From the NCBI GenBank assembly GCA_019096065.1, contig JAGUCH010000003.1:2852001-2916000 (forward strand): DNA of 64,000 nucleotides, read 5' to 3'. This DNA comes from Paracyclopina nana (Eukaryota > Arthropoda > Copepoda > Cyclopoida > Cyclopettidae). A model generated the notes under the pieces. The model was not told the DNA's origin and made no database searches. It worked only from the letters and a program-made list of their open reading frames with translations. A program made the translations under genes and the position numbers. Below, piece by piece: positions 1 through 64,000 of this stretch. How positions within the stretch are numbered: the stretch's first letter is position 1; each line of letters starts with the position of its first letter.

Positions 1-327
1 TGATTCGCTCAGCACATGATTAGCCCAGTTGAAAGTTTTCATGTCGGCAAACAAAGCTCTAGTCCCTTTTGAAAACATTTTCAAGGCTTTCAAAGCAACG
101 TCTGGGAGTAATTTGGACAACACTTTTTCGCCATAAGTCTCAACAAAGACAAACATCCTTTTGTACAGCTTGCGTTTGATGTGCGTTTTTTGAGTAGCTT
201 CATCTGGAGTGGCTAAATTGGGCAACGAAGGCTCTGTTTTTCGTAATCTATAATGGGTCACTGATAAGTGTCGATAATGAATCGAATGTGATGAATTTCG
301 AGCAATGTTGCGAATATTTGACGCCAT
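1..327 (-). CDS. N-terminal part of a LETM1-domain-like mitochondrial protein (runs off the window)
   Basis: An open frame of 109 codons starts with ATG at 327 and is still open at base 1, so only the N-terminus is present. The first 30 residues are rich in Arg, Ser and His with no acidic residues, as in a mitochondrial targeting peptide. After a short linker comes a segment with the pattern KLYKRMFVFVETYG and then FSKGTRALFADMKTF. The spacing of aromatic residues, the Phe-x-Lys-Gly and the Ala-Asp-x-Lys resemble the start of the LETM1 domain in LETMD1-type inner-membrane proteins. The family call rests on this short region from memory. The reading frame itself is convincing. It is the leftmost host gene, just outside the repeat-rich block. 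Confidence 0.55.
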   Translation of the reverse strand, partial: MASNIRNIARNSSHSIHYRHLSVTHYRLRKTEPSLPNLATPDEATQKTHIKRKLYKRMFVFVETYGEKVLSKLLPDVALKALKMFSKGTRALFADMKTFNWANHVLSES

Positions 328-488
328 GTCACTGATTTATAAAGGCTGTCCACTTGGTATTCCTTTAAAAAATGACCTTCAACGATTTCACGGAAAAAAT
401 GTTGCAATGTTTATAAACAAGCTTTTAATGTGCTGTATGCAGCGAAGTGAGAACTGAGAACTCTTTTTTGAGGCCGAATTTTTCTTAA

Positions 489-610
489 TCATGATGTTGA
501 TTGTTTTTTAAATGGTCTCAGAGCTTTTGCACTTAGCTTTTCACCGTTTTGTTTTTTTTTTTGCCTATTACTGTTTGCCCTTTGAAATTTCACCCTTGGG
601 ACTTTTGCCT
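489..610 (-). pseudogene. BEL/Pao gag-linker fragment, duplicated with the lectin block
   Basis: The basic Lys/Arg/Gln-rich frame read on the minus strand matches, at DNA level, the stretch around 43535-43590 that lies just upstream of the BEL zinc-knuckle ORF. Only this piece of the element is present. It abuts the lectin-containing duplicated block, suggesting that the duplicated unit already carried the retroelement remnant. Confidence 0.5.
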
Positions 611-645
611 TAGGAGACGCTTGACCTTGATACTTTTCCCTTAGG

Positions 646-1089
646 CAGGGTGACCAGATGTGGCTAATTATAGCCAAAGTGGCTATTTTTGACCCATGTG
701 TGGCTACGGTAATTTAGGCCGAATAGCCATAGCCATTTGTGGCTATTTTTAAAAAGCCCGAAAAATTAGAATTTTTACTTAATAAACGCTTGAAAATCAT
801 CAAAGAAAGCAGGGGAAAAACTAAATTTACATTAATGGCTGACTTTTTAAAAAATCTTTTGCCTCCTAAATAAGAAGAAAATCACTATTTAATCCTTGCT
901 TTCAACACAACAATCCCAAAAATTGGATCTAATTTTCATAATGCATATTAGTTCTTGTGAAAATTCCAAAAAATGTGGCTACTTTTCGCCAATTTGTGGC
1001 TATTTTGAGTCATTTTTCTTAGATAGCCAAATGTGGCTATTTTTGGGAAAAATCTGGCTACAGCCCACTCCAATTTTCTGGTCACCCTG
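646..1089. mobile_element. hAT-type MITE with perfect 8-bp target duplication
   Basis: The element begins CAGGGTGACCAGA and ends with its inverse complement TCTGGTCACCCTG. It is flanked on both sides by the 8-bp duplication CCCTTAGG (638-645 and 1090-1097). Internally it repeats short GTGGCTATTTT-like words in both orientations and has no coding capacity. An 8-bp duplication and CAGGG termini are known hallmarks of hAT transposons. The paralogous block near 45258 has the single sequence CCCGTAGG at this place, that is, an empty site. Confidence 0.9.
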
Positions 1090-1273
1090 CCCTTAGGCAC
1101 CTTGACTGTAACGCGCGCGCGACTGCACTCTGGAATATAAGTCTTTGGTTTCAACTCCCAAAAAGCTAGAAAAATTCCTAGCTGCATCACTTTTGAATAA
1201 TTCAATATTCATCATTCATTTTTTAATAGGCTTTCTTTCACTTTTTAGTTATAACATAGGTAATGTTTAATAA

Positions 1274-2034
1274 TCAACCAAAAATCCATCTAGGCCTGTG
1301 ATGAGGATGTCTGTATGGAGCAAATTTGGGTCTATGGTGTTGATTGATTCCTCTGGATGGGTAAAAAGGTTTTTCACAAATGATCCTATTATGTCTGTAA
1401 TGGCAATCTTGGTCATTCCAGAGGCTGTCACTTCCCATTTCCATGCAGTGATTATTATTTTGAAAATTATCTGGCTGCAATCATGACATTAACTCAATCA
1501 ATGTATTATGCATGTAACTCTGTTTATACTTGTAAAGGATGCCATTTGGTGAATCCTGAACTGACACGGTCAAAGGGATTGTCTCTCCACAAAAATGTTC
1601 CCTCATTCCGTCGATCACTGCCGTAGAGCCAAATAGTTCCAATTCCTGCCTATATGAAGAAATAGTAAACTTTTTCCAATTGAGTCATGTAAAAATGACA
1701 GCAAACCGATGCCATTTTGGAGTAAAGGCTCGAGTTCTCCCATTCTGACCTAATAACAGGTAATGAAGCACCAATGGCTTTGCATATACGAACAGCCTGA
1801 TCGAATGATTGCCCTCTCTGATCCATTACGATTGCACAAACGGCGGTCCCATCAGTCTTGTCGTAGGCTCCATTTGAGCAACTTTCTGAAATGATGCTTC
1901 ATTATATGGGTGTTAGGCGTTCAACTAATGATACAGTAACCTCCTCCCATTGGCAAGGGAAATGCCGCCTTAAAAAGTCCATTTATTATTACAGCTTGTA
2001 AAGCAAACTTTACTGATCCTTTTTTTACTGGCAT
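1274..2034 (-). CDS. Secreted C-type lectin, QPD (galactose-type) site, copy 1
   Basis: Four exons on the minus strand join in frame with GT-AG introns: 1941-2034, 1707-1885, 1530-1649 and 1274-1474, giving 197 aa. Residues 1-31 include a weak hydrophobic signal-like segment. A single C-type lectin domain follows: N-terminal Cys34/Cys48, the core pair Cys66/Cys164 and the inner pair Cys141/Cys155. The calcium/sugar motifs QPD (131-133, built across the third splice junction) and WND (150-152) are both present. In the family QPD favours galactose-type ligands and WND completes the calcium site. The C-terminal tail after Cys164 is rich in His, Arg and Pro. The introns are 55-57 nt. A near-identical copy lies at 45447-46693. 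The expected role is secreted carbohydrate recognition, perhaps immune; ligand and tissue are unknown. Confidence 0.8.
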
Positions 2035-2222
2035 GACAATTTATAGTGCCATCAAAACAATATCATCTATATAATAGTATGTTCATCAATCATGATAGTG
2101 ACATCAATAATGCTTTTGATTATGACGTCTCAATGAGGACCCTTCATCATATTTTTTTTCAGATTCCATGCATATTTTGAAAGAGCATTTCAGGTGTATA
2201 TCGTGAAATAAGGTAGATTATA

Positions 2223-2966
2223 GGGCTCTGCTGGTAAAAGGCACTTTTTGTGAAAGGCACCTACATAAATTGGCACTGCAACAATTGGCACTTTTTGTGA
2301 AAGGCACCTACATAAATTGGCACTTTTGTACAATGGCATTGCAATAAATGGCACTGCAATAAAAGGTACTGCCACAACTAATAGCAAGCAAGACAAATGA
2401 GCTTTATCAGGTACTCAAAATTCCGCAAGGTGGTGACACGGTATTTTTGGGGTGCAAATAGCTTGCTGAGGTGTTCGCAAAGTTTGCAAGATTGGCATGC
2501 ATGCGCTCAATGGCAAGGTAAGTGACCAACATCACATGATTTTTAGCACAAAAAAGGGGCATTTTCCGTTTCTTGAGCGTCAGTTTGCTATAATAGTTTC
2601 ATTTGGCAAAATGTCCGATGTTAACATTCCTGATAGTAACTTTGTAATAGTAACTACCCAACCAAGGTTTTTGAATCTACACTTTCAAAGCATAAGGCCT
2701 CTCAGCAAATCAAGTATTGTTTCTAGCCAATTTAATTGACATCTTTCATATGTTGACCAATCTAATGTCATTTCAGCCAAGCGTATCAGAAAACACAGAT
2801 TTTTTTAATCAAAAACGATCAAATAAATGAGATGGGTGGCTTATACTAAGGGTGCCAATATTATACAGTGCCTTTTATTAAAGTGCTAATATTGTATGGT
2901 GCCTTTTACAGTAGTGCCAATTTATGTAGGTGCCTTTCCCAAAAAGTGCCTTTTACCAGTATACCC
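2223..2966. mobile_element. Non-autonomous DNA transposon with inverted ends and 7-bp target duplication
   Basis: The two ends share an inverted repeat of more than 40 bp that includes TGGTAAAAGGCAC and the word for GGCACCTACATAAATTGGCA. Both copies are flanked by GATTATA (2216-2222 and 2967-2973). Inside, variants of the 10-15 bp word GGCACTTTT(G) repeat near each end. No transposase is visible. It sits between two copies of an approximately 80-bp host sequence (2140-2222 and 2974-3060), upstream of lectin copy 1, and is absent from the paralogous position near 46865. Confidence 0.8.
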
Positions 2967-3127
2967 GATTATAGGACCCTTCATCATATTGTTTTTTAGA
3001 TTCCATGCAGATTTTGAAAAAGCATTTTCGATGTATTTCATGAAATCAGGTAGATTATTCTAGCAATAATTAGTTAACTTCGTCTTGTGTAGCAGGTGTA
3101 ATAATATGTGGTGACTTTTACGAGAAA

Positions 3128-3191
3128 ATGGTAGGCTTGTTTAGAGTGAAATCGGGTCAAAGGCAATTAAAAGTTGCCATTCATGCTGCAG
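3128..3191 (+). other. Short conserved exon-like ORF with splice donor (copy 1)
   Basis: A 64-nt open stretch from ATG at 3128 ends in GCAG followed by GTATAC, a plausible 5' splice site. The identical stretch occurs at 46961-47024, also followed by GTAT. It would encode 21 residues beginning MVGLFRVKSG. No downstream exon could be matched, so this may only be conserved duplicated sequence. Confidence 0.25.
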
Positions 3192-3682
3192 GTATACTTA
3201 TCGTATTGCGGTCTTGGCAATCACAAGCTCTGGATCGACCTGGAGAGGCTGGGAAGGGCGACAAGTGGCCTCAATGCACAGCGATGTTTGGAGGCTGATT
3301 GAGGTCGATTGATATAAGATGTGAATCACGAAATAGAGCAGTAGAATCCAAAATGCAGGTTAGTGTCGTTTATTTAGACTTTTCACTTGGAAATCTAGAT
3401 AACAACTGGCGTCATTTTTGTTATGATTTTTACAGTTTTGTTTACATTCGGAACTTTAAAGTGTAGTAAAACGCAACCTCTGTATCTTCTTTTACAGTCC
3501 ACCTGTTAAATTTTAGCTTTTCTTTTCAAAGTTCGGATGATTTTCGTCAGGTAATTGATATTGTTAATGATTGTAGTCAGCAGAGTGTTCTTAATAAACG
3601 CGCATTCGTTTAGCAATTATCATATTATATTCTACTAAGACTATCCAATTTTCTTATTTAGCGGTCGCCGATCCTCTTGAAT
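3192..3682. other. No gene seen
   Basis: This is AT-rich sequence between the duplicated block and a retroelement remnant. I see no long frame, repeat or RNA gene. Confidence 0.5.
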
Positions 3683-6600
3683 TCAAAAGTTGTTCCTCGC
3701 TTCACCATTTTCAAACGCAGATCCTTGTCGAGCGTCATGACAGCTACAGCGTGCATATGAGCCCTGATCCTTCTGAGCACATGTAGCTGAACGAGGTTGT
3801 ATTTTTCGTGGTCCTTCGGTGCATCGCCCTAGTGGCCACATTTGGCACATCATTGCAGCACAACTGGACAAGCTCCTGGACAAATCTGTGATCACTGCCA
3901 AGGCAAGTGGAGACGGTGCAGCCTTCTTCTCTATTGCAGTCTTCGTTCCTGTGGCCATTTAGCCCGCAGGTCGTGCATGGGTGCAGCGTCTCGACCTTGT
4001 ACGACTTCAATACATCCTTGAATGGGAGCAGCAAGTGTTCGACCCTGTCACTGAAGGTGTCGATTTCATCTTAGCTCATCCAGTCTTCGATGTCACTGCC
4101 GACCTTGCACTGCCATTGCATGATGTCCATGTCGGGGACCATATTCACCACGCTGCGGTCAAAGATGAATTCTTTGCCAAATCTTGCAAAGTTATCGCAT
4201 GTCTCACGGTGATTGTTGTAATAATGGTACGCCTGCATCAGCGGCTTCAGTGATCTTTTGTCGGGCTGCTCAGGACAACTAGGTTCCAGTAGTAGCCCTT
4301 TGAAATACCTCACTGTTTTTCCACTGATTTTGATTGGTCGATTCATATAGAGTGAGGCCAAATACATCATCGTCCCCCATACACAACTATCGTTCATCAT
4401 GCCGTTTTGAAGTGCCAACTTTGCTGAGGTGAATTCCAACAGTGCCAACGGTGTGAACTGATCTTCTCTATCATAGTGCAGTGTGCTTGGTAGATATTTG
4501 TCCACTGCCATTGCTCGCTGCTCCTTCTTCCAGAAGGGCTCCTTAATGGTTGGTTTCACTTGGAGGAGCTTCATCGCTGCATTCTTTGATGAGGGTGGCT
4601 GCTGCTTGTCCCACAAGGGGTTCAAAAGCACCACTAGGTGCCTCGCATCCAACCAGCACCTGATCTTGATGCCAATCCTTGCAAACTTGGGCAGGTCCTC
4701 GTAGACGCTAAATCCTAGTTTGCATATCGTGTCGTCCTCAAGTTGCCTCTTGATCCTGGCTGGCACATCTTTGCCCAACATGCTGTGGCCCACATACATC
4801 ACTCTGATGCCTGCTCCAACTCCATTAGTGGCACCAAAGTGTGCGTAGGCGAACGTGGTGCTCTCCTGGCCCACCATGTATTGGCTTCTGGCAGTGGTAC
4901 GTCACTTTGTAGTCTTCAGACAATCCCTCTGTGTCGAATGTCATCAATCTTGTCTGCTTAATTTCTTTGTGGAAACCACTGCACTCCAGCATGAGGTCAA
5001 ACTTCTCCACGTGCTCAAAGCAATACTCGCTTTCAGCATCTTCCACCAAGCCATGGATTAATGTTTTTCCTCTTCCAGGTGTCTCGAGGTCATACACTTG
5101 TCATGCCCTTGCTCATCTTTGCCCTTTTGAGGGCATCCGCAAGGATCAAGGCAATCTCATTCTTCGAATGGAGTTGAGGCTTGGCAAAGCAGCCTTTGGC
5201 ACTCTTTGGCTTTGAACTTGTCCAAATCCACAGGCTTATACAACTCCCCAACTTTTGTTTCTGGGCATCCTTCTTTGGTGATCCTCTTGGTGTCCTTATC
5301 GTTGCCTGGGACATTGATTGACTTTGCAGGCAGTTTTCAAGTGAGGGCCCTGATATCGCACATCACATCATCACCAGTGATCTCAGTCAATCCCTCCACT
5401 GCCAACTCATCCTCCACTCCAGCTGGGATGTATGTAGTGTGGTGCTCTGGACGAGACCTTTGACAATGTTCCCTTGCTACCACCCTCCTCGACCTCCATT
5501 GGCTCCGTGCCACTTGCGCGAGCCAGGACTTTTCCCAGTCCGGCGTTTGTGGCTACTTCAGTCTGAGCTTCACCATCGCTAGTTTGGCTCCTGGCTTGAA
5601 GTGCCGCCTTTCGTTTCGGATCATTTCGAAGATCTTGTCCTCAGTCTTGCTTGTGTAGAAGGATCCCCTTTGGCAGATTTGCAATTGTCTGGATTTGCTC
5701 TTCCGTGATGGTTTCGCAGGTCCTTGCCAGCTTGATTTTTTCTGCCATGGGTCCCGTTTGCATGACTCGCATCATTAGCGGTATTGATGCCGGTCCTTTT
5801 CCTTGCTCCAGAGCGACAAAGATCTCTTCGTCTGATACTCTATGGCCCCAGCAGTTTTTGACCATGCCTTCTAGCAGTTTTCGATGTTGTTCAAACTGGA
5901 CTTGGTCTATCGGGGGGATTATTGGAAGCTCCTTTATCGATCCATACTTTTCCGTGACCTTGGCAAGTTGGGGTCTATGGGAGACTGCGATGTTTGGTCT
6001 CAGCAGCATCAATAGCATCTGGGCCCTATGTAAAGCTTTAAACTGATCTGCCCTTTGAGCTTATACCTTTGTTTTGACGTCCTATGGTCATGCTCTTCCT
6101 TCAGGCCGTAGTTGAACTTGCTCCCTAGGATGAGTGTGCCTGGATCGGTGTAGTTGTTTTGCAGGATTCCTCGTAAATCCTCTGGATCATCGTCCTTGTA
6201 CAGAATGACCCTTGGAATTTTAGTTTTTTCTGCCCACACCTTCTGAACATTTTCCAGGTCATAGGGCTTCACGTATTGGATCAGGTCAATCTTGTAGGGC
6301 TCATCATCCTCATCCTTCTCTACCACCACTTTCCTTGCAGGAGACGACCCTCCAAGCACAATTTGCTCAGTTGTGTCATTTTAGCTGGAAAGTGATGAAT
6401 TGCGGCGACTTTTTGGCTCCTTCGAGGTTGATGGCTGGGGCGAGGCCAGGGTGGATTGCCTGACTGGGGGTCCTGGTCTGGCTTTCACGTCCTTTTTTTC
6501 CACTTTCAGGGTCACGGCTTTTCTCTCGGTGGATGCCTGGATTTCGTGATTTCCCCTGATGATTGCCTTCTCTTCCTTGGTATTTGGCTTTTTGGAGGCG

Positions 6601-6912
6601 CTGCTTCTGGATCTCATCCTCTACTTGTCACGGCCCCCTCTCACACTCACGTTGATGTTCCCGCTCGCGGCTTTGTTCACGTTTTGACTTTCTGTTGGAC
6701 ATCTTTTTCTCGAACACTTTTGCTGCTAAATTGAACTCGCCGGAAATGGTTCGGTTTTTTAACCTGCTTCTGTTTGACGAGGTTTTTTCAGCAGCGTTCA
6801 TTTCCGCTGGGTTGCGTGAATTATTTGGTAGGTTGCGAGAGCGGAACATAATATAATTTTTTAATTTCATACATGAGTTAATTATAAATGAGATGAATCT
6901 TTGCGTATCCAT
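3683..6912 (-). pseudogene. Degenerate retroelement-type ORF with C-terminal zinc knuckle, family not recognised
   Basis: A series of minus-strand frames follow each other with frameshifts: 6912-6628, 6617-6381, 6359-6009, 6018-5641, 5314-5090, 5097-4825, 4877-4071 and 4034-3744. The order is a basic, low-complexity N-terminus, then acidic and charged segments, then a 268-codon globular-looking piece with many Trp and Tyr. At the end is a knuckle of the form C-x2-C-x4-H-x4-C (CTTCGLNGHRNEDC). The shape is gag-like: body then zinc knuckle. It lies directly downstream of the BEL/Pao integrase remnant on the same strand. It could be an extra ORF of that element or the gag of a second copy. I did not recognise the body. 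At least six frame breaks make it a pseudogene. Confidence 0.5.
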
Positions 6913-7019
6913 TTTTCCTCGTTGTTGTTGTCGTTGTGGTTGCTGTGATTGTTGTGATTGGTGACATCGTGCGTTGGATTTTTTATTACTCCTCGACCTG
7001 TGGTTAACTTTGTGTTGGG

Positions 7020-7742
7020 GCCAATTGTCTGATGCCCCACTCGAGTAACCCGTGTCTTGTTTTTACCAACACTGACCGAACAATGCCGTCCTCACTTTTG
7101 AAGACCTTTTCCACACTTCCCACTAACCACCGTGGTCTGCTTTTTCAGTAGGTATTCCTCTGCAATCACAACTCTATCTCCAACTCCTAGGTTTTGATTG
7201 TCCATTTAGTTCTTTTTTCGAGTTCTTGTACATAATAATCCACCCAAATCTCTTGATATTTTCTTTGGCCTCTCGCCATCAGCCAAAGCTCTGGTAGGTA
7301 GTTGGCTCCCTCTTCCAGGTGGCCTGCTGTTAATCAAATTTCCTGCGATCGCGGTCAGTGTTCTGAACTGTTCAATTTGGTACTCCCCGTGCTCACAGTT
7401 CTGCATTGCTCTTTTTGTTAACTTGACATATGCTTCACTGAGTCCATTTGCCTCGTGGTCTTATGGTGGGTTGAACTTCCATTCTCTCACTTTTTCACTG
7501 ACCATTAATTGCACCCTGGTCCAATCCATTTCTGTGCTCTTATATATGTCCACGTTTGGGATTTTCCATACGGGTTTTTTCCCATTATCACTCTTTTTTT
7601 CAGTCGTGGCTACTCCCAGTTGTCCGAAGGATCCCTCATTGTCACTGTACACTTACTTGTTCTACATTTCCTCGCTGCACAGTTATTCTTTCCATTGCCA
7701 TGATAAGTGACGCAGTGTTCCTGCTTATGGTGGCTTCCAGCG
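7020..7742 (-). pseudogene. BEL/Pao integrase, 3' half (split from 40768-41420)
   Basis: Minus-strand frames read VITLEATIS, then YSDNEGSFGQL, then VREWKFNPP, then a segment with LINSRP and one with GVGDRVVIAEEYLLKK. These correspond in order to the HLE strand, the SDN block carrying the second catalytic Asp, the W-x-FNPP block and the GD-V C-terminal block of BEL/Pao integrases. Internal stops are present. The 5' half of the same integrase ends at 40768, at the outer edge of copy A's LTR. The two halves are therefore one ancestral gene split by the gypsy insertion. Confidence 0.7.
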
Positions 7743-7785
7743 TAATTACTTTTGTTTGGAGGCAGACAGTGACCAGGACGTAGCC

Positions 7786-8262
7786 AAGAAGCAGGTGATC
7801 GTGCATGACATCACGGACCTTAAGGAAATCTTCAAGGTTGCTAAGCGTGTAGAGGCCTCATTGTCAAGTGAAAAGAAAGCCACCGTACCAGTCCCTGAAG
7901 TCCATGCTGTTGAGCAAGCCGACAGTGCTCAGGAGAGCAATCCTCACGACCAGCCTCTGACACTAGGAGCACTTGTGAATCTCATCAAAGGAAATGGAGC
8001 GCGAGGACAGGCGCGAGGACAAGTGCGAGGACAAGCCCGAGGACAAGTGCGGGGTCCTGCAAGTGGACAGTTCCGAGCCAACATGGTCTGCTGGTATTGC
8101 ACCAAGAAGAATCATAGTGAGGCTGAATGCTTTTCCAGGCAAGCAGATGCTGCTAGGGGCGTGTACAACCCAAGGCCTGGCAGTAAGAGAGCAACAGAGC
8201 AAGAGGCAAAGAAGGTCAATGAAGTTCGTGCCTCCTACCATTCCAACCCTTTAAACTGGTAA
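7786..8262 (+). pseudogene. Ty3/gypsy copy A: gag, 5'-truncated
   Basis: From about 7786 the frame matches the last half of the copy B gag: the QVIVHDITDLKEIFKVAKR region, a Gly/Gln/Arg-rich linker and one CCHC-type knuckle beginning CWYCTKKNHSEAEC. It ends at the same TAA after NPLNW. The 5' LTR, leader and first half of gag are missing, and the DNA before 7743 is BEL sequence, so the 5' end has been deleted. An in-frame ATG at 7756 exists but lies in unrelated sequence. Confidence 0.8.
8250..8256 (+). promoter_or_regulatory. Programmed -1 frameshift site (gag-pol), copy A
   Basis: The heptamer TTTAAAC lies in phase T TTA AAC two codons before the gag stop. Slipping back one base opens the pol frame. 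Eight nt downstream, GACCAG pairs with CTGGTC, and inner GGTG pairs with CACC, forming a stem-loop. The same site is present in copy B (14250-14256). Confidence 0.75.
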
Positions 8263-10650
8263 ACGACCAGGGTGGGCTCCGCACCACTGGTCGTCGCAAG
8301 GTCGTTGAGCTTTTTCACGCAATCACAAGTTTCAGCCTGCTATCCTCAAATGAGAATACCAAACGACCTTTTGTATCAATCCACAGCCTTGGAGCCACCT
8401 TTGAAATGTTGTTTGAAACTGGCTCCAATATTTCCCTGTTATCGCGTATGGCATTCAGGAGAATTGCCCCCCAACTAAGACCTCAGAGAATTACAAATGC
8501 TCCGATTTTACGTGCAACATGTGCTTCCGGAAACCCTTTAAGGATCAATGGACTTTATGAAATAGACTGTATGATATACCTATATTGATATACCTGGATG
8601 ATGTGCTTGTCAAGGGTAGTGGGCATGAAGACATGTTAGTAGGCCTTGAAGAATGTTTTGCGAGACTTCGGAAGGCCAACCTAAAGTTGAATTTACCCAA
8701 ATGTAGTTTTGGAACAGAATCTTGCACTTACTTGGGTTTCAAGTTGACCCCTGAGGGCTACAAGCCAAATCGAAGGAAATTGGATGCTATATCGAATGTG
8801 AAGCCACCCTCTAATGTCAAAGAAATCAGGCAATTTCTGGGTCTAACTAACTTTTTCAGAGCGTGTATTCCTCAATTCAGCAGACATTCAAAGGAATTGT
8901 CTCGTCTCACTTGTAAGGACAGTGGATGGAAGGGCGGCACTCTTCCTCCAAAAGCAATGAAATCTTTTGAGATTCTGAAGAAGATGCTATGTATGGAACC
9001 TGTGCTAGCCTATCCCAAACCCGGCCTAGATTTTCATCTCTATGTTGATGCCTCTCAAGGTGCTGTTGATGCCGATGATGGAGGCCTTGGAGCAGTACTT
9101 ATCCAATATCAAGATAATAGTCCACGAGTAATTGGTTATGCCTCAAGAGGTCTTCAGAAGCATGAAAAGAACTACACTCCGTATTTGTTAGAACTGCTAG
9201 CCTGCACATGGGCAATTGATCACTTTGCAGTTTATTTAACTGGTAACCCATTTACTTTATACACTGACCATAAGCCATTAGAGAAGTTGAACAAGACACA
9301 TTCCAGAACATTGAACTGCTTGCAGCAACAGATGTTAGAACACAATTTTACGATGCAGTATTGTCCAGGAGCAGAGAACCCTGCTGATTATTGTTCGAGG
9401 AATATTCCTAAACTTTTGCGAGGTGGTGAAACTCACAGTGTCGCTATTGAGGCCATGGAGGACATGGCAGCTATGAAGAAGCTACAATCCACAGATTTGG
9501 TAGTTGCGGCCTTACTTTCCTTTGTTAAACAAGGAATTGTACCCAGACAACCTGAGTTGAAGCGAATTATTAGAAGATACGGCCCTATTTGTGAAGTCAA
9601 GAATGACTTGTTGTTTGTGAAGAGTGGGCCTTTGGACAAGTCAGTGTTGGCAGCACCGGCTGTTTGTCATGCTGACATTATAAGTGCTGCGCATGCCGCC
9701 GTTGGGCACAAGGGCATCTACAAAACCAGTGAAAGAATTCGCAAGCAGTATTTTTGGCCTAGTTTACTGGCTGATGTTACGGAATACATCAGTTCATGTT
9801 GGAAATGTGACAGAACCAAACCTAAGCAATCACAGCCAAATGTGGAATTGCTGCCCCACCAGCAACTGAAGGGCCCCCTGGAGCGGGTCCATGCTGACCT
9901 CTTTGGACCTTTGAGGGATTCAGATGGAAAGAAGTATATTTTGGTTATCACTGATTCTTTTAGTAAGTATGCAGAGTTTGTCGCTCTGGAGAACAAACAA
10001 CCTGACACTGTTGCTGGGGTCATTTTTAATCGATGGATTGCAAGATTTGGCTCGCCAGCTGTGCTCATTACCGATGGAGGGGCAGAATTCACATCAAAGT
10101 TGAGTCAATCACTTTATGATCTGCTCCAGATAGACAAGCGCAAAACCAGCCCTAGCCACCCTCAGTGCAATGCGGCTGCTGAAGTTATTAATAAGCACAT
10201 TATAAGTTACTTGCAGAAGATGCTTGATACATCTTCTCCTTTGGAATGGGAACCCCTTCTCCCTGCGCTTCAACTCTCCTACAACTGTGGTGTGAGTAAG
10301 GCTACGAAAATGAGTCCGTTTTTCCTCCTTTTTGGGGTGCATCCCAGAACACCGTTAATGGATCCAAATTTGGTTGACAAAACCTATTATGGGGAAGACT
10401 ACATCAGTGAAATTGCTAGACGGATGAAGATTGCCCGTCAAGTTGCTATGGAAAGCAACATATCTTATCGTGACTCATACAAGCAGCTCTATGATGCCAA
10501 GATCAAGCCAGAAGACTTTAGAGAAGGGTTATTGGTTTGGTTGGATCGCCCAGAACTTCTGAAAATCAATCCAAAAATTCGTTCAAGGTGGGAGGGACCT
10601 TATGTTATTGTGAGTCTCCAGGACACAAATGCTTTGATTCAACATCTTTC
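8257..10650 (+). pseudogene. Ty3/gypsy copy A: pol with internal deletion (part of RT lost)
   Basis: The protease part, with TGSNISLLS altered to ETGSNISLLS, is joined abruptly near 8577-8592 to the RT motif YLDDVLVKG. The protease end and the first part of RT are therefore missing. ATATACCT occurs on both sides of the junction, a microhomology. From 8585 an open frame runs through the RT thumb, RNase H (LYVDAS, CTWAIDHF, LYTDHKPL) and integrase: zinc part HAAVGHKGIYKTSERIR with CWKC, then catalytic DLFGP, TDGGAEF and NAAAEVINKHI. Copy B interrupts the frame at 10650. The frame resumes at 15693. Not autonomous. Confidence 0.85.
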
Positions 10651-10888
10651 TGTTGTGTATTTGGTGTCTACATGATGGAACTTGACTTCTCTCGTACAAA
10701 GCCACAACTGAGTTTATTTCTCAACCAAGCACTGTATATACAATGTACTGTCAAGGTGAATAGCATTGCACATCCTGCTTAGGTGAAAGTGTGGTTAGGC
10801 AGCGCGGCTCGTACTATACTACTATACTACTACATTTTACTACAACACGACGCGCTAGCACCATGATGAAGGTTATAAAAACATAACA
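10651..10888 (-). repeat. Copy B 3' LTR
   Basis: This 238-bp LTR reads TGTTATG...CACAACA on the minus strand. It is preceded on that strand by the purine tract AGCTTGGGAGGGA (10889-10901), the likely polypurine tract. It pairs with the LTR at 15455-15692; I noticed two differences. The target duplication TTTC lies at 10647-10650 and 15693-15696. Confidence 0.9.
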
Positions 10889-12299
10889 TCCCTCCCAAGC
10901 TAAAGAAAGCTGTTGTTAACAGGGAGATGAAGATATTAGCAAAACCACCACCAAGTCGTAAAAGTTAGAAAGTGTAAGGTGTCAGGTCAAATAAGAAAAT
11001 GTAACAAAGCCATGTTAAGGCAAACATCATTTTTCTTAGGTCGGCCCCGGCCAGGCTTGTATTCTGGCAACTTGGCTGGTAAAGGCTGGTCTTCTATCAA
11101 AACTTGTTGAGCTCTAACCTTATTGTGTGTCAATGAGCTTGTGGGGTCTCGTCCCCCTCGGAAGCTGTCACGAAAACGGTTGAGTAGTTTCCTAGGTGAG
11201 CCAGGGTTACTTCTTGACGGCAAGTCTGGTGGTTGATCATATTGAGTGGGTTCATGCACATCGTCATGAATGAGTACCTCTTCCGCAGGTGGAGAGTCTG
11301 GTTCTTGCTGAATTAGTGGAGGTGTTGTCGTCATCGGAGAGGCAATGCTGGCAGCTGGTTCCTCTGATTTGAGGGGAATTTTCGGGTTGAATTTCAGAAG
11401 TTCTGGGCAATCCAACCAAACCAATAACCCTTTCCTAAAGTTTTCTGGCTTGATCTTGGCATCTAAAACCATATTTGGATCCATTAATGGTTTTCTGGGA
11501 TGCACTCCAAAAAGGAGGAAGAATGGACTCATTCTTGTTGTCTCACTCAAAGGAGAAGATGTATCAAGCATCTTCGGCAAGTAACTTATAGTGTGCTTAT
11601 TAATAACTTCAGCAGCTGAATTGCATTGAGGGTGACTAGGGCTGGTTGTGCTCTTATCTACCCGGAGCAGATTATAAAGAGATTGACTCAACTGTGAGGT
11701 GAATACTGTCCCTCCATCAGCAATGAGCACAGCTGGCAAGCCGAATCTTGCAATCCATCGATTAAAAATGGCCCCAGCAACAGTGTCAGATTGTTTGTCT
11801 ACCAGAGTGACAAACTCTGCATACTTACTAACAGACTCCATGATAACCAAAATATACTTCTTTCCATCTGAATCCCTCCAAGGTCCAAAGAGGTCAGCAT
11901 GGACCCTCTCCAGGGGGCCCTTGAGTTGCTGGTGGGGCAGCAATTCCACATTCGGATGTGATTGCTCAGGTTTGGTTTTGTCACATTTCCAACATGAACT
12001 GATGTATTCCTCAACATCAGTCAATAAACTAGGCCAAAAATACTGCTCATGAATTCTTTCACTGGTTTTGTTGATTTCCTTGTGCCCAACAGCTGCATGC
12101 GCAGCACTAATAATGTCAGCATGACAAACAGCCGGTGCTGCCAACACTGATTTGGGCCCACTCATCACAAACATCAAGTCATTCTTGACTTCAAAAATAG
12201 GGCCATATCTTTTAATAATCCATTTCAACTTAGGTTGTCTGGGTACAAGTCCTTGTTTAACAAAGGAAAGTAAAGCCGCAACAACCAAGTCTGTAGATT

Positions 12300-13085
12300 G
12301 TAGCTTCCTCATGGTTGCTCTGTCTTCTATGGCGTCAACAACTATACTTAGGGTTTCAATACATTTCCGGAGTTTCTTCATAACTGCCAGGCTCTCCATG
12401 GCCTCGACGGAATTACTGTGGGTTTCACCACTCTCTTGTAGTTTCTTCATTACTGCCATGTCCTCCATGGCCTCAACAGTGCTACAGTGGGTTTCACCAC
12501 TCTCTTGTAGCCTCTTCATAACTGCCATGTCCTCCATGGCCTCAACGGAATTACTGTGGGTTTCACCACTCTTTTGTAGTTTCTTCATTACTGCCATGTC
12601 CTTCATGGCCTCAAGTTTCTTCATTACTGTCATGTCCCTCATGGCCTCCATGGCCTCGACGGAATTACTGTGGGTTTCACCACTTTGCAGAAGCTCTCGT
12701 AGCTTCTTCAGAACTGCCATGTCCTCCATGGCCTCAACAGTGCTATTGTGGGTTTCACCACCTTGCAGAAGCCCTCGTGACTTCTTCAGAACTGCCATGT
12801 CCTCCATGGCCTCAAAAGTGATATTGTGAGGTTCACCACCTTGCAGAAGCCCTCGTGACTTCTTCAGAACTGCCATGTCCTCCATGGCCTCAAAAGTGAT
12901 ATTGTGAGGTTCACCACCTTGCAGAAGCCCTCGTGACTTCTTCAGAACTGCCATATCCTCCATGGCCTCAAAAGTGATATTGTGAGGTTCACCACCTCGC
13001 AGAAGCTCTCGTGGCTTCTTCAGAAATGCCATGTCCTCAATGGCCTTAACAGTGATATTGTGAGGTTCACCACCTCGCAGAAGAA
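12300..13085 (-). repeat. In-frame minisatellite inside copy B pol
   Basis: About ten units, most of 72-78 bp, encode variants of LLQGGEPHNITFEAMEDMAV plus a basic LKK segment. Upstream units (12770-13085) are nearly identical to one another; downstream units are more diverged. Copy A has a single unit (about 9413-9490) at the RNase H/integrase boundary. The array therefore grew from one native segment. All units keep the reading frame. Confidence 0.9.
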
Positions 13086-14243
13086 CAGGAACATTCCTTT
13101 GATTTCTAAAGTCGACCATTGGTCTCCAACCAGTAGCTCCAACTGGCAGTTTCTTGGGCACACAGAAAATACTTGAGTTCCAGGGAGAATTGTAGGGTTC
13201 CAAAATGTTCATCTCCAGCCAATCTTCAATGCTTTTGTTGATTTCATCAAGATGTGACATGGGAATCTGGAATTGTCTAGCATGAACTGGTCGGTGGTCA
13301 TGTGTGTCAAATTTGTGTTTCATCAGGGTGCAGTCACCCAAGTCAAATTCTGAAGTGGAAATAATGTCAGAATTACGAAGTAAACACTTCAAATAACTCT
13401 GACATAGATTAGGAAAAAGGTGATCAAGGTTTGCATGCTTTAGAATGTAGTCCTCCACCTGTTTAGAAGGCCTCCCTATAACATTTTTATCTTTTAAAAA
13501 CACATCATGTACTGGGACAATCTTATCAACACTCAAAATTTGCCCTATGAAAGAAACCTTGTCTATCTCAAAAGGCAATAATCCTGCATTAGTAACCTTA
13601 ATATTAGCGATTCCTTGTTGATTAGAACGGATGAGGCAATCCTCCTTGCAAAGTTGGACGGCATCGCTTCTTTGGAGACGTCCTTCAAAGTGAGCTATGG
13701 GCCCATTATCCTGGTTCTTCAGCTGCATGGAAATTGTAGCGACACTTCTGGCGGGTATGTACATCTTCTTCTGAGTTCTGGCCTCAAGTTGAAACTTATT
13801 TGCAGAGCGGATTTTCATCGATATGGGATCATAAAACAAGCCGGTAGCATGGATCAGGTCAATACCCACAATTCCATCAAGTGCGAGTCCCTCGCACACA
13901 TAAAATGGCCACCTCAACTGTCGGTCTTCTATCACACAGTCTATTTCATAAAGTCCATTGATTTTTAAAGGGTTTCCGGAAGCACAAGTTGCGCGTAACA
14001 TAGGAGCATTTGTAATTTTCTGAGGTCTTAGTTGGGGGGCAATTCTCCTGAATGCCATAAGCGATAACAGGGAAATATTGGAGCCAGTGTCAAACAACAT
14101 TTCAAAGGTGGCTCCAAGGCTGTGGATTGATACAAAAGGTCGGTTGGTATTCTCACTCAAGGATAGTAGGCTGAAGCTTGTGATTGCGTGAAAAAGCTCA
14201 ACGACCTTGCGACGACCAGTGGTGCGGAGCCCACCCTGGTCTT

Positions 14244-15260
14244 TTACCAGTTTAAAGGGTTGGAATGGTAGGAGGAACGAACTTCATTGACCTTATTTGC
14301 CTCCTGCTCTGCTGCTCTTTTACTGCCAGGCCTTGGGTTGTACATGCCCTTAGCAGCATCTGCTTGCCTGGAAAAGCATTCAGCCTCACTATGATTCTTC
14401 TTGGTGCAATACCAGCAGACCATGTTGGCTCGGAACTGTCCACTTGCAGGACCCCGCACTTGTCCTGGGGCTTGTCCTTGCACTTGTCCTGGCGCTTGTC
14501 CTTGCGCTCCACTTCCATTGATGAGATTCACAAGTGCTCCTAGTGTCAGAGGCTGGTCGTGAGGATTGCTCTCCTGAGCACTGTCGGCTTGCTCAACAGC
14601 ATGGACTTCAGGGACTGGTACGGTGGCTTTCTTTTCACTTGACAATGAGGCCTCTACACGCTTAGCAACCTTGAAGATTTCCTTAAGGTCCGTGATGTCA
14701 TGCACGATCACCTGCTTCTTGATGGCAGGTAACAGACCTTGAATGAACTTTCGCCGGCATGCGAACACATATGCGCTCCTCTTGCACATTTCTATGGCAG
14801 CGTCATTTGTGGCGTACTCGCCCTCACCAAGGACGATGAAAGTTTCCATCAGGGTCATGACTCCAGTTTTTACACGGTCATAGAAATCCTGCATGGATTC
14901 TGATGCCTCCTGCACCAGACTGTCCTCGATTGCGGACTGTTCGGCTAAAGTGGCCTCATGGTGCCAATGATCCAGGAACTCTTTCTTCAGACCAGATACT
15001 CCATTCCACTTTTTAGGAGCAAATCCCTCTTCCTTTAGGGTGTTATACCATTGTGCTGCCTTGGCTTTGAGTGCCATGGCAGCGTACATGGCCGTCATTT
15101 CGTCCGTCCATCTTTGCGGCTGTCCAGCTGGGATGTTTTCGTTGGCAAGGGCTCTTAAATCGTCGATCCTCCTAGCCCATGCTCGTGCTTGCAGCTTGTC
15201 AACTGCCGGGTCCCCACTAAATTCGGGTACATCAATTGCCTTGATATTACTCTGAGCCAT
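14244..15260 (-). CDS. Ty3/gypsy copy B: Gag
   Basis: This intact frame of 338 codons starts MAQSNIKAIDVPEFSGDP. The first 190 residues look like a retrotransposon capsid (RAWARRIDDLRAL, AKAAQWYNTL, MQDFYDRV). A Gly/Gln linker follows, then one zinc knuckle (CWYCTKKNHSEAEC) near residue 285. It ends at TAA just after the TTTAAAC slip site. Its role is particle assembly and RNA packaging. Since the partner pol lacks RT, this copy could move only with enzymes supplied in trans. Confidence 0.9.
   Translation of the reverse strand: MAQSNIKAIDVPEFSGDPAVDKLQARAWARRIDDLRALANENIPAGQPQRWTDEMTAMYAAMALKAKAAQWYNTLKEEGFAPKKWNGVSGLKKEFLDHWHHEATLAEQSAIEDSLVQEASESMQDFYDRVKTGVMTLMETFIVLGEGEYATNDAAIEMCKRSAYVFACRRKFIQGLLPAIKKQVIVHDITDLKEIFKVAKRVEASLSSEKKATVPVPEVHAVEQADSAQESNPHDQPLTLGALVNLINGSGAQGQAPGQVQGQAPGQVRGPASGQFRANMVCWYCTKKNHSEAECFSRQADAAKGMYNPRPGSKRAAEQEANKVNEVRSSYHSNPLNW
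14250..14256 (-). promoter_or_regulatory. Programmed -1 frameshift site (gag-pol), copy B
   Basis: The slippery heptamer TTTAAAC is read T TTA AAC in the gag frame, with the gag stop TGG TAA directly after. The -1 frame (TTT AAA CTG GTA) is open straight into pol. A hairpin GACCAG...CTGGTC with inner GGTG/CACC starts 8 nt downstream. This geometry is standard for -1 frameshifting. Confidence 0.8.
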
Positions 15261-15454
15261 GGTGAACAGATATTGTTGAGGAAATGCAGAGGTTTCTGTG
15301 TTATCCTCTTGTGGTGGAGCAGTAGGTCTGATGAAGCCTCTTCGTAATATTCGTCCTCGTAATATTCGTCCTCACTATCAGCCATCTAAATAGGACACAG
15401 CATCACTCACTTCTCATTCCCTCCAGGGCTGCAGGTAAGTGAGCTGCCACCAGT

Positions 15455-15692
15455 TGTTGTGTATTTGGTGTCTACATGATGGAACTTGACTTCTCTCGTA
15501 CAAAGCCACAACTGAGTTTATTTCTCAACCAAGCACTGTAAATACAATGTACTGTCAAGGTGAATAGCATTGCACATCCTGCTTAGGTGAAAGTGTGGTT
15601 AGGCAGCGCGGCTCGTACTATACTACTATACTACTACATTTTACTACAACACGACGCGCTAGCGCCATGATGAAGGTTATAAAAACATAACA
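15455..15692 (-). repeat. Copy B 5' LTR and primer-binding site
   Basis: This is the 238-bp partner of 10651-10888. On the minus strand it is followed after 2 nt by TGGTGGCAGCTCACTTAC (about 15435-15452), which begins TGG as expected for pairing with a tRNA CCA end. I could not assign the tRNA. TTTC follows at 15693. Confidence 0.9.
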
Positions 15693-16282
15693 TTTCCACT
15701 AGCAAATCCAGATATGTTCACTTAAACAGATTACGTGTTTGTAAATCTACTCCTTCTAAGCCACTGGCTCAAGCAACAAATGACTTACCAGAGACCCTGC
15801 CTGAAACTTCATCTTCCAGAGATCCTGCCCATCCAGACACAGGCTCAAAAGGAGGCTACATAACAATTGAAGATGATGACGTTATCATCATGAATCCGCA
15901 AGACCCTCCACCAGCACCCATTCCTTTCAAATCAGAGGAACCAGCTGCCAGCATTGCCTCTCCGATGACGACAACACCTCCACCTATTAAGCAAGAACCA
16001 AACTCTCCACCTGCGGAGGAGGTACTCATTCATGACGATGTGCATGAACCCCATGCACCCACTGAAGATGATGAACCACCGGATTTACCTTCCAGAAGTA
16101 ACCCTGGCTCTCCTAGGAAACTACTCAACCTTTTCCGTGACAGCTTCCGAGGGGGATGAGACCCCACAAGCTCATTGACACGAAATCAGGCTAGAGCTCA
16201 ACGAGTTTTGATTGAAGACCAGCCTTTACCAGCCAGGGCGCCAGAATACAAGCCTGGCAGGGGCCGACCTAAGAAAAAATGA
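15693..16282 (+). pseudogene. Ty3/gypsy copy A: pol C-terminal tail (continues from 10650)
   Basis: This resumes the copy A pol frame after copy B. The acidic, Pro-rich tail (SEEPAASIASPM, EVLIHDDVHEP, LPSRSNPGSPRK) matches the end of copy B pol. A CGA to TGA change at 16157-16159 stops it where copy B has Arg. The shared GRGRPKK end lies near 16258. The polypurine tract AGCTTGGGAGGGA is at 16412-16424. Confidence 0.8.
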
Positions 16283-16424
16283 TGTCTGCCTTAACATGAC
16301 TTTGTTACATAAACTTATTTGACCTGACCTTACACTTTACACTTCTAACTTTTACGACTTGGTGGTGGTTTTGCTAATATCTTCATCTCCCTGTTAACAA
16401 CAGCTTTCTTTAGCTTGGGAGGGA

Positions 16425-16581
16425 TGTTATGTTTTTATAACCTTCATCATGGCGCTAGCGCGTCGTGTTGTAGTAAAATGTAGTAGTATAGTAGTATAGT
16501 ACGAGCCGCGCTGCCTAACCACACTTTCACCTAAGCAGGATGTGCAATGCTATTCACCTTGACAGTACATTGTATATACAG
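16425..16581 (+). repeat. Copy A 3' LTR, first part (split)
   Basis: It begins TGTTATG right after the polypurine tract and matches the copy B LTR for 157 nt. It is then broken by the giant element. The LTR resumes at 39962-40022 and, after the mariner-type MITE, ends at 40746-40767 in CACAACA. Confidence 0.9.
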
Positions 16582-17507
16582 TGGTGTGCGACGGTCACAC
16601 CCTCTGAAGCCTAGGATGGTTAGCATCGGCTTCATGGTCGCGGTACCGTTCGCAGCCTCCGGGTGCTGGCCGGATGTCTACCCGCCTTGGACCCGAAACC
16701 GCAGCCTCGGTGCTCCAACTCTGGCGAGATACATCACATGGCAAGCTTCAGTGCTGTAGACCAGTGATTAGGCCTCCTACCCACGTCCTCAACGGCCTCA
16801 ACAGCCTCAGACTAGGGTGCATAACTGCCCAGGAAACCTCTATACAAGTTATGGTCGAACAAAGTCAAACAAGGTTGTCTTATTCACTCAGCTTTTAACA
16901 CCACACAAATTAATGGCAGCAAATACAAAGAAATAAGTACTGCAGTAAATATTCTTGTGGCCATCTTCTTCATGCCTCAGCACACTTTGGAGAACTTTTG
17001 TGGGACAATAGCAGGGCAGAGCTCACTCAATGGGCCATGTGCACTTGGTCCATGTCTTGTTTCTCTGAAGTCCCCCATCGAACTCCCCGAGTCTTCTCCT
17101 TCTTCTCCCCTCGATGCATTGCAGCAAGTTCCATCAGCTTCCATCTGCTTCTCTCCGTTATCATGCAGCTGCAGGTCCTCTCTATGTAGCAGCTAGCAAC
17201 TCCTCCACACAATGGCTAGCAACTTCTCCACTCAAGGTCAGGTGAATTGCCATAGGTAAGGCTCAACGCATAGGTAGTAGCAGCAGCAGCAACAGCAATC
17301 AGAGAGTTGGAGGAGATGAAAAGGTGTTTTTTGAGAAAGGAGGTTTTGTGATTTTGAGGTGGTGATGTAGCGGTGAATGGGCAACCTTCCGGACTTCTGG
17401 CGGCTCCACGGGCTCCACGGTTTCCACAGGTTCCACTGGAGGGGTCCAATCAAGTCCTATTCTGGTCGTAACGTGCACCAGAGACATGATGTACTTATTG
17501 CCCATCA
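16582..17507 (-). repeat. Giant element 3' LTR
   Basis: It is 926 bp long. On the minus strand it is preceded by the purine-rich AGGGCCGGGGAA (17508-17519), a likely polypurine tract. It contains a short CAG/CAA triplet run near 17275-17300. The small frames inside it repeat identically in the other LTR and are not genes. Confidence 0.9.
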
Positions 17508-17611
17508 TTCCCCGGCCCTAACTTTTTCAGCTTTTGAAATATTTTTTAAGCTCTAAAAATATAAAAAAGGTGTCATTGATCGCTTACATCACATTAAGGT
17601 TGATACAGTTA

Positions 17612-19498
17612 TTATACTAACGTCGCGCCTCCCAGGCCACTCATTCGCACAGTAAGGCGCTGGTTTTGGTCAGCATCTTTCTTGCGATCTCCTCTATTGT
17701 AGCGAAGCCGTGAGCGGGACGTATTAGGTCTCACATAGCCTCCATCATCATAACATCGGCTGCATACTCGCCGCCTTTTCCAAATCAATATGCCCATACA
17801 CGTGAATCCCAGTGCTGCAGACAATAGGCTCACCGTCAGGATTATTTCCCAATTATTGAATAAACCTCCAAGTTCATCTTCAGGGAATTTTGTAAAGAAC
17901 TTCACCATATCACTTTCCCAAGGAGAGTCCTCGTATCCAGTACTTTGAGTTCCAAGGGAAACCTTACAATTGCTAAGGATCTGATAAGATCCTGGTTCCA
18001 GTACCATCGAGTTCTTGAAGTCATTTAAACAAGTCCTATTAATCATTGCACTTGAGACCAAATTTAAGAACCCTTTATAATTAGCACATCCCACATCAGT
18101 GAGCGTGTTAGTTTTAAGTGGCTCTAATTCACAGGCGTCAAATGGGTCACCCAGAGCTAGCCCTAAAAGTACTTTAGCACAGTGTTGGACTCCTTCTGTC
18201 AAGTCAAAGTCCTTGTTTTCACACACGGTTAAATTATGGTCATGAACGAAGCAATCGCTATAGATGGGTATTTCCCGAGACACAAACACTAGATCATTTC
18301 GACGGGTCAAATACCTATCATGCAGCAAGAATCCGTTTTTGCTTCGTGACACAATATGATATGTGACCTCAGGGGTAGGGTCCATTTCTTTATACCCAAC
18401 TATTCCCTGAGTGACAAAATCTCCACTCTGCTCTGTGTTCGCCAAAGGTTCATAAACATTAGTAATGGTGGCCGCATTTCTGTCACTATTATGCGCCAAA
18501 GTTGGTATGCTGAACCGTGTGCCTGCCTGTCCAAAATTTCTGGCAAATTGCACAACTGTGTCAGCATATGACAATACTTGCTGCAGATCATTTGGTATTA
18601 ATCCAGACTTCAAAAAGACCTTGCTAAAACCTTTCAGTAGTCGAAAGGCCAAAGAAACTTTCGGTGGAACTCTCAGTGGAGTGGTATTTGCTATCATGCC
18701 ATCGGTGAATTTTGTCGATTTACCTGATTCTGCTAGGGCCATCACGGCGTTGTAGGCCTTTTCAAGGAAGCTTTTCCTCCCAGACAATTCTGATTTGACA
18801 AAGTCCTTATGGGTGATGACAAAGTCATTTTGGACACACATCGTTGCCTTCCCATCACTGTGTGGTGCATGGGCTTTAACTGACGTCATGGTCTTCGGCC
18901 CTTGTCCCACAGTGAAATACCCCGTGATACACGGGTAACCTGCAATTATCTGATCGTCCGGTTTTTTCTCATACCCCACTTGAGGAAATGTGGTTTTCCC
19001 ATCCAAGGACATAGGTACCTCATTGACAATCCGAAATTTTACACATAAAGTTACCTTAGTGGCAAGAGGGCTTTCCTTTGCCGTATAACGTAATAGTTCT
19101 AGAAAAACGTCCATGTCTTCATGAGTTTTAGGGGCAAATGGTACAAACCCTTGACGTTTGGAACAAGCTTTGTCGATGGTGTTAGGGGTACTCTCTTCGC
19201 CAACTGCCAACATATTCCCGATATGGACCAAGTCCTCCTTGTCCTTAACTTCTTTTACCACGGTGTCAATATTATTCAGGACGCCAATTGTTGATTGCAA
19301 AAGGCCACTGTAATCCTTCGTATCTAACACCATAGCCTTTTTCACCATTCTAGGATGATGGACCACTCTAACTGGAACTAGGGCATGTCCAGAATGGCAA
19401 AGTGCCTCATCCAGTACGAACTGAGTATTTGGGTAGTTGGACAGGCCCCAAGTGCCAGATCCCAAAAGGGTGAGTATGAAGACCAATTCAAACGACAT
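17612..19498 (-). CDS. ORF5: envelope-like type I membrane glycoprotein of the giant element
   Basis: An intact 628-codon frame is the last ORF before the 3' LTR, the position of env in retroviruses and errantiviruses. It has an N-terminal hydrophobic signal (about residues 2-19), a long ectodomain with many Cys and a few N-x-S/T sites, and one hydrophobic membrane span near residues 548-572. The short tail is strongly basic (KRRRVCSRC). I see no obvious furin site (R-x-K/R-R) in the ectodomain and could not match it to a named viral glycoprotein family. It was presumably expressed from a spliced RNA. The frame has no breaks. A membrane protein is likely; a fusion role is inference from position. 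Confidence 0.7.
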   Translation of the reverse strand: MSFELVFILTLLGSGTWGLSNYPNTQFVLDEALCHSGHALVPVRVVHHPRMVKKAMVLDTKDYSGLLQSTIGVLNNIDTVVKEVKDKEDLVHIGNMLAVGEESTPNTIDKACSKRQGFVPFAPKTHEDMDVFLELLRYTAKESPLATKVTLCVKFRIVNEVPMSLDGKTTFPQVGYEKKPDDQIIAGYPCITGYFTVGQGPKTMTSVKAHAPHSDGKATMCVQNDFVITHKDFVKSELSGRKSFLEKAYNAVMALAESGKSTKFTDGMIANTTPLRVPPKVSLAFRLLKGFSKVFLKSGLIPNDLQQVLSYADTVVQFARNFGQAGTRFSIPTLAHNSDRNAATITNVYEPLANTEQSGDFVTQGIVGYKEMDPTPEVTYHIVSRSKNGFLLHDRYLTRRNDLVFVSREIPIYSDCFVHDHNLTVCENKDFDLTEGVQHCAKVLLGLALGDPFDACELEPLKTNTLTDVGCANYKGFLNLVSSAMINRTCLNDFKNSMVLEPGSYQILSNCKVSLGTQSTGYEDSPWESDMVKFFTKFPEDELGGLFNNWEIILTVSLLSAALGFTCMGILIWKRRRVCSRCYDDGGYVRPNTSRSRLRYNRGDRKKDADQNQRLTVRMSGLGGATLV

Positions 19499-19736
19499 CT
19501 TACCAGCACAAATTCTGATCAGAAACTATATGGGCCCCAAGACTGCTAACTTTCCTTATAAACCCAGACAAGTGTGGGCACGCCACCTTACTATGTCTAG
19601 ACACTCTTTGCTTTTTTCCATTGGTTTTTATTATCATAGCATGTCGACATGTATGGTAAAAAGTTAAGAGTATTGACCCACAACCAAGTATTTTATCAAT
19701 ATGTACAATTCGATTTTGAAGGGTAATTTCATTTTT

Positions 19737-20234
19737 TCAGAACTGCCCGACAAATCCATTAATCGCCTCAGTGAATACCTTGATGTCGCTGGGGGTCATT
19801 TCCTCCATTTTAGCCTGGAGGAGATAGTTCACACGCTCCTTATTCTTATCGACTTTGGAGCGCTTAGCGTGCAATATGTCTGGTCCATTCGTTCCTGCGC
19901 CAAAGGGGCGCCCGCGCGCTACATCGGCGTACAGTCTAGGTCCTCGCCTTGGTTTTTGTTGCCAAGACTTCTCCACAAACGCGGCTAGTTTTTGGGGCCT
20001 GGCCCCGGCTGTGTACCTCACGCATTGCGGATACATTCCAATGGCTCGATCAACAAACTGGGCTACCATGGTAGGCAGGAGTGCGGTCATATCGATCTTC
20101 ACGTCCAATTTTCGTGGGGCTTGAGCCACACCATTGTTAAGGCAGGACGGCGGTCCCACATACAGTTGCAAGTAAGGTGACGTCAAATCATGGAACATCC
20201 GTGGATCCCAAAATGATGAGTCCAATGTTGGCAT
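19737..20234 (-). CDS. ORF4b of the giant element, unrecognised
   Basis: This 165-codon minus-strand frame overlaps the end of ORF4a by 47 nt in another frame. It has no hydrophobic span. A basic middle segment (KSWQQKPRRGPRL) is followed by a Lys-rich stretch and a mostly helical end. The frame is open upstream of its first ATG for about 25 codons. It may be the true continuation of ORF4a, through a frameshift or a splice near 20280-20340. Function unknown. Confidence 0.5.
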   Translation of the reverse strand: MPTLDSSFWDPRMFHDLTSPYLQLYVGPPSCLNNGVAQAPRKLDVKIDMTALLPTMVAQFVDRAIGMYPQCVRYTAGARPQKLAAFVEKSWQQKPRRGPRLYADVARGRPFGAGTNGPDILHAKRSKVDKNKERVNYLLQAKMEEMTPSDIKVFTEAINGFVGQF

Positions 20235-21111
20235 GATCTGAATGCAGCCTCGCTTGGTATAATGTTTGGAGACTACTACAGGGAGTTGAGCTCCACCCTG
20301 TCCACGGATTCCATGAACATAATACCCAACAGCTGTTGGGCTCTACGGCAGACCAACTTCTGACATTGGCCAACTTATGGACATTCTCATCATATTCCAT
20401 CTTGTCAGGCAAATTGTAGACTGGTAGATTGTCTAGCATCGGAAATATAACAAGGAAATCGGGAATCTCCCCACCTTTACCCACTGGCTCGATAATCAAT
20501 TCAATGCAGTCAAAGTTTTTCACCTTCAATGGCCTACGAGGCTCGGTCCGTTCATAGGGTTCTCCATTTATCCTAATCGTTAGGTCAAAAGGCACCTCCT
20601 TTCCAACAGTCATGACCTCTTTCGTAGCTATCTTCAACAGGCTTGCATCATAATGCTGCTGTATAGTAGCTCTGGTCCGGCTCGCCTCCCTCGCATAGGC
20701 CTGTAGACCCTCCATGTGGGGAGGCCTGATCAAATCCTCAAATGGCAATGGGTACCCCAAACTGGAGGATACCCTTTCCAATGGGACCTCGAGGAGTTCC
20801 TCTTGGTCCTGGTGTCTAGTCGTCTGATTCTGGGCTTGGTTCTCAATATTGACAGCAGGCATGTTGCGATCCATAACTGGCTCATCATCCTTTAGGAGCT
20901 CACTAACCTCTTGCTCGTTGAACTCTCCAGTCTTATCAGTCTCCATCATAGAGACCAATGCAGATTCTCCTTCCATGGATTCGGTGATCAGAGACATCCT
21001 TAGATTATCGAGGCTATTCAAGCTATCGCTCATTTCCAGACTGTTGCTGTAAGGCCGTAACCTGCCCTTTTTATACGCATCTTTACAGATATGCCCCACA
21101 CTCTCGGGCAT
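20188..21111 (-). CDS. ORF4a of the giant element, unrecognised
   Basis: A 307-codon frame starts with ATG at 21111. The N-terminal 120 residues are acidic and Ser/Gln-rich and look disordered. Residues about 125-250 look folded, with a beta-rich stretch (VPFDLTIRINGEPYERTEPR, then IELIIEPVGKGGEIPDFLVI). The last 60 residues are Ser/Trp/Cys-rich and unlike the rest, consistent with reading out of frame after about 20345. Its start faces the divergent gene at 21398. I do not recognise the family. Confidence 0.5.
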   Translation of the reverse strand: MPESVGHICKDAYKKGRLRPYSNSLEMSDSLNSLDNLRMSLITESMEGESALVSMMETDKTGEFNEQEVSELLKDDEPVMDRNMPAVNIENQAQNQTTRHQDQEELLEVPLERVSSSLGYPLPFEDLIRPPHMEGLQAYAREASRTRATIQQHYDASLLKIATKEVMTVGKEVPFDLTIRINGEPYERTEPRRPLKVKNFDCIELIIEPVGKGGEIPDFLVIFPMLDNLPVYNLPDKMEYDENVHKLANVRSWSAVEPNSCWVLCSWNPWTGWSSTPCSSLQTLYQARLHSDHANIGLIILGSTDVP

Positions 21112-21397
21112 TTAAATGCGTGGGTTGTCCCTTTTAAAAAACCCAAGGTCATTTTTTGTCTAGGTAAAAAAGAACAAGGTAACAGGACTTATACCACTTC
21201 CTTATAAGATGGGCGCGTGCGCGCACGCTCATCGTCGAGTTGCACGGACATTTTTGACTTCCTAGGTCGTGAAACGTAGCGAGGGAGCAACAGGCAGTTG
21301 CAACTCTCAGCTTTCACTTAATGTTAATCATTCTCCCATCGGACTTCGTCCAAGCTGGTCACTTTTCTAGAGATATTCCAATCCCAATCAAATCGCG
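21112..21397. promoter_or_regulatory. Putative bidirectional promoter inside the giant element
   Basis: The 286 nt separate the starts of two divergent genes, ORF4a (minus) and the spliced plus-strand gene. It holds a GC-rich palindrome, GCGTGCGCGCACGC, near 21215, and TATA-like CTTATAAG just before it. Promoter activity is inferred from position. Confidence 0.35.
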
Positions 21398-22448
21398 ATG
21401 GTCATCTTGGCCTGGGTTTCTCTAACCCCAGAGGGCAGCTCTGCAGAGGCTCCCACGGAGGTTCCAATCCAGTCATCAACAGTGGATCCAGCGCTTGTGG
21501 ATTCTCAAACCACGAGCCCAGTAGGTCCTAATGTTGCTATTCCTGGGAGTGGCATTTCTGAAGCCGAGGGTGGACCTGGATTTGGCCCAGCTCCTGTCGA
21601 CCCCTTTGAAGTGGAGGTGTTTGACCCCCGAGATTTAATGCCAGCGGTACCAAATGGTTATCATCCCGTTGCCCCTCAGAGGGACTGGATCGATGAGGTT
21701 TTCAATTATCACCGATACGGTGTAATGGGATGGATCGGTCTTGGAGCCTCCATTGGGATGGCTTTGGTAAGTTCAACCTTATGGCTAGTTTTGCAACTAT
21801 GGCCAAATTTTTATTTACCACCTCTTCCTTACAGATTTTGCTTGGCATGTTGGTGTACTTCTGCGTGTGGACATCACGATGGTGCCGTAGGTTCGTGGCC
21901 ACGTTTCGAGCTATTCGTACGGAGTCAGCGGCTGCCAGTGGAGCCATGCAAATGCTTCCAACAAAGGCCCCATCTGAGCATGCAGCGGTATTTCACTGCT
22001 GTACACCAGAGGTCCGAGCTTTGCCACCAGCCCCGACTATGCGTGACCCTGATGTCCATTCGCTCCAAATGGCAATGGCTGCCATGGACCCCTATGGGAC
22101 ACTACGCCGGAACCCCAGCATCATGTCAGGGCTGGCCCACATCTATGACGTCCCTAATCCCAAGGGCTGGGTAAGGACCTATCAATTTATGAACTGTAAA
22201 CAGGTTACTCATGTACTCTTTTTCATGCACCTTTTCAGGTACCTGTTACTGAAGGGTGCGGGCCGCGGACTTTAAAGAGACGGTCTCGCCGGGCTCGAGC
22301 CCGAGATAACCGTCGCTTGGATTCGGCAGCAGAGTCCATTCCGGACAGAGACGAAGTCAATGAGGCTGAACCTCTCTCAATCGCAGATGAGGACCAGGAT
22401 TCAGCTGGATCAAAGGCTTCCCAAGACGTCAACAGCGATGCCAACTAA
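21398..22448 (+). CDS. Antisense-strand spliced gene for a single-pass membrane protein in the giant element
   Basis: Three exons (21398-21766, 21835-22170, 22239-22448) join in phase 0 at two textbook introns, both of the form GTAAG...CAG and both 68 nt, giving 304 aa. The frame is open only when spliced. Residues 1-100 are Pro/Ser/Thr/Glu-rich. One hydrophobic span (about 109-136) is built across the first junction and is followed at once by RWCRRF, so the C-terminus is predicted cytoplasmic. The rest is Ala/Met/Pro-rich with an acidic end. It runs opposite to gag-pol, so it must have its own promoter and must not be spliced in genomic RNA. No family recognised. Alternative: a captured host gene. 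Confidence 0.6.
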
Positions 22449-22569
22449 GGATCGCCACAAACTTATTGCAAGACGAAGAACGCTCTCTTTTCGCACGTAT
22501 TTAAGCGCGTTTTCTGTAACTTTTCGCACTTTGTTCTTCTTATCGCGTGCAAATTCTCACTTTATAACT

Positions 22570-22675
22570 CGCACTTCCCGCAGTCTTCGCGGACTTTTCC
22601 ACCTTTTCGAGATCTCGCAAACTTTTCGAGGCCTCGCAGACTTTTCGAGGCCTCGCAGACTTGCAGACTTCAAAG
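22570..22675. repeat. Short tandem repeat after the antisense gene
   Basis: A unit of about 20 bp, CTCGCAGACTTTTCGAGGC with variants, occurs three to four times in tandem. It lies between the stop of the spliced gene and the next exon-like cluster. Confidence 0.7.
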
Positions 22676-22954
22676 CCGGCTTTTGGCACTTGCACTCGTC
22701 TTGTTTTTATTTTGATCTCAAGGCTTCCAATATACTCGAGTATATACTATAGTACTTGTATTCCATATATATATAATAAAGAATTCGAATTCAAGTGGGG
22801 TAGTAGGTATTAGCGAAGCCGTTACCTTCATCTGACAGCGCTCCCAGACTTTACGTAGAGGCGCGTAATAAAAAGAGGCTTTTTTACGCGAAATTTGGCC
22901 AATTTCAGACCGGATTTTTCTGGTAGCGCGTCTTGTTTACTAAAAAGTTCAAAA

Positions 22955-23675
22955 CATGGCGGGCTTCCTCCACGGTCTGTTCGTAAGTTTTTATTTCGAA
23001 TTGAATCCGTTGAATCCTTTCATAAAACTGTATCTTTTCATTGGGAATGTAGAATCCTTCAACCACAACGGTGGCACCGGCCACCGAGGCTCCCGTAGGG
23101 GCGCCCCCCGCGGCCGAGTCCGCGGCGGGGTGGCCCCAGCCACCTGCGGCCCCGCCCGCAGCCCCTTTGGGCAACGAGGAGTGCCCTCCCTGCCCCGTTC
23201 AGGGCTTCGTAAGTGCATTATTCGTTATCTATTTGGTCAAAGCTCGAAAGCTCGACTTTTTCTCGTATTGCAGGCCGAAGAGATCCTCTAGGGCGTGGCC
23301 CTGAACGTGGCAGGGGCGGCCACCTATTATTTGGTGGCCCTGCCCGCCCTTGCCTGGATCCACCGGGCCAGGCCAAGGGGCCTTTACCGGCTCGTAAGCC
23401 GGCTCTGGGACGAGCCCCAGCACCTGCCCAGGGTCTCGGCCTGGGTCCTCCACCTGTTTGTGGGGGAGGAGGACCCTCTCGAGGGAGTCGTCTAGTAAGT
23501 CTAACTTATTCACTTAAGCTATCACAGCTTCACTATATTCATCTTATCTTTTGCAGAAATCGTCTCGTTATCGGTAGGCCACCGCACCGGCCAGGGCTGG
23601 CCCCAACGTGGCCCAAGGCCAGCCCGCCCCCACCAGCCCGGAGGCCTCCCTTTTTGGGACAATAAAAGTCCACGT
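22955..23675 (+). other. Probable second spliced antisense transcript, Ala/Pro-rich
   Basis: Good splice signals order exon-like pieces on the plus strand: ATG at 22955 to a donor GTAAGT at 22985; an acceptor near 23050 then an Ala/Pro/Glu-rich GC-rich exon to GTAAGTGC near 23210; two possible acceptors near 23274 (GCAG) and 23290 (CTCTAG); a donor GTAAGTC near 23494; and an acceptor near 23557. With the nearer acceptor the frame stops after five codons. With the further one it continues into a hydrophobic stretch (AATYYLVALPALAW). AATAAA at 23662-23667 could end the transcript. The local GC content is far higher than its surroundings. I do not give a protein call. Confidence 0.4.
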
Positions 23676-26600
23676 GCCTAGTACTTTTGTGTCTACTGTG
23701 TTTGTCGCAACTCATTTCGCGTTTACCTCAGTGGATAGCTCAGCCTCATCTCGCATAGGAAGCCCAGCAACTTTTCAGTCGAGTTCAGCAGTCCATTAAC
23801 TTAGTCGAGCACTTTTAAGTCCAATTGTTTACATTACATGGCAAAACGGACCATAGACCATATCTCAGGTGTCGGGAATTGCATTTAAATTGCATAATTA
23901 CTCATTAGCGGCCCAAATCCACAGATTTGGGCCTGTAAATAGGCTAGCATTCCAGCTCGACCTTGACGGCCTTGACACTGCAAACGATGCTTCAATGTTC
24001 AAGAAAAGCGTTTACTATAGCCCAGCATTCCAGCTCGGGCTTGGTGCATCACTATTATTTGAGTGTCTGCGAATACTACTGGCTGAGCTTTGGTGCTTAT
24101 GGGGTACCAATGCTAATTAGCAGCATTTTTTCCATTGACATTCCGGCTCGGCCTTGATGCAAGGGAAATTGTCCCGCATTCCAGCTAGGCCTTGAAGGTG
24201 GCTTGGGATTCGTATCATCCCTTCAGGACTGGAAAACCGGCCGTATGTCATTGCACATAGCAAAAGCAAGCTCAAGCACTAGGCAATGGCACAATAATTC
24301 TTTTCCATATTGGGCTAAAAGACGCATATTTCTCATTCTCTCACAAGTCAGTCTGCAATTCATGCTGACATAGCTTACTTTGCTAGTGCTGTGTTTAGTG
24401 TAACTCGAATTCTCCATCAAAATAGAGGGGAGTCATGTGGCAACTGCAAGATAGCCACATTTCAGCACTTATTTTATTTAACAATATGCCTAATCTTTGT
24501 GCACTTTGAACCTTTTCATCTGTTGGTCCATCTGGCGATCATTAGCGGTATCATTATAACATTAGTCATTTTCATTCTCTTGAGTTTTATGCAACGTTTT
24601 ATTTTATTCCTTGTACCCGCATAATAAATCCCGGAATTTGAGTCACCACTCGAGCCGAGTATGGCCATTTTTGAGTTTAGTTAGGTTCAAAAACCTTCCC
24701 AGGTGAATTGTAGGTGCACCGGCGGTTCCAATCTTCATTGTTCGTTTTAGCCTTGGGCAAAACGTTTTTGGTTCGTGGTTAGGTGCATGGTGGCGCCACC
24801 ATTCTACATCTCCAAGCGAAGCCGCTCAAACTGGATTTTTCTAGTGTGGGAGCGTCTCTGGATTTTTGTTCCATAACAACTTTTTGCCCCCCTTGGAGTC
24901 GGGTATCTGTTCGACAAAAGCTGGCTCAGCGTCTTTGCGCAATGCAACTCACATTTCAGTCTATCTTGCTCAACTGTTTTTTGTCTAGCCATTTTGAACA
25001 GACTCATAGATTATGTTTTATCTGTTATCACTGACTTGCATAGCTATTATAGCTCTGCATTCCAGCTCGGTCTTGATGCGTGCATCAAGTTCGGGTGCTC
25101 ATAACCGAAATTAATTTAAAAGATTGAGGTTATCAGCACCGATCTTTTCAGCTAATTTCGGTTAGCACTAATAATAATATATGAAGCAGATTTTGCGACA
25201 TTTATGTGCTAGCGTTCAGATTTATAGGTTCACGGCAGTTTGCCATTTCCAGTTTTATCTAGAAATTTTGTTTACAATACTTTCTCAGAGCACGAGGGCG
25301 CTCAAATTTTGTGAAATTTTTTGGGGCGCAGGCTGCATTTCCTGCGGCTACGTATATATACTCCCCCCCTCCACAATTTTCTGCATTTTGTGGGAACTGC
25401 AGTGAGCAGTCACACAAAATTCAGGTAAGTATGTTTTCGAATCTTAAACTATAAAAGATCTTAGCGGCTAGGCTAATTTTATTCAATTTTATTTAAACGA
25501 TGGCGCCCGTGGGCACCATCCATAATATCAATAAACTAAATCGTGCCATAGTAAGAAGAGAAACGCGGCACATATTGAACTTTATTTTCATTTAGAATTA
25601 CAATTTCGTTTGTCACACATAGACTGTTGGGCAAATGAAATGTAAAATGGTATTTTATGGGGAAACACTTGTTCACCTCCAAGATACCCCAGTTGTATCC
25701 AAAGCTGATGAGTTCACCAGCATATAGGTTTTTTGTTGTCTTTAGTAGCCACAAGGGAGCGGCCCATTCCAATAGAGAGTGGGTCCCCACATTTTGTTGA
25801 GGCAAGAAGACCATAGTTTGGGCTGATTATTCGCCCAGGCACAAAGCTGTACTTAGTATTTCAAGATCCCTTCTTAGGGAGATGAATCCCATTTTTGTAC
25901 AGATTTCCATGTTCCATCCTACTCAAAGTCCGGAGGCGCCACGACCAGGCCTGCAGTTCGAACCAGGTCATGGTCGAGACACTCTGATATTATAGGCACA
26001 GTAGTCGCTACACCCGCGTTTTTATTTCGTGGCATGTACTACTATGATATTGCTATCATTTCCATGACTGAACAGTTTTACTTCATAGTCATTTTTTATC
26101 AATGCTCATTCCTCATGTCGGAGGGTGGGCATTTTTTCTAAGTTCTTCTGAGATTTATTCAAGATCTTTCCAAGATTTTATATATATAATGTGCCAACAC
26201 AAGTCTCCTCACGTATTGTGAGGTTTTATTGTGTCCCACTTGCACAGTGCCTTGTGCCAACCATTGCTGTACTTAAAGTACGTGTGTCCCAGTAACTATC
26301 AACTCACGCGGGGCGTGGAGTGGATAGTGGTTCCATTTGGACATAGCTCAGTGGAGCTTTAACCATAGTTTTCAAAACATAACTATTCAGATGGGACATT
26401 TGCCCCTCTGGTAGTACGCCCATCTGCAACTTCCCTCTTGCATGGCGTGTTTATAGTACTTTACTTTAAATAACAGTCAGACTTTATCCAGGCCAATCGG
26501 CCCATTGAAGCCTTAGTAGGGCTAAGTTTTGATTAGTGCGAAGCCCTAAGGTTGAAGTAATATAATGTCCTTGTCCTCTACGGAGGGGTAATATAATGCG

Positions 26601-27269
26601 TAGAGTTTATATCCATGTTCCTTGCTTTCGTACAAAGCATTTTAACTTTATTAAAAACTATTGTAAGCCTATCCCCCTTCTATAGTAGTATGGGGCATGC
26701 ACGCTTAAGTACTTAAGTACCGAGCAAAGCTCAATTTGTATCGGTATTTGTCAGGAAACAGGACAAATGTATTTGTCCCATCAGTATTGTACGAGTTACT
26801 AATACAAACTTCGTTTTATTTTGTCAAAGCAAGCGAGGTTTGTATTGTTGTTGGATTGAACAAGCCCTCGAGGAAGGCCAAGTTCAATGCTTTAGTAGCA
26901 TTTAACCTTTTCTCTTTTTTTTTTTTTTTATATATATTCTTAGCATTGCTAACGAACTGCAAAAGGTGCATGTTTCGTTAGTTGTTTTCTTGCTGTCAAT
27001 GTAATGTTCAGCAACTTATCATTACCTTTATGCATATTGTACCTTACTGGCGGGCATGCGAAGAGACATTGCCCGTTAGTATCCATTTCTATGATCTTTT
27101 TGGCAAGCGGACAAATTCAAGTCCGCAATTGACATTTTGCATTAACATACTTTTGGGTGCGCTTGATTGGTAAAACGGTGCGCCCATATTGGACTGACAA
27201 AGTAAAGGTAGTGACCCCATAAAATATGGGCACTACGATTACCGTCATCACGTCCTTTCTTACGAATCT
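23676..27269. other. Long spacer of the giant element, with five dispersed copies of a 23-bp motif
   Basis: There is no convincing gene in 3.6 kb. A motif close to GCATTCCAGCTCGGCCTTGA recurs at about 23948, 24023, 24137, 24176 and 25056, in the same orientation, with variants. A TATA-like GTATATATACTCC occurs at about 25350, and a good donor follows (CAGGTAAGTATG near 25423), so another plus-strand transcript could start here. A T-run lies at about 26915-26930. Confidence 0.5.
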
Positions 27270-30200
27270 CTATTTAAACTTCTTAAAAGCTAGCTTGTAT
27301 AGTTCATCATAGGTGAGACGCAGCCGCTTCATTTCATTTATGTTGCTATCATCTTGGTGATCCATGCCAGTCGCTTTAAGAAACTGAATATAATCAGGGA
27401 CTGCAGCCATGTTTTTATTCAGTTTCCAATTAGGAATTACCTCTTCTAGTAACTCTCTCTCTTTTTGGTCAGGCCTTTCTTTCGTATTTGTAAATCTAAC
27501 ACGGGCGAATTCCTTGTCCTCCCGATCTAAAGGAGCTATTCGTGGAACATTAGGAAAGTATTTTTGTTCTTTACCAGCTTTGCTTTTCTCTTTCCCATAC
27601 TTTCTTATGCCCGCCAACTCCCTATAATCTACAGTTCCCTTTCTCTCCCGCAGTTGTCGTCTGGGAAGGATCCGTATTGGAGTGGGCTCACTAATTCCGG
27701 GATCAACTGCTGGTTGAGCAGCGGCCGAAGCCTCTGGTTCATTTGGTCCAGCAAATGGTGTGGCTGACGAGCCACTCGGTTGGTCCGAGGATGCCACAGG
27801 GTTCGTGTCTGGAGGCTGTTGAACAGCCTGGGGAGGACTTGTATCCTGTTCAACTGTCAATGCTACTTCCGGATGAGTCAATGCTTCCGGAGGAACAGGC
27901 TGAGCAATCGCAGGAGAACTCGCAGGTACGTGGTTTTTATTATACTCCCGAAACCCTGCCATGGCGCGGTAGTTAACGTTTTTTCTCCTCCTTAGGTTAT
28001 GAGGGAGAAAACGTAGTGGAGACAACTTTTCTAGTTCATACGGAGCTCGTACAGTGACCTCAGGTGGATCCTGAGTACCAGGTTGTGGAACCACTGGGCT
28101 GACTTGCCTGACAGTGGGGTGTGTAACCTCAGGGGTAGCTGGATGAGCAAACTGCACCTTTTCGGGCGTATACGGGACACCTACAGGTGTATCTTTTGCC
28201 GAGGAGTGCTCAAGCACGTCAGTGTTTGGCACAATTTGCGTTACTCCCGCATTAGGTAACTCACTATTACTTGGTTGCAAGTCAGGTTTTCTTACTGGAC
28301 TTTTCATTACAGTATACCGAACTTGAGGCTCCCCTCCTTCGGCTCCATAAATCTCTGGTTTCGGGGCACTGGGCCCTTCCATAGGATTATCAATTGGTGG
28401 AGAAGGAGGCCTTTTGCGCGGGGACAGCTCTAATTGCCGTCGCACGATATCGATGGCACTGCGTACTGCTTTCTGTATATTCTTAGACAATGGTGTACGG
28501 CGAAGGTGTTTCTTTGCCGTGAAATACACACTTGTTGTATCATCACTGTCACTACTTCCATTGTCATCCTCTTGTGCATTTCCACCAAATGGTTCAGTAG
28601 GAATTGCTAGTTGCATGCCTTCTAGGCCAGCAGATAATGATTCGAGGTCAATGTCAAATTTAGAAGGTACAATGAGGGAGGCTGCTTTTTCAACTACCTC
28701 CTCTATATTGTCATTGTCCTTATTAGGAGTTTCGGATATACTTTGGTCTGGCGTATGATACCTCTCTGGACTTTCAGGTATAGCTGGCTCATGTTGGTCA
28801 CGATATTGGCCAAGAAAGGCCCATTTTACAGGGCTGAGTCCTGCAAGTGTCCCTTCACTCACGTTCGAGTGATCAGGAGTACTAATATGATCAGGTTTAA
28901 CACTTGGCAGATTTGGATATAATCGTTCTTGTTGGGCCATTTCAGCAAAGGTAGGAGGGCCACGTTGGCTTAAGGCCAGCATGTCCTCATAAAATGCCTC
29001 ATTAGGCCCTGTATTTGCACTTAGTGCAATTGCTCGTTCAATAAAATCATCCGTATCAGTGTCTGACAAAGATTCACTTGCTTCTTTGCGGACAAAATTA
29101 TTATCAGCATTGTTAGCTAGGTAGTTATCCTCTAACTTCTTACGATCATATTGTTCCCATTGCTTTTGTACGAGTTGCTTGTTTTCCTCTTGTATTCGCA
29201 AAATATCCGAGGGTTTAAACAAGCTTGCAGCCTTTTGCATGAGAATAGAGCCAGAGCGCTTATAGGTTTGGTGAATTGCACTTGGCTCAGTGTCCGTTGC
29301 TGATGACTGTGATATTAATGAACTTTGCGAGGCCACTATACTGGAGGCCTTAGTGCGATTCCGCAGACTATATTCATGACTTTCAGGGGCTGCCCCTTCA
29401 AGAAATTCAATAACCTCATTTCTGGCTTTCTTACGCAATATTTCTTCCGGAGTGTAAGGTCGTTTCAGGAGGTTGGACAATTTCTCCGGAAGGAATCTAT
29501 ACAATTCGTGGAATCGATAAAGCTTAACATGATCTAGGCTTACTTCGCGAGTAAGCCCATCATAAAGGTATGGCTTTACAGTCACAGTCGAATGCTGTCC
29601 AATGTCAATAACTTCAAACAAATCATCCATAAATTTATACCGTTGTTTATTTATGGGGTGTTTTATAACTAACACTAATGATCCAATCTCTGGTTTAAAG
29701 GAAGGCCTTTCTGTAGCCTTCATTTTTTCTAAGTGGAACTGTTCTTCGAGATCATATTCACGCATGCGTTGACGCCATTCAGCTTTATGAATTTTGTCCT
29801 CGCTTTCACTAAGTATTTCAAATACATCCCGTCCTAAATGATAGGTCGGCATTTTATCAAAGAATAATGAAAAAGGTGTGGGAGTAATCTTCACTCCTTT
29901 ATCATCAGTATATGCCAAATAAGTGAGAGGGCGGTTATTTATTGCGTAAATAGAAGTTTTAAACACATCGCATAACCTCATATTGTATGAGTTAGAGTTT
30001 AGGACTAATGCACTCCTTATTATTCGTATAGCATTTTCAGCGTAAGCGTTCGAATGCTTGTATGGCGATAAAGTTCGATAATGACATAACTCCTTAATTT
30101 TATAACGATCAACAAGGCGTTGGAGGGCCTTATTAGTCGTTAGCTGGGCACCATTATCTGCAAGTAATGTTTTTGGCACCCCAAACAAAGAAATTACTTC

Positions 30201-33200
30201 TTCCATAGCATTCGCTACCTGCTTATATTTAGCATCCAATAGTGGCTTAGCAATTATCATCTTAGAATAAACATCGACAAATACTAACAGGTCTTTTGCG
30301 GAAGACCCTTTGACTAAAGTTTCATCGAACTTGGCCAAATCAATCATTACCAATTCCCATGGTTGAGTCGGGATGCGGAAACGCCCCTTCCCAACAAACC
30401 TAGTATTAGCTTGGCGGTATAAAGCACAATGCATGCACGCACCAATAATAATACGACTGATTCTGGCTGAGTAAGTTGAATACATAGATTGAGTAAAAAG
30501 AGTATTAGTCTTTTTACTTCCCAAATGGTTATGTAATAAATGAATACATGCCATTAGGTACACACAGTTGGGCATACTCATATATACTTTCGTATTGGTC
30601 GCAACGCTAAAAGGTAACTTTACATTCTTGCGAATGACCAACAGGGCACCGTCAAGGACACGATATTTTACTGCAACATCTAGTGGTACTTTCTCCGGAG
30701 GCGAAAGCATAATTAGATTTATTATCTTTTGTGTTTCTTCACAATTTTGTTGCAACTTAATGAGTAGGTTGCGTGTAATTCCTGGTAAATGTGGCGATAT
30801 TCGCCTTTTAACAGTGACTGTATCTACTCTTAAATTATTTTCTATGTGATTTACTGGAGAGTCAAAATCAGCTTCACCATGGAATGAGTGAGATAGTTTT
30901 GAAAGTATCTCTTCCTCAAGAAATTCCTCATCGTCATGTTTTGCGCGAAGTAAGGTTGACGTGTCGTCGTGCATGAATGGTGGCTTCGTGCCGATCATGT
31001 CTACCCATTTATCATTTAGGCACTGCAACCTTTTCTGGAGTAGAGTTTTACTCATAGTTCCAGAATTCACAAGTGTATCATACACATGTGTAAGTAATTC
31101 CTGTGTCGTCAGCACCTTGTCTTTGATTGCATCGGGCAGAGGGTATTTATTTGCATAAATATCCTTCGTAATCTGTCCCGCAATAGAGTAGGGCGCATAA
31201 AATACAGTTTCGCCTTCTGGCGTTTGATGGTATTTATTTAATAATACATCAACTACTTCTACCTCTGTGCGAGGTACAGCCCTCAATTTCCATGCTACAG
31301 GCAGGGAATAAATACGAGCTGCTAGTCTATGAGTAAATGCATCTTTACCAGTAAACGAACTAGCCAGCACGCTGGCTATTGATAGACAATCCGTAACTAT
31401 GACTAATCGCTCATAGGCGAATAGTATACTTTTAAAATGATTTATCATTGTTAACACTCCTAATGCTTCACGCTGAAACGAGTGGTACGAGAGGCAAACT
31501 GATAAAGGAAAGCGTGCGCTGTGTGCACCAACACACACAGCTTTCCCATCCTCATTCACCTCCATTAATAAAGCTGAGGTGCTAATTACCCCAGAATCAA
31601 CCACTAAATAACCTTCTTTAAAACGTGGCAATGCCAGCGACATACCTGTTTTAATCTCGTCTATTACTTTATAGAAACATTTTTCTTGGAAAGCAGTGAA
31701 GGTGAACTTCCCTGTTTTTCCTTGTGCTGTCTGTAATACATCAAGCAGTGGAGCTGTGTATGTAGCCATATTGGGGCAGTACTGGCTTAACCAGTTTGTC
31801 ATTCCAATAAACTTTTGCAGCTGTTTCTTGGTTGTAGGCATAGGGAAATCATCAAATGCGGACCTGAATTTATCGGGCATACGCATAGTCATAATCCCAT
31901 TTTCATCAATAGATATTAGGTGCCCTAAGACTGTAGCTTCTTTAACACCTAATTGAGTCTTTTTAATTTGTAATAGGGCATTTAAGTCCTTGAGGCTTTG
32001 AAACAACTTCCTCAAGTCACCTAAATGTCGTATGTAATCATCCAACGTAGCAGGCCTAGGCTTGCCAGGGTTCTTACAGGCCACGACCAAATCGTCTACA
32101 TATACACACGTAAAGGGCAATATCTCAGGGTTAAGGGCCTGTTGGAGGAGCTCTGCGAACATTCTCGGAGCAATGGCGATCCCTTGTAGGCATGACTTAC
32201 TTTTCAAAAAGACTGATCTATATATACTGCGAGGGGACGTTACCGCGAAGCAGCACATATCAGCACTATCAGAGTCCACAGGTAAGTTATCGTATCCGGA
32301 TGTCACATCGAAAGATGACATCAAACATGAATTAGATAACATCCCTAGCAAGGTAGGGATAGGTGGCACTATGTGCTCCGAAGTCGTAAATATCAGATTT
32401 TTATTAAAAGATGTTAAGTCAACTAATAGCCGAGGCTTGCGTTGCTTCATAGGCAGCTTTTCATCATTTGGCCTTGAAGTCAGGAAACAAGGGCAGGCCG
32501 AGTACCTATTAAGTGACCTATCCACAATCTCAATTAATCCAGATGACAGCATTAAAGCTATTTTACGGTCAACCTGGGTAGTTTCATACTCTGACATGTT
32601 GAATACTTTTGGCACTAATGGTTTATCGTCCTTTAGCTGGAACTTCATGGGTTCAACATTCCATAGCCTATATGATCTAGGATCCTCCGAGAATATAGTC
32701 TTATATTCTATTAAGAGGTCCCTAAAGTCCTCTCTAACTTCATCCGGAATGTGTTCTAGATCCATGTTCAGGATCGTTTCTGGTTTCAATGGGAATGTGT
32801 AACCTGCTACTCCGTTTAAAACACGGAGAGGGTCAAATTCACTAGGGAATTTCAGAAGGAGATTATAAACCTCATCATATAGTTTTTGGTTATTTTTCTC
32901 ATCCTTAGAAAGCTCCAGGCTAGCTGATACAAGGTCTAGTTCAGAAGGACTTTTCAGGACTGTTTGCCTGATACTGGTATCAACAATAGGACCTTCATAA
33001 ATAGTAGTGAAGCTTTTAAGTGGCACTTTGATGCCCATGTTCTTTGCCAAGCAAGGCTTGCATGAGCAACCATGTGGTTCAAGTACAAAGGGTATAAATT
33101 TACCAAATTTTGTCTTTATATCCTCTTTGGTAAGGTCATCAGGGTACATTTGTAACCCAGATAACACTAGCAATGCAGCGGTGGTTGCCATACAAAGTGG

Positions 33201-35273
33201 GTCACCTACATGCACATCGCCATCCATAAGTGTTCTAATCCACACGTCGTCGGCCACATTTTGGTACCGTAATTGACCAATTATTATGTACATAAGCGTG
33301 GTTAAGTAGCCAACATTCTCAGCATGTTCGCTAGGGACATGGAATATTAACTCAACATTGTTGGACAACTTAAACATGATACCATGAGCTCCAAGAACAT
33401 TTAGTTCAAAATACTTATCTAGTTCATTTCTTTGATAAGCAAGTGGGTAATTCTCATACTCATGTATCATCATAGTTATTATGACCCTATCCATCCCAGT
33501 GAGGTAGGATTCAATAGGACACAAGGCAATGGTCATACATGGTGGGCAAATATACTTATATTTTAGCCATACTACTTTAAGTTTATCCACCATCATATTC
33601 ATCTTTATTACAATGCGCTTTTGTTCGCCAGACAAAAGTTTATGTCCTGGGACAATAACAGCCCACGGTAATTCATCCCATTTTTCTCGTTTCATAAATT
33701 TGCTAATTATCACATCAGTTATCTCTTCGTAACCGTCACTTTGGTTAGATGAGATAAATACGTAATTTCCTTTTCTACTAATCAAGGGCTTGTGGCTTCC
33801 CCTTAATGGCTCATAGGCATTGAAAACATGCATATCAGTAAAGGAAAGACCATTTATGTCAGTAAACTGCACAATTACATGCGAATCTAAATAATTGCAG
33901 TAACATGACTCCATTTCATGCTCCAGGGCCTTTAAACTAATGTTAGCCACATGGGCTGCAACCGTACTCTTAAATTTCTGTTTCTTGACAATCCTGGCTC
34001 GCCCAATCACTGCATGTGCATTTAAGTAGATGGGATCCTCAGTATTATTCCCAATATTTACTGGGAAAGTACCTTTACGAGTGACTGCAGTAAGTGCCCC
34101 CTCAGAGGTCACTCCGCGGTACTCGTTACTAGGCATAAAGTTTAAGTACTTATCCACCAATCCGGAATAAACATTTTTCTGGTGATGAGTACGACCAAGT
34201 TCGTCATCTTCGTCAGAGTCAGAATCTATTTGAATGTCATTACTGATGACAGGTAAATCATGAGGTAAACTAGCCATGGTGGTCACTTCTTCTCCAGGGA
34301 GCAGAGTGATCCCTTCATTTATTGCCACTGGGTAGAAAGCCTCTTTTGATAGTAAGAGTGGAATTTTCTTATGTTTAGGTTTTCCAGGGAAATCCATAAA
34401 GTGCTTTCCATCTTTACTAGTCATCCGGACATTATTGTCCACTAATAACGAGTTCCCTATCATTAATAGTGTATCACAATCAGACACAAGGAAAACAGCC
34501 TGTCTGATTAAAACACGATTTCCAAATGCAACTTGAATAGAGACAGCTTCATTCCCAGGGAATTCTTCCCCATTAAAGTTCTTAATTACATAATTAGTGT
34601 CGACCCGAGGTAGAGTGTAACCAATTTTGTCTTCAATCAGTTTTACAAGGGTGCGTGATATTATCTGCACCATTGCTCCACTGTCAAATAAAGCATGCAA
34701 ACGTATTTTTCCAGTTATCTCCACTGGTATAAAATACCTCTCACAAACATTATGTAGCTTTAATGAGTATATACTCAGCATGTCATCGTCAAGTTCCGGA
34801 TTCGGTAAAGGTTCAAAATGTGTTACTGGCTCTGCTTTATTAGCATTTACTGAGGCTAGATGTGTAACGATACCATCATTACTACAAGTTTGTTGCTCAT
34901 CATTCGTGCTACCTTTTACAAAGTAGTACCATAAAGCTATTATTGCTCCACTACAGATTACTGTAATTGGCCAATAATTCCAACCAAATAAGCAATATTG
35001 ACATATCGTTATTGCAATCAGTATTATGCTAATCTCAATCACAGTCATAGTATGCTGAGGAACAAACCGACTTTTTCTACCCCTTATTGCAAGGACCAGA
35101 GCCTTTTCATCCTCACTTACACTAGTCATAATTTCAGCATTTTTTACAGATTGCTCCTTTAAATAATCAAAGTAAGCTCGTCCTACTTCTTTGTTACATT
35201 CTCCCCTCATAAATGAAGGCAAGATGTAACTGTCTTTATCATTCTTATTGGGATTTTTTGTACTTGGTCCCAT
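27270..35273 (-). CDS. ORF3: giant-element Pol (protease, RT, RNase H, integrase) with N-terminal membrane spans and a long tail
   Basis: 2667 codons are open without a break. In order: two hydrophobic spans (about 78-97 and 101-118); an aspartic protease with LFDSGA at about 195-200 (DSG instead of DTG); a long segment of unclear role; RT with the catalytic YVDD near residue 1057 and the LGHL motif; RNase H (VVDSGV, VIVTDCLS); integrase with an HHCC-type zinc part near 1585-1615, then catalytic Asp in MIDLAKF (about 1643), Asp in LLADNGAQ (about 1705) and Glu in AYAENAIR (about 1746). Beyond about 1900 comes a disordered tail of roughly 750 residues, rich in Ser/Pro/Glu. It carries two related basic modules near the end (LSPLRFLPHNLRRRK and PIRILPRRQLRERK). 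The start is at the UAAUG junction with ORF2. All catalytic residues seem present. Confidence 0.85.
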   Translation of the reverse strand: MGPSTKNPNKNDKDSYILPSFMRGECNKEVGRAYFDYLKEQSVKNAEIMTSVSEDEKALVLAIRGRKSRFVPQHTMTVIEISIILIAITICQYCLFGWNYWPITVICSGAIIALWYYFVKGSTNDEQQTCSNDGIVTHLASVNANKAEPVTHFEPLPNPELDDDMLSIYSLKLHNVCERYFIPVEITGKIRLHALFDSGAMVQIISRTLVKLIEDKIGYTLPRVDTNYVIKNFNGEEFPGNEAVSIQVAFGNRVLIRQAVFLVSDCDTLLMIGNSLLVDNNVRMTSKDGKHFMDFPGKPKHKKIPLLLSKEAFYPVAINEGITLLPGEEVTTMASLPHDLPVISNDIQIDSDSDEDDELGRTHHQKNVYSGLVDKYLNFMPSNEYRGVTSEGALTAVTRKGTFPVNIGNNTEDPIYLNAHAVIGRARIVKKQKFKSTVAAHVANISLKALEHEMESCYCNYLDSHVIVQFTDINGLSFTDMHVFNAYEPLRGSHKPLISRKGNYVFISSNQSDGYEEITDVIISKFMKREKWDELPWAVIVPGHKLLSGEQKRIVIKMNMMVDKLKVVWLKYKYICPPCMTIALCPIESYLTGMDRVIITMMIHEYENYPLAYQRNELDKYFELNVLGAHGIMFKLSNNVELIFHVPSEHAENVGYLTTLMYIIIGQLRYQNVADDVWIRTLMDGDVHVGDPLCMATTAALLVLSGLQMYPDDLTKEDIKTKFGKFIPFVLEPHGCSCKPCLAKNMGIKVPLKSFTTIYEGPIVDTSIRQTVLKSPSELDLVSASLELSKDEKNNQKLYDEVYNLLLKFPSEFDPLRVLNGVAGYTFPLKPETILNMDLEHIPDEVREDFRDLLIEYKTIFSEDPRSYRLWNVEPMKFQLKDDKPLVPKVFNMSEYETTQVDRKIALMLSSGLIEIVDRSLNRYSACPCFLTSRPNDEKLPMKQRKPRLLVDLTSFNKNLIFTTSEHIVPPIPTLLGMLSNSCLMSSFDVTSGYDNLPVDSDSADMCCFAVTSPRSIYRSVFLKSKSCLQGIAIAPRMFAELLQQALNPEILPFTCVYVDDLVVACKNPGKPRPATLDDYIRHLGDLRKLFQSLKDLNALLQIKKTQLGVKEATVLGHLISIDENGIMTMRMPDKFRSAFDDFPMPTTKKQLQKFIGMTNWLSQYCPNMATYTAPLLDVLQTAQGKTGKFTFTAFQEKCFYKVIDEIKTGMSLALPRFKEGYLVVDSGVISTSALLMEVNEDGKAVCVGAHSARFPLSVCLSYHSFQREALGVLTMINHFKSILFAYERLVIVTDCLSIASVLASSFTGKDAFTHRLAARIYSLPVAWKLRAVPRTEVEVVDVLLNKYHQTPEGETVFYAPYSIAGQITKDIYANKYPLPDAIKDKVLTTQELLTHVYDTLVNSGTMSKTLLQKRLQCLNDKWVDMIGTKPPFMHDDTSTLLRAKHDDEEFLEEEILSKLSHSFHGEADFDSPVNHIENNLRVDTVTVKRRISPHLPGITRNLLIKLQQNCEETQKIINLIMLSPPEKVPLDVAVKYRVLDGALLVIRKNVKLPFSVATNTKVYMSMPNCVYLMACIHLLHNHLGSKKTNTLFTQSMYSTYSARISRIIIGACMHCALYRQANTRFVGKGRFRIPTQPWELVMIDLAKFDETLVKGSSAKDLLVFVDVYSKMIIAKPLLDAKYKQVANAMEEVISLFGVPKTLLADNGAQLTTNKALQRLVDRYKIKELCHYRTLSPYKHSNAYAENAIRIIRSALVLNSNSYNMRLCDVFKTSIYAINNRPLTYLAYTDDKGVKITPTPFSLFFDKMPTYHLGRDVFEILSESEDKIHKAEWRQRMREYDLEEQFHLEKMKATERPSFKPEIGSLVLVIKHPINKQRYKFMDDLFEVIDIGQHSTVTVKPYLYDGLTREVSLDHVKLYRFHELYRFLPEKLSNLLKRPYTPEEILRKKARNEVIEFLEGAAPESHEYSLRNRTKASSIVASQSSLISQSSATDTEPSAIHQTYKRSGSILMQKAASLFKPSDILRIQEENKQLVQKQWEQYDRKKLEDNYLANNADNNFVRKEASESLSDTDTDDFIERAIALSANTGPNEAFYEDMLALSQRGPPTFAEMAQQERLYPNLPSVKPDHISTPDHSNVSEGTLAGLSPVKWAFLGQYRDQHEPAIPESPERYHTPDQSISETPNKDNDNIEEVVEKAASLIVPSKFDIDLESLSAGLEGMQLAIPTEPFGGNAQEDDNGSSDSDDTTSVYFTAKKHLRRTPLSKNIQKAVRSAIDIVRRQLELSPRKRPPSPPIDNPMEGPSAPKPEIYGAEGGEPQVRYTVMKSPVRKPDLQPSNSELPNAGVTQIVPNTDVLEHSSAKDTPVGVPYTPEKVQFAHPATPEVTHPTVRQVSPVVPQPGTQDPPEVTVRAPYELEKLSPLRFLPHNLRRRKNVNYRAMAGFREYNKNHVPASSPAIAQPVPPEALTHPEVALTVEQDTSPPQAVQQPPDTNPVASSDQPSGSSATPFAGPNEPEASAAAQPAVDPGISEPTPIRILPRRQLRERKGTVDYRELAGIRKYGKEKSKAGKEQKYFPNVPRIAPLDREDKEFARVRFTNTKERPDQKERELLEEVIPNWKLNKNMAAVPDYIQFLKATGMDHQDDSNINEMKRLRLTYDELYKLAFKKFK

Positions 35274-35275
35274 TA
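35271..35275 (-). promoter_or_regulatory. UAAUG stop-start junction between ORF2 and ORF3
   Basis: On the minus strand the TAA ending ORF2 shares its last A with the ATG of ORF3. Pol is in the -1 frame relative to ORF2. Termination-reinitiation at UAAUG is known from some non-LTR elements and influenza B. In an LTR element it would replace the usual frameshift or readthrough. Confidence 0.75.
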
Positions 35276-36811
35276 TTGTTTACGAGCAGGTCGCGTCTTC
35301 CAACACTGTTCTCCCCTAAACTCAAGGTGCAATCCTTTACACAATGGGCACAATGTACCATCGTTTCTAATCGAGGTCAAATTTGTGTTCGGATAATTCG
35401 TACACTGTGTAGCGTAATGCAATTGGTTGCAGAACAAGCACCCACCAGTCTGGAGAGGGTTTCCTTCAGGCAATTTAGATGTATCTATGTTAAAAGTTTT
35501 TCCCAGCCTATTTATTTTCTCGGATGGTGATTCAGCTTTCATCATAGCTACTTCAACAGCTTGCCTACTCAATTCAAAATTTGCTCGAGCCAACTCGCTT
35601 TGTAGCTCATTTATTATTTTAGCACTTCGTTGACTACGGCCAGAGGCTGCCGACATAGTTCTAGCACTGTCTAACACCTCTTCTTCAGTAGCTTCAACCA
35701 TAGCAATTCTAGGTTTGGCACGCATATTGGGTACCATTGGCAGCCTCTCCTCTTTATGAGCCCTATCCAGGTCCCTTGGCACATAAGTACCTAGGTCACT
35801 ACCAATTAGGTTCATCATGATGTTGTAGGCGTGCAAACTCCTAGCAGGTATATTCGCTCTCAGCAGATAGTCGTTGTATTTGTTTACTAACGACTGGTAA
35901 TTCTGAGGCCAATGACGTCCTAGGAGTGCAAAACCATCAGAGATGGCTTCAGAAACTGCATGAGCATCTCCGCCATCACCAATGGTTGTGCTATGTATCT
36001 TCATTCGTAGTCGAAGGATTGACTTAAGTGTGGCAGTGAAGCACTCAGTAGGCTTCCGGATCATCTCCTGAATGAGGAAGTATGGGTCCTCTTTACGTAC
36101 AAACTGCGTGTAATTAAAGATATCTTGCCATAGCAATTCCATACCATCTTTTCCTTCTCCAGCCATCCCCTTAAAATACTCACTAGTATTCTGGGATGAA
36201 GCCTCACACATAGCTGTTAACAAGGCTGCATGAGACCAATGCTGTCTGCCAGCCTCGTTTGCCATATAGTCCAAAAAATTTATTATATTCTCAGCAGTTA
36301 ATGATGAACTATGTAGGTCAAACTTTTTAGTGTATTTGTGCCTAATCTCCTTCATTGACTGTGAGCTTGCATACTTAACATGACCATTCGTAGGTACAGC
36401 AATGTAACCTCTCATGGTGGTCGGATCATAAATGCTCCTAGAAATGTCAGCTGATACTCCAGCGGCTACACTTATCTCAGGGGTCTTTAAGTAGCCTTCT
36501 GCCAATATTTGCTTTTGGAGAGAAGTAAACTCGTCCCTCGTGCTAAGTACACTAAAGAGCTTCTGCATCTCAATCATTTTCTTTCCTGAGGATAAGTTTG
36601 GGTCAACCATCTGAAGGATTACTCGTCGGGCTGATTCCACATCTTTAATTTCATCAGTGTTAATTAACTTCAGCCTCTCTGAAATTGGAGCAGACTCATC
36701 ATAGATGACGTCAGTTTCCGGCACCATTCTTTCCTTCGTCGCAGCATCTACTATGCTTAAGGTTCTTTCTAGATTCTTACTGAAAATAGACTCTACTTTT
36801 GCCCCAACCAT
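35273..36811 (-). CDS. ORF2: gag-like protein with zinc-knuckle-type Cys/His motifs
   Basis: 512 codons, intact. The central part (about residues 110-350) is predicted mostly helical, as in capsids. A basic, helical region follows. Near the C-terminus are C-x2-C-x3-H-x4-C (CLFCNQLHYATQC) and C-x2-C-x3-H-x7-C (CPLCKGLHLEFRGEQC), which resemble nucleocapsid knuckles. The last residues are basic. It precedes pol directly and its ATG lies within the last codons of ORF1. The most likely role is RNA binding and particle formation. Confidence 0.7.
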   Translation of the reverse strand: MVGAKVESIFSKNLERTLSIVDAATKERMVPETDVIYDESAPISERLKLINTDEIKDVESARRVILQMVDPNLSSGKKMIEMQKLFSVLSTRDEFTSLQKQILAEGYLKTPEISVAAGVSADISRSIYDPTTMRGYIAVPTNGHVKYASSQSMKEIRHKYTKKFDLHSSSLTAENIINFLDYMANEAGRQHWSHAALLTAMCEASSQNTSEYFKGMAGEGKDGMELLWQDIFNYTQFVRKEDPYFLIQEMIRKPTECFTATLKSILRLRMKIHSTTIGDGGDAHAVSEAISDGFALLGRHWPQNYQSLVNKYNDYLLRANIPARSLHAYNIMMNLIGSDLGTYVPRDLDRAHKEERLPMVPNMRAKPRIAMVEATEEEVLDSARTMSAASGRSQRSAKIINELQSELARANFELSRQAVEVAMMKAESPSEKINRLGKTFNIDTSKLPEGNPLQTGGCLFCNQLHYATQCTNYPNTNLTSIRNDGTLCPLCKGLHLEFRGEQCWKTRPARKQ

Positions 36812-37791
36812 GTGTTTAGCCGTGATTTCGTGTAGTAAGCTTTTACCGTGTTCAATTCCTGAATATTCAATTGGCCTCCTGACAACATCTTTTGTACCAT
36901 TCTATGTACAACTTCCATTGGGGGAAGCGTGATAGAATTAGTCAAGTTATGCAAGTCACGAGGATTCATCTTAGTTGAGGTCAGGACTGACTTATTTTGG
37001 CCATCCAGTTCAGCTCCTGTAGTGAACTCGTGGTGGTTAGTCCCAGGTGGACTTGCTATCGAAGACATATCTGGGACAGCATTACTCGTCTCATTGTTAG
37101 GGAAATGTACACTCTGGCCTGGGGTTTTCTGTGGCTTCAGGTTAAGCGGTTCATTTAGGAAATAATCGTTTTGTAGGCCATAAAGCCTCGCTACAATAGC
37201 AAATCCATCTCCAAATGTCCGTATCTTTAGCCAATTCCTGGATATCAGTGTCGCAACCATTTCATGTGTCCCTGGCATTTGGTTAGTCAGGAAGCTACCA
37301 TCGGCCTCATGGATACGCTGCATATCTTTCTTTTCCTCAATACGAGTTAGGAACTCATCCAGACCAAAACAAATGCATAATAAGGCACATGTCGTGCTTG
37401 TCAATGAATTAGGGTCAAGTGCATCAATATATTTAACCACATTTACAACTTGGCCTACTGGATCTTTAAGAGGCATAGTCCTAATGATTGACTTAATATG
37501 ATCATCCAACGGTCTAATTGGCTCCCTGGGGACAAGTACTATTTGAGTCCTCTCCCATACAGCTGTTATTTGTGCTTGAGTTACCGTGACAAACTCTAGT
37601 GCTTCAGGGTAAGCAACGTGTGGCATAAAGCTTTGCAAGGCAGTCCTGCTGGTCCCATTCGGGTTGCATTGGGATAAGTACCCTTGAAAAGTGTCCTCAT
37701 TAATCCCAAGATGGTTCAACAATCGCTCCTTTACTTTCGTAACTTCCTCAGCCAGAGTAGGTCCAGCGATCCTAGAATCCTGATTAGCCAT
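36793..37791 (-). CDS. ORF1: first ORF of the giant element, structural protein candidate
   Basis: 332 codons, intact, and the first long frame after the leader. The first 215 residues look globular and helical. The stretch from about 215 to 285 is polar and disordered, and the last 45 residues are helical and basic. No Cys/His knuckle is present; those are in ORF2. It overlaps ORF2 by 19 nt in a different frame (ORF2 is -1). A matrix- or capsid-like function is inferred only from position. No family recognised. Confidence 0.6.
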   Translation of the reverse strand: MANQDSRIAGPTLAEEVTKVKERLLNHLGINEDTFQGYLSQCNPNGTSRTALQSFMPHVAYPEALEFVTVTQAQITAVWERTQIVLVPREPIRPLDDHIKSIIRTMPLKDPVGQVVNVVKYIDALDPNSLTSTTCALLCICFGLDEFLTRIEEKKDMQRIHEADGSFLTNQMPGTHEMVATLISRNWLKIRTFGDGFAIVARLYGLQNDYFLNEPLNLKPQKTPGQSVHFPNNETSNAVPDMSSIASPPGTNHHEFTTGAELDGQNKSVLTSTKMNPRDLHNLTNSITLPPMEVVHRMVQKMLSGGQLNIQELNTVKAYYTKSRLNTWLGQK

Positions 37792-39031
37792 TCTTATCTT
37801 GTAAAAGGCGTGACGGAGTCACACTGAGTATTTCTTATCTCTTAGAGGTGCAACGGAGTCACACGCAATATTCTGGTCTTAGTACACTACTGTGTGTACT
37901 AAATTCGGCAGTACCGAATTGAAAGCTATACGCTGTTCAAAGCACAGGGAAGCTTGTCCTAGTTACTACGCCGCGTCAAGTGACACAGAGAAAAAAGGTT
38001 GCAATTGCTAAGCTCGTTTATTTATTTTTTGTCGAGGCTATGAGCGGCCTAGACAAAACACACACACACACACGCACAGGTACACTCACTTATGGTATTA
38101 TAACGAAAGGTTTAAGGTTTAGCACTACTGGTGCTACAGGTGGTAGGGTTTTTCTTCTAAGTCTCTGAAACAAAGGTGCATCAACTTTTTACGCAGAAAA
38201 GGTATGCCACTTCGCCAACCAGTGTCGACTCAGTGAATGAAGAATAAGTTTGCCCACTCCTCCTCGAGTTGCGGGCCGGCCAACCTTCCCTGTGCCCTCG
38301 GCAACTTGTCCAAGGTTAGCCAGTTTTTTGGGCCCCAAACACGCATTTTCCTTTGTGGCTCCCACTCTGGCTCCACGCGTGGCCTATTTGGGGTTCATTG
38401 ACTCACAGCGGAGTCATGGATTACATCATCTTCTTCCATCTGTGTGGCCAAACCCACGGACGAGACCCACTAGTGTCGCAACACTCTTGCGCTCACTCGC
38501 CCCATTATGGATAGGCAACAGAGGCTCAGGTCGCAACCTGCACCTTGGCTGGCTTTCCGGCTGCCATGGCACCCATACTCCAAGCTATGCCATGCGGAGC
38601 CTGCACGCATGCATTCACCTCCGGGAAAGACAGTGTCATTGTTACTTTGTGTAGGCCCATCATCATAACAATGGTCCATGGAAGACTTCATCAACGGGCT
38701 GGTGGTACGTCACGGCCTGTACCTTCTTGCACTCCCCGCGCGCCAGTTCCAACCCGCCAACGGCATCAATGCGCAATTTGGGTCTAAGGGAATCTAAAGC
38801 CTACGCACCACATAGGCCCAAATGCCATCGGAGTGACCCCCATCGGCTCGTCAGCCTTCGGGATTTTGTACTGTATTAGACACACCCTGATCGCAATCAG
38901 CGTGCGGCCCAACCTGCGCCGCAGAGCAGGAATCCTGATCCACACCAAGACATTTTCTGGGACTTCATTGTTTTTGGTCATCAAACCTTTAGGAGAGAAA
39001 GTGGCCTTCAATCCCTCCGGGGCCTCCAAAA
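37792..39031 (-). other. Leader of the giant element with primer-binding site
   Basis: About 1.2 kb lies between the 5' LTR and ORF1. Three nt inside the LTR edge the minus strand reads TGGAGGCCCCGGAGGGAT (39011-39028), the complement of a tRNA-like 3' end ...GGGGCCTCCA. The primer would be a tRNA with U as discriminator base; identity unassigned. A CA/TG microsatellite lies at about 38058-38076. No ORF here is convincing. Confidence 0.6.
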
Positions 39032-39957
39032 TGGTGTGCGACGGTCACACCCTCTGAAGCCTAGGATGGTTAGCATCGGCTTCATGGTCGCGGTACCGTT
39101 CGCAGCCTCCGGGTGCTGGCCGGATGTCTACCCGCCTTGGACCCAAAACCGCAGCCTCGGTGCTCCAACTCTGGCGAGATACATCACATGGCAAGCTTCA
39201 GTGCTGTAGACCAGTGATTAGGCCTCCTACCCACGTCCTCAACGGCCTCAACAGCCTCAGACTAGGGTGCATAACTGCCCAGGAAACCTCTATACAAGTT
39301 ATGGTCGAACAAAGTCAAACAAGGTTGTCTTATTCACTCAGCTTTTAACACCACACAAATTAATGGCAGCAAATACAAAGAAATAAGTACTGCAGTAAAT
39401 ATTCTTGTGGCCATCTTCTTCATGCCTCAGCACACTTTGGAGAACTTTTGTGGGACAATAGCAGGGCAGAGCTCACTCAATGGGCCATGTGCACTTGGTC
39501 CATGTCTTGTTTCTCTGAAGTCCCCCATCGAACTCCCCGAGTCTTCTCCTTCTTCTCCCCTCGATGCATTGCAGCAAGTTCCATCAGCTTCCATCTGCTT
39601 CTCTCCGTTATCATGCAGCTGCAGGTCCTCTCTATGTAGCAGCTAGCAACTCCTCCACACAATGGCTAGCAACTTCTCCACTCAAGGTCAGGTGAATTGC
39701 CATAGGTAAGGCTCAACGCATAGGTAGTAGCAGCAGCAGCAACAGCAATCAGAGAGTTGGAGGAGATGAAAAGGTGTTTTTTGAGAAAGGAGGTTTTGTG
39801 ATTTTGAGGTGGTGATGTAGCGGTGAATGGGCAACCTTCCGGACTTCTGGCGGCTCCACGGGCTCCACGGTTTCCACAGGTTCCACTGGAGGGGTCCAAT
39901 CAAGTCCTATTCTGGTCGTAACGTGCACCAGAGACATGATGTACTTATTGCCCATCA
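39032..39957 (-). repeat. Giant element 5' LTR
   Basis: 926 bp, the same length as 16582-17507. I noticed one substitution (39145 A against 16695 G). ACAG follows at 39958-39961 and matches 16578-16581. Confidence 0.9.
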
Positions 39958-39961
39958 ACAG

Positions 39962-40022
39962 TGCTTGGTTGAGAAATAAACTCAGTTGTGGCTTTGTACG
40001 AGAGAAGTCAAGTATCGCTATA
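39962..40022 (+). repeat. Copy A 3' LTR, middle part
   Basis: It continues the LTR broken at 16581: TGCTTGGTTGAGAAATAAAC through GAGAAGTCAAG. It is interrupted at the TA 40021-40022. The last 22 bp of the LTR are at 40746-40767. Confidence 0.85.
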
Positions 40023-40745
40023 CAGACTGTCCCGTAGATTTCTGCACACTTAGAAATCAAAAGTGTGTGTTACAAATTCGGGAAATATTAGACACAATGG
40101 ATATCATTGGAAAGCTTGAATCTTTGGCCATCTTTTTTGCTTCAATGGATAAAAGAAATTAAAAGTAAAAAAATGAGAAAACTTAATTTTCCTGAGGCAG
40201 CCTTAATTTTTTCCCAAAAAAGCAAATTTGTCGAAACTGGCTTTTTTTGACCAAATTTTCAGCTAAGCCAATCCCGGCCATTTTTTGACATTTTTTCATG
40301 AAAAAAAAATTCTTGCAGCAGTGTGCTGGCTCATCATAAAGCTAGACAATTGGAAAGGATATTTTTTATTTTAAAGAAAAAAGACAATAAGGCCACTGCC
40401 TACTAAAAAAAATTCAAAATTAGTGTTTTAAGCAACACATCTTTGGGATTTTTTGTTAATGAAGATCAAATGTTTAACCAATTTTAAGTGAAATTGAATA
40501 AATAATTTTTTCATGAAAGTGTCTTTTCATCAATAATAATCAGTGAAAATGGGTGCGAATTTGGAGTAACTATCAATTTTGTAGTCTAAATCAAAATTTG
40601 AATAAATACTTTTTAAAAATCTCAAAACTAAAAAAGATGGCTTAAGTTTCAAGCTTTCCAACGGTATCCATTGTTTTTGGTATTTCCAGAAGTTTTAACA
40701 CAAAATTTTGATTTCAAAGTGCACAGAAATCTACGGGACAGACTG
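40023..40745. mobile_element. Tc1/mariner-type MITE in copy A LTR
   Basis: The inverted ends CAGACTGTCCCGTAGATTTC and CAGTCTGTCCCGTAGATTTC extend imperfectly to about 45 bp. The element is flanked by TA on both sides (40021-40022, 40746-40747), the Tc1/mariner duplication. The interior is AT-rich and non-coding. Removing it restores the LTR end. Confidence 0.85.
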
Positions 40746-40767
40746 TATAGACACCAAATTCACAACA

Positions 40768-41420
40768 CCTTTGAGTCTTTGTCTTAGCATTTTGACCCAG
40801 TAGTGGCTGGTGAAATCCATTGCAATCTGTTTGCATGGTCTTATTGCTTTTAGGTCCATCCTTTGGGCGGGTTCCATAAGCTGGGTCATTGTTGGGGAGC
40901 TTCTTCTTGTGCACATTGGACACTGCTAGGTGACGTGTTGGGCTACCTTTTTGACGTCAGGTCCCCCGAATTGTCAATAGCAGCCACAGGGTGTCATAGG
41001 GTGCGTGATTTTCAGCTCTGTGGATGTGTGATGCCATCATAATGAATGGCCACATCTTTGGCATGATTATTGGGTACTTTCTTGACATCTCAATGTCATC
41101 TTGGTTCACACTCCTTGTGCTGGCCCTCATTATTCCTTCCCCATCGATTTCTTGTTTCTCCACTTCTTTGTTTTTTTGAAGTGCTCGACATCTTGGATGT
41201 GGGCCAGTCCTTGTCCATATATAATCATATTTTTCACAACTTCTGCCAATTTTGTCTGGTCAATCACTTCACCCTGCATTTTGCTGAACATTTTTGCTCT
41301 TGCTAGTGCTCAAATCATCCTTGACCAGCTTATGATCCTTCGCTCTAGTCCCAACTGCTACCAGGAAAATTCAAAAATTGGCGGGACTTTTTTGATGGCG
41401 TCAACTGACGCACAGCTTTG
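40768..41420 (-). pseudogene. BEL/Pao integrase, 5' half
   Basis: Broken minus-strand frames read AHIQDVEHFKKTKKW, then CPMCTRRSSPTM with CxxC, then IAMDFTSHYWVKML. These fit the pre-integrase segment, zinc region and first catalytic Asp of BEL/Pao integrases. Several stops and frameshifts are present. It ends exactly at the outer edge of copy A's LTR and continues at 7742. Confidence 0.65.
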
Positions 41421-41989
41421 ACCCAACTCTCAAGAAGCCGGAGCCCGTCAAGAAAGTCCCAAATGCGCGATTCCTGATTATGTCACCTGACACACAGCCT
41501 TATGTGCAGCTTTTATAATAAGCTACGGCCCATACAAGAATCGCAATCGACAAATGGCGTCCTCTGACGCAGACAAGCTCTCAGAAACGAAGTCTTGTTT
41601 TCCAAGAGAGAATAAGCTCTCCTAGCGTCTCTCCTCGTATTAAAACAAGGGACTACTTAAGAGAAAAAATCGTGTCTGGCGGGTCTATTTACCGGCCAAA
41701 AGCGGGAACGAACGCTTTTGGCAATGTAATCACCTGCCAAAAGCGTGAGAATGAGTTCGAATTCCAACTATACCTCTGATCCAAGTATCAGGTAGGTCCT
41801 TCAACTCAGGGTTGCGGTTCACCAAGCCTTAAAACGTTGGGCGCCATGAAAGGAAGAAGCCTGGAAATACTATGCCTCCAGGTTTTCGTCCTGAACTGCG
41901 GATATAGCCGAAGCCTTGTTGAGAACTTTGTAAGAAAGTGTCAAATAAACGAAACAACTTGTCGGTGTGGAAAACAAAATAGAACTGAT

Positions 41990-43500
41990 ATATTTAGCAG
42001 TAAGCTGACAGCATATGCAAAAGCTAACAATACTGAGGCAACTGATGCTCTTGCCCTTGAACTTTTGCTTGGCGTTATAGACAAACCTGTACTTTGTTGT
42101 CAGGCTTGTTCTTTTTGGGACGCAAAAGTATGGCATGAAGTATTCATTCTTGATGTCTTCTTCTGGTACTTTCTCAATGATCCCTCTTTTTTTGTATTCT
42201 TCCAGAGTGTTCGGCATGGCATCCCAGACATATCCCTCGGCCTTGTGTGTAATGTCTATTCCCCTCTGGATTGCCTTGCACGCCTTCCAAATGTTAGGTA
42301 GGTTAGGTGGGTCGTTCAGGAATGGGATGTCAACAATGTAATGTCCTGAGTCTGATTGTTTGATGCTTGCATTCATTTTGTGCAGTGCTTTCTCCTCGGC
42401 CAGTGTCAATCTCTTTACTGCTTTTTCCCCTCCCTGGATTCCCAGCGCTTCAATGCCATTGTTTCTTTCCATCAGGTACTGTAGGTCATCGGCATTCAGT
42501 GCGTCGCTCATGTTTTTCTGTGACCAGTCGTGGACCAGCACAGTGCTTTCTGGTCCCCCTGATAAGGGGTGATAAAGCATTGTCCATCCCATTGGTGTCT
42601 TCCTGACCAATGGTCCATCTTCCACCAATATGTCCGTCAGACTTTTCATCAGCTTAAGATTGTCAAACCCAAGTAGCATTCTCACTGGTCCATCCACTGG
42701 TTTGGGGAATGTGATATCTCTGATTTGGTCGTAGGCATCTTTGATGTCATTTGGGTTGATTGCCTCTATTGTTGTGGGCAGCCCAAATGTTCTTGTCTTG
42801 ACCTCAAAGCACCTTGTTGACCCGATCGGTCTCATGTAGAGCTTGCTATTGAGAGACTCTCTTTTTATTTTCTTGTTATCTCCCACGACATGGACTGTCA
42901 TGCTTTCTTTTTGGCCTTCCAGATTCAGTTGCTCTTCCACCTCTGCAATATTGATTGTGACACTTCACTTGACCCCTCATCCATGACCATGTTGATTGCC
43001 ATGACTTTCGAGTCGAAGTTTTTTGATTTCGAGATTTCTACTGGCACTGTCCTCCATGATTTGCTCATGGCTTCAAAGAGTGCCACCACTTCTTTGTCTT
43101 CTTTTGATGCTGTTGTCTCCATGCTGGCCGGGCCATTATTTCCCAGTCCAACTAAGGTGACGCTTTCATTTTGCTTTTGTACCAACTTTTTGACATTCAT
43201 ATTCAGTTGGGTGATGGATGCCAGAAGTGCGGCATTTATCTGGCCTTCTGAGGAGCTCCTCTTTTTGGCAATCACATGCAATTTGGTGTTGTGTTTTTCT
43301 GATCAGCACTTTGCACAATTTTGCTTGGATTTGCATTTCTCCAGCTTATGTTGTCCTGTCATGCATCTTGGGCAGAGCTTGCTTTCCGTCACTTTTGCTA
43401 TGATTTCCCTCAGTGGGTAGTCTCCCCATTTTGGGCAATCTAGCCCCTTGTGGCCGTCCGTGTCGCACACAAAGCATGGCCCTCCCCTATTTGCTAGCAT
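41990..43500 (-). pseudogene. BEL/Pao gag end and pol start, truncated within RT
   Basis: Frame 43500-43303 has two knuckles (CFVCDTDGHKGLDC; CPRCMTGQHKLEKC). After a frame change, 43281-42925 and 42940-41990 cover the linker, the protease region and the entry into RT: LTLAEEKALHKM, IPFLNDPPNLP, YFCVPKRTSLTTKYRFVYNA. These match the BEL/Pao pattern. The frame leaves RT near 41990, before the catalytic YxDD. The RT core and RNase H are absent between here and 41420. Dead element, older than the nested insertions. Confidence 0.75.
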
Positions 43501-43777
43501 GACAGCCTTGTCATCTTCGCTCTTCGTCGGCTTTGCCTATTGCTGTTTGCCCTTTGAAATTTTACCCTTGGGACTTTCGCCCTTGCACAGTGGGTTGGGA
43601 GGCATGGAAAAACTAGCATCCACATTTACTTTAAAAAATCGCGGAAGTACTGTTTTATTTTGGGACTATTCAGGCAAATTATTATTTTTTGAATTTTTGA
43701 CTGTAAAATAGAAAGTCAGACAAGTCTGGTAGCTCCAAAAACGCGCAAAACTGAAACAACAAGTCAACAACCAAAAA

Positions 43778-43949
43778 TTGGCTTAGTCTTTCGCAAGTTT
43801 TATATAGTCACACTATTTAAATAGCTAACTGCATGAAATGTATTGAAATAGCATCTGAGTGCATTGAAATAGCTGCTATTTAAATACATTTTATGTTATG
43901 AGCTATTTCAATAGTGTGAATATACATATAGTGCGAAAGACTAAGCCAA
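43778..43949. mobile_element. 172-bp MITE with 18-bp perfect inverted ends
   Basis: TTGGCTTAGTCTTTCGCA at 43778-43795 is repeated as its exact inverse complement at 43932-43949. The centre is AT-rich and itself partly palindromic (ATTTAAATAGC). No coding capacity. The superfamily is uncertain because no clear target duplication was seen. Confidence 0.8.
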
Positions 43950-44404
43950 AAATGACGGCGACATCGCTGTTGTTCTAGTTGTCTCTTTAAGGTGGGCTTG
44001 TGAAACTCTGTCTACAAAAATGGCAATATCTCAAAATGGAGCCAATGGATGCAAAAATAGCTTGGTGATAATTTGCATTAAATTGGCTTCATCATAATAG
44101 CTTAATTTTGTTTGGGGCAGTAAGGGGCCTTGGGAGATATCAATATTTGAAAACTGTTAAGAATTAGAAGACTTCTGTGGCCCATTGGAAACACAAGTTC
44201 ATTTGACAAACTATAATATTAAGGAAAATAATATCAGTTTTTAATCCAGAATAAAGTTAATAATTGAATTTTTTTGAATTATTAATGATTATCATGATAA
44301 TTCTGAGCTTTAAAAAGAGCTGTTTTTTTAGAAAATCAAGAAGCCGTCACTTTGACGACATTTTTTGATGCTAGTTTTTGGGGGGGCGCGTACTTTGTCC
44401 TACA

Positions 44405-45195
44405 GTCAACTGATCGCACATGAAACTACAAAACAGAGTGCACATCAAACTACAAAGATTTTTGGGCCAGAATGTAAACAACCCCAATCGCACATGAATC
44501 TACATACAACTAAACGCACATGAACTACAAATGACGGAAACGCACACTAAACTACAAGCAAATCAAAGAGCACTTGGACAACAGAACGAACGCACATCAA
44601 TATACAATGAACCAAGCGCATAAGAATCCACAAGAGTAAGACTATCCTAAATAACAAAGCTGGACTTTACCATAACTTAAGCCAGATAAAGAAATAAAAA
44701 AGTTAAGGAATGACTGGGGTTTGAACCCTGAAATATCTGCGATTATGAAATTTTGTTATTAAGTTAAATTTTTTTATTACTCCTTTTGTTATGGTGCGGT
44801 ATGGTGCTATTCGGTGCGGTTTGGTGCGGTATGATGCTGTTTTTTGTATATACAAATTTTTATAGTACTTACTTCCATTTTGCATGTTGTGTTAGCAAGA
44901 AAATTTTCTGAAACTAGCTGAGCAGAAAATTGTAATAATAACACAGCTACAATCTCGCAACTACCATTTTTTCAAAAGTGCGTTTAGTCAAATGTAGTTT
45001 CATGTGCGAATATTCTGTGTTCATTGTGCTAGCAGCTTTTTATGTAGGTTCATGTGCGTATCTGCTAAATGTAGCTTCAGTGCGCTTGGTTCAGTGTAGG
45101 TCCATATGCGGTTGGTTTAATAAAAAAAGTTTTGTAGATCCATGTGCGCGTCCGTTATTTGTAGTTTTGCGTGCGTTCTGTTTGTAGTTCCTGGT
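44405..45195. repeat. Fold-back element with arrays of a short CGCACATGAAACTACAAA-type word
   Basis: Between about 44412 and 44640, nine or so variants of CGCACATGAAACTACA follow each other every 20-35 bp. Between about 44980 and 45190, inverse-complement variants (TGTAGTTTCATGTGCG) occur at similar spacing. The two arrays face each other across about 340 bp of unrelated AT-rich DNA. No ORF is present. It lies between the BEL remnant and lectin copy 2 and is absent near copy 1. Confidence 0.7.
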
Positions 45196-45446
45196 ATAGG
45201 CATCCGTTTTTGGCCGCTCCGGAACCCACTGTGCCTTGGAGACGTTTTCATTAATACTTTTGCCCGTAGGCACTTTGGCTGTAACGCGCACGCTACTGCA
45301 CTCTGGAATATAAGTATTTGGTTTCAACTCCCAAAAAGCTAGAAAAATTCCTAGCTGCATCACTTTAGAATAATTCAATATTCATCATTCATTTTTTAAT
45401 AGGCTTTCTTTCACTTTTTACATGTAGCTTTGGTAATTTTTAAAAA

Positions 45447-46693
45447 TCAACCAAAAATCCATCTGGGCCTATGATGAAGATGTATGTATGGAGCAAATTT
45501 GGGTCTATGGTGTTGATTGATTCCTCTGGATGGGTAAAAAGGTTTTTCACAAATGATCCTATTAAGTCTGTGATGACAATCTTGGTCATTCCAGAGGCTG
45601 TCAGCTCTCATTTCCATGCAGTGATTATTATTTTGAAAATTATCTGGCTGCAATCATGACATTAATATCAGACTCAGATACTTATATAGAAAGAGAAGTG
45701 CTACTTCTTGCATGGAGTATTTTGGCTAAGTTGATTCATTTAGGAATTATTAGCAACCATAAGTTTGCCCCAGCCCAAATTCAGGCAGCCGCGACCAAAA
45801 TTCCATTGTAGTCTCTTTTGGGGCGTGCAGGAGATCTGCAAACACACCCCCTTAAGCCTCGCCCAGTAGCACTTCTCTTGTTATACACATTGACTTGGCA
45901 AAGCACCTAACCCAAACTACTTACAACACCTGATAATTATATATTTTCTGAAAGCTTATGTCCCACAGATTAATTTGGTGATAAAATAAAAATCCTGGCC
46001 TTATATAGCTTCCAATAACATAAACATAAAACATAAAAACGTTTTGAGCAAAAATGGCTCATTTTTAAATGAACCCTAAGAACATAAGCTTTCAGAAAAT
46101 GTATATTTTTTGGGTGTTGTAAAGAGTTTGGGTTAGGACCTTCTTCAAGTCAATGTGCATAAAAGTCTCTGGTTGCACTGTTTATTATACTTGTAAAGGG
46201 TGCCATTTGGTGAATCCTGAACTGACACGGTCAAAGGGATTGTCTCTCCACAAAAATGTTCCCTCATTCCGTCGATCACTGCCGTAGAGCCAAATAGTAC
46301 CAATTCCTGCCTATATGAAGAAATAGTAAACTTTTTCTAATTGAGTCATGTAAAAATGACAGCAAACCGATGCCATTTTGGAGTAAAGGCTCGAGTTCTC
46401 CCATTCTGACCTAATCACAGGTAATGAAGCACCAATGGCTTTGCATATGCGAACAGCCTGATCAAATGATTGCCCTCTCTGATCCATTATGATTGCACAA
46501 ACGACAGTCCCATCAGTCTTGTCATAGGCTCCATTTGAGCAACTCTCTGCAATGATGTTTCATTATAGGTGTTAAGTGTTTAACTAATTATACAGTAACC
46601 TCCTCCCATTGGCAAGGGAAATGCCGCCTTAAAAAGTCCATTTATTATTACAGCTTGTAAAGCAAACTTTGCTGATCCTTTATTTACTAACAT
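45447..46693 (-). CDS. Secreted C-type lectin, QPD type, copy 2
   Basis: Exons 46600-46693, 46368-46546, 46191-46310 and 45447-45647 have the same lengths as in copy 1 (94, 179, 120 and 201 nt), giving 197 aa. All six Cys, QPD and WND are kept. Differences from copy 1 are few and mostly in the N-terminus and the segment before WND (for example Gly-Ser to Arg-Ala). The third intron is 543 nt instead of 55 because of an inserted inverted-repeat element. Splice sites are intact despite a changed acceptor (TTGCAG for TTTCAG). Probably a functional paralogue. Confidence 0.8.
45887..46162. mobile_element. Inverted-repeat (MITE-like) insertion in the lectin copy 2 intron
   Basis: About 75 bp at 45887-45962 reappear as a diverged inverse complement at 46083-46162, including TTCTGAAAGCTTATGT / ACATAAGCTTTCAGAA. 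The spacer between is about 120 bp. Copy 1 lacks the whole insertion. Confidence 0.7.
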
Positions 46694-46960
46694 GATAATT
46701 TATAGTGCCATCAAAACAATATCATCTATATAATAGTATGTTCATCAATCATGATAGTGACATCAATAATGCTTTTGATTATGACGTCTCAATAAGGACC
46801 CTTCATGACATTTTTTTCAGATTCCATGCATATTTTGAAAGAGCATTTTCGATGTATTTCATAAAATAAGGTAGAGGATTTTAGCAATAATTAGTTAACT
46901 TCCTCTTGTGTAGCAGGTGTACTTTTTTGCATTGTTCGGTCTGGTGACTTTTACGAGAAA

Positions 46961-47024
46961 ATGGTAGGCTTGTTTAGAGTGAAATCGGGTCAAAGGCAAT
47001 TAAAAGTTGCCATTCATGCTGCAG
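46961..47024 (+). other. Short conserved exon-like ORF with splice donor (copy 2)
   Basis: Identical to 3128-3191 over 64 nt and likewise followed by GTAT. It lies 160 bp upstream of the next plus-strand gene, but I found no in-frame acceptor joining the two. Confidence 0.25.
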
Positions 47025-47183
47025 GTATGCGACTTGGCTAAATCCACTCCAGCTTTGATTTCTCACGCAACGCTACCTGTCATTCCTGTCCCGTTTCTCA
47101 GCAAATATCTACGGGTTTGTAGTCATCTAACGATATCTGCAGTGGAATATGAAGTGCAGTGAACTTTACACCAAGATGCAGCC

Positions 47184-48409
47184 ATGACCAATTTCGCTTG
47201 TACTTCAATCATCAGGTCGAGTAAGCAATTTAAAGGTCGAATAGGCGTTTTGATTGGAACGTGTTTAGCAGCAGGTTTATTGCTGCTAAGCAATACATCT
47301 CAATTAGTAGCCGATTTTCAAGAGTCACCATTGTCATTGTTCTCTTGTCATTGCAAATCAGATCCAGTTGCTGTTTTTTCTGGCCATGAAAAGGTAATAC
47401 ATTCAGATTTTTTAAAACCTATCATTTTTACGTTTGGCCATGTAATTTTTCTTCAGCAGGTTGAAGATGTCATAGAGTACAACAAGACTGCATGCAGTCT
47501 AAGAGCGTATAATCGTGGCAGAGGCCAAAAAGTGATCGGGTTCTCTTATTATGGGGATTCTACCTCTGAGCACCACCAGTCAAAGAAATACTTTGATGGC
47601 ATCAGAAATAACCTCAAACTGCTGCCTAAATACTATCCAGGATGGATTATTAGGCTGTACTATGATTTATCTGCTGACGATCCAGTACTGCCTAAATTGT
47701 GTGAGCTATCGTGCGAAGCCAATTTTGATCTCTGTGATATACAACGGCTGCCTGGGGCTCCCATGCTCAATGCCTCTGAAGTATTCCCCATGAATTGGAG
47801 GTTTTTCCCTACCCTCGATCCCCAAGTGGATGCTTACCTTAGTCGGGACCTGGACAGTGCTTTCAACTCTCGCGAGATCATGGGTAAACTATGGCTAAAG
47901 CTTAATGTAAAAACAGCTTTAAAAATGATTTCAGCTGTGAATGAGTGGTTGGAGTCAGACAAGAGCTTCCACATGATGAGAGATCACCCTATGCATGATA
48001 TTGGCATGCTTGGAAGTGCCTGGGGCGTGAAACTCACCTCTATCAATGTCAGAAGAGGTTGGAGAAGAGCTTGGTCAAATGGCATGAGAAATCCCATAAT
48101 GTGGAAAGCCAGAAACTTGACTGGTCCAGATCAGGGATTTCTGCAACAGTACGAATAAGCTTAACCATGATAAATGGCTGTGTGATATCATGTTCTCATA
48201 GGTATGTTTGGCCTTGGGCCAAGAAAGACTCGATGCAACATGACAGCTATTTGTGCCGTAAATACTCTGGTACCAGAGGATTTCCCACTCAGAGGAAAAA
48301 TGAGACCAATAACTTTGTGGCTGCTGTAGTTGCTGAAAAGCAGTACATTTGGAAAAAGTGTCCCCACAAATGTAGGCATGTCGACCACAAGGATTGGGAG
48401 TACTGCTGA
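47184..48409 (+). CDS. Type II membrane protein, Golgi glycosyltransferase-like, family not named
   Basis: Exons 47184-47393, 47460-48148 and 48202-48409 give 368 aa. The first intron (66 nt) has no stop, but GTAATA and CAGCAG ends mark it as an intron. Residues about 19-37 form a signal-anchor after a basic N-terminus, so the bulk is lumenal. Conserved-looking blocks are IGFSYYG, LKLLPKYYPGWIIRLYYDL, FPMNWRFFPTLDPQVDAYLS, then RDLDS, MRDHPMHDIGMLGSAWGVK, and a Cys-rich end. A Tyr-x-Ser-Arg-Asp-x-Asp centre would suit a DxD-type transferase fold. I recall similar uncharacterised arthropod proteins but no defined reaction. AATAAA lies at 48488-48493. Gene model solid; function inferred. Confidence 0.7.
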
Positions 48410-48559
48410 TCGCAAAAGCACTTCTAATTAATACAGTGGCTGTATTTCAGAGTGGTTAAGCCAGTTTAACGCAAGCTGCTGAGGGACAATAAATGTTGTT
48501 ACTCTCTTAAATATAGTAATTCTACCTTGGCATTACAAAAATTGAGAAGCTGGTTTTGT

Positions 48560-50547
48560 TTAGTTTCCGCAATTCTGATTGAGGATAAAAAGTGGCGTCA
48601 TTTCAGCGTTTAGGCTGCTGATGTTGACGTCTAGGTCATCAGCGAGGCTGCTGCTGTTGTTGTCTGTGTCATCTGTTGCAGTTGAGGCCGTGCTGCCCAC
48701 ACCACTGTCAACATTTAAAGCGTTGTATCTGTCAGCAATGTTGTTTGAAAAAGATCGGTGTTGGAAGTCTCTCACTCGCTCCACGACACAAGAGGCTGAC
48801 AGCCTCGCTTCAGCATCATGATCCCAGCATTCTTCGATGGTGTCGCACAAGAGAGACATTCCAGGGTGAAGCCTCCAAGAGGGCTTGATTTTGGGACGCA
48901 ATTTTTGCGTTACAACAAATTCCTGCAGAAGAAATCATATGCTATAACCTTGCTTTGGACACTCTTGAAAATAAAGTTACCTGCATTTGCTCCAAGCTTG
49001 GGCTTATGGCCCCTTCAGCTTCGAAAGGGAGCTTGTACTCTTCACCACTGGCTTGAAGTGTGTTAGAAGTGGCGTTGTTCAAGTTAGGAGCATTTCCAGT
49101 ATTCAGTTGGCCCACTGTGCACCGAGTGGCCAGCTCCCAAAGAACCAATCCACAAGCGTACATGTCGATTCTGAGGAACGCATCTCTGGAAAAGTTGATG
49201 GCACCTTCCAGCACCTCAGGTGCCATGTACCTCCGAGTTCCAACCTGAACACTTGTCATTAGCAACGATTTTGCAATTTTTAATGAACTTTCTCCTTACC
49301 TGTCCGTGCTGCTGTCCACAAGATTTATCCGGCTCAAAAATGAGAGCTAGGCCAAAATCAGCAATGCATGCAGTCAAGTCACTTTTTATGAGAACATTTT
49401 TGCTTTTAAAGTCCCGATGAGCGACAGCGGGTTTCAAGTCTGCCTTTCCATTTGCAGGAATTTCCTCATGCAAGAATGTCAAGCCTCTGCCAATGGAGAG
49501 CGCGATTTTGCACAATTCCTCCCAGGAGACTGTGTTAGTTTTCAAAAAGTCATACAAAGAGCCTTTCTCGTGAAACTCAGTAGCGAGCCAAAACTCGGTT
49601 TCCAGATTTTCATTGCGCTGATCGACTCCGAGGAACTTGAGGACATTGTCATGGCCGTCAAGCTGAGGCAAGTTGTAAATGTTTTTTTCTGCCAGCCACG
49701 ACATTTTTTCCTTCAGTGGGAAAATTTTGACAGCCACCATATTTCCACTCATCTTGCCTTTCCAGACAGCTCCAAATCTTCCGGATCCGATGACGCCCAA
49801 CAGCTCAATGGGTGTGTCTTGGGGTAGCTGAGGTCCATAGTTTTGACCTCCAGGCCCAGAGAGGCCCATGGCTAAACCGGATTCCCTATCCGACGATGGC
49901 AAGGCATCAAATGCAGCTGCCTTTCGTTTCCTCCAGACGAACCAAATCTGAAAATTATCAAATTAGCAGCTTTCAAGCAGCGTTTTTTCAAAGAGCCTTA
50001 CCACTGTGACGAGGAAAATGAGGAACACAACGGGGACAATGCAGTAGAGAGTAACGAGAAAAGGCTCATCTTTCCCCAATGTTGTAGGCGGCTGAACTGT
50101 CGAGGTCTTGGCCAATTTGGGTGGCTTGGGAACCCACTCAAATTTGGCGTTACACAGGTGACCTTTGCAGCAGCAGAAAAAGTGGCTATTCTTCGGTCCA
50201 GGATCGTCTTCAAGGCAAGCTTGCTGATCTGAGCAGGAATCATCTGCCTCAAAGCAGCCCATGAGTTTCACATTGTGACGGCCATCTTTGTGCAAAGTTG
50301 AGCTGGATTTGTTGTTCCACACGACAAAACAAATGTTCTTTTCGCCAGCGCAATCCTCAACGCCATGACAGGAGTCGGGAATGGTTGTCAAGCCTTGCCT
50401 TTCAGCTTTGTCTACACACTCAGAGCTATAATATTCGCACTGCATTTTGCCTCCAACTTCACCCATGGTGGCCGCCTCTTCAGTGACGAAACTAGAGCAG
50501 AGCGTTGGCAACGCTACTGCCAAAACGGCAAAAACAACCGAATTCAT
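48560..50547 (-). CDS. ACVR2: Activin receptor type II (TGF-beta superfamily Ser/Thr kinase receptor)
   Basis: Exons 50002-50547, 49300-49947, 48981-49244 and 48560-48922 (introns 54, 55 and 58 nt) give 606 aa. A signal peptide is followed by a Cys-rich three-finger ectodomain ending [10 protein letters not shown], typical of type II receptors. A membrane span follows at about 165-187. The kinase has [11 protein letters not shown], Lys in [38 protein letters not shown] and [14 protein letters not shown]; the last two blocks are characteristic of ACVR2/punt. There is no GS box, as expected for type II. It binds activin/BMP-type ligands and phosphorylates type I receptors. It is longer than the usual 510-520 aa through an Asn/Thr-rich insert after LATRC and a Ser/Asp/Asn-rich tail. 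It converges on the plus-strand gene at 47184-48409. Confidence 0.95.
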
Positions 50548-51349
50548 CGTTCAGGTGTCACATTTCTTTGTTTTTGCACTGTACTTCGTGAGCTTGATGC
50601 GAATTTTTCAACTTTGCAGCAATTTTGAATGGAGCGTCGATCTGATAAGTCAACCGAAATCCTTGATTTTTTGGTTAAAAAAGTAAACTTACTACTTGAA
50701 AGAATCAGAAGCCTCTTGTAATGAGAATTTTTTGAATAAATGAGTTACGAGTTTCTAGCTCATTCTTTAGGGACATTTGAGGATTTTATTCTCTTTGTCA
50801 TAATCATTTTTACAGAGTTGGCCTGATAATAGATAGCTCGGTTCGCCAGACATCAACAAAGTCTAGACAGTTACTGCATTAGTCAAAATAGTGTTGAGTG
50901 ATATTTAGGAAATTAATTTTTTTTTGAAATTTTGTTTTGTAATTGTATTAATTTCTCCTATCATAAAGCTCTTAATCGAGCATAATAAGACAGTACTGAA
51001 CGGAATTCATTTTAGCTGAAACAGCGAACCAAAATAGAGAAATTAGAGATGAGACGAAAAAAATTTCAAAAAAAATGCAACTAAAGAAATTGCTAGTGAA
51101 TCAGACTCAAATTCAGTTAATCGACCTACTTCTTAATTAATGATCTTGCATTCAACCAAATGAAACATGAAATGTGCGATCAATTTAAGAAATTACTCGA
51201 TTCTTTGAATCGGTGGATGCCTACAGGCAATCTGTGAAAATAACAACAATAAGCAATCGACAGAATCGAGATACCTCGAATTTAGGCAAGGAACTTTTGG
51301 AGTTTTTGTGATCAGGAGACTTTACGGGGATTTCTCTAAACTTTAGAAA
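50548..51349. other. Divergent intergenic region, nothing specific seen
   Basis: 800 nt separate the start of ACVR2 (minus) from FNTA (plus). It is AT-rich, with no ORF or repeat that I can support. Promoters of both genes are expected here. Confidence 0.4.
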
Positions 51350-52595
51350 ATGAGTGACAGCTCTGAAGATTTATCATCCGAATCCTCTTGGGTTCCATAT
51401 TCTGAGCGACCAGAATGGGCTGACGTGACACCTCTTCCTCAAGACGACGGCCCAGTTCCCGTGGTTCGGATTGCCTACTCCAAAAAGTGTAATAGCTTTT
51501 CCCCTTGAATCTGCCTATTCTCTTTGACATCATTGCCGGTTTTTTTAGTCGAGGAAGTTTATGGGTACTTTCGAGCTGTGTTCACATCCGGCGAAGTGTC
51601 GCAAAGGGCTCTGGATTTGACTGCAGATTGCCTTGATCTCAATCCTGCAAATTATTCCGTTTGGTATCACAGACGTCATCTTTTAAAAGAGCTCAAATCT
51701 AACATTCACGAGGAGTTGGAGTTTTGCCGTGATGTCATAGAGCAGCATCCCAAAAACTACCAAATATGGTAATTAAAGATTCTAAATAAGCAATATTTTA
51801 TGAATAGTTACGTTTTTCCTAGGCTCCATAGACAAGTTTTGGTGGATTGGGCTCAGGATCCTTCAAAAGAGTTGAGACTCACTGAAATTGTCTTGTCTCA
51901 AGATGCAAAAAACTACCATGCATGGCAGCACCGCCAATGGGTGATAAAGACTTTCAAGTTCGTATTTTCTTAGCATGTTTTCAAATCCTTGTGAATCAAG
52001 TCAATTTTGTTTTAGGCTTTTTGACAAAGAGCTTGAATATGTTGAACAACTTTTGGAAGAAGACATACGCAACAATTCTGCTTGGAATCAACGCTTCTTT
52101 GTTATTTCCAATGTCCAAGAAAACATTGCTGGAGACACTCTAAATCGGGAACTTGAATTTGCAATGAAAGCAATTGAAAAGGTTCCTGGGAATGAGAGTG
52201 CTTGGAACTTCCTTACAGGGTAGGCCTCACATATTATTTATTTTTTATGATATTCATAAATATTAGTTTTTGAAGCTTGCTAGATCGTTGTGAAGACTCT
52301 GAAAAGGAAGCTAGCCGTCAAAAAGTGAGGGAATTTTGCCAAAAGATGATTGGAAATGACTCCACGTCGAAGAAGCCGATCTACCTAATGGCTACATTAA
52401 TCGAGATCAACAAGGCCGATCAAGTCAATTTGACTGAAACCACCCAGGTTAATATTTAACAGCCTTTCAAGCAGCATTCAATTTTGTAATTTATTTCCAC
52501 TCACATTTCAGCTATGTGATCAAATGGCAAATGAAGATGACACTATCCGAAAAGAATATTGGGAGTACATGAAGACTAACCTCGTTTCTACGTGA
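51350..52595 (+). CDS. FNTA: Protein farnesyltransferase / geranylgeranyltransferase I alpha subunit
   Basis: Six exons (51350-51488, 51549-51768, 51823-51957, 52016-52219, 52276-52447, 52512-52595) with introns of 54-64 nt give 317 aa, slightly short for the family. An acidic N-terminus is followed by helical PPTA repeats with the core N-x2-x-[58 protein letters not shown] and [13 protein letters not shown]. The alpha subunit wraps the beta subunit and helps transfer farnesyl or geranylgeranyl to CaaX proteins. The alpha repeats WYHRR and WQHRQW carry the conserved contacts. AATAAA follows 8 nt after the stop (52603-52608). SKP1 lies downstream on the same strand, with a MITE between. Confidence 0.95.
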
Positions 52596-52816
52596 ATAAG
52601 GGAATAAAGCTACTGATTTTGAATTAGTCTTAAATCTCAGTTTGGTTGCTCGTGGACGCTTTACATAATTTTATTCAATTTCGAGCAGAGCGGCCGCTTC
52701 GCCGGTGGGCCGAAGTCCGTGAGGCGGAGCTCTTTGCTAAACTACATGGCTATATTTTTTGCTCCCTTTTTGTGCCTGTAGAGTCATTTTTGGCATAGCC
52801 ATTTTTCGCTACCTAC

Positions 52817-53278
52817 TAGTGATGGAACGAGCCGGAAATTTTCAGCTTGATCAAGCTTCAAGCTTTTTGAAAAGTGTTCGAGCGATCCCAAGCTTTCGAT
52901 AATTATTATCGAGCTTTTCCAAGCTCAAAATTTCTCATTTCAAGCTCTTTTCAAGCTTTTCACCTTTTTAAGTATTTTAGGAAAAAACATGGCGATTGGT
53001 CAACGGATTTGACTAAATTACCAAAAAACGCAAAAAATGACTGAAATAGCTTTAACTTTAATTGAAGAACTGCATTCCCTTATAGGTATTTGTTAATTTT
53101 AAAATCAGCCCTTTTTTAATTAAAAATTATAAGTTTGTCAATTTTTGCTGTCAATCTTTTTCAAGCTTCGAATTTTTTGGGCTTCAAGCTTTTCAAAATT
53201 TGGTTCAAGCTTATTTAGCTCAAGCTGGGTTTTAGTTTCAAGCTTACAAGCCAAGCTCAAACTCGTTCCATCACTACA
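52817..53278. mobile_element. hAT-like MITE with CTACCTAC target duplication
   Basis: The left end TAGTGATGGAACGAG is mirrored by CTCGTTCCATCACTA at the right. The 8-mer CTACCTAC flanks both sides (52809-52816 and 53279-53286). The inside is full of AAGCTT-containing words in both orientations. Non-coding. It lies between FNTA and SKP1. Confidence 0.75.
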
Positions 53279-53704
53279 CTACCTACAGAGCGCGAGAAAT
53301 AAAACCCGAAAAACCGAGCTCGACACGAGCCCGACTTTTCTTGGCCCGATACATCTCTTTCATTACATAGACTTTTGAAGTCTCTACTCTCTGGTCGCTA
53401 TCTGTCCGCTGTCTCCGCTCGAATATTTTAAGGGCCCCCCGGACCCGCCTTGAACCCCTATTCAGTAATTTCAGTTTGTGTAATTGTGTTGGGCGCGTGC
53501 GCACAAGTTTTCTCGTCAAGGGAGCAGGGCGTAACGTCAAAAAGGAACATTTATCACATCTGTTCTCTTTTGTCGTACAGCTAGCCAACAACCATTGCCC
53601 GCTGGCCGCTGCATTTTGCTTCTTCATCAATCTAAAAAAAGCCGAATAAGTATCAAGATCATTCCTGCGTAAGATTCGAAAATCGTTCTTGAGCGCAGAC
53701 TGAG

Positions 53705-54340
53705 GTAATGACTAACTCATAAGCTGTTATTGGGGAGTCCTAAATTCATTTTTGTTCCACAGAAAACATGCCTACCATCAAGCTGCAAAGTTCTGACGGG
53801 GAAGTCTTTCCCGTTGATGTCGACATTGCCAGGCAATCCGTGACGATCAGGACCATGTTGGAGGATCTCGGAATGGAAGAGGAGGAGGACGAGGTTGTCC
53901 CCCTTCCCAACGTCAACGCTGCTATTCTCAAGAAGGTCATTCAGTGGGCCACTTACCACAAGGATGATCCTCCTCCACCAGAGGATGACGAAAACAAGGA
54001 GAAGCGAACTGATGACATTTCGTCATGGGACTCGGACTTTCTCAAGGTTGACCAAGGCACCTTGTTCGAGCTCATTTTGGCCGCCAACTACTTGGATATT
54101 AAGGTACTGTCGCTTTAGTTTGCATGAAAAGTAGGGCGTAGCTTTTTTTATTGATGGGGCTTTTGCTTATTACTGCTGCTCTTGCAGGGTTTGCTCGATG
54201 TTACCTGCAAAACTGTTGCGAACATGATCAAGGGTAAAACTCCAGAGGACATTCGTAAAACATTCAATATCAAGAATGACTTCACTCCATCTGAGGAAGA
54301 ACAAGTCAGGAAGGAAAATGAGTGGTGTGAAGAAAAATGA
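53705..54340 (+). CDS. SKP1: SKP1, adaptor of SCF ubiquitin ligases
   Basis: Coding exons 53768-54103 and 54188-54340 (84-nt intron) give 162 aa, the normal length (human 163). A likely 5'UTR intron (53705-53762, GTAATG...CCACAG) ends five nt before the ATG. The first 115 residues form the BTB/POZ-like cullin-binding fold ([45 protein letters not shown]). The rest is the F-box-binding end ([20 protein letters not shown], ending WCEEK). It links CUL1 to F-box proteins. The internal acidic segment EEEEDEVV is usual. Convergent with the ER HSP90 gene 300 bp away. Confidence 0.97.
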
Positions 54341-54642
54341 AGCGCCTCCTTTTTCTGTTCTCATTATGTAACTTGATTTTCTTTCGTATTCTTCAAATAA
54401 GCCCCCTAAGAGAAATCCAAAAACTGTTTATTGTCTAAACGCATTCACTCTTCTTGCGATAAAAAATCATCATTCAAAACAATGGAGCTCTTTTATAAAA
54501 TAGATCACATATTCTGGCTTTGTAGTGGCAGGTCATTGTTGTATTCGCCACAGTTTGCGAATGTTTCTTTGCTTGTTGCCACAACTTTATAAAGTAAGCA
54601 ATGCAATGAGGAAATGAGATACGATACGAATGCCAACTTAAA

Positions 54643-57113
54643 TTAGAGTTCGTCCTTGCTAGCTTCTTCTTCTTCTTCACCCTCTTCTTCCTCCTCCTCG
54701 TCCTCTTCGTCTTCTTCCTCCTCTTCGTCGTCATCATCGTCCTCTTCTACTGTCTCTTCTACCAACTCAGGCTCTTCCTCCACTCCTTCATCCTTGTCAA
54801 TGCCCAAGGTATCTCTCATCATGGATTCAATGTGAGAGGCAAAGGCCACAGTATCACGGAGCATGTAGCCTGACCTCAAGGTGGCCGTGTTGAACATCAT
54901 CAAAGCCATATCCTTGGCAACGGCATCATCTGGATTATCTTCTACCCTGCGCAAGAGCTCCTTGATCAGAGGATGCCTCGGGTTGATTTCCATCGCCTTC
55001 TTCTGGTTGAGGTAGTAGTCCTTTTGCATGTCGTTTGTCTTGGAATGAGTTTGCGAGGAAATGATCCTCTGCATGTTAGCAGTCCATCCAAACCTGGAAG
55101 TGATGAGTGCACATGGGGAAGCCTCGAGCCTCTCAGAAATCTCGGCCCTAAGGATGTGATCCTTGAGTGCATCTTCTTGCAGCCATTTCATCAGTGGCTC
55201 ATATTGCTCCTTGAGCTCTTCCTTCCTTGCCTTGGCAGCATCAGTGTCTCCTTCAAGGCTGAAGCCATCCTTGGCAACATTTTGGAACTTCTTGCCTTCA
55301 AACTCTGGCAATGCGCTGACCGCATACTCATCTACAGCCTCGACCAGGTACAAGACCTCATAGCCCTTCTTCAGGAGTCGCTCAACAAATGGAGATTCGG
55401 TAACCTCCTTTATGTTGGCTCCAGCCATGTAAAAGATTTGCTCTTGCTTGTCCTTCATCCTTTCGACGTAGCTGCTCAAGCTGACCATATCTCCGTGGGA
55501 GGATTTGAACCGGAGGAGCTTGGCCAACCTGGATCTGTTGGCAGCATCTTCAATCACACCGAGCTTGACGTTGGTAGAGTATTCCCTCCAGAAAGTTGGG
55601 TACAAGCTTTCATCAATCTTCTTGATCATATCGAGAGTCTTGCGAACCAACTTCTTCTTGATGACCTTCAGCAATTTGTGTTGTTGCAATGTCTCTCTGG
55701 ATACGTTGAGTGGCAAGTCATCAGAGTCAACGACTCCTCTGACAAAGGACAAGTATGAGGGCATCATGTCCTTAAAATCATCAGTTATGAAGACGCGTCT
55801 GACGTACAACTTGATGTGCTCATCGGTGATGCCATATTTCTGGAACTCCTCAGCCGGCTGGTTAACAGGCACAAACAAGAGAGACTTGAAGGTGACTTCT
55901 CCCTCGGCAATGAAGTGAGTGTGCGTCAGAGGGCCATTGGTGTCCTTGGTGATGCTCTTGTAGAAATCATTGTACTCAGCAGCTTCAATTTCATTGGGTT
56001 TTCGGGTCCAGATGGGCTTGGCATCGTTGATGAGCTCCCAATCCCAAGTAGTTTTCTCAACCTTCTTTGTTTTGAGGGCTTCTTCAGTCTCTTCTTCAAC
56101 TGCAACCTCCTCATCCTCATCGGCTTTCTTCTCTGGCTTCTCGGTGGTGGTCTCGTCATCCAAAGGCTCATCGACAGTTTTGGTTGAGCTGCTCCACATG
56201 TAGATGTTGAAGTTGATGAACTGGGAGTACTTCTTGATCAGAGTCCTGACAGTGTCTTGTTCAAGGTAGTCATAAGCTTCCTCCTTGAGGACAAGAGTAA
56301 CGGTGGTTCCCCTCTTGAGGGTATCTCCACGAGGATCTTCGACAATAGTGTAGCTTTCAGAGTCCGACTCCCAGATGTATTGTTTGTCATTATTGTGCTT
56401 TGTTGTGACAATGACTTTGTCAGCCACCAAAAATGAAGAGTAGAAGCCGACACCAAATTGACCAATCATGTCATTCATCTCTTGAGCATTGGCAGCATCC
56501 TGTACTTTGGACAGGAAGTCGGCAGTTCCGGATTTGGCGATGGTTCCTAGATTGGCCACCAAGTCCTCTTTGGTCATACCTGAAGCATAGAAAAGTGGAT
56601 GAGTACAATGGCTCTTTGATATTTATGCTGAGTAACATTTTTACCTATGCCGGTGTCAGTGACGCTAAGAATGTGGTTCTCCTTATCTGCCTTGATCCTA
56701 ATGCTGAACTCTTCTTTGGAAGCCAATACGGTCTTGTCTGTCAATGACAAGAGCCTGATCTTGTCCAAAGCATCGGAAGCATTGGAAATCAACTCTCTCA
56801 AGAAGATCTCCTTGTTTCTGTACAAAGAGTTGATGATGAGCTTCATCATGCGGTTGACCTCAGCTTGGAATTGGTGCTTTTCTGCCTTTTCTCTGAGCTG
56901 TTTGAGTTCGGCTACGGACATTCCGTCAATCTTGATAGCTTCTTCCTCGCGTTTGACAACTTCATCATCAGTCCTGGATCCTTGTCTTGAGGCTCCTAGG
57001 TTGGCCTCTGCTGTGTCTGGTTTGAGGTCTTCTGGTGCTTTTTCGGCTTTGACAGTCAAAGCCAAGACGAGAGCCAATCCCAGGATTGCCCAAGTTTTGT
57101 TCAACTTGAGCAT
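54643..57113 (-). CDS. HSP90B1: Endoplasmin (GRP94), ER-lumenal HSP90 chaperone
   Basis: Two exons (56645-57113 and 54643-56579; 65-nt intron) give 801 aa, close to human 803. It has a cleavable signal (residues 1-23, ending VKA), the GHKL ATPase domain ([35 protein letters not shown]), an acidic charged linker, the middle domain, a C-terminal dimerisation domain and a long Glu/Asp run ending KDEL (SKDEL). KDEL returns it to the ER. It folds secreted and membrane clients with ATP. Long uninterrupted frames on the opposite strand are shadows. An ERSE-like site lies about 90 bp upstream of the start (57204-57222). Confidence 0.98.
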
Positions 57114-57203
57114 GGTGTTGCCTTGTCAAGGGTCCGGAGAAAACTATAACGTAACATAGGTAGTCATGGTATAAGGCAATCTCACGTGTGTTTAACAGGT
57201 GGA

Positions 57204-57222
57204 CCAATGGAACCAGTCCACA
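57204..57222 (+). promoter_or_regulatory. ERSE-like ER-stress element upstream of HSP90B1
   Basis: CCAAT, nine bases, then CCACA. The known ERSE is CCAAT-N9-CCACG, active in both orientations in ER chaperone promoters. Spacing is exact and one base differs. A CACGTG box lies at 57183-57188. Confidence 0.5.
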
Positions 57223-57299
57223 GTGGGAGAGCGCAACCAATAGAACAAGTAGAAGTGGCACTGGGAAATTTTGATTTCATTGCAATTTTTAAGTCACCT

Positions 57300-58245
57300 G
57301 AGTAAAGATGCGTTGATGTCTCTTTGCTATGAAACCTATGCCCACCTAGCATATTTTCACCCTGTGTACATGAATTACATAGGTTGATTTATTAAGTTTA
57401 GGTTTTTTGTGCAAATTAGGCAATTATGTTAGCTAGCGCAATTTTCAAGTAGCATTTTTGAAACGAAAGATAGACAAGCGTAAGGATACCAAAAGTTAAG
57501 AAATAAGTCTGGCAAATGAAGCTCATCGATTGTTTTTAAAGAGTCATGTCAAGATTCCTATAATGTTCCGTTCATGTACACACCTCCAATCCAAAAATAC
57601 CGTACCACAGTGGCTCAAAATGCCTTTTGACGCGCACGAGGAAAAAAACGTCGGGAGTCAATTTTCATATTCATAGGGCAGTAAGCTAAAAATTGTCAGT
57701 CAGAGCTCCCTATTCCGCAAATTTTCGCAGCCAATTTTGATGAATTATAAGTAAATGGGGTCTGATTGACCACTGAGTCATTAAAAAAAATTTAATTCGA
57801 TTCCAATCAAAAGTTGTGGCTGCCCAAAAAATGGGCAAAAATGGTTGTTAAAGCATTTTACATGCTGAACACTATTTCAAGCAATCTTATATTTTCTCGT
57901 ACGCATGGAAATGGCTTTTTGACCAATGCATGTGCGTTCGCATAACGCGAAAGGGAGTCACTGTCTGTTGGCAAAGTTCTTCATTAAAATCATGGCAAAG
58001 ATTACCAAAATCATTGAACGAATTTTGCTATTAAGTGTTTTTTTTTTTGGGTTTTTTTTGGCAAGTTATGTTCAATAGTAATTTTTATATAGTTGATCCC
58101 ATGCTAGTGTTGTTCGTGGTTGAGTGATGCTTTCAGCTTCATTACGAAGCTCCGTCTTTCTATTCTTTTTCCTGAAATAAAAAAAGATTAAATCAAGGCT
58201 AGGGAAAATTGACACTATATTATGCTCACTTGATTTGTGGAGGGT
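57300..58245. other. Intergenic, nothing specific seen
   Basis: AT-rich sequence between the two minus-strand genes. No supported ORF, repeat or RNA gene. Confidence 0.4.
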
Positions 58246-61200
58246 TCAATTTTGCATTGTCTTCTGCTTTGATTTATTTGTAGGGTTAGAATTGATTTCA
58301 TTGGCTTCTTCAGCATTACTCGAGTCTGTTATGTGGCGTGAATTATTCCTTTTGTTGAGGTATTTCGGGTTTGGTTGATGCACTTGATGATGTGCATTGC
58401 GTTTGTTTAGCTTTCCATTATTTTGAGCCCCCGTAGATCTGATTTCATTTCTTAGCTGAGATCCAAAATCATTCAACTCGTTGCATTGGGAGGTAGCAAT
58501 AGCATGGGCATTTCTGCAAGACAAATACCCATGAAGTCAATTTAAAGCTGTTTTAAAATAATAAAATGTATGCAAACCTTGTGGCCCTTTCGTCGGCTCG
58601 TCTCCAATTTTCAATGGCTTCTTCCACAGTGCCTTGGCCTTCGAGCATTGCTTTTCGCGCAGTTCCAGTCATGGATTGAAGCGAGGAGACGTGACCGGAG
58701 CTTTTGTCACTTTTCTCCCTCAAAAGTGTCTCTGTCCTCGCGTAATGGCTGGCCCATTGGTCTTTGGCCTTTTGGGCAAAAGCTTCCGCATCTGATCTGA
58801 GTTGAGCAGTTGCCTTGGCGGCCTCTTGTCCGGACTGGTTGATCACCTCAATGGTATTGGCCTTGTCAGCCTTCATCCTCATCATGATCTCGTAATTGGT
58901 GTCTTTGAATCCAGTTTCCAGGCTCATCACGGATAGTCCGATTTCTTGGGCCTCATCTTGGGCAGCTGAAGCGGCCTCGGCTGAGGTCGCTGTCAGTGTC
59001 TTGGCCTTGGTGACTGTGGCATTCCGACCAGCCAAGAACGTCTCCTCTTCTTTGGCCCTGGCCTTGATCAAACTCATCATTTGGTCATTGAATGCTTTGG
59101 ACTTTTTCACATACTCCTCGGTGGCCTTGATGTCGTCGCCAAAGACTGTGTTGAGAGCTGCATTCTTTTGGCCAAGTCCGGCGAACAAATCGGCCTCAGC
59201 CTTGGCCTTTCTCATCCTCAAGGATGATTGCTCTGCCATGTAGGCCTCCAGCTTTTGCGAAAGGCCAGCGAAATTTTTCTCCAATTTGGCTGACAGCTCC
59301 TGGACGGATTTGTCTTGTTTTTGCAGTGCTGACAGGATCTTTGTGGAAACTGCGAGCAGCTGGTCAATGAGGTATGCGTGAAAGTCATTCGTGGCTGAAT
59401 CGGCCTCATTTCTCACCTTTGAAAAATGGGGAATATTTTACAAAAATAATTATCTAAGTTCAATCATTTTTAATTGCCTTACCCTTTTGAGCAACTGCTC
59501 AACCCATGACTGCTCCGTGTACATTTGCTCGGAAGCGACACGTTCAATATCTCCCATAGTTTGGATCAATTTCGATACAGTTTCGCCATATGTGGATGTC
59601 AGTTGCGACCTTTCGTCTGCTCTGCGTTCAGCATGCGCATCAATGTCTGACCGGTATTGCTGGCAAAATCCGCTCTGAGCTTCAACGTGTCCGGAGATGA
59701 TGTGCTCCAGCTTGGTGAACTCCACACCCTGCTGTTTGAATTCCTCATCAAGTATTTTCGTTGAAGCAGAAGTCTCAGCAAGTCTGCAAATAAAATAGAG
59801 GAATAATGTTGTCAGCTTTCACCGTCTCAAATCATGCATCCCTGTTCTTGAAGCTAACAGCTAGCAATTTAGTCTATATACTAGTAGATGTGTTTAAAGC
59901 AAGACGAGGGTGGAATTTTGAGCATCATCAAATGCTTTTTTTTACACTCAAGAGAAAACATGTTGAGGGGTACGTGCTTTAACCCTTTTTTTTCGTGCCT
60001 CATATTGAAGAATGGCTGCTGCATGATTTTTTCTCAACTGAGAAATATGCAGTCCAATCAATTTTCATTAATTGAGCTAAATTCACAACAATTAGGCCAG
60101 TGGTCGGGACTTTAATGCAGAAAAATTCCTCCTATTTAGGTACACTATCTCAAATGGGCACATTTTTCACTCAACCCATGTTGATTTGCATTTTTTTCTG
60201 GGGGAAAAAACCTTCCTCCTTGAAAGGGGTTGAAAAATTCAAAGATTAGCTAACAAGCAAGGATTACTGAAGGAATGCTCAAGTATGAAAAGTAGGTATA
60301 CTATACTTACTTTTTCCTGCCTCCTTGCATTTTTTTAACATCTTTGGTAGCTTCGTCTGAGACTGTCATGAGCAATTGAGCCTGCTGGCTCAATTTGCAT
60401 TCATTGTCTATGTGCTTGGCAACCTTATGAACCTTTGGAAAATTTGAATTGATCGACAAATTATTCAGCTCAGGGAGGAAAAGCTTACTTGGTCCGCCCT
60501 GTTGCCTTCAGTCTTGTGCAGAACTGTTCTGGTACAATCCAAGGCTCGTTGAGTCTTGTCCCTCTGAAAGCTTGTCTCTTCCAACTTTGTAGTGGTCTCA
60601 GCAATTTGGTCCTAGAATGTCAATGACAGATGCCACTAATTATGTTTTTTAAAGCTCTACTACATAACGAGCCTGACAGACGAGTTGTGATTGCCACTTT
60701 GATGAGTGAGAAGCGGTGGGCAAAATTTCAACGGCCTTTATGTACATGTGTGAAAGGGTAAAAAGCGATCTTTCAAAGTCATCCGCGTTCGTGTACATCT
60801 GTCTCTTTTTTCTCCTTGCTGTTTTACTACTCTATTTATATTGAGCTGTGTTCAAGGAGTGTTGAAAACATTTGACCAATTCTTTCAAATGCAAATTCAT
60901 TTGTTCCCAAGGGAGCAGATAGCGCCAAAAATAATGCCTCGCTGTTTTGTTTGCTCCTCGCAAGGTGAAGTGCACAGAAATATCAATTGCTCACTTGCCA
61001 ACAAAGGAAGAAAAATGGAAGATTTGTCAAGTTGTGAATGTGCAAACAAATGATGGTGGGCCTTGCAAAAATACACAAAGGCTGAAATAATAGGCATCCA
61101 CCATCACTTCATTCAGAAGAGAGCTCACGATGCTTTTTCTAACTAGATTAGTACAGTAGCTTACAGATTGTCCCACCTGTTCCGTAGCATTATTTTTCAG

Positions 61201-61906
61201 ATATATCGTGCCTATTTTACTAAGGCATATTATCAGGCGACGCGCAAGGTGCCATGCACGGACCGCGTTGCGCTAGGCGCAATCAGCTCGACTTAACGCC
61301 CGATCTCAGACTTCATTTCCGATAACCGTGGGACAATCTGTATATGCTTATTTGAACAGGTTTTACCTTCAATCTCTGCAGCTCTTTATCTACGGTCTTC
61401 AGCCGTAGATTTTTCTCGTCGATGAGTGCTTGCGCACTAGCTTTTTCCTTGATTTGCTGGTCATAAATGTCTTTGGGCAGGAACACCCCATCCTTGTCCC
61501 TGGCAGCCTGCAATTCGGCCTGCAGCTTGTCGATCTGCGAGTGGTATTCGTGCAGCAAATGCAGGTAAATCAACAGGGAGCACACTCCGATGAGGACTAG
61601 ACTCAGAAGGATGGATGGCAAGAGGACGACACAGGCAATATCCTTGCACTTCAATTGTGCCTCGCTCCGCTTGCCAACTCCGTAGATCACAGATAGGCGC
61701 TGAGACCAGCGCTGAGTTACGTTCTTATGATGAGTCGAGGTGGTCCGTTCTGGAGGCCGAGGCCGTTGCAAGGGCGTTTCTTCTTGGGCCACAAAAGAGC
61801 GGTGATTGTTGGTTGACGCGTCACCCACGGGATTACCACGTGGTAAAAGCTCGTGACTGATGTCAGGCTCCTCTGCGTCAAAAATGACGCCTTGCCTGTG
61901 GTTCAT
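58246..61906 (-). CDS. Kinesin-5-like stalk/tail protein without motor, with an N-terminal transmembrane segment
   Basis: Six exons on the minus strand join in frame: 61367-61906, 60489-60611, 60311-60432, 59483-59783, 58578-59416 and 58246-58513 (introns 755, 56, 527, 66 and 64 nt), giving 730 aa. Residues 1-88 are polar and basic; 90-116 are hydrophobic. Directly after comes EYHSQIDKLQAELQAARDKD and then GVFLPKDIY. This is the segment that in kinesin-5 (Eg5/KIF11) follows the neck linker (EYTEEIERLK...AAREKNGVY). About 100 residues later comes LMTVSDEATKDVKKMQGGRK, matching kinesin-5 LLNTVEETTKDV...RKK, at nearly the same distance. The remainder is coiled coil, Ala/Lys/Glu-rich. No P-loop or other motor motif and no BimC box are visible. 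By the positive-inside rule the stalk would be lumenal or extracellular. The fusion lies within one exon. Function unknown. Confidence 0.75.
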
Positions 61907-64000
61907 GTTTTCCTTTTTTTTCTTTCAATGATGATCTGAGCTGGGATTCATTTCAGCCTGAAAGAAAAGATGACTCGATACAAGCTGACAGCTCCCAAAG
62001 ATTCCCATTTTTAAAAAACCATATTTGGCACTATATATATGATCAAGATTTTGCCATATATTGAAAAAGTGTACTTTAGACGTTTCTAGCAAGCTGGCAT
62101 CTCTCTTTCTGGCCGTGAATATGAGTTGCAGAATAAACACACATTCTGACGTGAATGATAGGAGCACACATTTAGCGCGATGCAGGAGCTTGGCCATACT
62201 AGTACACTATTATGCTGACTTTTTGCTTGCTCGCTCAGCGTGATCACGTTTGGCATTTCTTAAAAGCTACTAAAACAAGCAAAACATTTTGGGTTTCCCG
62301 TCACTTTGAGCCAGGATGCTGTCAGTCAATGTGTCAGCGCAATCGCTGCCAAAAGCGCTTACCAAATCGTGTGTATTTCAGCGGTGGTGAATTAATGCTC
62401 AGCACCCACGTGCCAAATTGCGACAGTCTCATGTCAGCGGCAATTGCATGTGGCCGATGAAGTCATCCTGTCACACTTAGTAGCAGTGGGGTCAAAAAGC
62501 GAGCTTAATTCTTAGGTGAGACTTGAGCGAGACATGTGCTCAAACTGCAAGCGTTTCTATAGTGTTGCTGCCATGCGCTTCGCGGAAAATCGCGCACTTG
62601 CTTTGCCGCGTAGCTATGCGGCTTCTATACTAAATGCGCGCATGCTAGTATATACTATACTATATAGAAGAGCAGGAGAGGCTAGCGCACCTTTTCAGAT
62701 GCTAGAGATTCTTGCTCGAGATAAAGCCAAAACATTGCAGCGAGTTTGGCTTGAGCTGCTGACCCCTTCGCCCATGATGATGTTAAAATCCACCAAAGAG
62801 GAGAAAATCCTGACACCTGCGCATGCGTTGCCGTAACGCATATATGTGGTGCACCTCTCTGAAATGCAAAAGATGCCTTTAGCCAACAACAGTTAGAAGC
62901 AAAAAATTCCCACGAGACAGCCCGAAATGAACACCTGGAAGCAACTCGCGTTGGACTTTCTAATAATTTCTGCATTGGCAATGCTACATAGCTTGCATAC
63001 ACAAATTCACGAGAGCTCCTCTACCTTTTTCTTTCACAATTTATGGCCAAAAGCCAACTGCCATGTTTTAGCAAATGATGTCCGGCACTGCTCTACAAGC
63101 GTGTATTTTTGTGATCGTCGCTGACTCTAGTGCAACGACGGGTTAATCCTCGTCTAGCCATTCTTTTCCTGTTCCTAATTGGCCGCATAATTGGTGAAGT
63201 TCTTCCTTTCATCGAAAGTGACAGCGGTGAAATGCTCCTCTTTTTCCAAATGGCAATTTGAGACAGGATGAGGTCAGCAGCAACACTAGCTCATCACTTT
63301 TACACACATTCTTTTGTTTTTGCAGCAGCAGCAGCCCACAAATACTACATATGAGGCCAAGGCAGGCAAAAATAAGGTGGCAACGACTAATTGAATCTCG
63401 AATTCTCAAATGGCAAATCCACCTTTCATCGCATTTTTTCTCAAGCGAGGCTCACCAAGTAATTTTTTTTTGGGGGGGAAAGGGATTACTGCTATGTAGG
63501 CTTGAAATGTCACGAACAAGATCGAAAGTCATTTGTGCAAATTCTTCTTCATCCCCTTGCCTACTTAAGCTGCGACCCAAAGCTCGTCCGATGATGCTAA
63601 TCTAGTTCAGCACCATGATGCGGTTAGCTAAAACAAACTGAAGACTGCAGAAGAAGAAGCGCGGAGAAAGTTTTTGCAACAACTCTCAACTGACTTACTT
63701 GTTGTTCTCACCCCTCCCAGTCTATTTAAGAGAGAAATGAAATGATCTTGCAGGGAGCAAGCTAAAGACCTTGTCTTATGTAGAGAACGGTCATGTTATG
63801 TAACTTTCAGTTGCATAATAAGCAACTTTATCGGATTAGAGCGCAATATTAGTACCAAAAGGGCGGTCTCATATTCTTCAATTGGGCAAGGTAGGTGAGG
63901 GTAGGCAGGTGGGGAGGTGGGTAACCTAGTAGCTTAGTGAACCAGTTAGTATGCAGGCAAGTTAAGTCAATTTGACTCAGAAATCACGAGTGGACATTTT
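61907..64000. other. No supported gene at the right edge
   Basis: Small frames on both strands lack splice context or recognisable motifs. No clear repeat or RNA gene. It probably contains the promoter and 5' UTR of the gene starting at 61906. Confidence 0.4.

What the first reader, a model, noticed from the sequence alone, without database searches (positions are those of the whole stretch)
16582..39957. Recently inserted 23.4-kb LTR retroelement carrying at least six ORFs
Paired 926-bp LTRs with one noticed mismatch, a clean ACAG duplication inside a recognisable older LTR, and open frames of 332, 512, 2667, 307/165 and 628 codons show a young, possibly active element two to four times longer than usual gypsy- or retrovirus-like elements. 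It combines two gag-like ORFs, an oversized pol, a 3.5-kb spacer, env-like and unknown ORFs, and divergent genes. Giant LTR elements are known in some plants and flatworms; this gene set does not match one I know.
Basis: partly seen in the sequence, partly recalled or inferred. Interest (0 to 1): 0.88.

Follow-up and report, generated by a model that had tools for sequence, protein, structure and literature searches.

The report
Giant retrovirus-like element with antisense genes
A young, 23-kb retrovirus-like jumping element, present in dozens of copies in a small, probably animal genome, carries an envelope-like gene and two predicted intron-containing membrane-protein genes written on its opposite strand, a combination not seen in the papers searched.

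The parts
39032..39957 (-). 5' LTR, 926 bp, TG...CA
16582..17507 (-). 3' LTR, 926 bp, 1 mismatch to the 5' LTR
16578..16581 (.). target-site duplication ACAG, left copy
39958..39961 (.). target-site duplication ACAG, right copy
39007..39028 (-). putative primer-binding site, identical in the sister copy read; primer tRNA not identified
17508..17522 (-). purine-rich stretch next to the 3' LTR (PPT-like)
35273..37791 (-). gag; in this copy split into 332-codon and 542-aa frames by a frame disruption; one 863-aa frame in 34 of 40 other copies
35271..35275 (-). TAATG: gag stop overlapping pol start, also in the sister copy read
27270..35279 (-). pol, 2669 aa: two hydrophobic segments, protease-like, unknown middle region, RT, RNase H, integrase, long variable C-terminal extension
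19737..21111 (-). ORF3 (no known domain); in this copy broken into 307- and 201-aa frames; one frame in 22 of 29 other loci over the part read
17612..19525 (-). Env-like ORF, 637 aa: N-terminal hydrophobic stretch, C-terminal TM anchor
18815..19246 (-). Env residues 94-237: predicted C-type-lectin-like domain
   Evidence: sequence profile gave no support
21398..21766 (+). AS1 exon 1 (predicted antisense gene, 304 aa in all)
21835..22170 (+). AS1 exon 2
22239..22448 (+). AS1 exon 3 to stop; AATAAA at about 22775
22956..22982 (+). AS2 exon 1 (predicted antisense gene, 128 aa in all)
23053..23208 (+). AS2 exon 2
23292..23495 (+). AS2 exon 3 to stop (hydrophobic segment plus basic amphipathic tail); AATAAA at about 23661
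21112..21397 (.). 286-bp gap between the divergent ORF3 and AS1 starts; contains CTTATAAG, kept in 4 of 4 other copies read; candidate bidirectional promoter
23670..27269 (.). fast-changing stretch without recognised genes

Best explanation
This is a recently inserted copy of a giant (23.4 kb) Ty3/gypsy-like, Env-bearing retroelement family of an animal, i.e. an endogenous-retrovirus-like element with a large accessory gene set. SHOWN by sequence: LTR/TSD structure; many copies; in most copies one gag frame, then a TAATG junction to a pol of about 2660-2670 aa, then ORF3 and an Env-like ORF in sense; two antisense multi-exon gene candidates, AS1 and AS2, between pol and ORF3; a codon pattern of purifying selection on pol, ORF3, Env, AS1 and AS2; the same layout in a sister family. 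INFERRED: the full-length LTR transcript is packaged and copied as in other Ty3-like elements; pol is translated by stop-start reinitiation at TAATG; AS1 and AS2 are transcribed from the integrated DNA by an internal divergent promoter and spliced. Their introns persist because, read from the sense genomic RNA, they are not introns and so are not removed before reverse transcription. Env, with a predicted C-type-lectin-like domain, is a cell-attachment glycoprotein, and AS1/AS2 are membrane accessory proteins that help cell-to-cell or germline transmission. The window copy itself has broken gag and ORF3 and was probably made with proteins supplied by other copies, or was damaged during or after insertion.
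For: LTR identity and TSD. Five other LTR pairs compared, all with 0 mismatches. Sister LTRs 707 bp with 1 mismatch. 4-bp TSDs also read in two other copies and one sister. Pol domains; Ty3 is the best solved match at 7e-24, ahead of 8r0s ('Enzymatic polyprotein') at 1e-13, 7kse ('Peptidase A9/Reverse transcriptase/RNase H') at 1.5e-10 and Pr125Pol at 2e-9. gag 863 aa in 34 of 40 copies. Env without stops in 29 of the 31 other copies at 98% or more over 1-637 or 1-635. dN/dS: Env 0.132 (32 sequences), ORF3 0.073 (22), pol 0.106 (3), RT-RNase H part 0.020. AS1 and AS2 open in the window and 4 of 4 other copies, dN/dS 0.19 and 0.11, against 1.70 and 1.01, and 1.23 and 4.08, in shifted frames; all four introns GT...AG in 5 of 5. 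AS1 exon 2 in its own frame: 62 of 62 places without a stop, divergent full-length ones 56-82% identical; searched by mistake one base off, divergent places fall to 43-48% and 8 of 60 contain stops. The sister copy read has both genes with the same exon order and phase 0 boundaries and ORF3 at 45% over 352 residues. AS2 exon 3 open in 15 of 15 copies aligned and without a stop in the 54 best-scoring places. C-type-lectin fold of the Env model.
Confidence: 0.74

Rival explanations
1. An ordinary intracellular LTR retrotransposon with passenger sequence: env-like, ORF3 and antisense ORFs are captured baggage with no role, carried along by gag-pol.
For: This copy's ORF3 is broken and 7 of 29 other loci have it broken or shortened. 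3.6 kb between pol and AS2 has no recognised gene and changes fast.
Against: Env, ORF3, AS1 and AS2 all show dN/dS of 0.07-0.19, and all four recur in the same order in a family only 44-50% identical in Env and gag.
Confidence: 0.1
2. AS1 and AS2 are host genes taken up, introns included, in antisense orientation (transduction at the DNA level), whose present role is a host one.
For: They have ordinary short introns and polyA signals. Seven distant AS2-like exons (41-43%) lie away from any Env match listed, and the one read (L076) has the same exon logic.
Against: Uptake would have to predate the split of the two giant families. The seven distant places are dispersed over five contigs and score nearly alike (33-37 bits), as a third mobile family would. 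No Pfam domain.
Confidence: 0.17
3. AS1/AS2 are not genes; the antisense frames are by-products of constraint on a sense-strand RNA element, and the splice sites are chance.
For: The AS2 exon 3 region is GC-rich and the only DNA-level match (E 1e-5) to the sister in the compared 6.4-kb stretch. I ran no covariation test.
Against: Changes avoid amino-acid replacement only in the proposed frame (also against 116); AS2 exon 3 lengths in the copies aligned differ by whole codons; GT-AG sites and intron phases recur in the sister; no Rfam family reaches its threshold in 16500-40000.
Confidence: 0.05
4. The 23.4-kb unit is an assembly join or a nest of several elements.
For: Four of 18 LTR pairs are 28-35 kb apart, as nesting would give.
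Against: 14 of 18 pairs, on several contigs, are 22.1-22.7 kb apart; gag, spacer and Env are found together in many copies; the empty site is clean.
Confidence: 0.02

Closest known systems
Burro giant gypsy-like LTR elements of planarians (PMC6431247, passages read)
   Same: Giant Ty3/gypsy-like LTR elements of an animal, internal region over 20 kb, env-like domain, extra genes, discussed there as possible integrated proviruses.
   Different: Burro has one 4,873-aa polyprotein with env in frame between gag and pol and apoptosis/ubiquitin domains; here gag, pol, ORF3 and Env are separate, Env is last, Pfam finds none of those domains, and two antisense multi-exon genes are present.
Plant Retand and Grande (PMC11963269 and PMC7264820, passages read), Ogre (in PMC6431247)
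   Same: Long pol-to-3'LTR region with antisense extra ORFs; a reference title there reports that the Grande accessory gene has its own promoter.
   Different: In the passages read plant antisense ORFs are plain ORFs, mostly with a TRP28 domain; the word intron does not occur in either paper, though PMC7264820 asks that antisense and spliced transcripts be looked for. Here the antisense genes are multi-exon and encode predicted membrane proteins, together with an Env-like gene.
Errantiviruses / insect endogenous retroviruses (start of the abstract of PMC12992720 seen in a listing; details recalled)
   Same: Ty3-like pol, separate 3' env-like ORF, 4-bp TSD (recalled for gypsy).
   Different: About three times longer (recalled size); Env matches no Pfam family and models as lectin-like in part; extra ORF3 and antisense genes.
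Drosophila MDG1-group elements with sORF2, and reoviral FAST proteins (PMC11952523, passages read)
   Same: AS2 is a short single-segment membrane protein with a juxtamembrane basic run and an amphipathic stretch.
   Different: The sORF2-like candidates reported are all in forward orientation, with an N-myristoylation motif as a search filter and an ectodomain of about 30 residues, in elements without env. AS2 is antisense, spliced, without that motif, with about 60 residues before the segment, beside an Env-like gene.
Antisense genes of HTLV (HBZ, APH-2), as described in PMC11963269 (passages)
   Same: Antisense accessory gene in a retrovirus-like element.
   Different: HBZ/APH-2 are described as nuclear proteins; AS1/AS2 are predicted membrane proteins, two genes, in a giant Ty3-like element.

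Membership tests
Ty3/gypsy (Metaviridae) | LTRs, TG...CA ends, short TSD, PBS and PPT | tested here: met
   primer tRNA itself not identified
Ty3/gypsy (Metaviridae) | pol order protease - RT - RNase H - integrase | tested here: met
   RVT_1 1.2e-12 above Pfam cutoff; RNase H 3e-4, rve 4.5e-7 and protease 0.004 in the right order but below cutoff (rve above cutoff in the sister)
Ty3/gypsy (Metaviridae) | RT groups with Ty3 in a phylogeny | tested here: inconclusive
   only best-match order: Ty3 7e-24, 8r0s 1e-13, 7kse 1.5e-10, Pr125Pol 2e-9; no tree
Env-bearing (retrovirus-like) element | separate ORF after pol with N-terminal hydrophobic stretch and C-terminal TM anchor, under selection | tested here: met
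Env-bearing (retrovirus-like) element | homology to a known viral fusion glycoprotein | tested here: inconclusive
   no Pfam match above cutoff, no meaningful PDB sequence match; model outside about 94-237 too poor to judge
C-type lectin-like domain (in Env) | overall CTLD fold | tested here: met
C-type lectin-like domain (in Env) | sequence-profile match / canonical EPN or QPD and WND sugar-binding motifs (motifs recalled) | tested here: not met
   no lectin match for profile A5; motifs not present in the printed sequence
Burro | env in frame between gag and pol in one giant polyprotein | tested here: not met
   Env is a separate, last ORF; definition from PMC6431247
Retand-type antisense ORF | antisense ORF between pol and 3' LTR | tested here: met
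Retand-type antisense ORF | TRP28 domain | tested here: not met
   no Pfam match for AS1 or AS2 at E 0.1
sORF2/FAST-like small membrane proteins (AS2) | short, one hydrophobic segment, basic run after it, amphipathic stretch | tested here: met
   128 aa; HRARPR; moment 0.89, reached by 19 of 1000 shuffles (sister 12 of 1000; third set 173 of 1000, i.e. not unusual); hydropathy 1.57, just under 1.6; sister 1.74
sORF2/FAST-like small membrane proteins (AS2) | N-myristoylation motif, ectodomain about 30 aa, forward orientation | tested here: not met
   starts MAGF, about 60 aa before the hydrophobic segment, antisense; features from PMC11952523
sORF2/FAST-like small membrane proteins (AS2) | cell-cell fusion activity | not testable with these tools
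   none

The most novel reading that the evidence does not exclude
A previously undescribed lineage of giant animal retrovirus-like elements carries two separate transmission systems: a lectin-domain Env in sense for attachment, and, as intron-containing genes on the opposite strand driven by an internal divergent promoter, a signalling-type membrane protein (AS1, tyrosine motif IYDV in the tail of both families) and a FAST-like membrane protein (AS2). Antisense placement is the device that lets a retroelement keep introns, and with them regulated splicing (a tandem acceptor present in both families could switch AS2 between membrane and truncated forms).
Probability: 0.25. Interest if true: 0.9.

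Novelty: new variant of a known kind. Interest (0 to 1): 0.74.

Why it matters
Retroelements normally lose introns because they move through RNA. Two conserved, selected, intron-bearing genes on the antisense strand would show a way round that limit and imply that the element acquired or kept these genes at the DNA level. The lectin-like Env and the small membrane protein make retroelement transmission in this animal testable, and dozens of copies, several with identical LTRs, mean the question can be asked in a living system. It also adds a case, beside planarian Burro, of giant Ty3-like elements in animals.

Tried and rejected
Two gag genes or a programmed gag frameshift: rejected, because 34 of 40 copies have one frame. 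Assembly join: rejected. Conserved GC-rich segment as a structured RNA: not favoured; no Rfam family near threshold, and the codon pattern explains the conservation; no covariation test was run. AS1 exon 2 was first searched one base off frame (my coordinate error) and repeated in the right frame; the first search says nothing about AS1 except as an off-frame control. Host capture: 82 matches for AS2 exon 3 and 62 for AS1 exon 2; I did not place each inside an element. Seven AS2 places at 41-43% have no Env match nearby and stay open. Fold of the pol middle region (residues 290-870): model useless (mean pLDDT 35), not searched. Env outside about 94-237: no usable model; other folds are not excluded. 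Viral contigs: of 48 pattern matches none encoded a relative of Env. Primer tRNA: of the PBS hits I read one, which was another element copy without a tRNA; the others were not read one by one. Host species: not identified; a size-based paper search found nothing. The listings of paper searches for an Env with a C-type lectin domain and for antisense or spliced accessory genes of LTR elements showed no match to this gene set. The library is partial, so this is not proof that none is in print.
Full report
The observation. LTRs at 16582-17507 and 39032-39957 differ at 1 of 926 positions, with ACAG on both outer sides. The joined flanks match an older repeat (10970-10680) at 99.7% over 291 nt without a gap at the junction. 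All long sense ORFs are on the minus strand, so the 5' LTR is at 39957. The ends read TG...CA, a PBS-like stretch follows the 5' LTR and a purine-rich stretch precedes the 3' LTR.

Copies. The window lies in a 92-Mb assembly of 10 contigs. A neighbouring HSP90 gene ending in KDEL and a receptor kinase next to a weak TGF-beta receptor ectodomain match (E 0.045) suggest an animal; this is an inference. The LTR search (40 full-length matches scored of 127 candidates, plus one partial) gives 18 same-contig pairs by my count, 14 of them 22.1-22.7 kb apart; in 12 of the 18 both LTRs score identically against the window LTR. Five other LTR pairs that I compared base by base have no mismatch; the window pair has 1. 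TSDs of 4 bp are seen in the window copy, in two further copies and in one sister copy. These are young insertions.

Gene set. gag: the window's 341- and 542-aa frames correspond to one 863-aa frame in 34 of 40 other copies that match residues 25-542 at 98-99%; of the other six, four have 855-871 (one with a stop) and two are shorter. pol: 2669 aa in the window and one other copy, 2661 and 2663 aa in two more, broken in a fourth. It has an RT above the Pfam cutoff, with RNase H, integrase and protease matches below cutoff but in order; Ty3 is the closest solved relative. Its start codon overlaps the gag stop as TAATG, in the sister copy too. Two hydrophobic segments precede the protease region (residues 80-121), also in the sister. 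ORF3 is one frame in 22 of 29 other loci and broken or shortened in 7 and in the window; the loci lack its first 30 or so residues. Env: 637 aa, with an N-terminal hydrophobic stretch and a C-terminal TM segment; among 31 other matches of 98% or more over 1-637 or 1-635, 29 have no stop. The other rows of the 71 are partial, more divergent or sister copies.

Selection. Pooled pairwise dN/dS (Nei-Gojobori, pairs not independent): Env 0.132 (32 sequences, one locus with a shifted end dropped, one with an internal stop kept), ORF3 0.073 (22 sequences chosen for an open frame), pol 0.106 (3 sequences, two more fetched but dropped for broken or altered frames; 0.020 in RT-RNase H, 0.071 in the unknown middle region, 0.232 in the C-terminal extension). 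So Env and ORF3 have been kept while the copies diverged, which is expected if transmission needs them.

Sister family. Env at about 44% and gag at 46-50% identity mark a second family. In the copy read, LTRs are 707 bp with 1 mismatch, the PBS-like stretch is identical and the order is the same: gag, pol (two overlapping frames in this copy), spacer with antisense genes, ORF3 (45% over 352 residues), Env. In a second sister copy ORF3 is broken into several frames (L052). The sister spacer shares no DNA similarity at E 1e-5 with the main family except one stretch of about 240 nt at 75-76%.

Antisense genes. That stretch is exon 3 of a predicted spliced antisense gene. AS2: exons 22956-22982, 23053-23208 and 23292-23495, 128 aa. 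AS1: exons 21398-21766, 21835-22170 and 22239-22448, 304 aa. Introns are 68, 68, 70 and 83 nt in the window (the first is 67 in the four others), all GT...AG. In the window and the four other main-family copies fetched for this stretch both frames are open at the same length; dN/dS is 0.19 (AS1) and 0.11 (AS2), against 1.70 and 1.01, and 1.23 and 4.08, when the frame is shifted. The sister copy has both genes with the same exon order, boundaries in phase 0, and AATAAA downstream (AS2 read by eye; AS1 by script): AS1 284 aa, 29% identical; AS2 132 aa, 56% identical. AS2 is thus more conserved than gag or Env. AS1 exon 2 in its own frame finds 62 places, none with a stop inside; the divergent full-length ones are 56-82% identical. 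One base off frame, which I searched first by mistake, such places drop to 43-48% and 8 of 60 places contain stops: an unplanned control in favour of the frame. AS2 exon 3 is open in 15 of 15 copies aligned, though one of the 15 has GTTAGT at the 3'-UTR donor and one has the upstream AG of the tandem acceptor altered. Introns are not more divergent than exons, so intron decay gives no support. Both proteins lack Pfam matches. AS1 has one clear hydrophobic segment (2.21), crossed by intron 1 in both families, and IYDV in the tail of both. AS2 has a segment at 1.57 (sister 1.74), then a basic and amphipathic tail.

Why antisense. Inference: an intron in the sense strand would be removed from the RNA that is reverse transcribed. 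An intron of an antisense gene is not recognised in that RNA and survives. The genes must then be read from the integrated DNA. ORF3 and AS1 start 286 bp apart in opposite directions, with a CTTATAAG palindrome kept in 4 of 4 other copies; the sister gap has other TATA-like sites but not this palindrome. A pyrimidine-rich acceptor-like site lies just before the ORF3 start in the window, so ORF3/Env might instead be spliced from the LTR transcript; the two possibilities were not separated.

More distant relatives. AS2 exon 3 finds 82 places: the 54 best at 76-100% with no stop inside, 15 sister-like at 58-70% (two with a stop), 7 at 41-43% and 6 fragments or weak rows. The one of the seven that I read has a TAG acceptor, hydrophobic segment, basic run and stop-donor fusion as in AS2. 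No Env match lies near these seven, so they may be a third, more divergent family or a host gene family.

Comparison with print. Giant LTR elements with env-like domains are known in planarians (Burro) and large ones in plants (Ogre) (PMC6431247, passages). Plant Retand and Grande carry antisense ORFs (PMC11963269, PMC7264820, passages). Drosophila MDG1 elements carry a FAST-like membrane protein; the candidates reported are all in forward orientation (PMC11952523, passages). I saw no report of spliced antisense membrane-protein genes with an Env in one LTR element (listings; partial library). I therefore call it a new variant of a known kind.

Changes on checking.

Noticed in passing
window 23268-23291 (AS2 intron 2 end): Tandem splice acceptors 18 nt apart, with the sequence between them (GCCGAAGAGATYCTCTAG) nearly unchanged between the two giant families; use of the upstream one would end the protein at AEEIL before the hydrophobic segment. 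One of 15 copies has the upstream AG altered.
   Followed up: partly
G000 C3:2723326, C3:3138221 (L076), C3:3609343, C5:6528284, C7:4161973, C1:9472877, C2:884107: Seven AS2-like exons at 41-43% identity, no Env match nearby; L076 shows the same exon logic. Possible third family or host gene family.
   Followed up: partly
G000 C4 about 862-906 kb (L019): Two copies apparently in tandem sharing one LTR: the 3' LTR is followed directly by the PBS stretch of the next copy.
   Followed up: no
window 34917-35042 and 32700-34382: Pol has two hydrophobic segments before the protease (also in the sister) and about 560 residues of unknown, conserved sequence between protease and RT (dN/dS 0.071).
   Followed up: partly
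window 7.7-16.6 kb: An ordinary Ty3/gypsy-like element in inverted, rearranged copies; its ORF 10987-14283 contains 69- and 78-nt tandem repeats.
   Followed up: no
window 1088-3195 and 45261-47028: Direct repeats of 87-300 nt at 92-100% identity about 44 kb apart on either side of the region.
   Followed up: no
window 49216-50550 and 54643-57125, minus strand: Receptor kinase with a weak TGF-beta receptor 2 ectodomain match, and an HSP90 of the KDEL type: clues that the host is an animal.
   Followed up: partly
L051 sense 7514-7840 and window 21112-21397: Divergent ORF3/AS1 gap of about 290-330 bp in both families, both with TATA-like boxes.
   Followed up: partly
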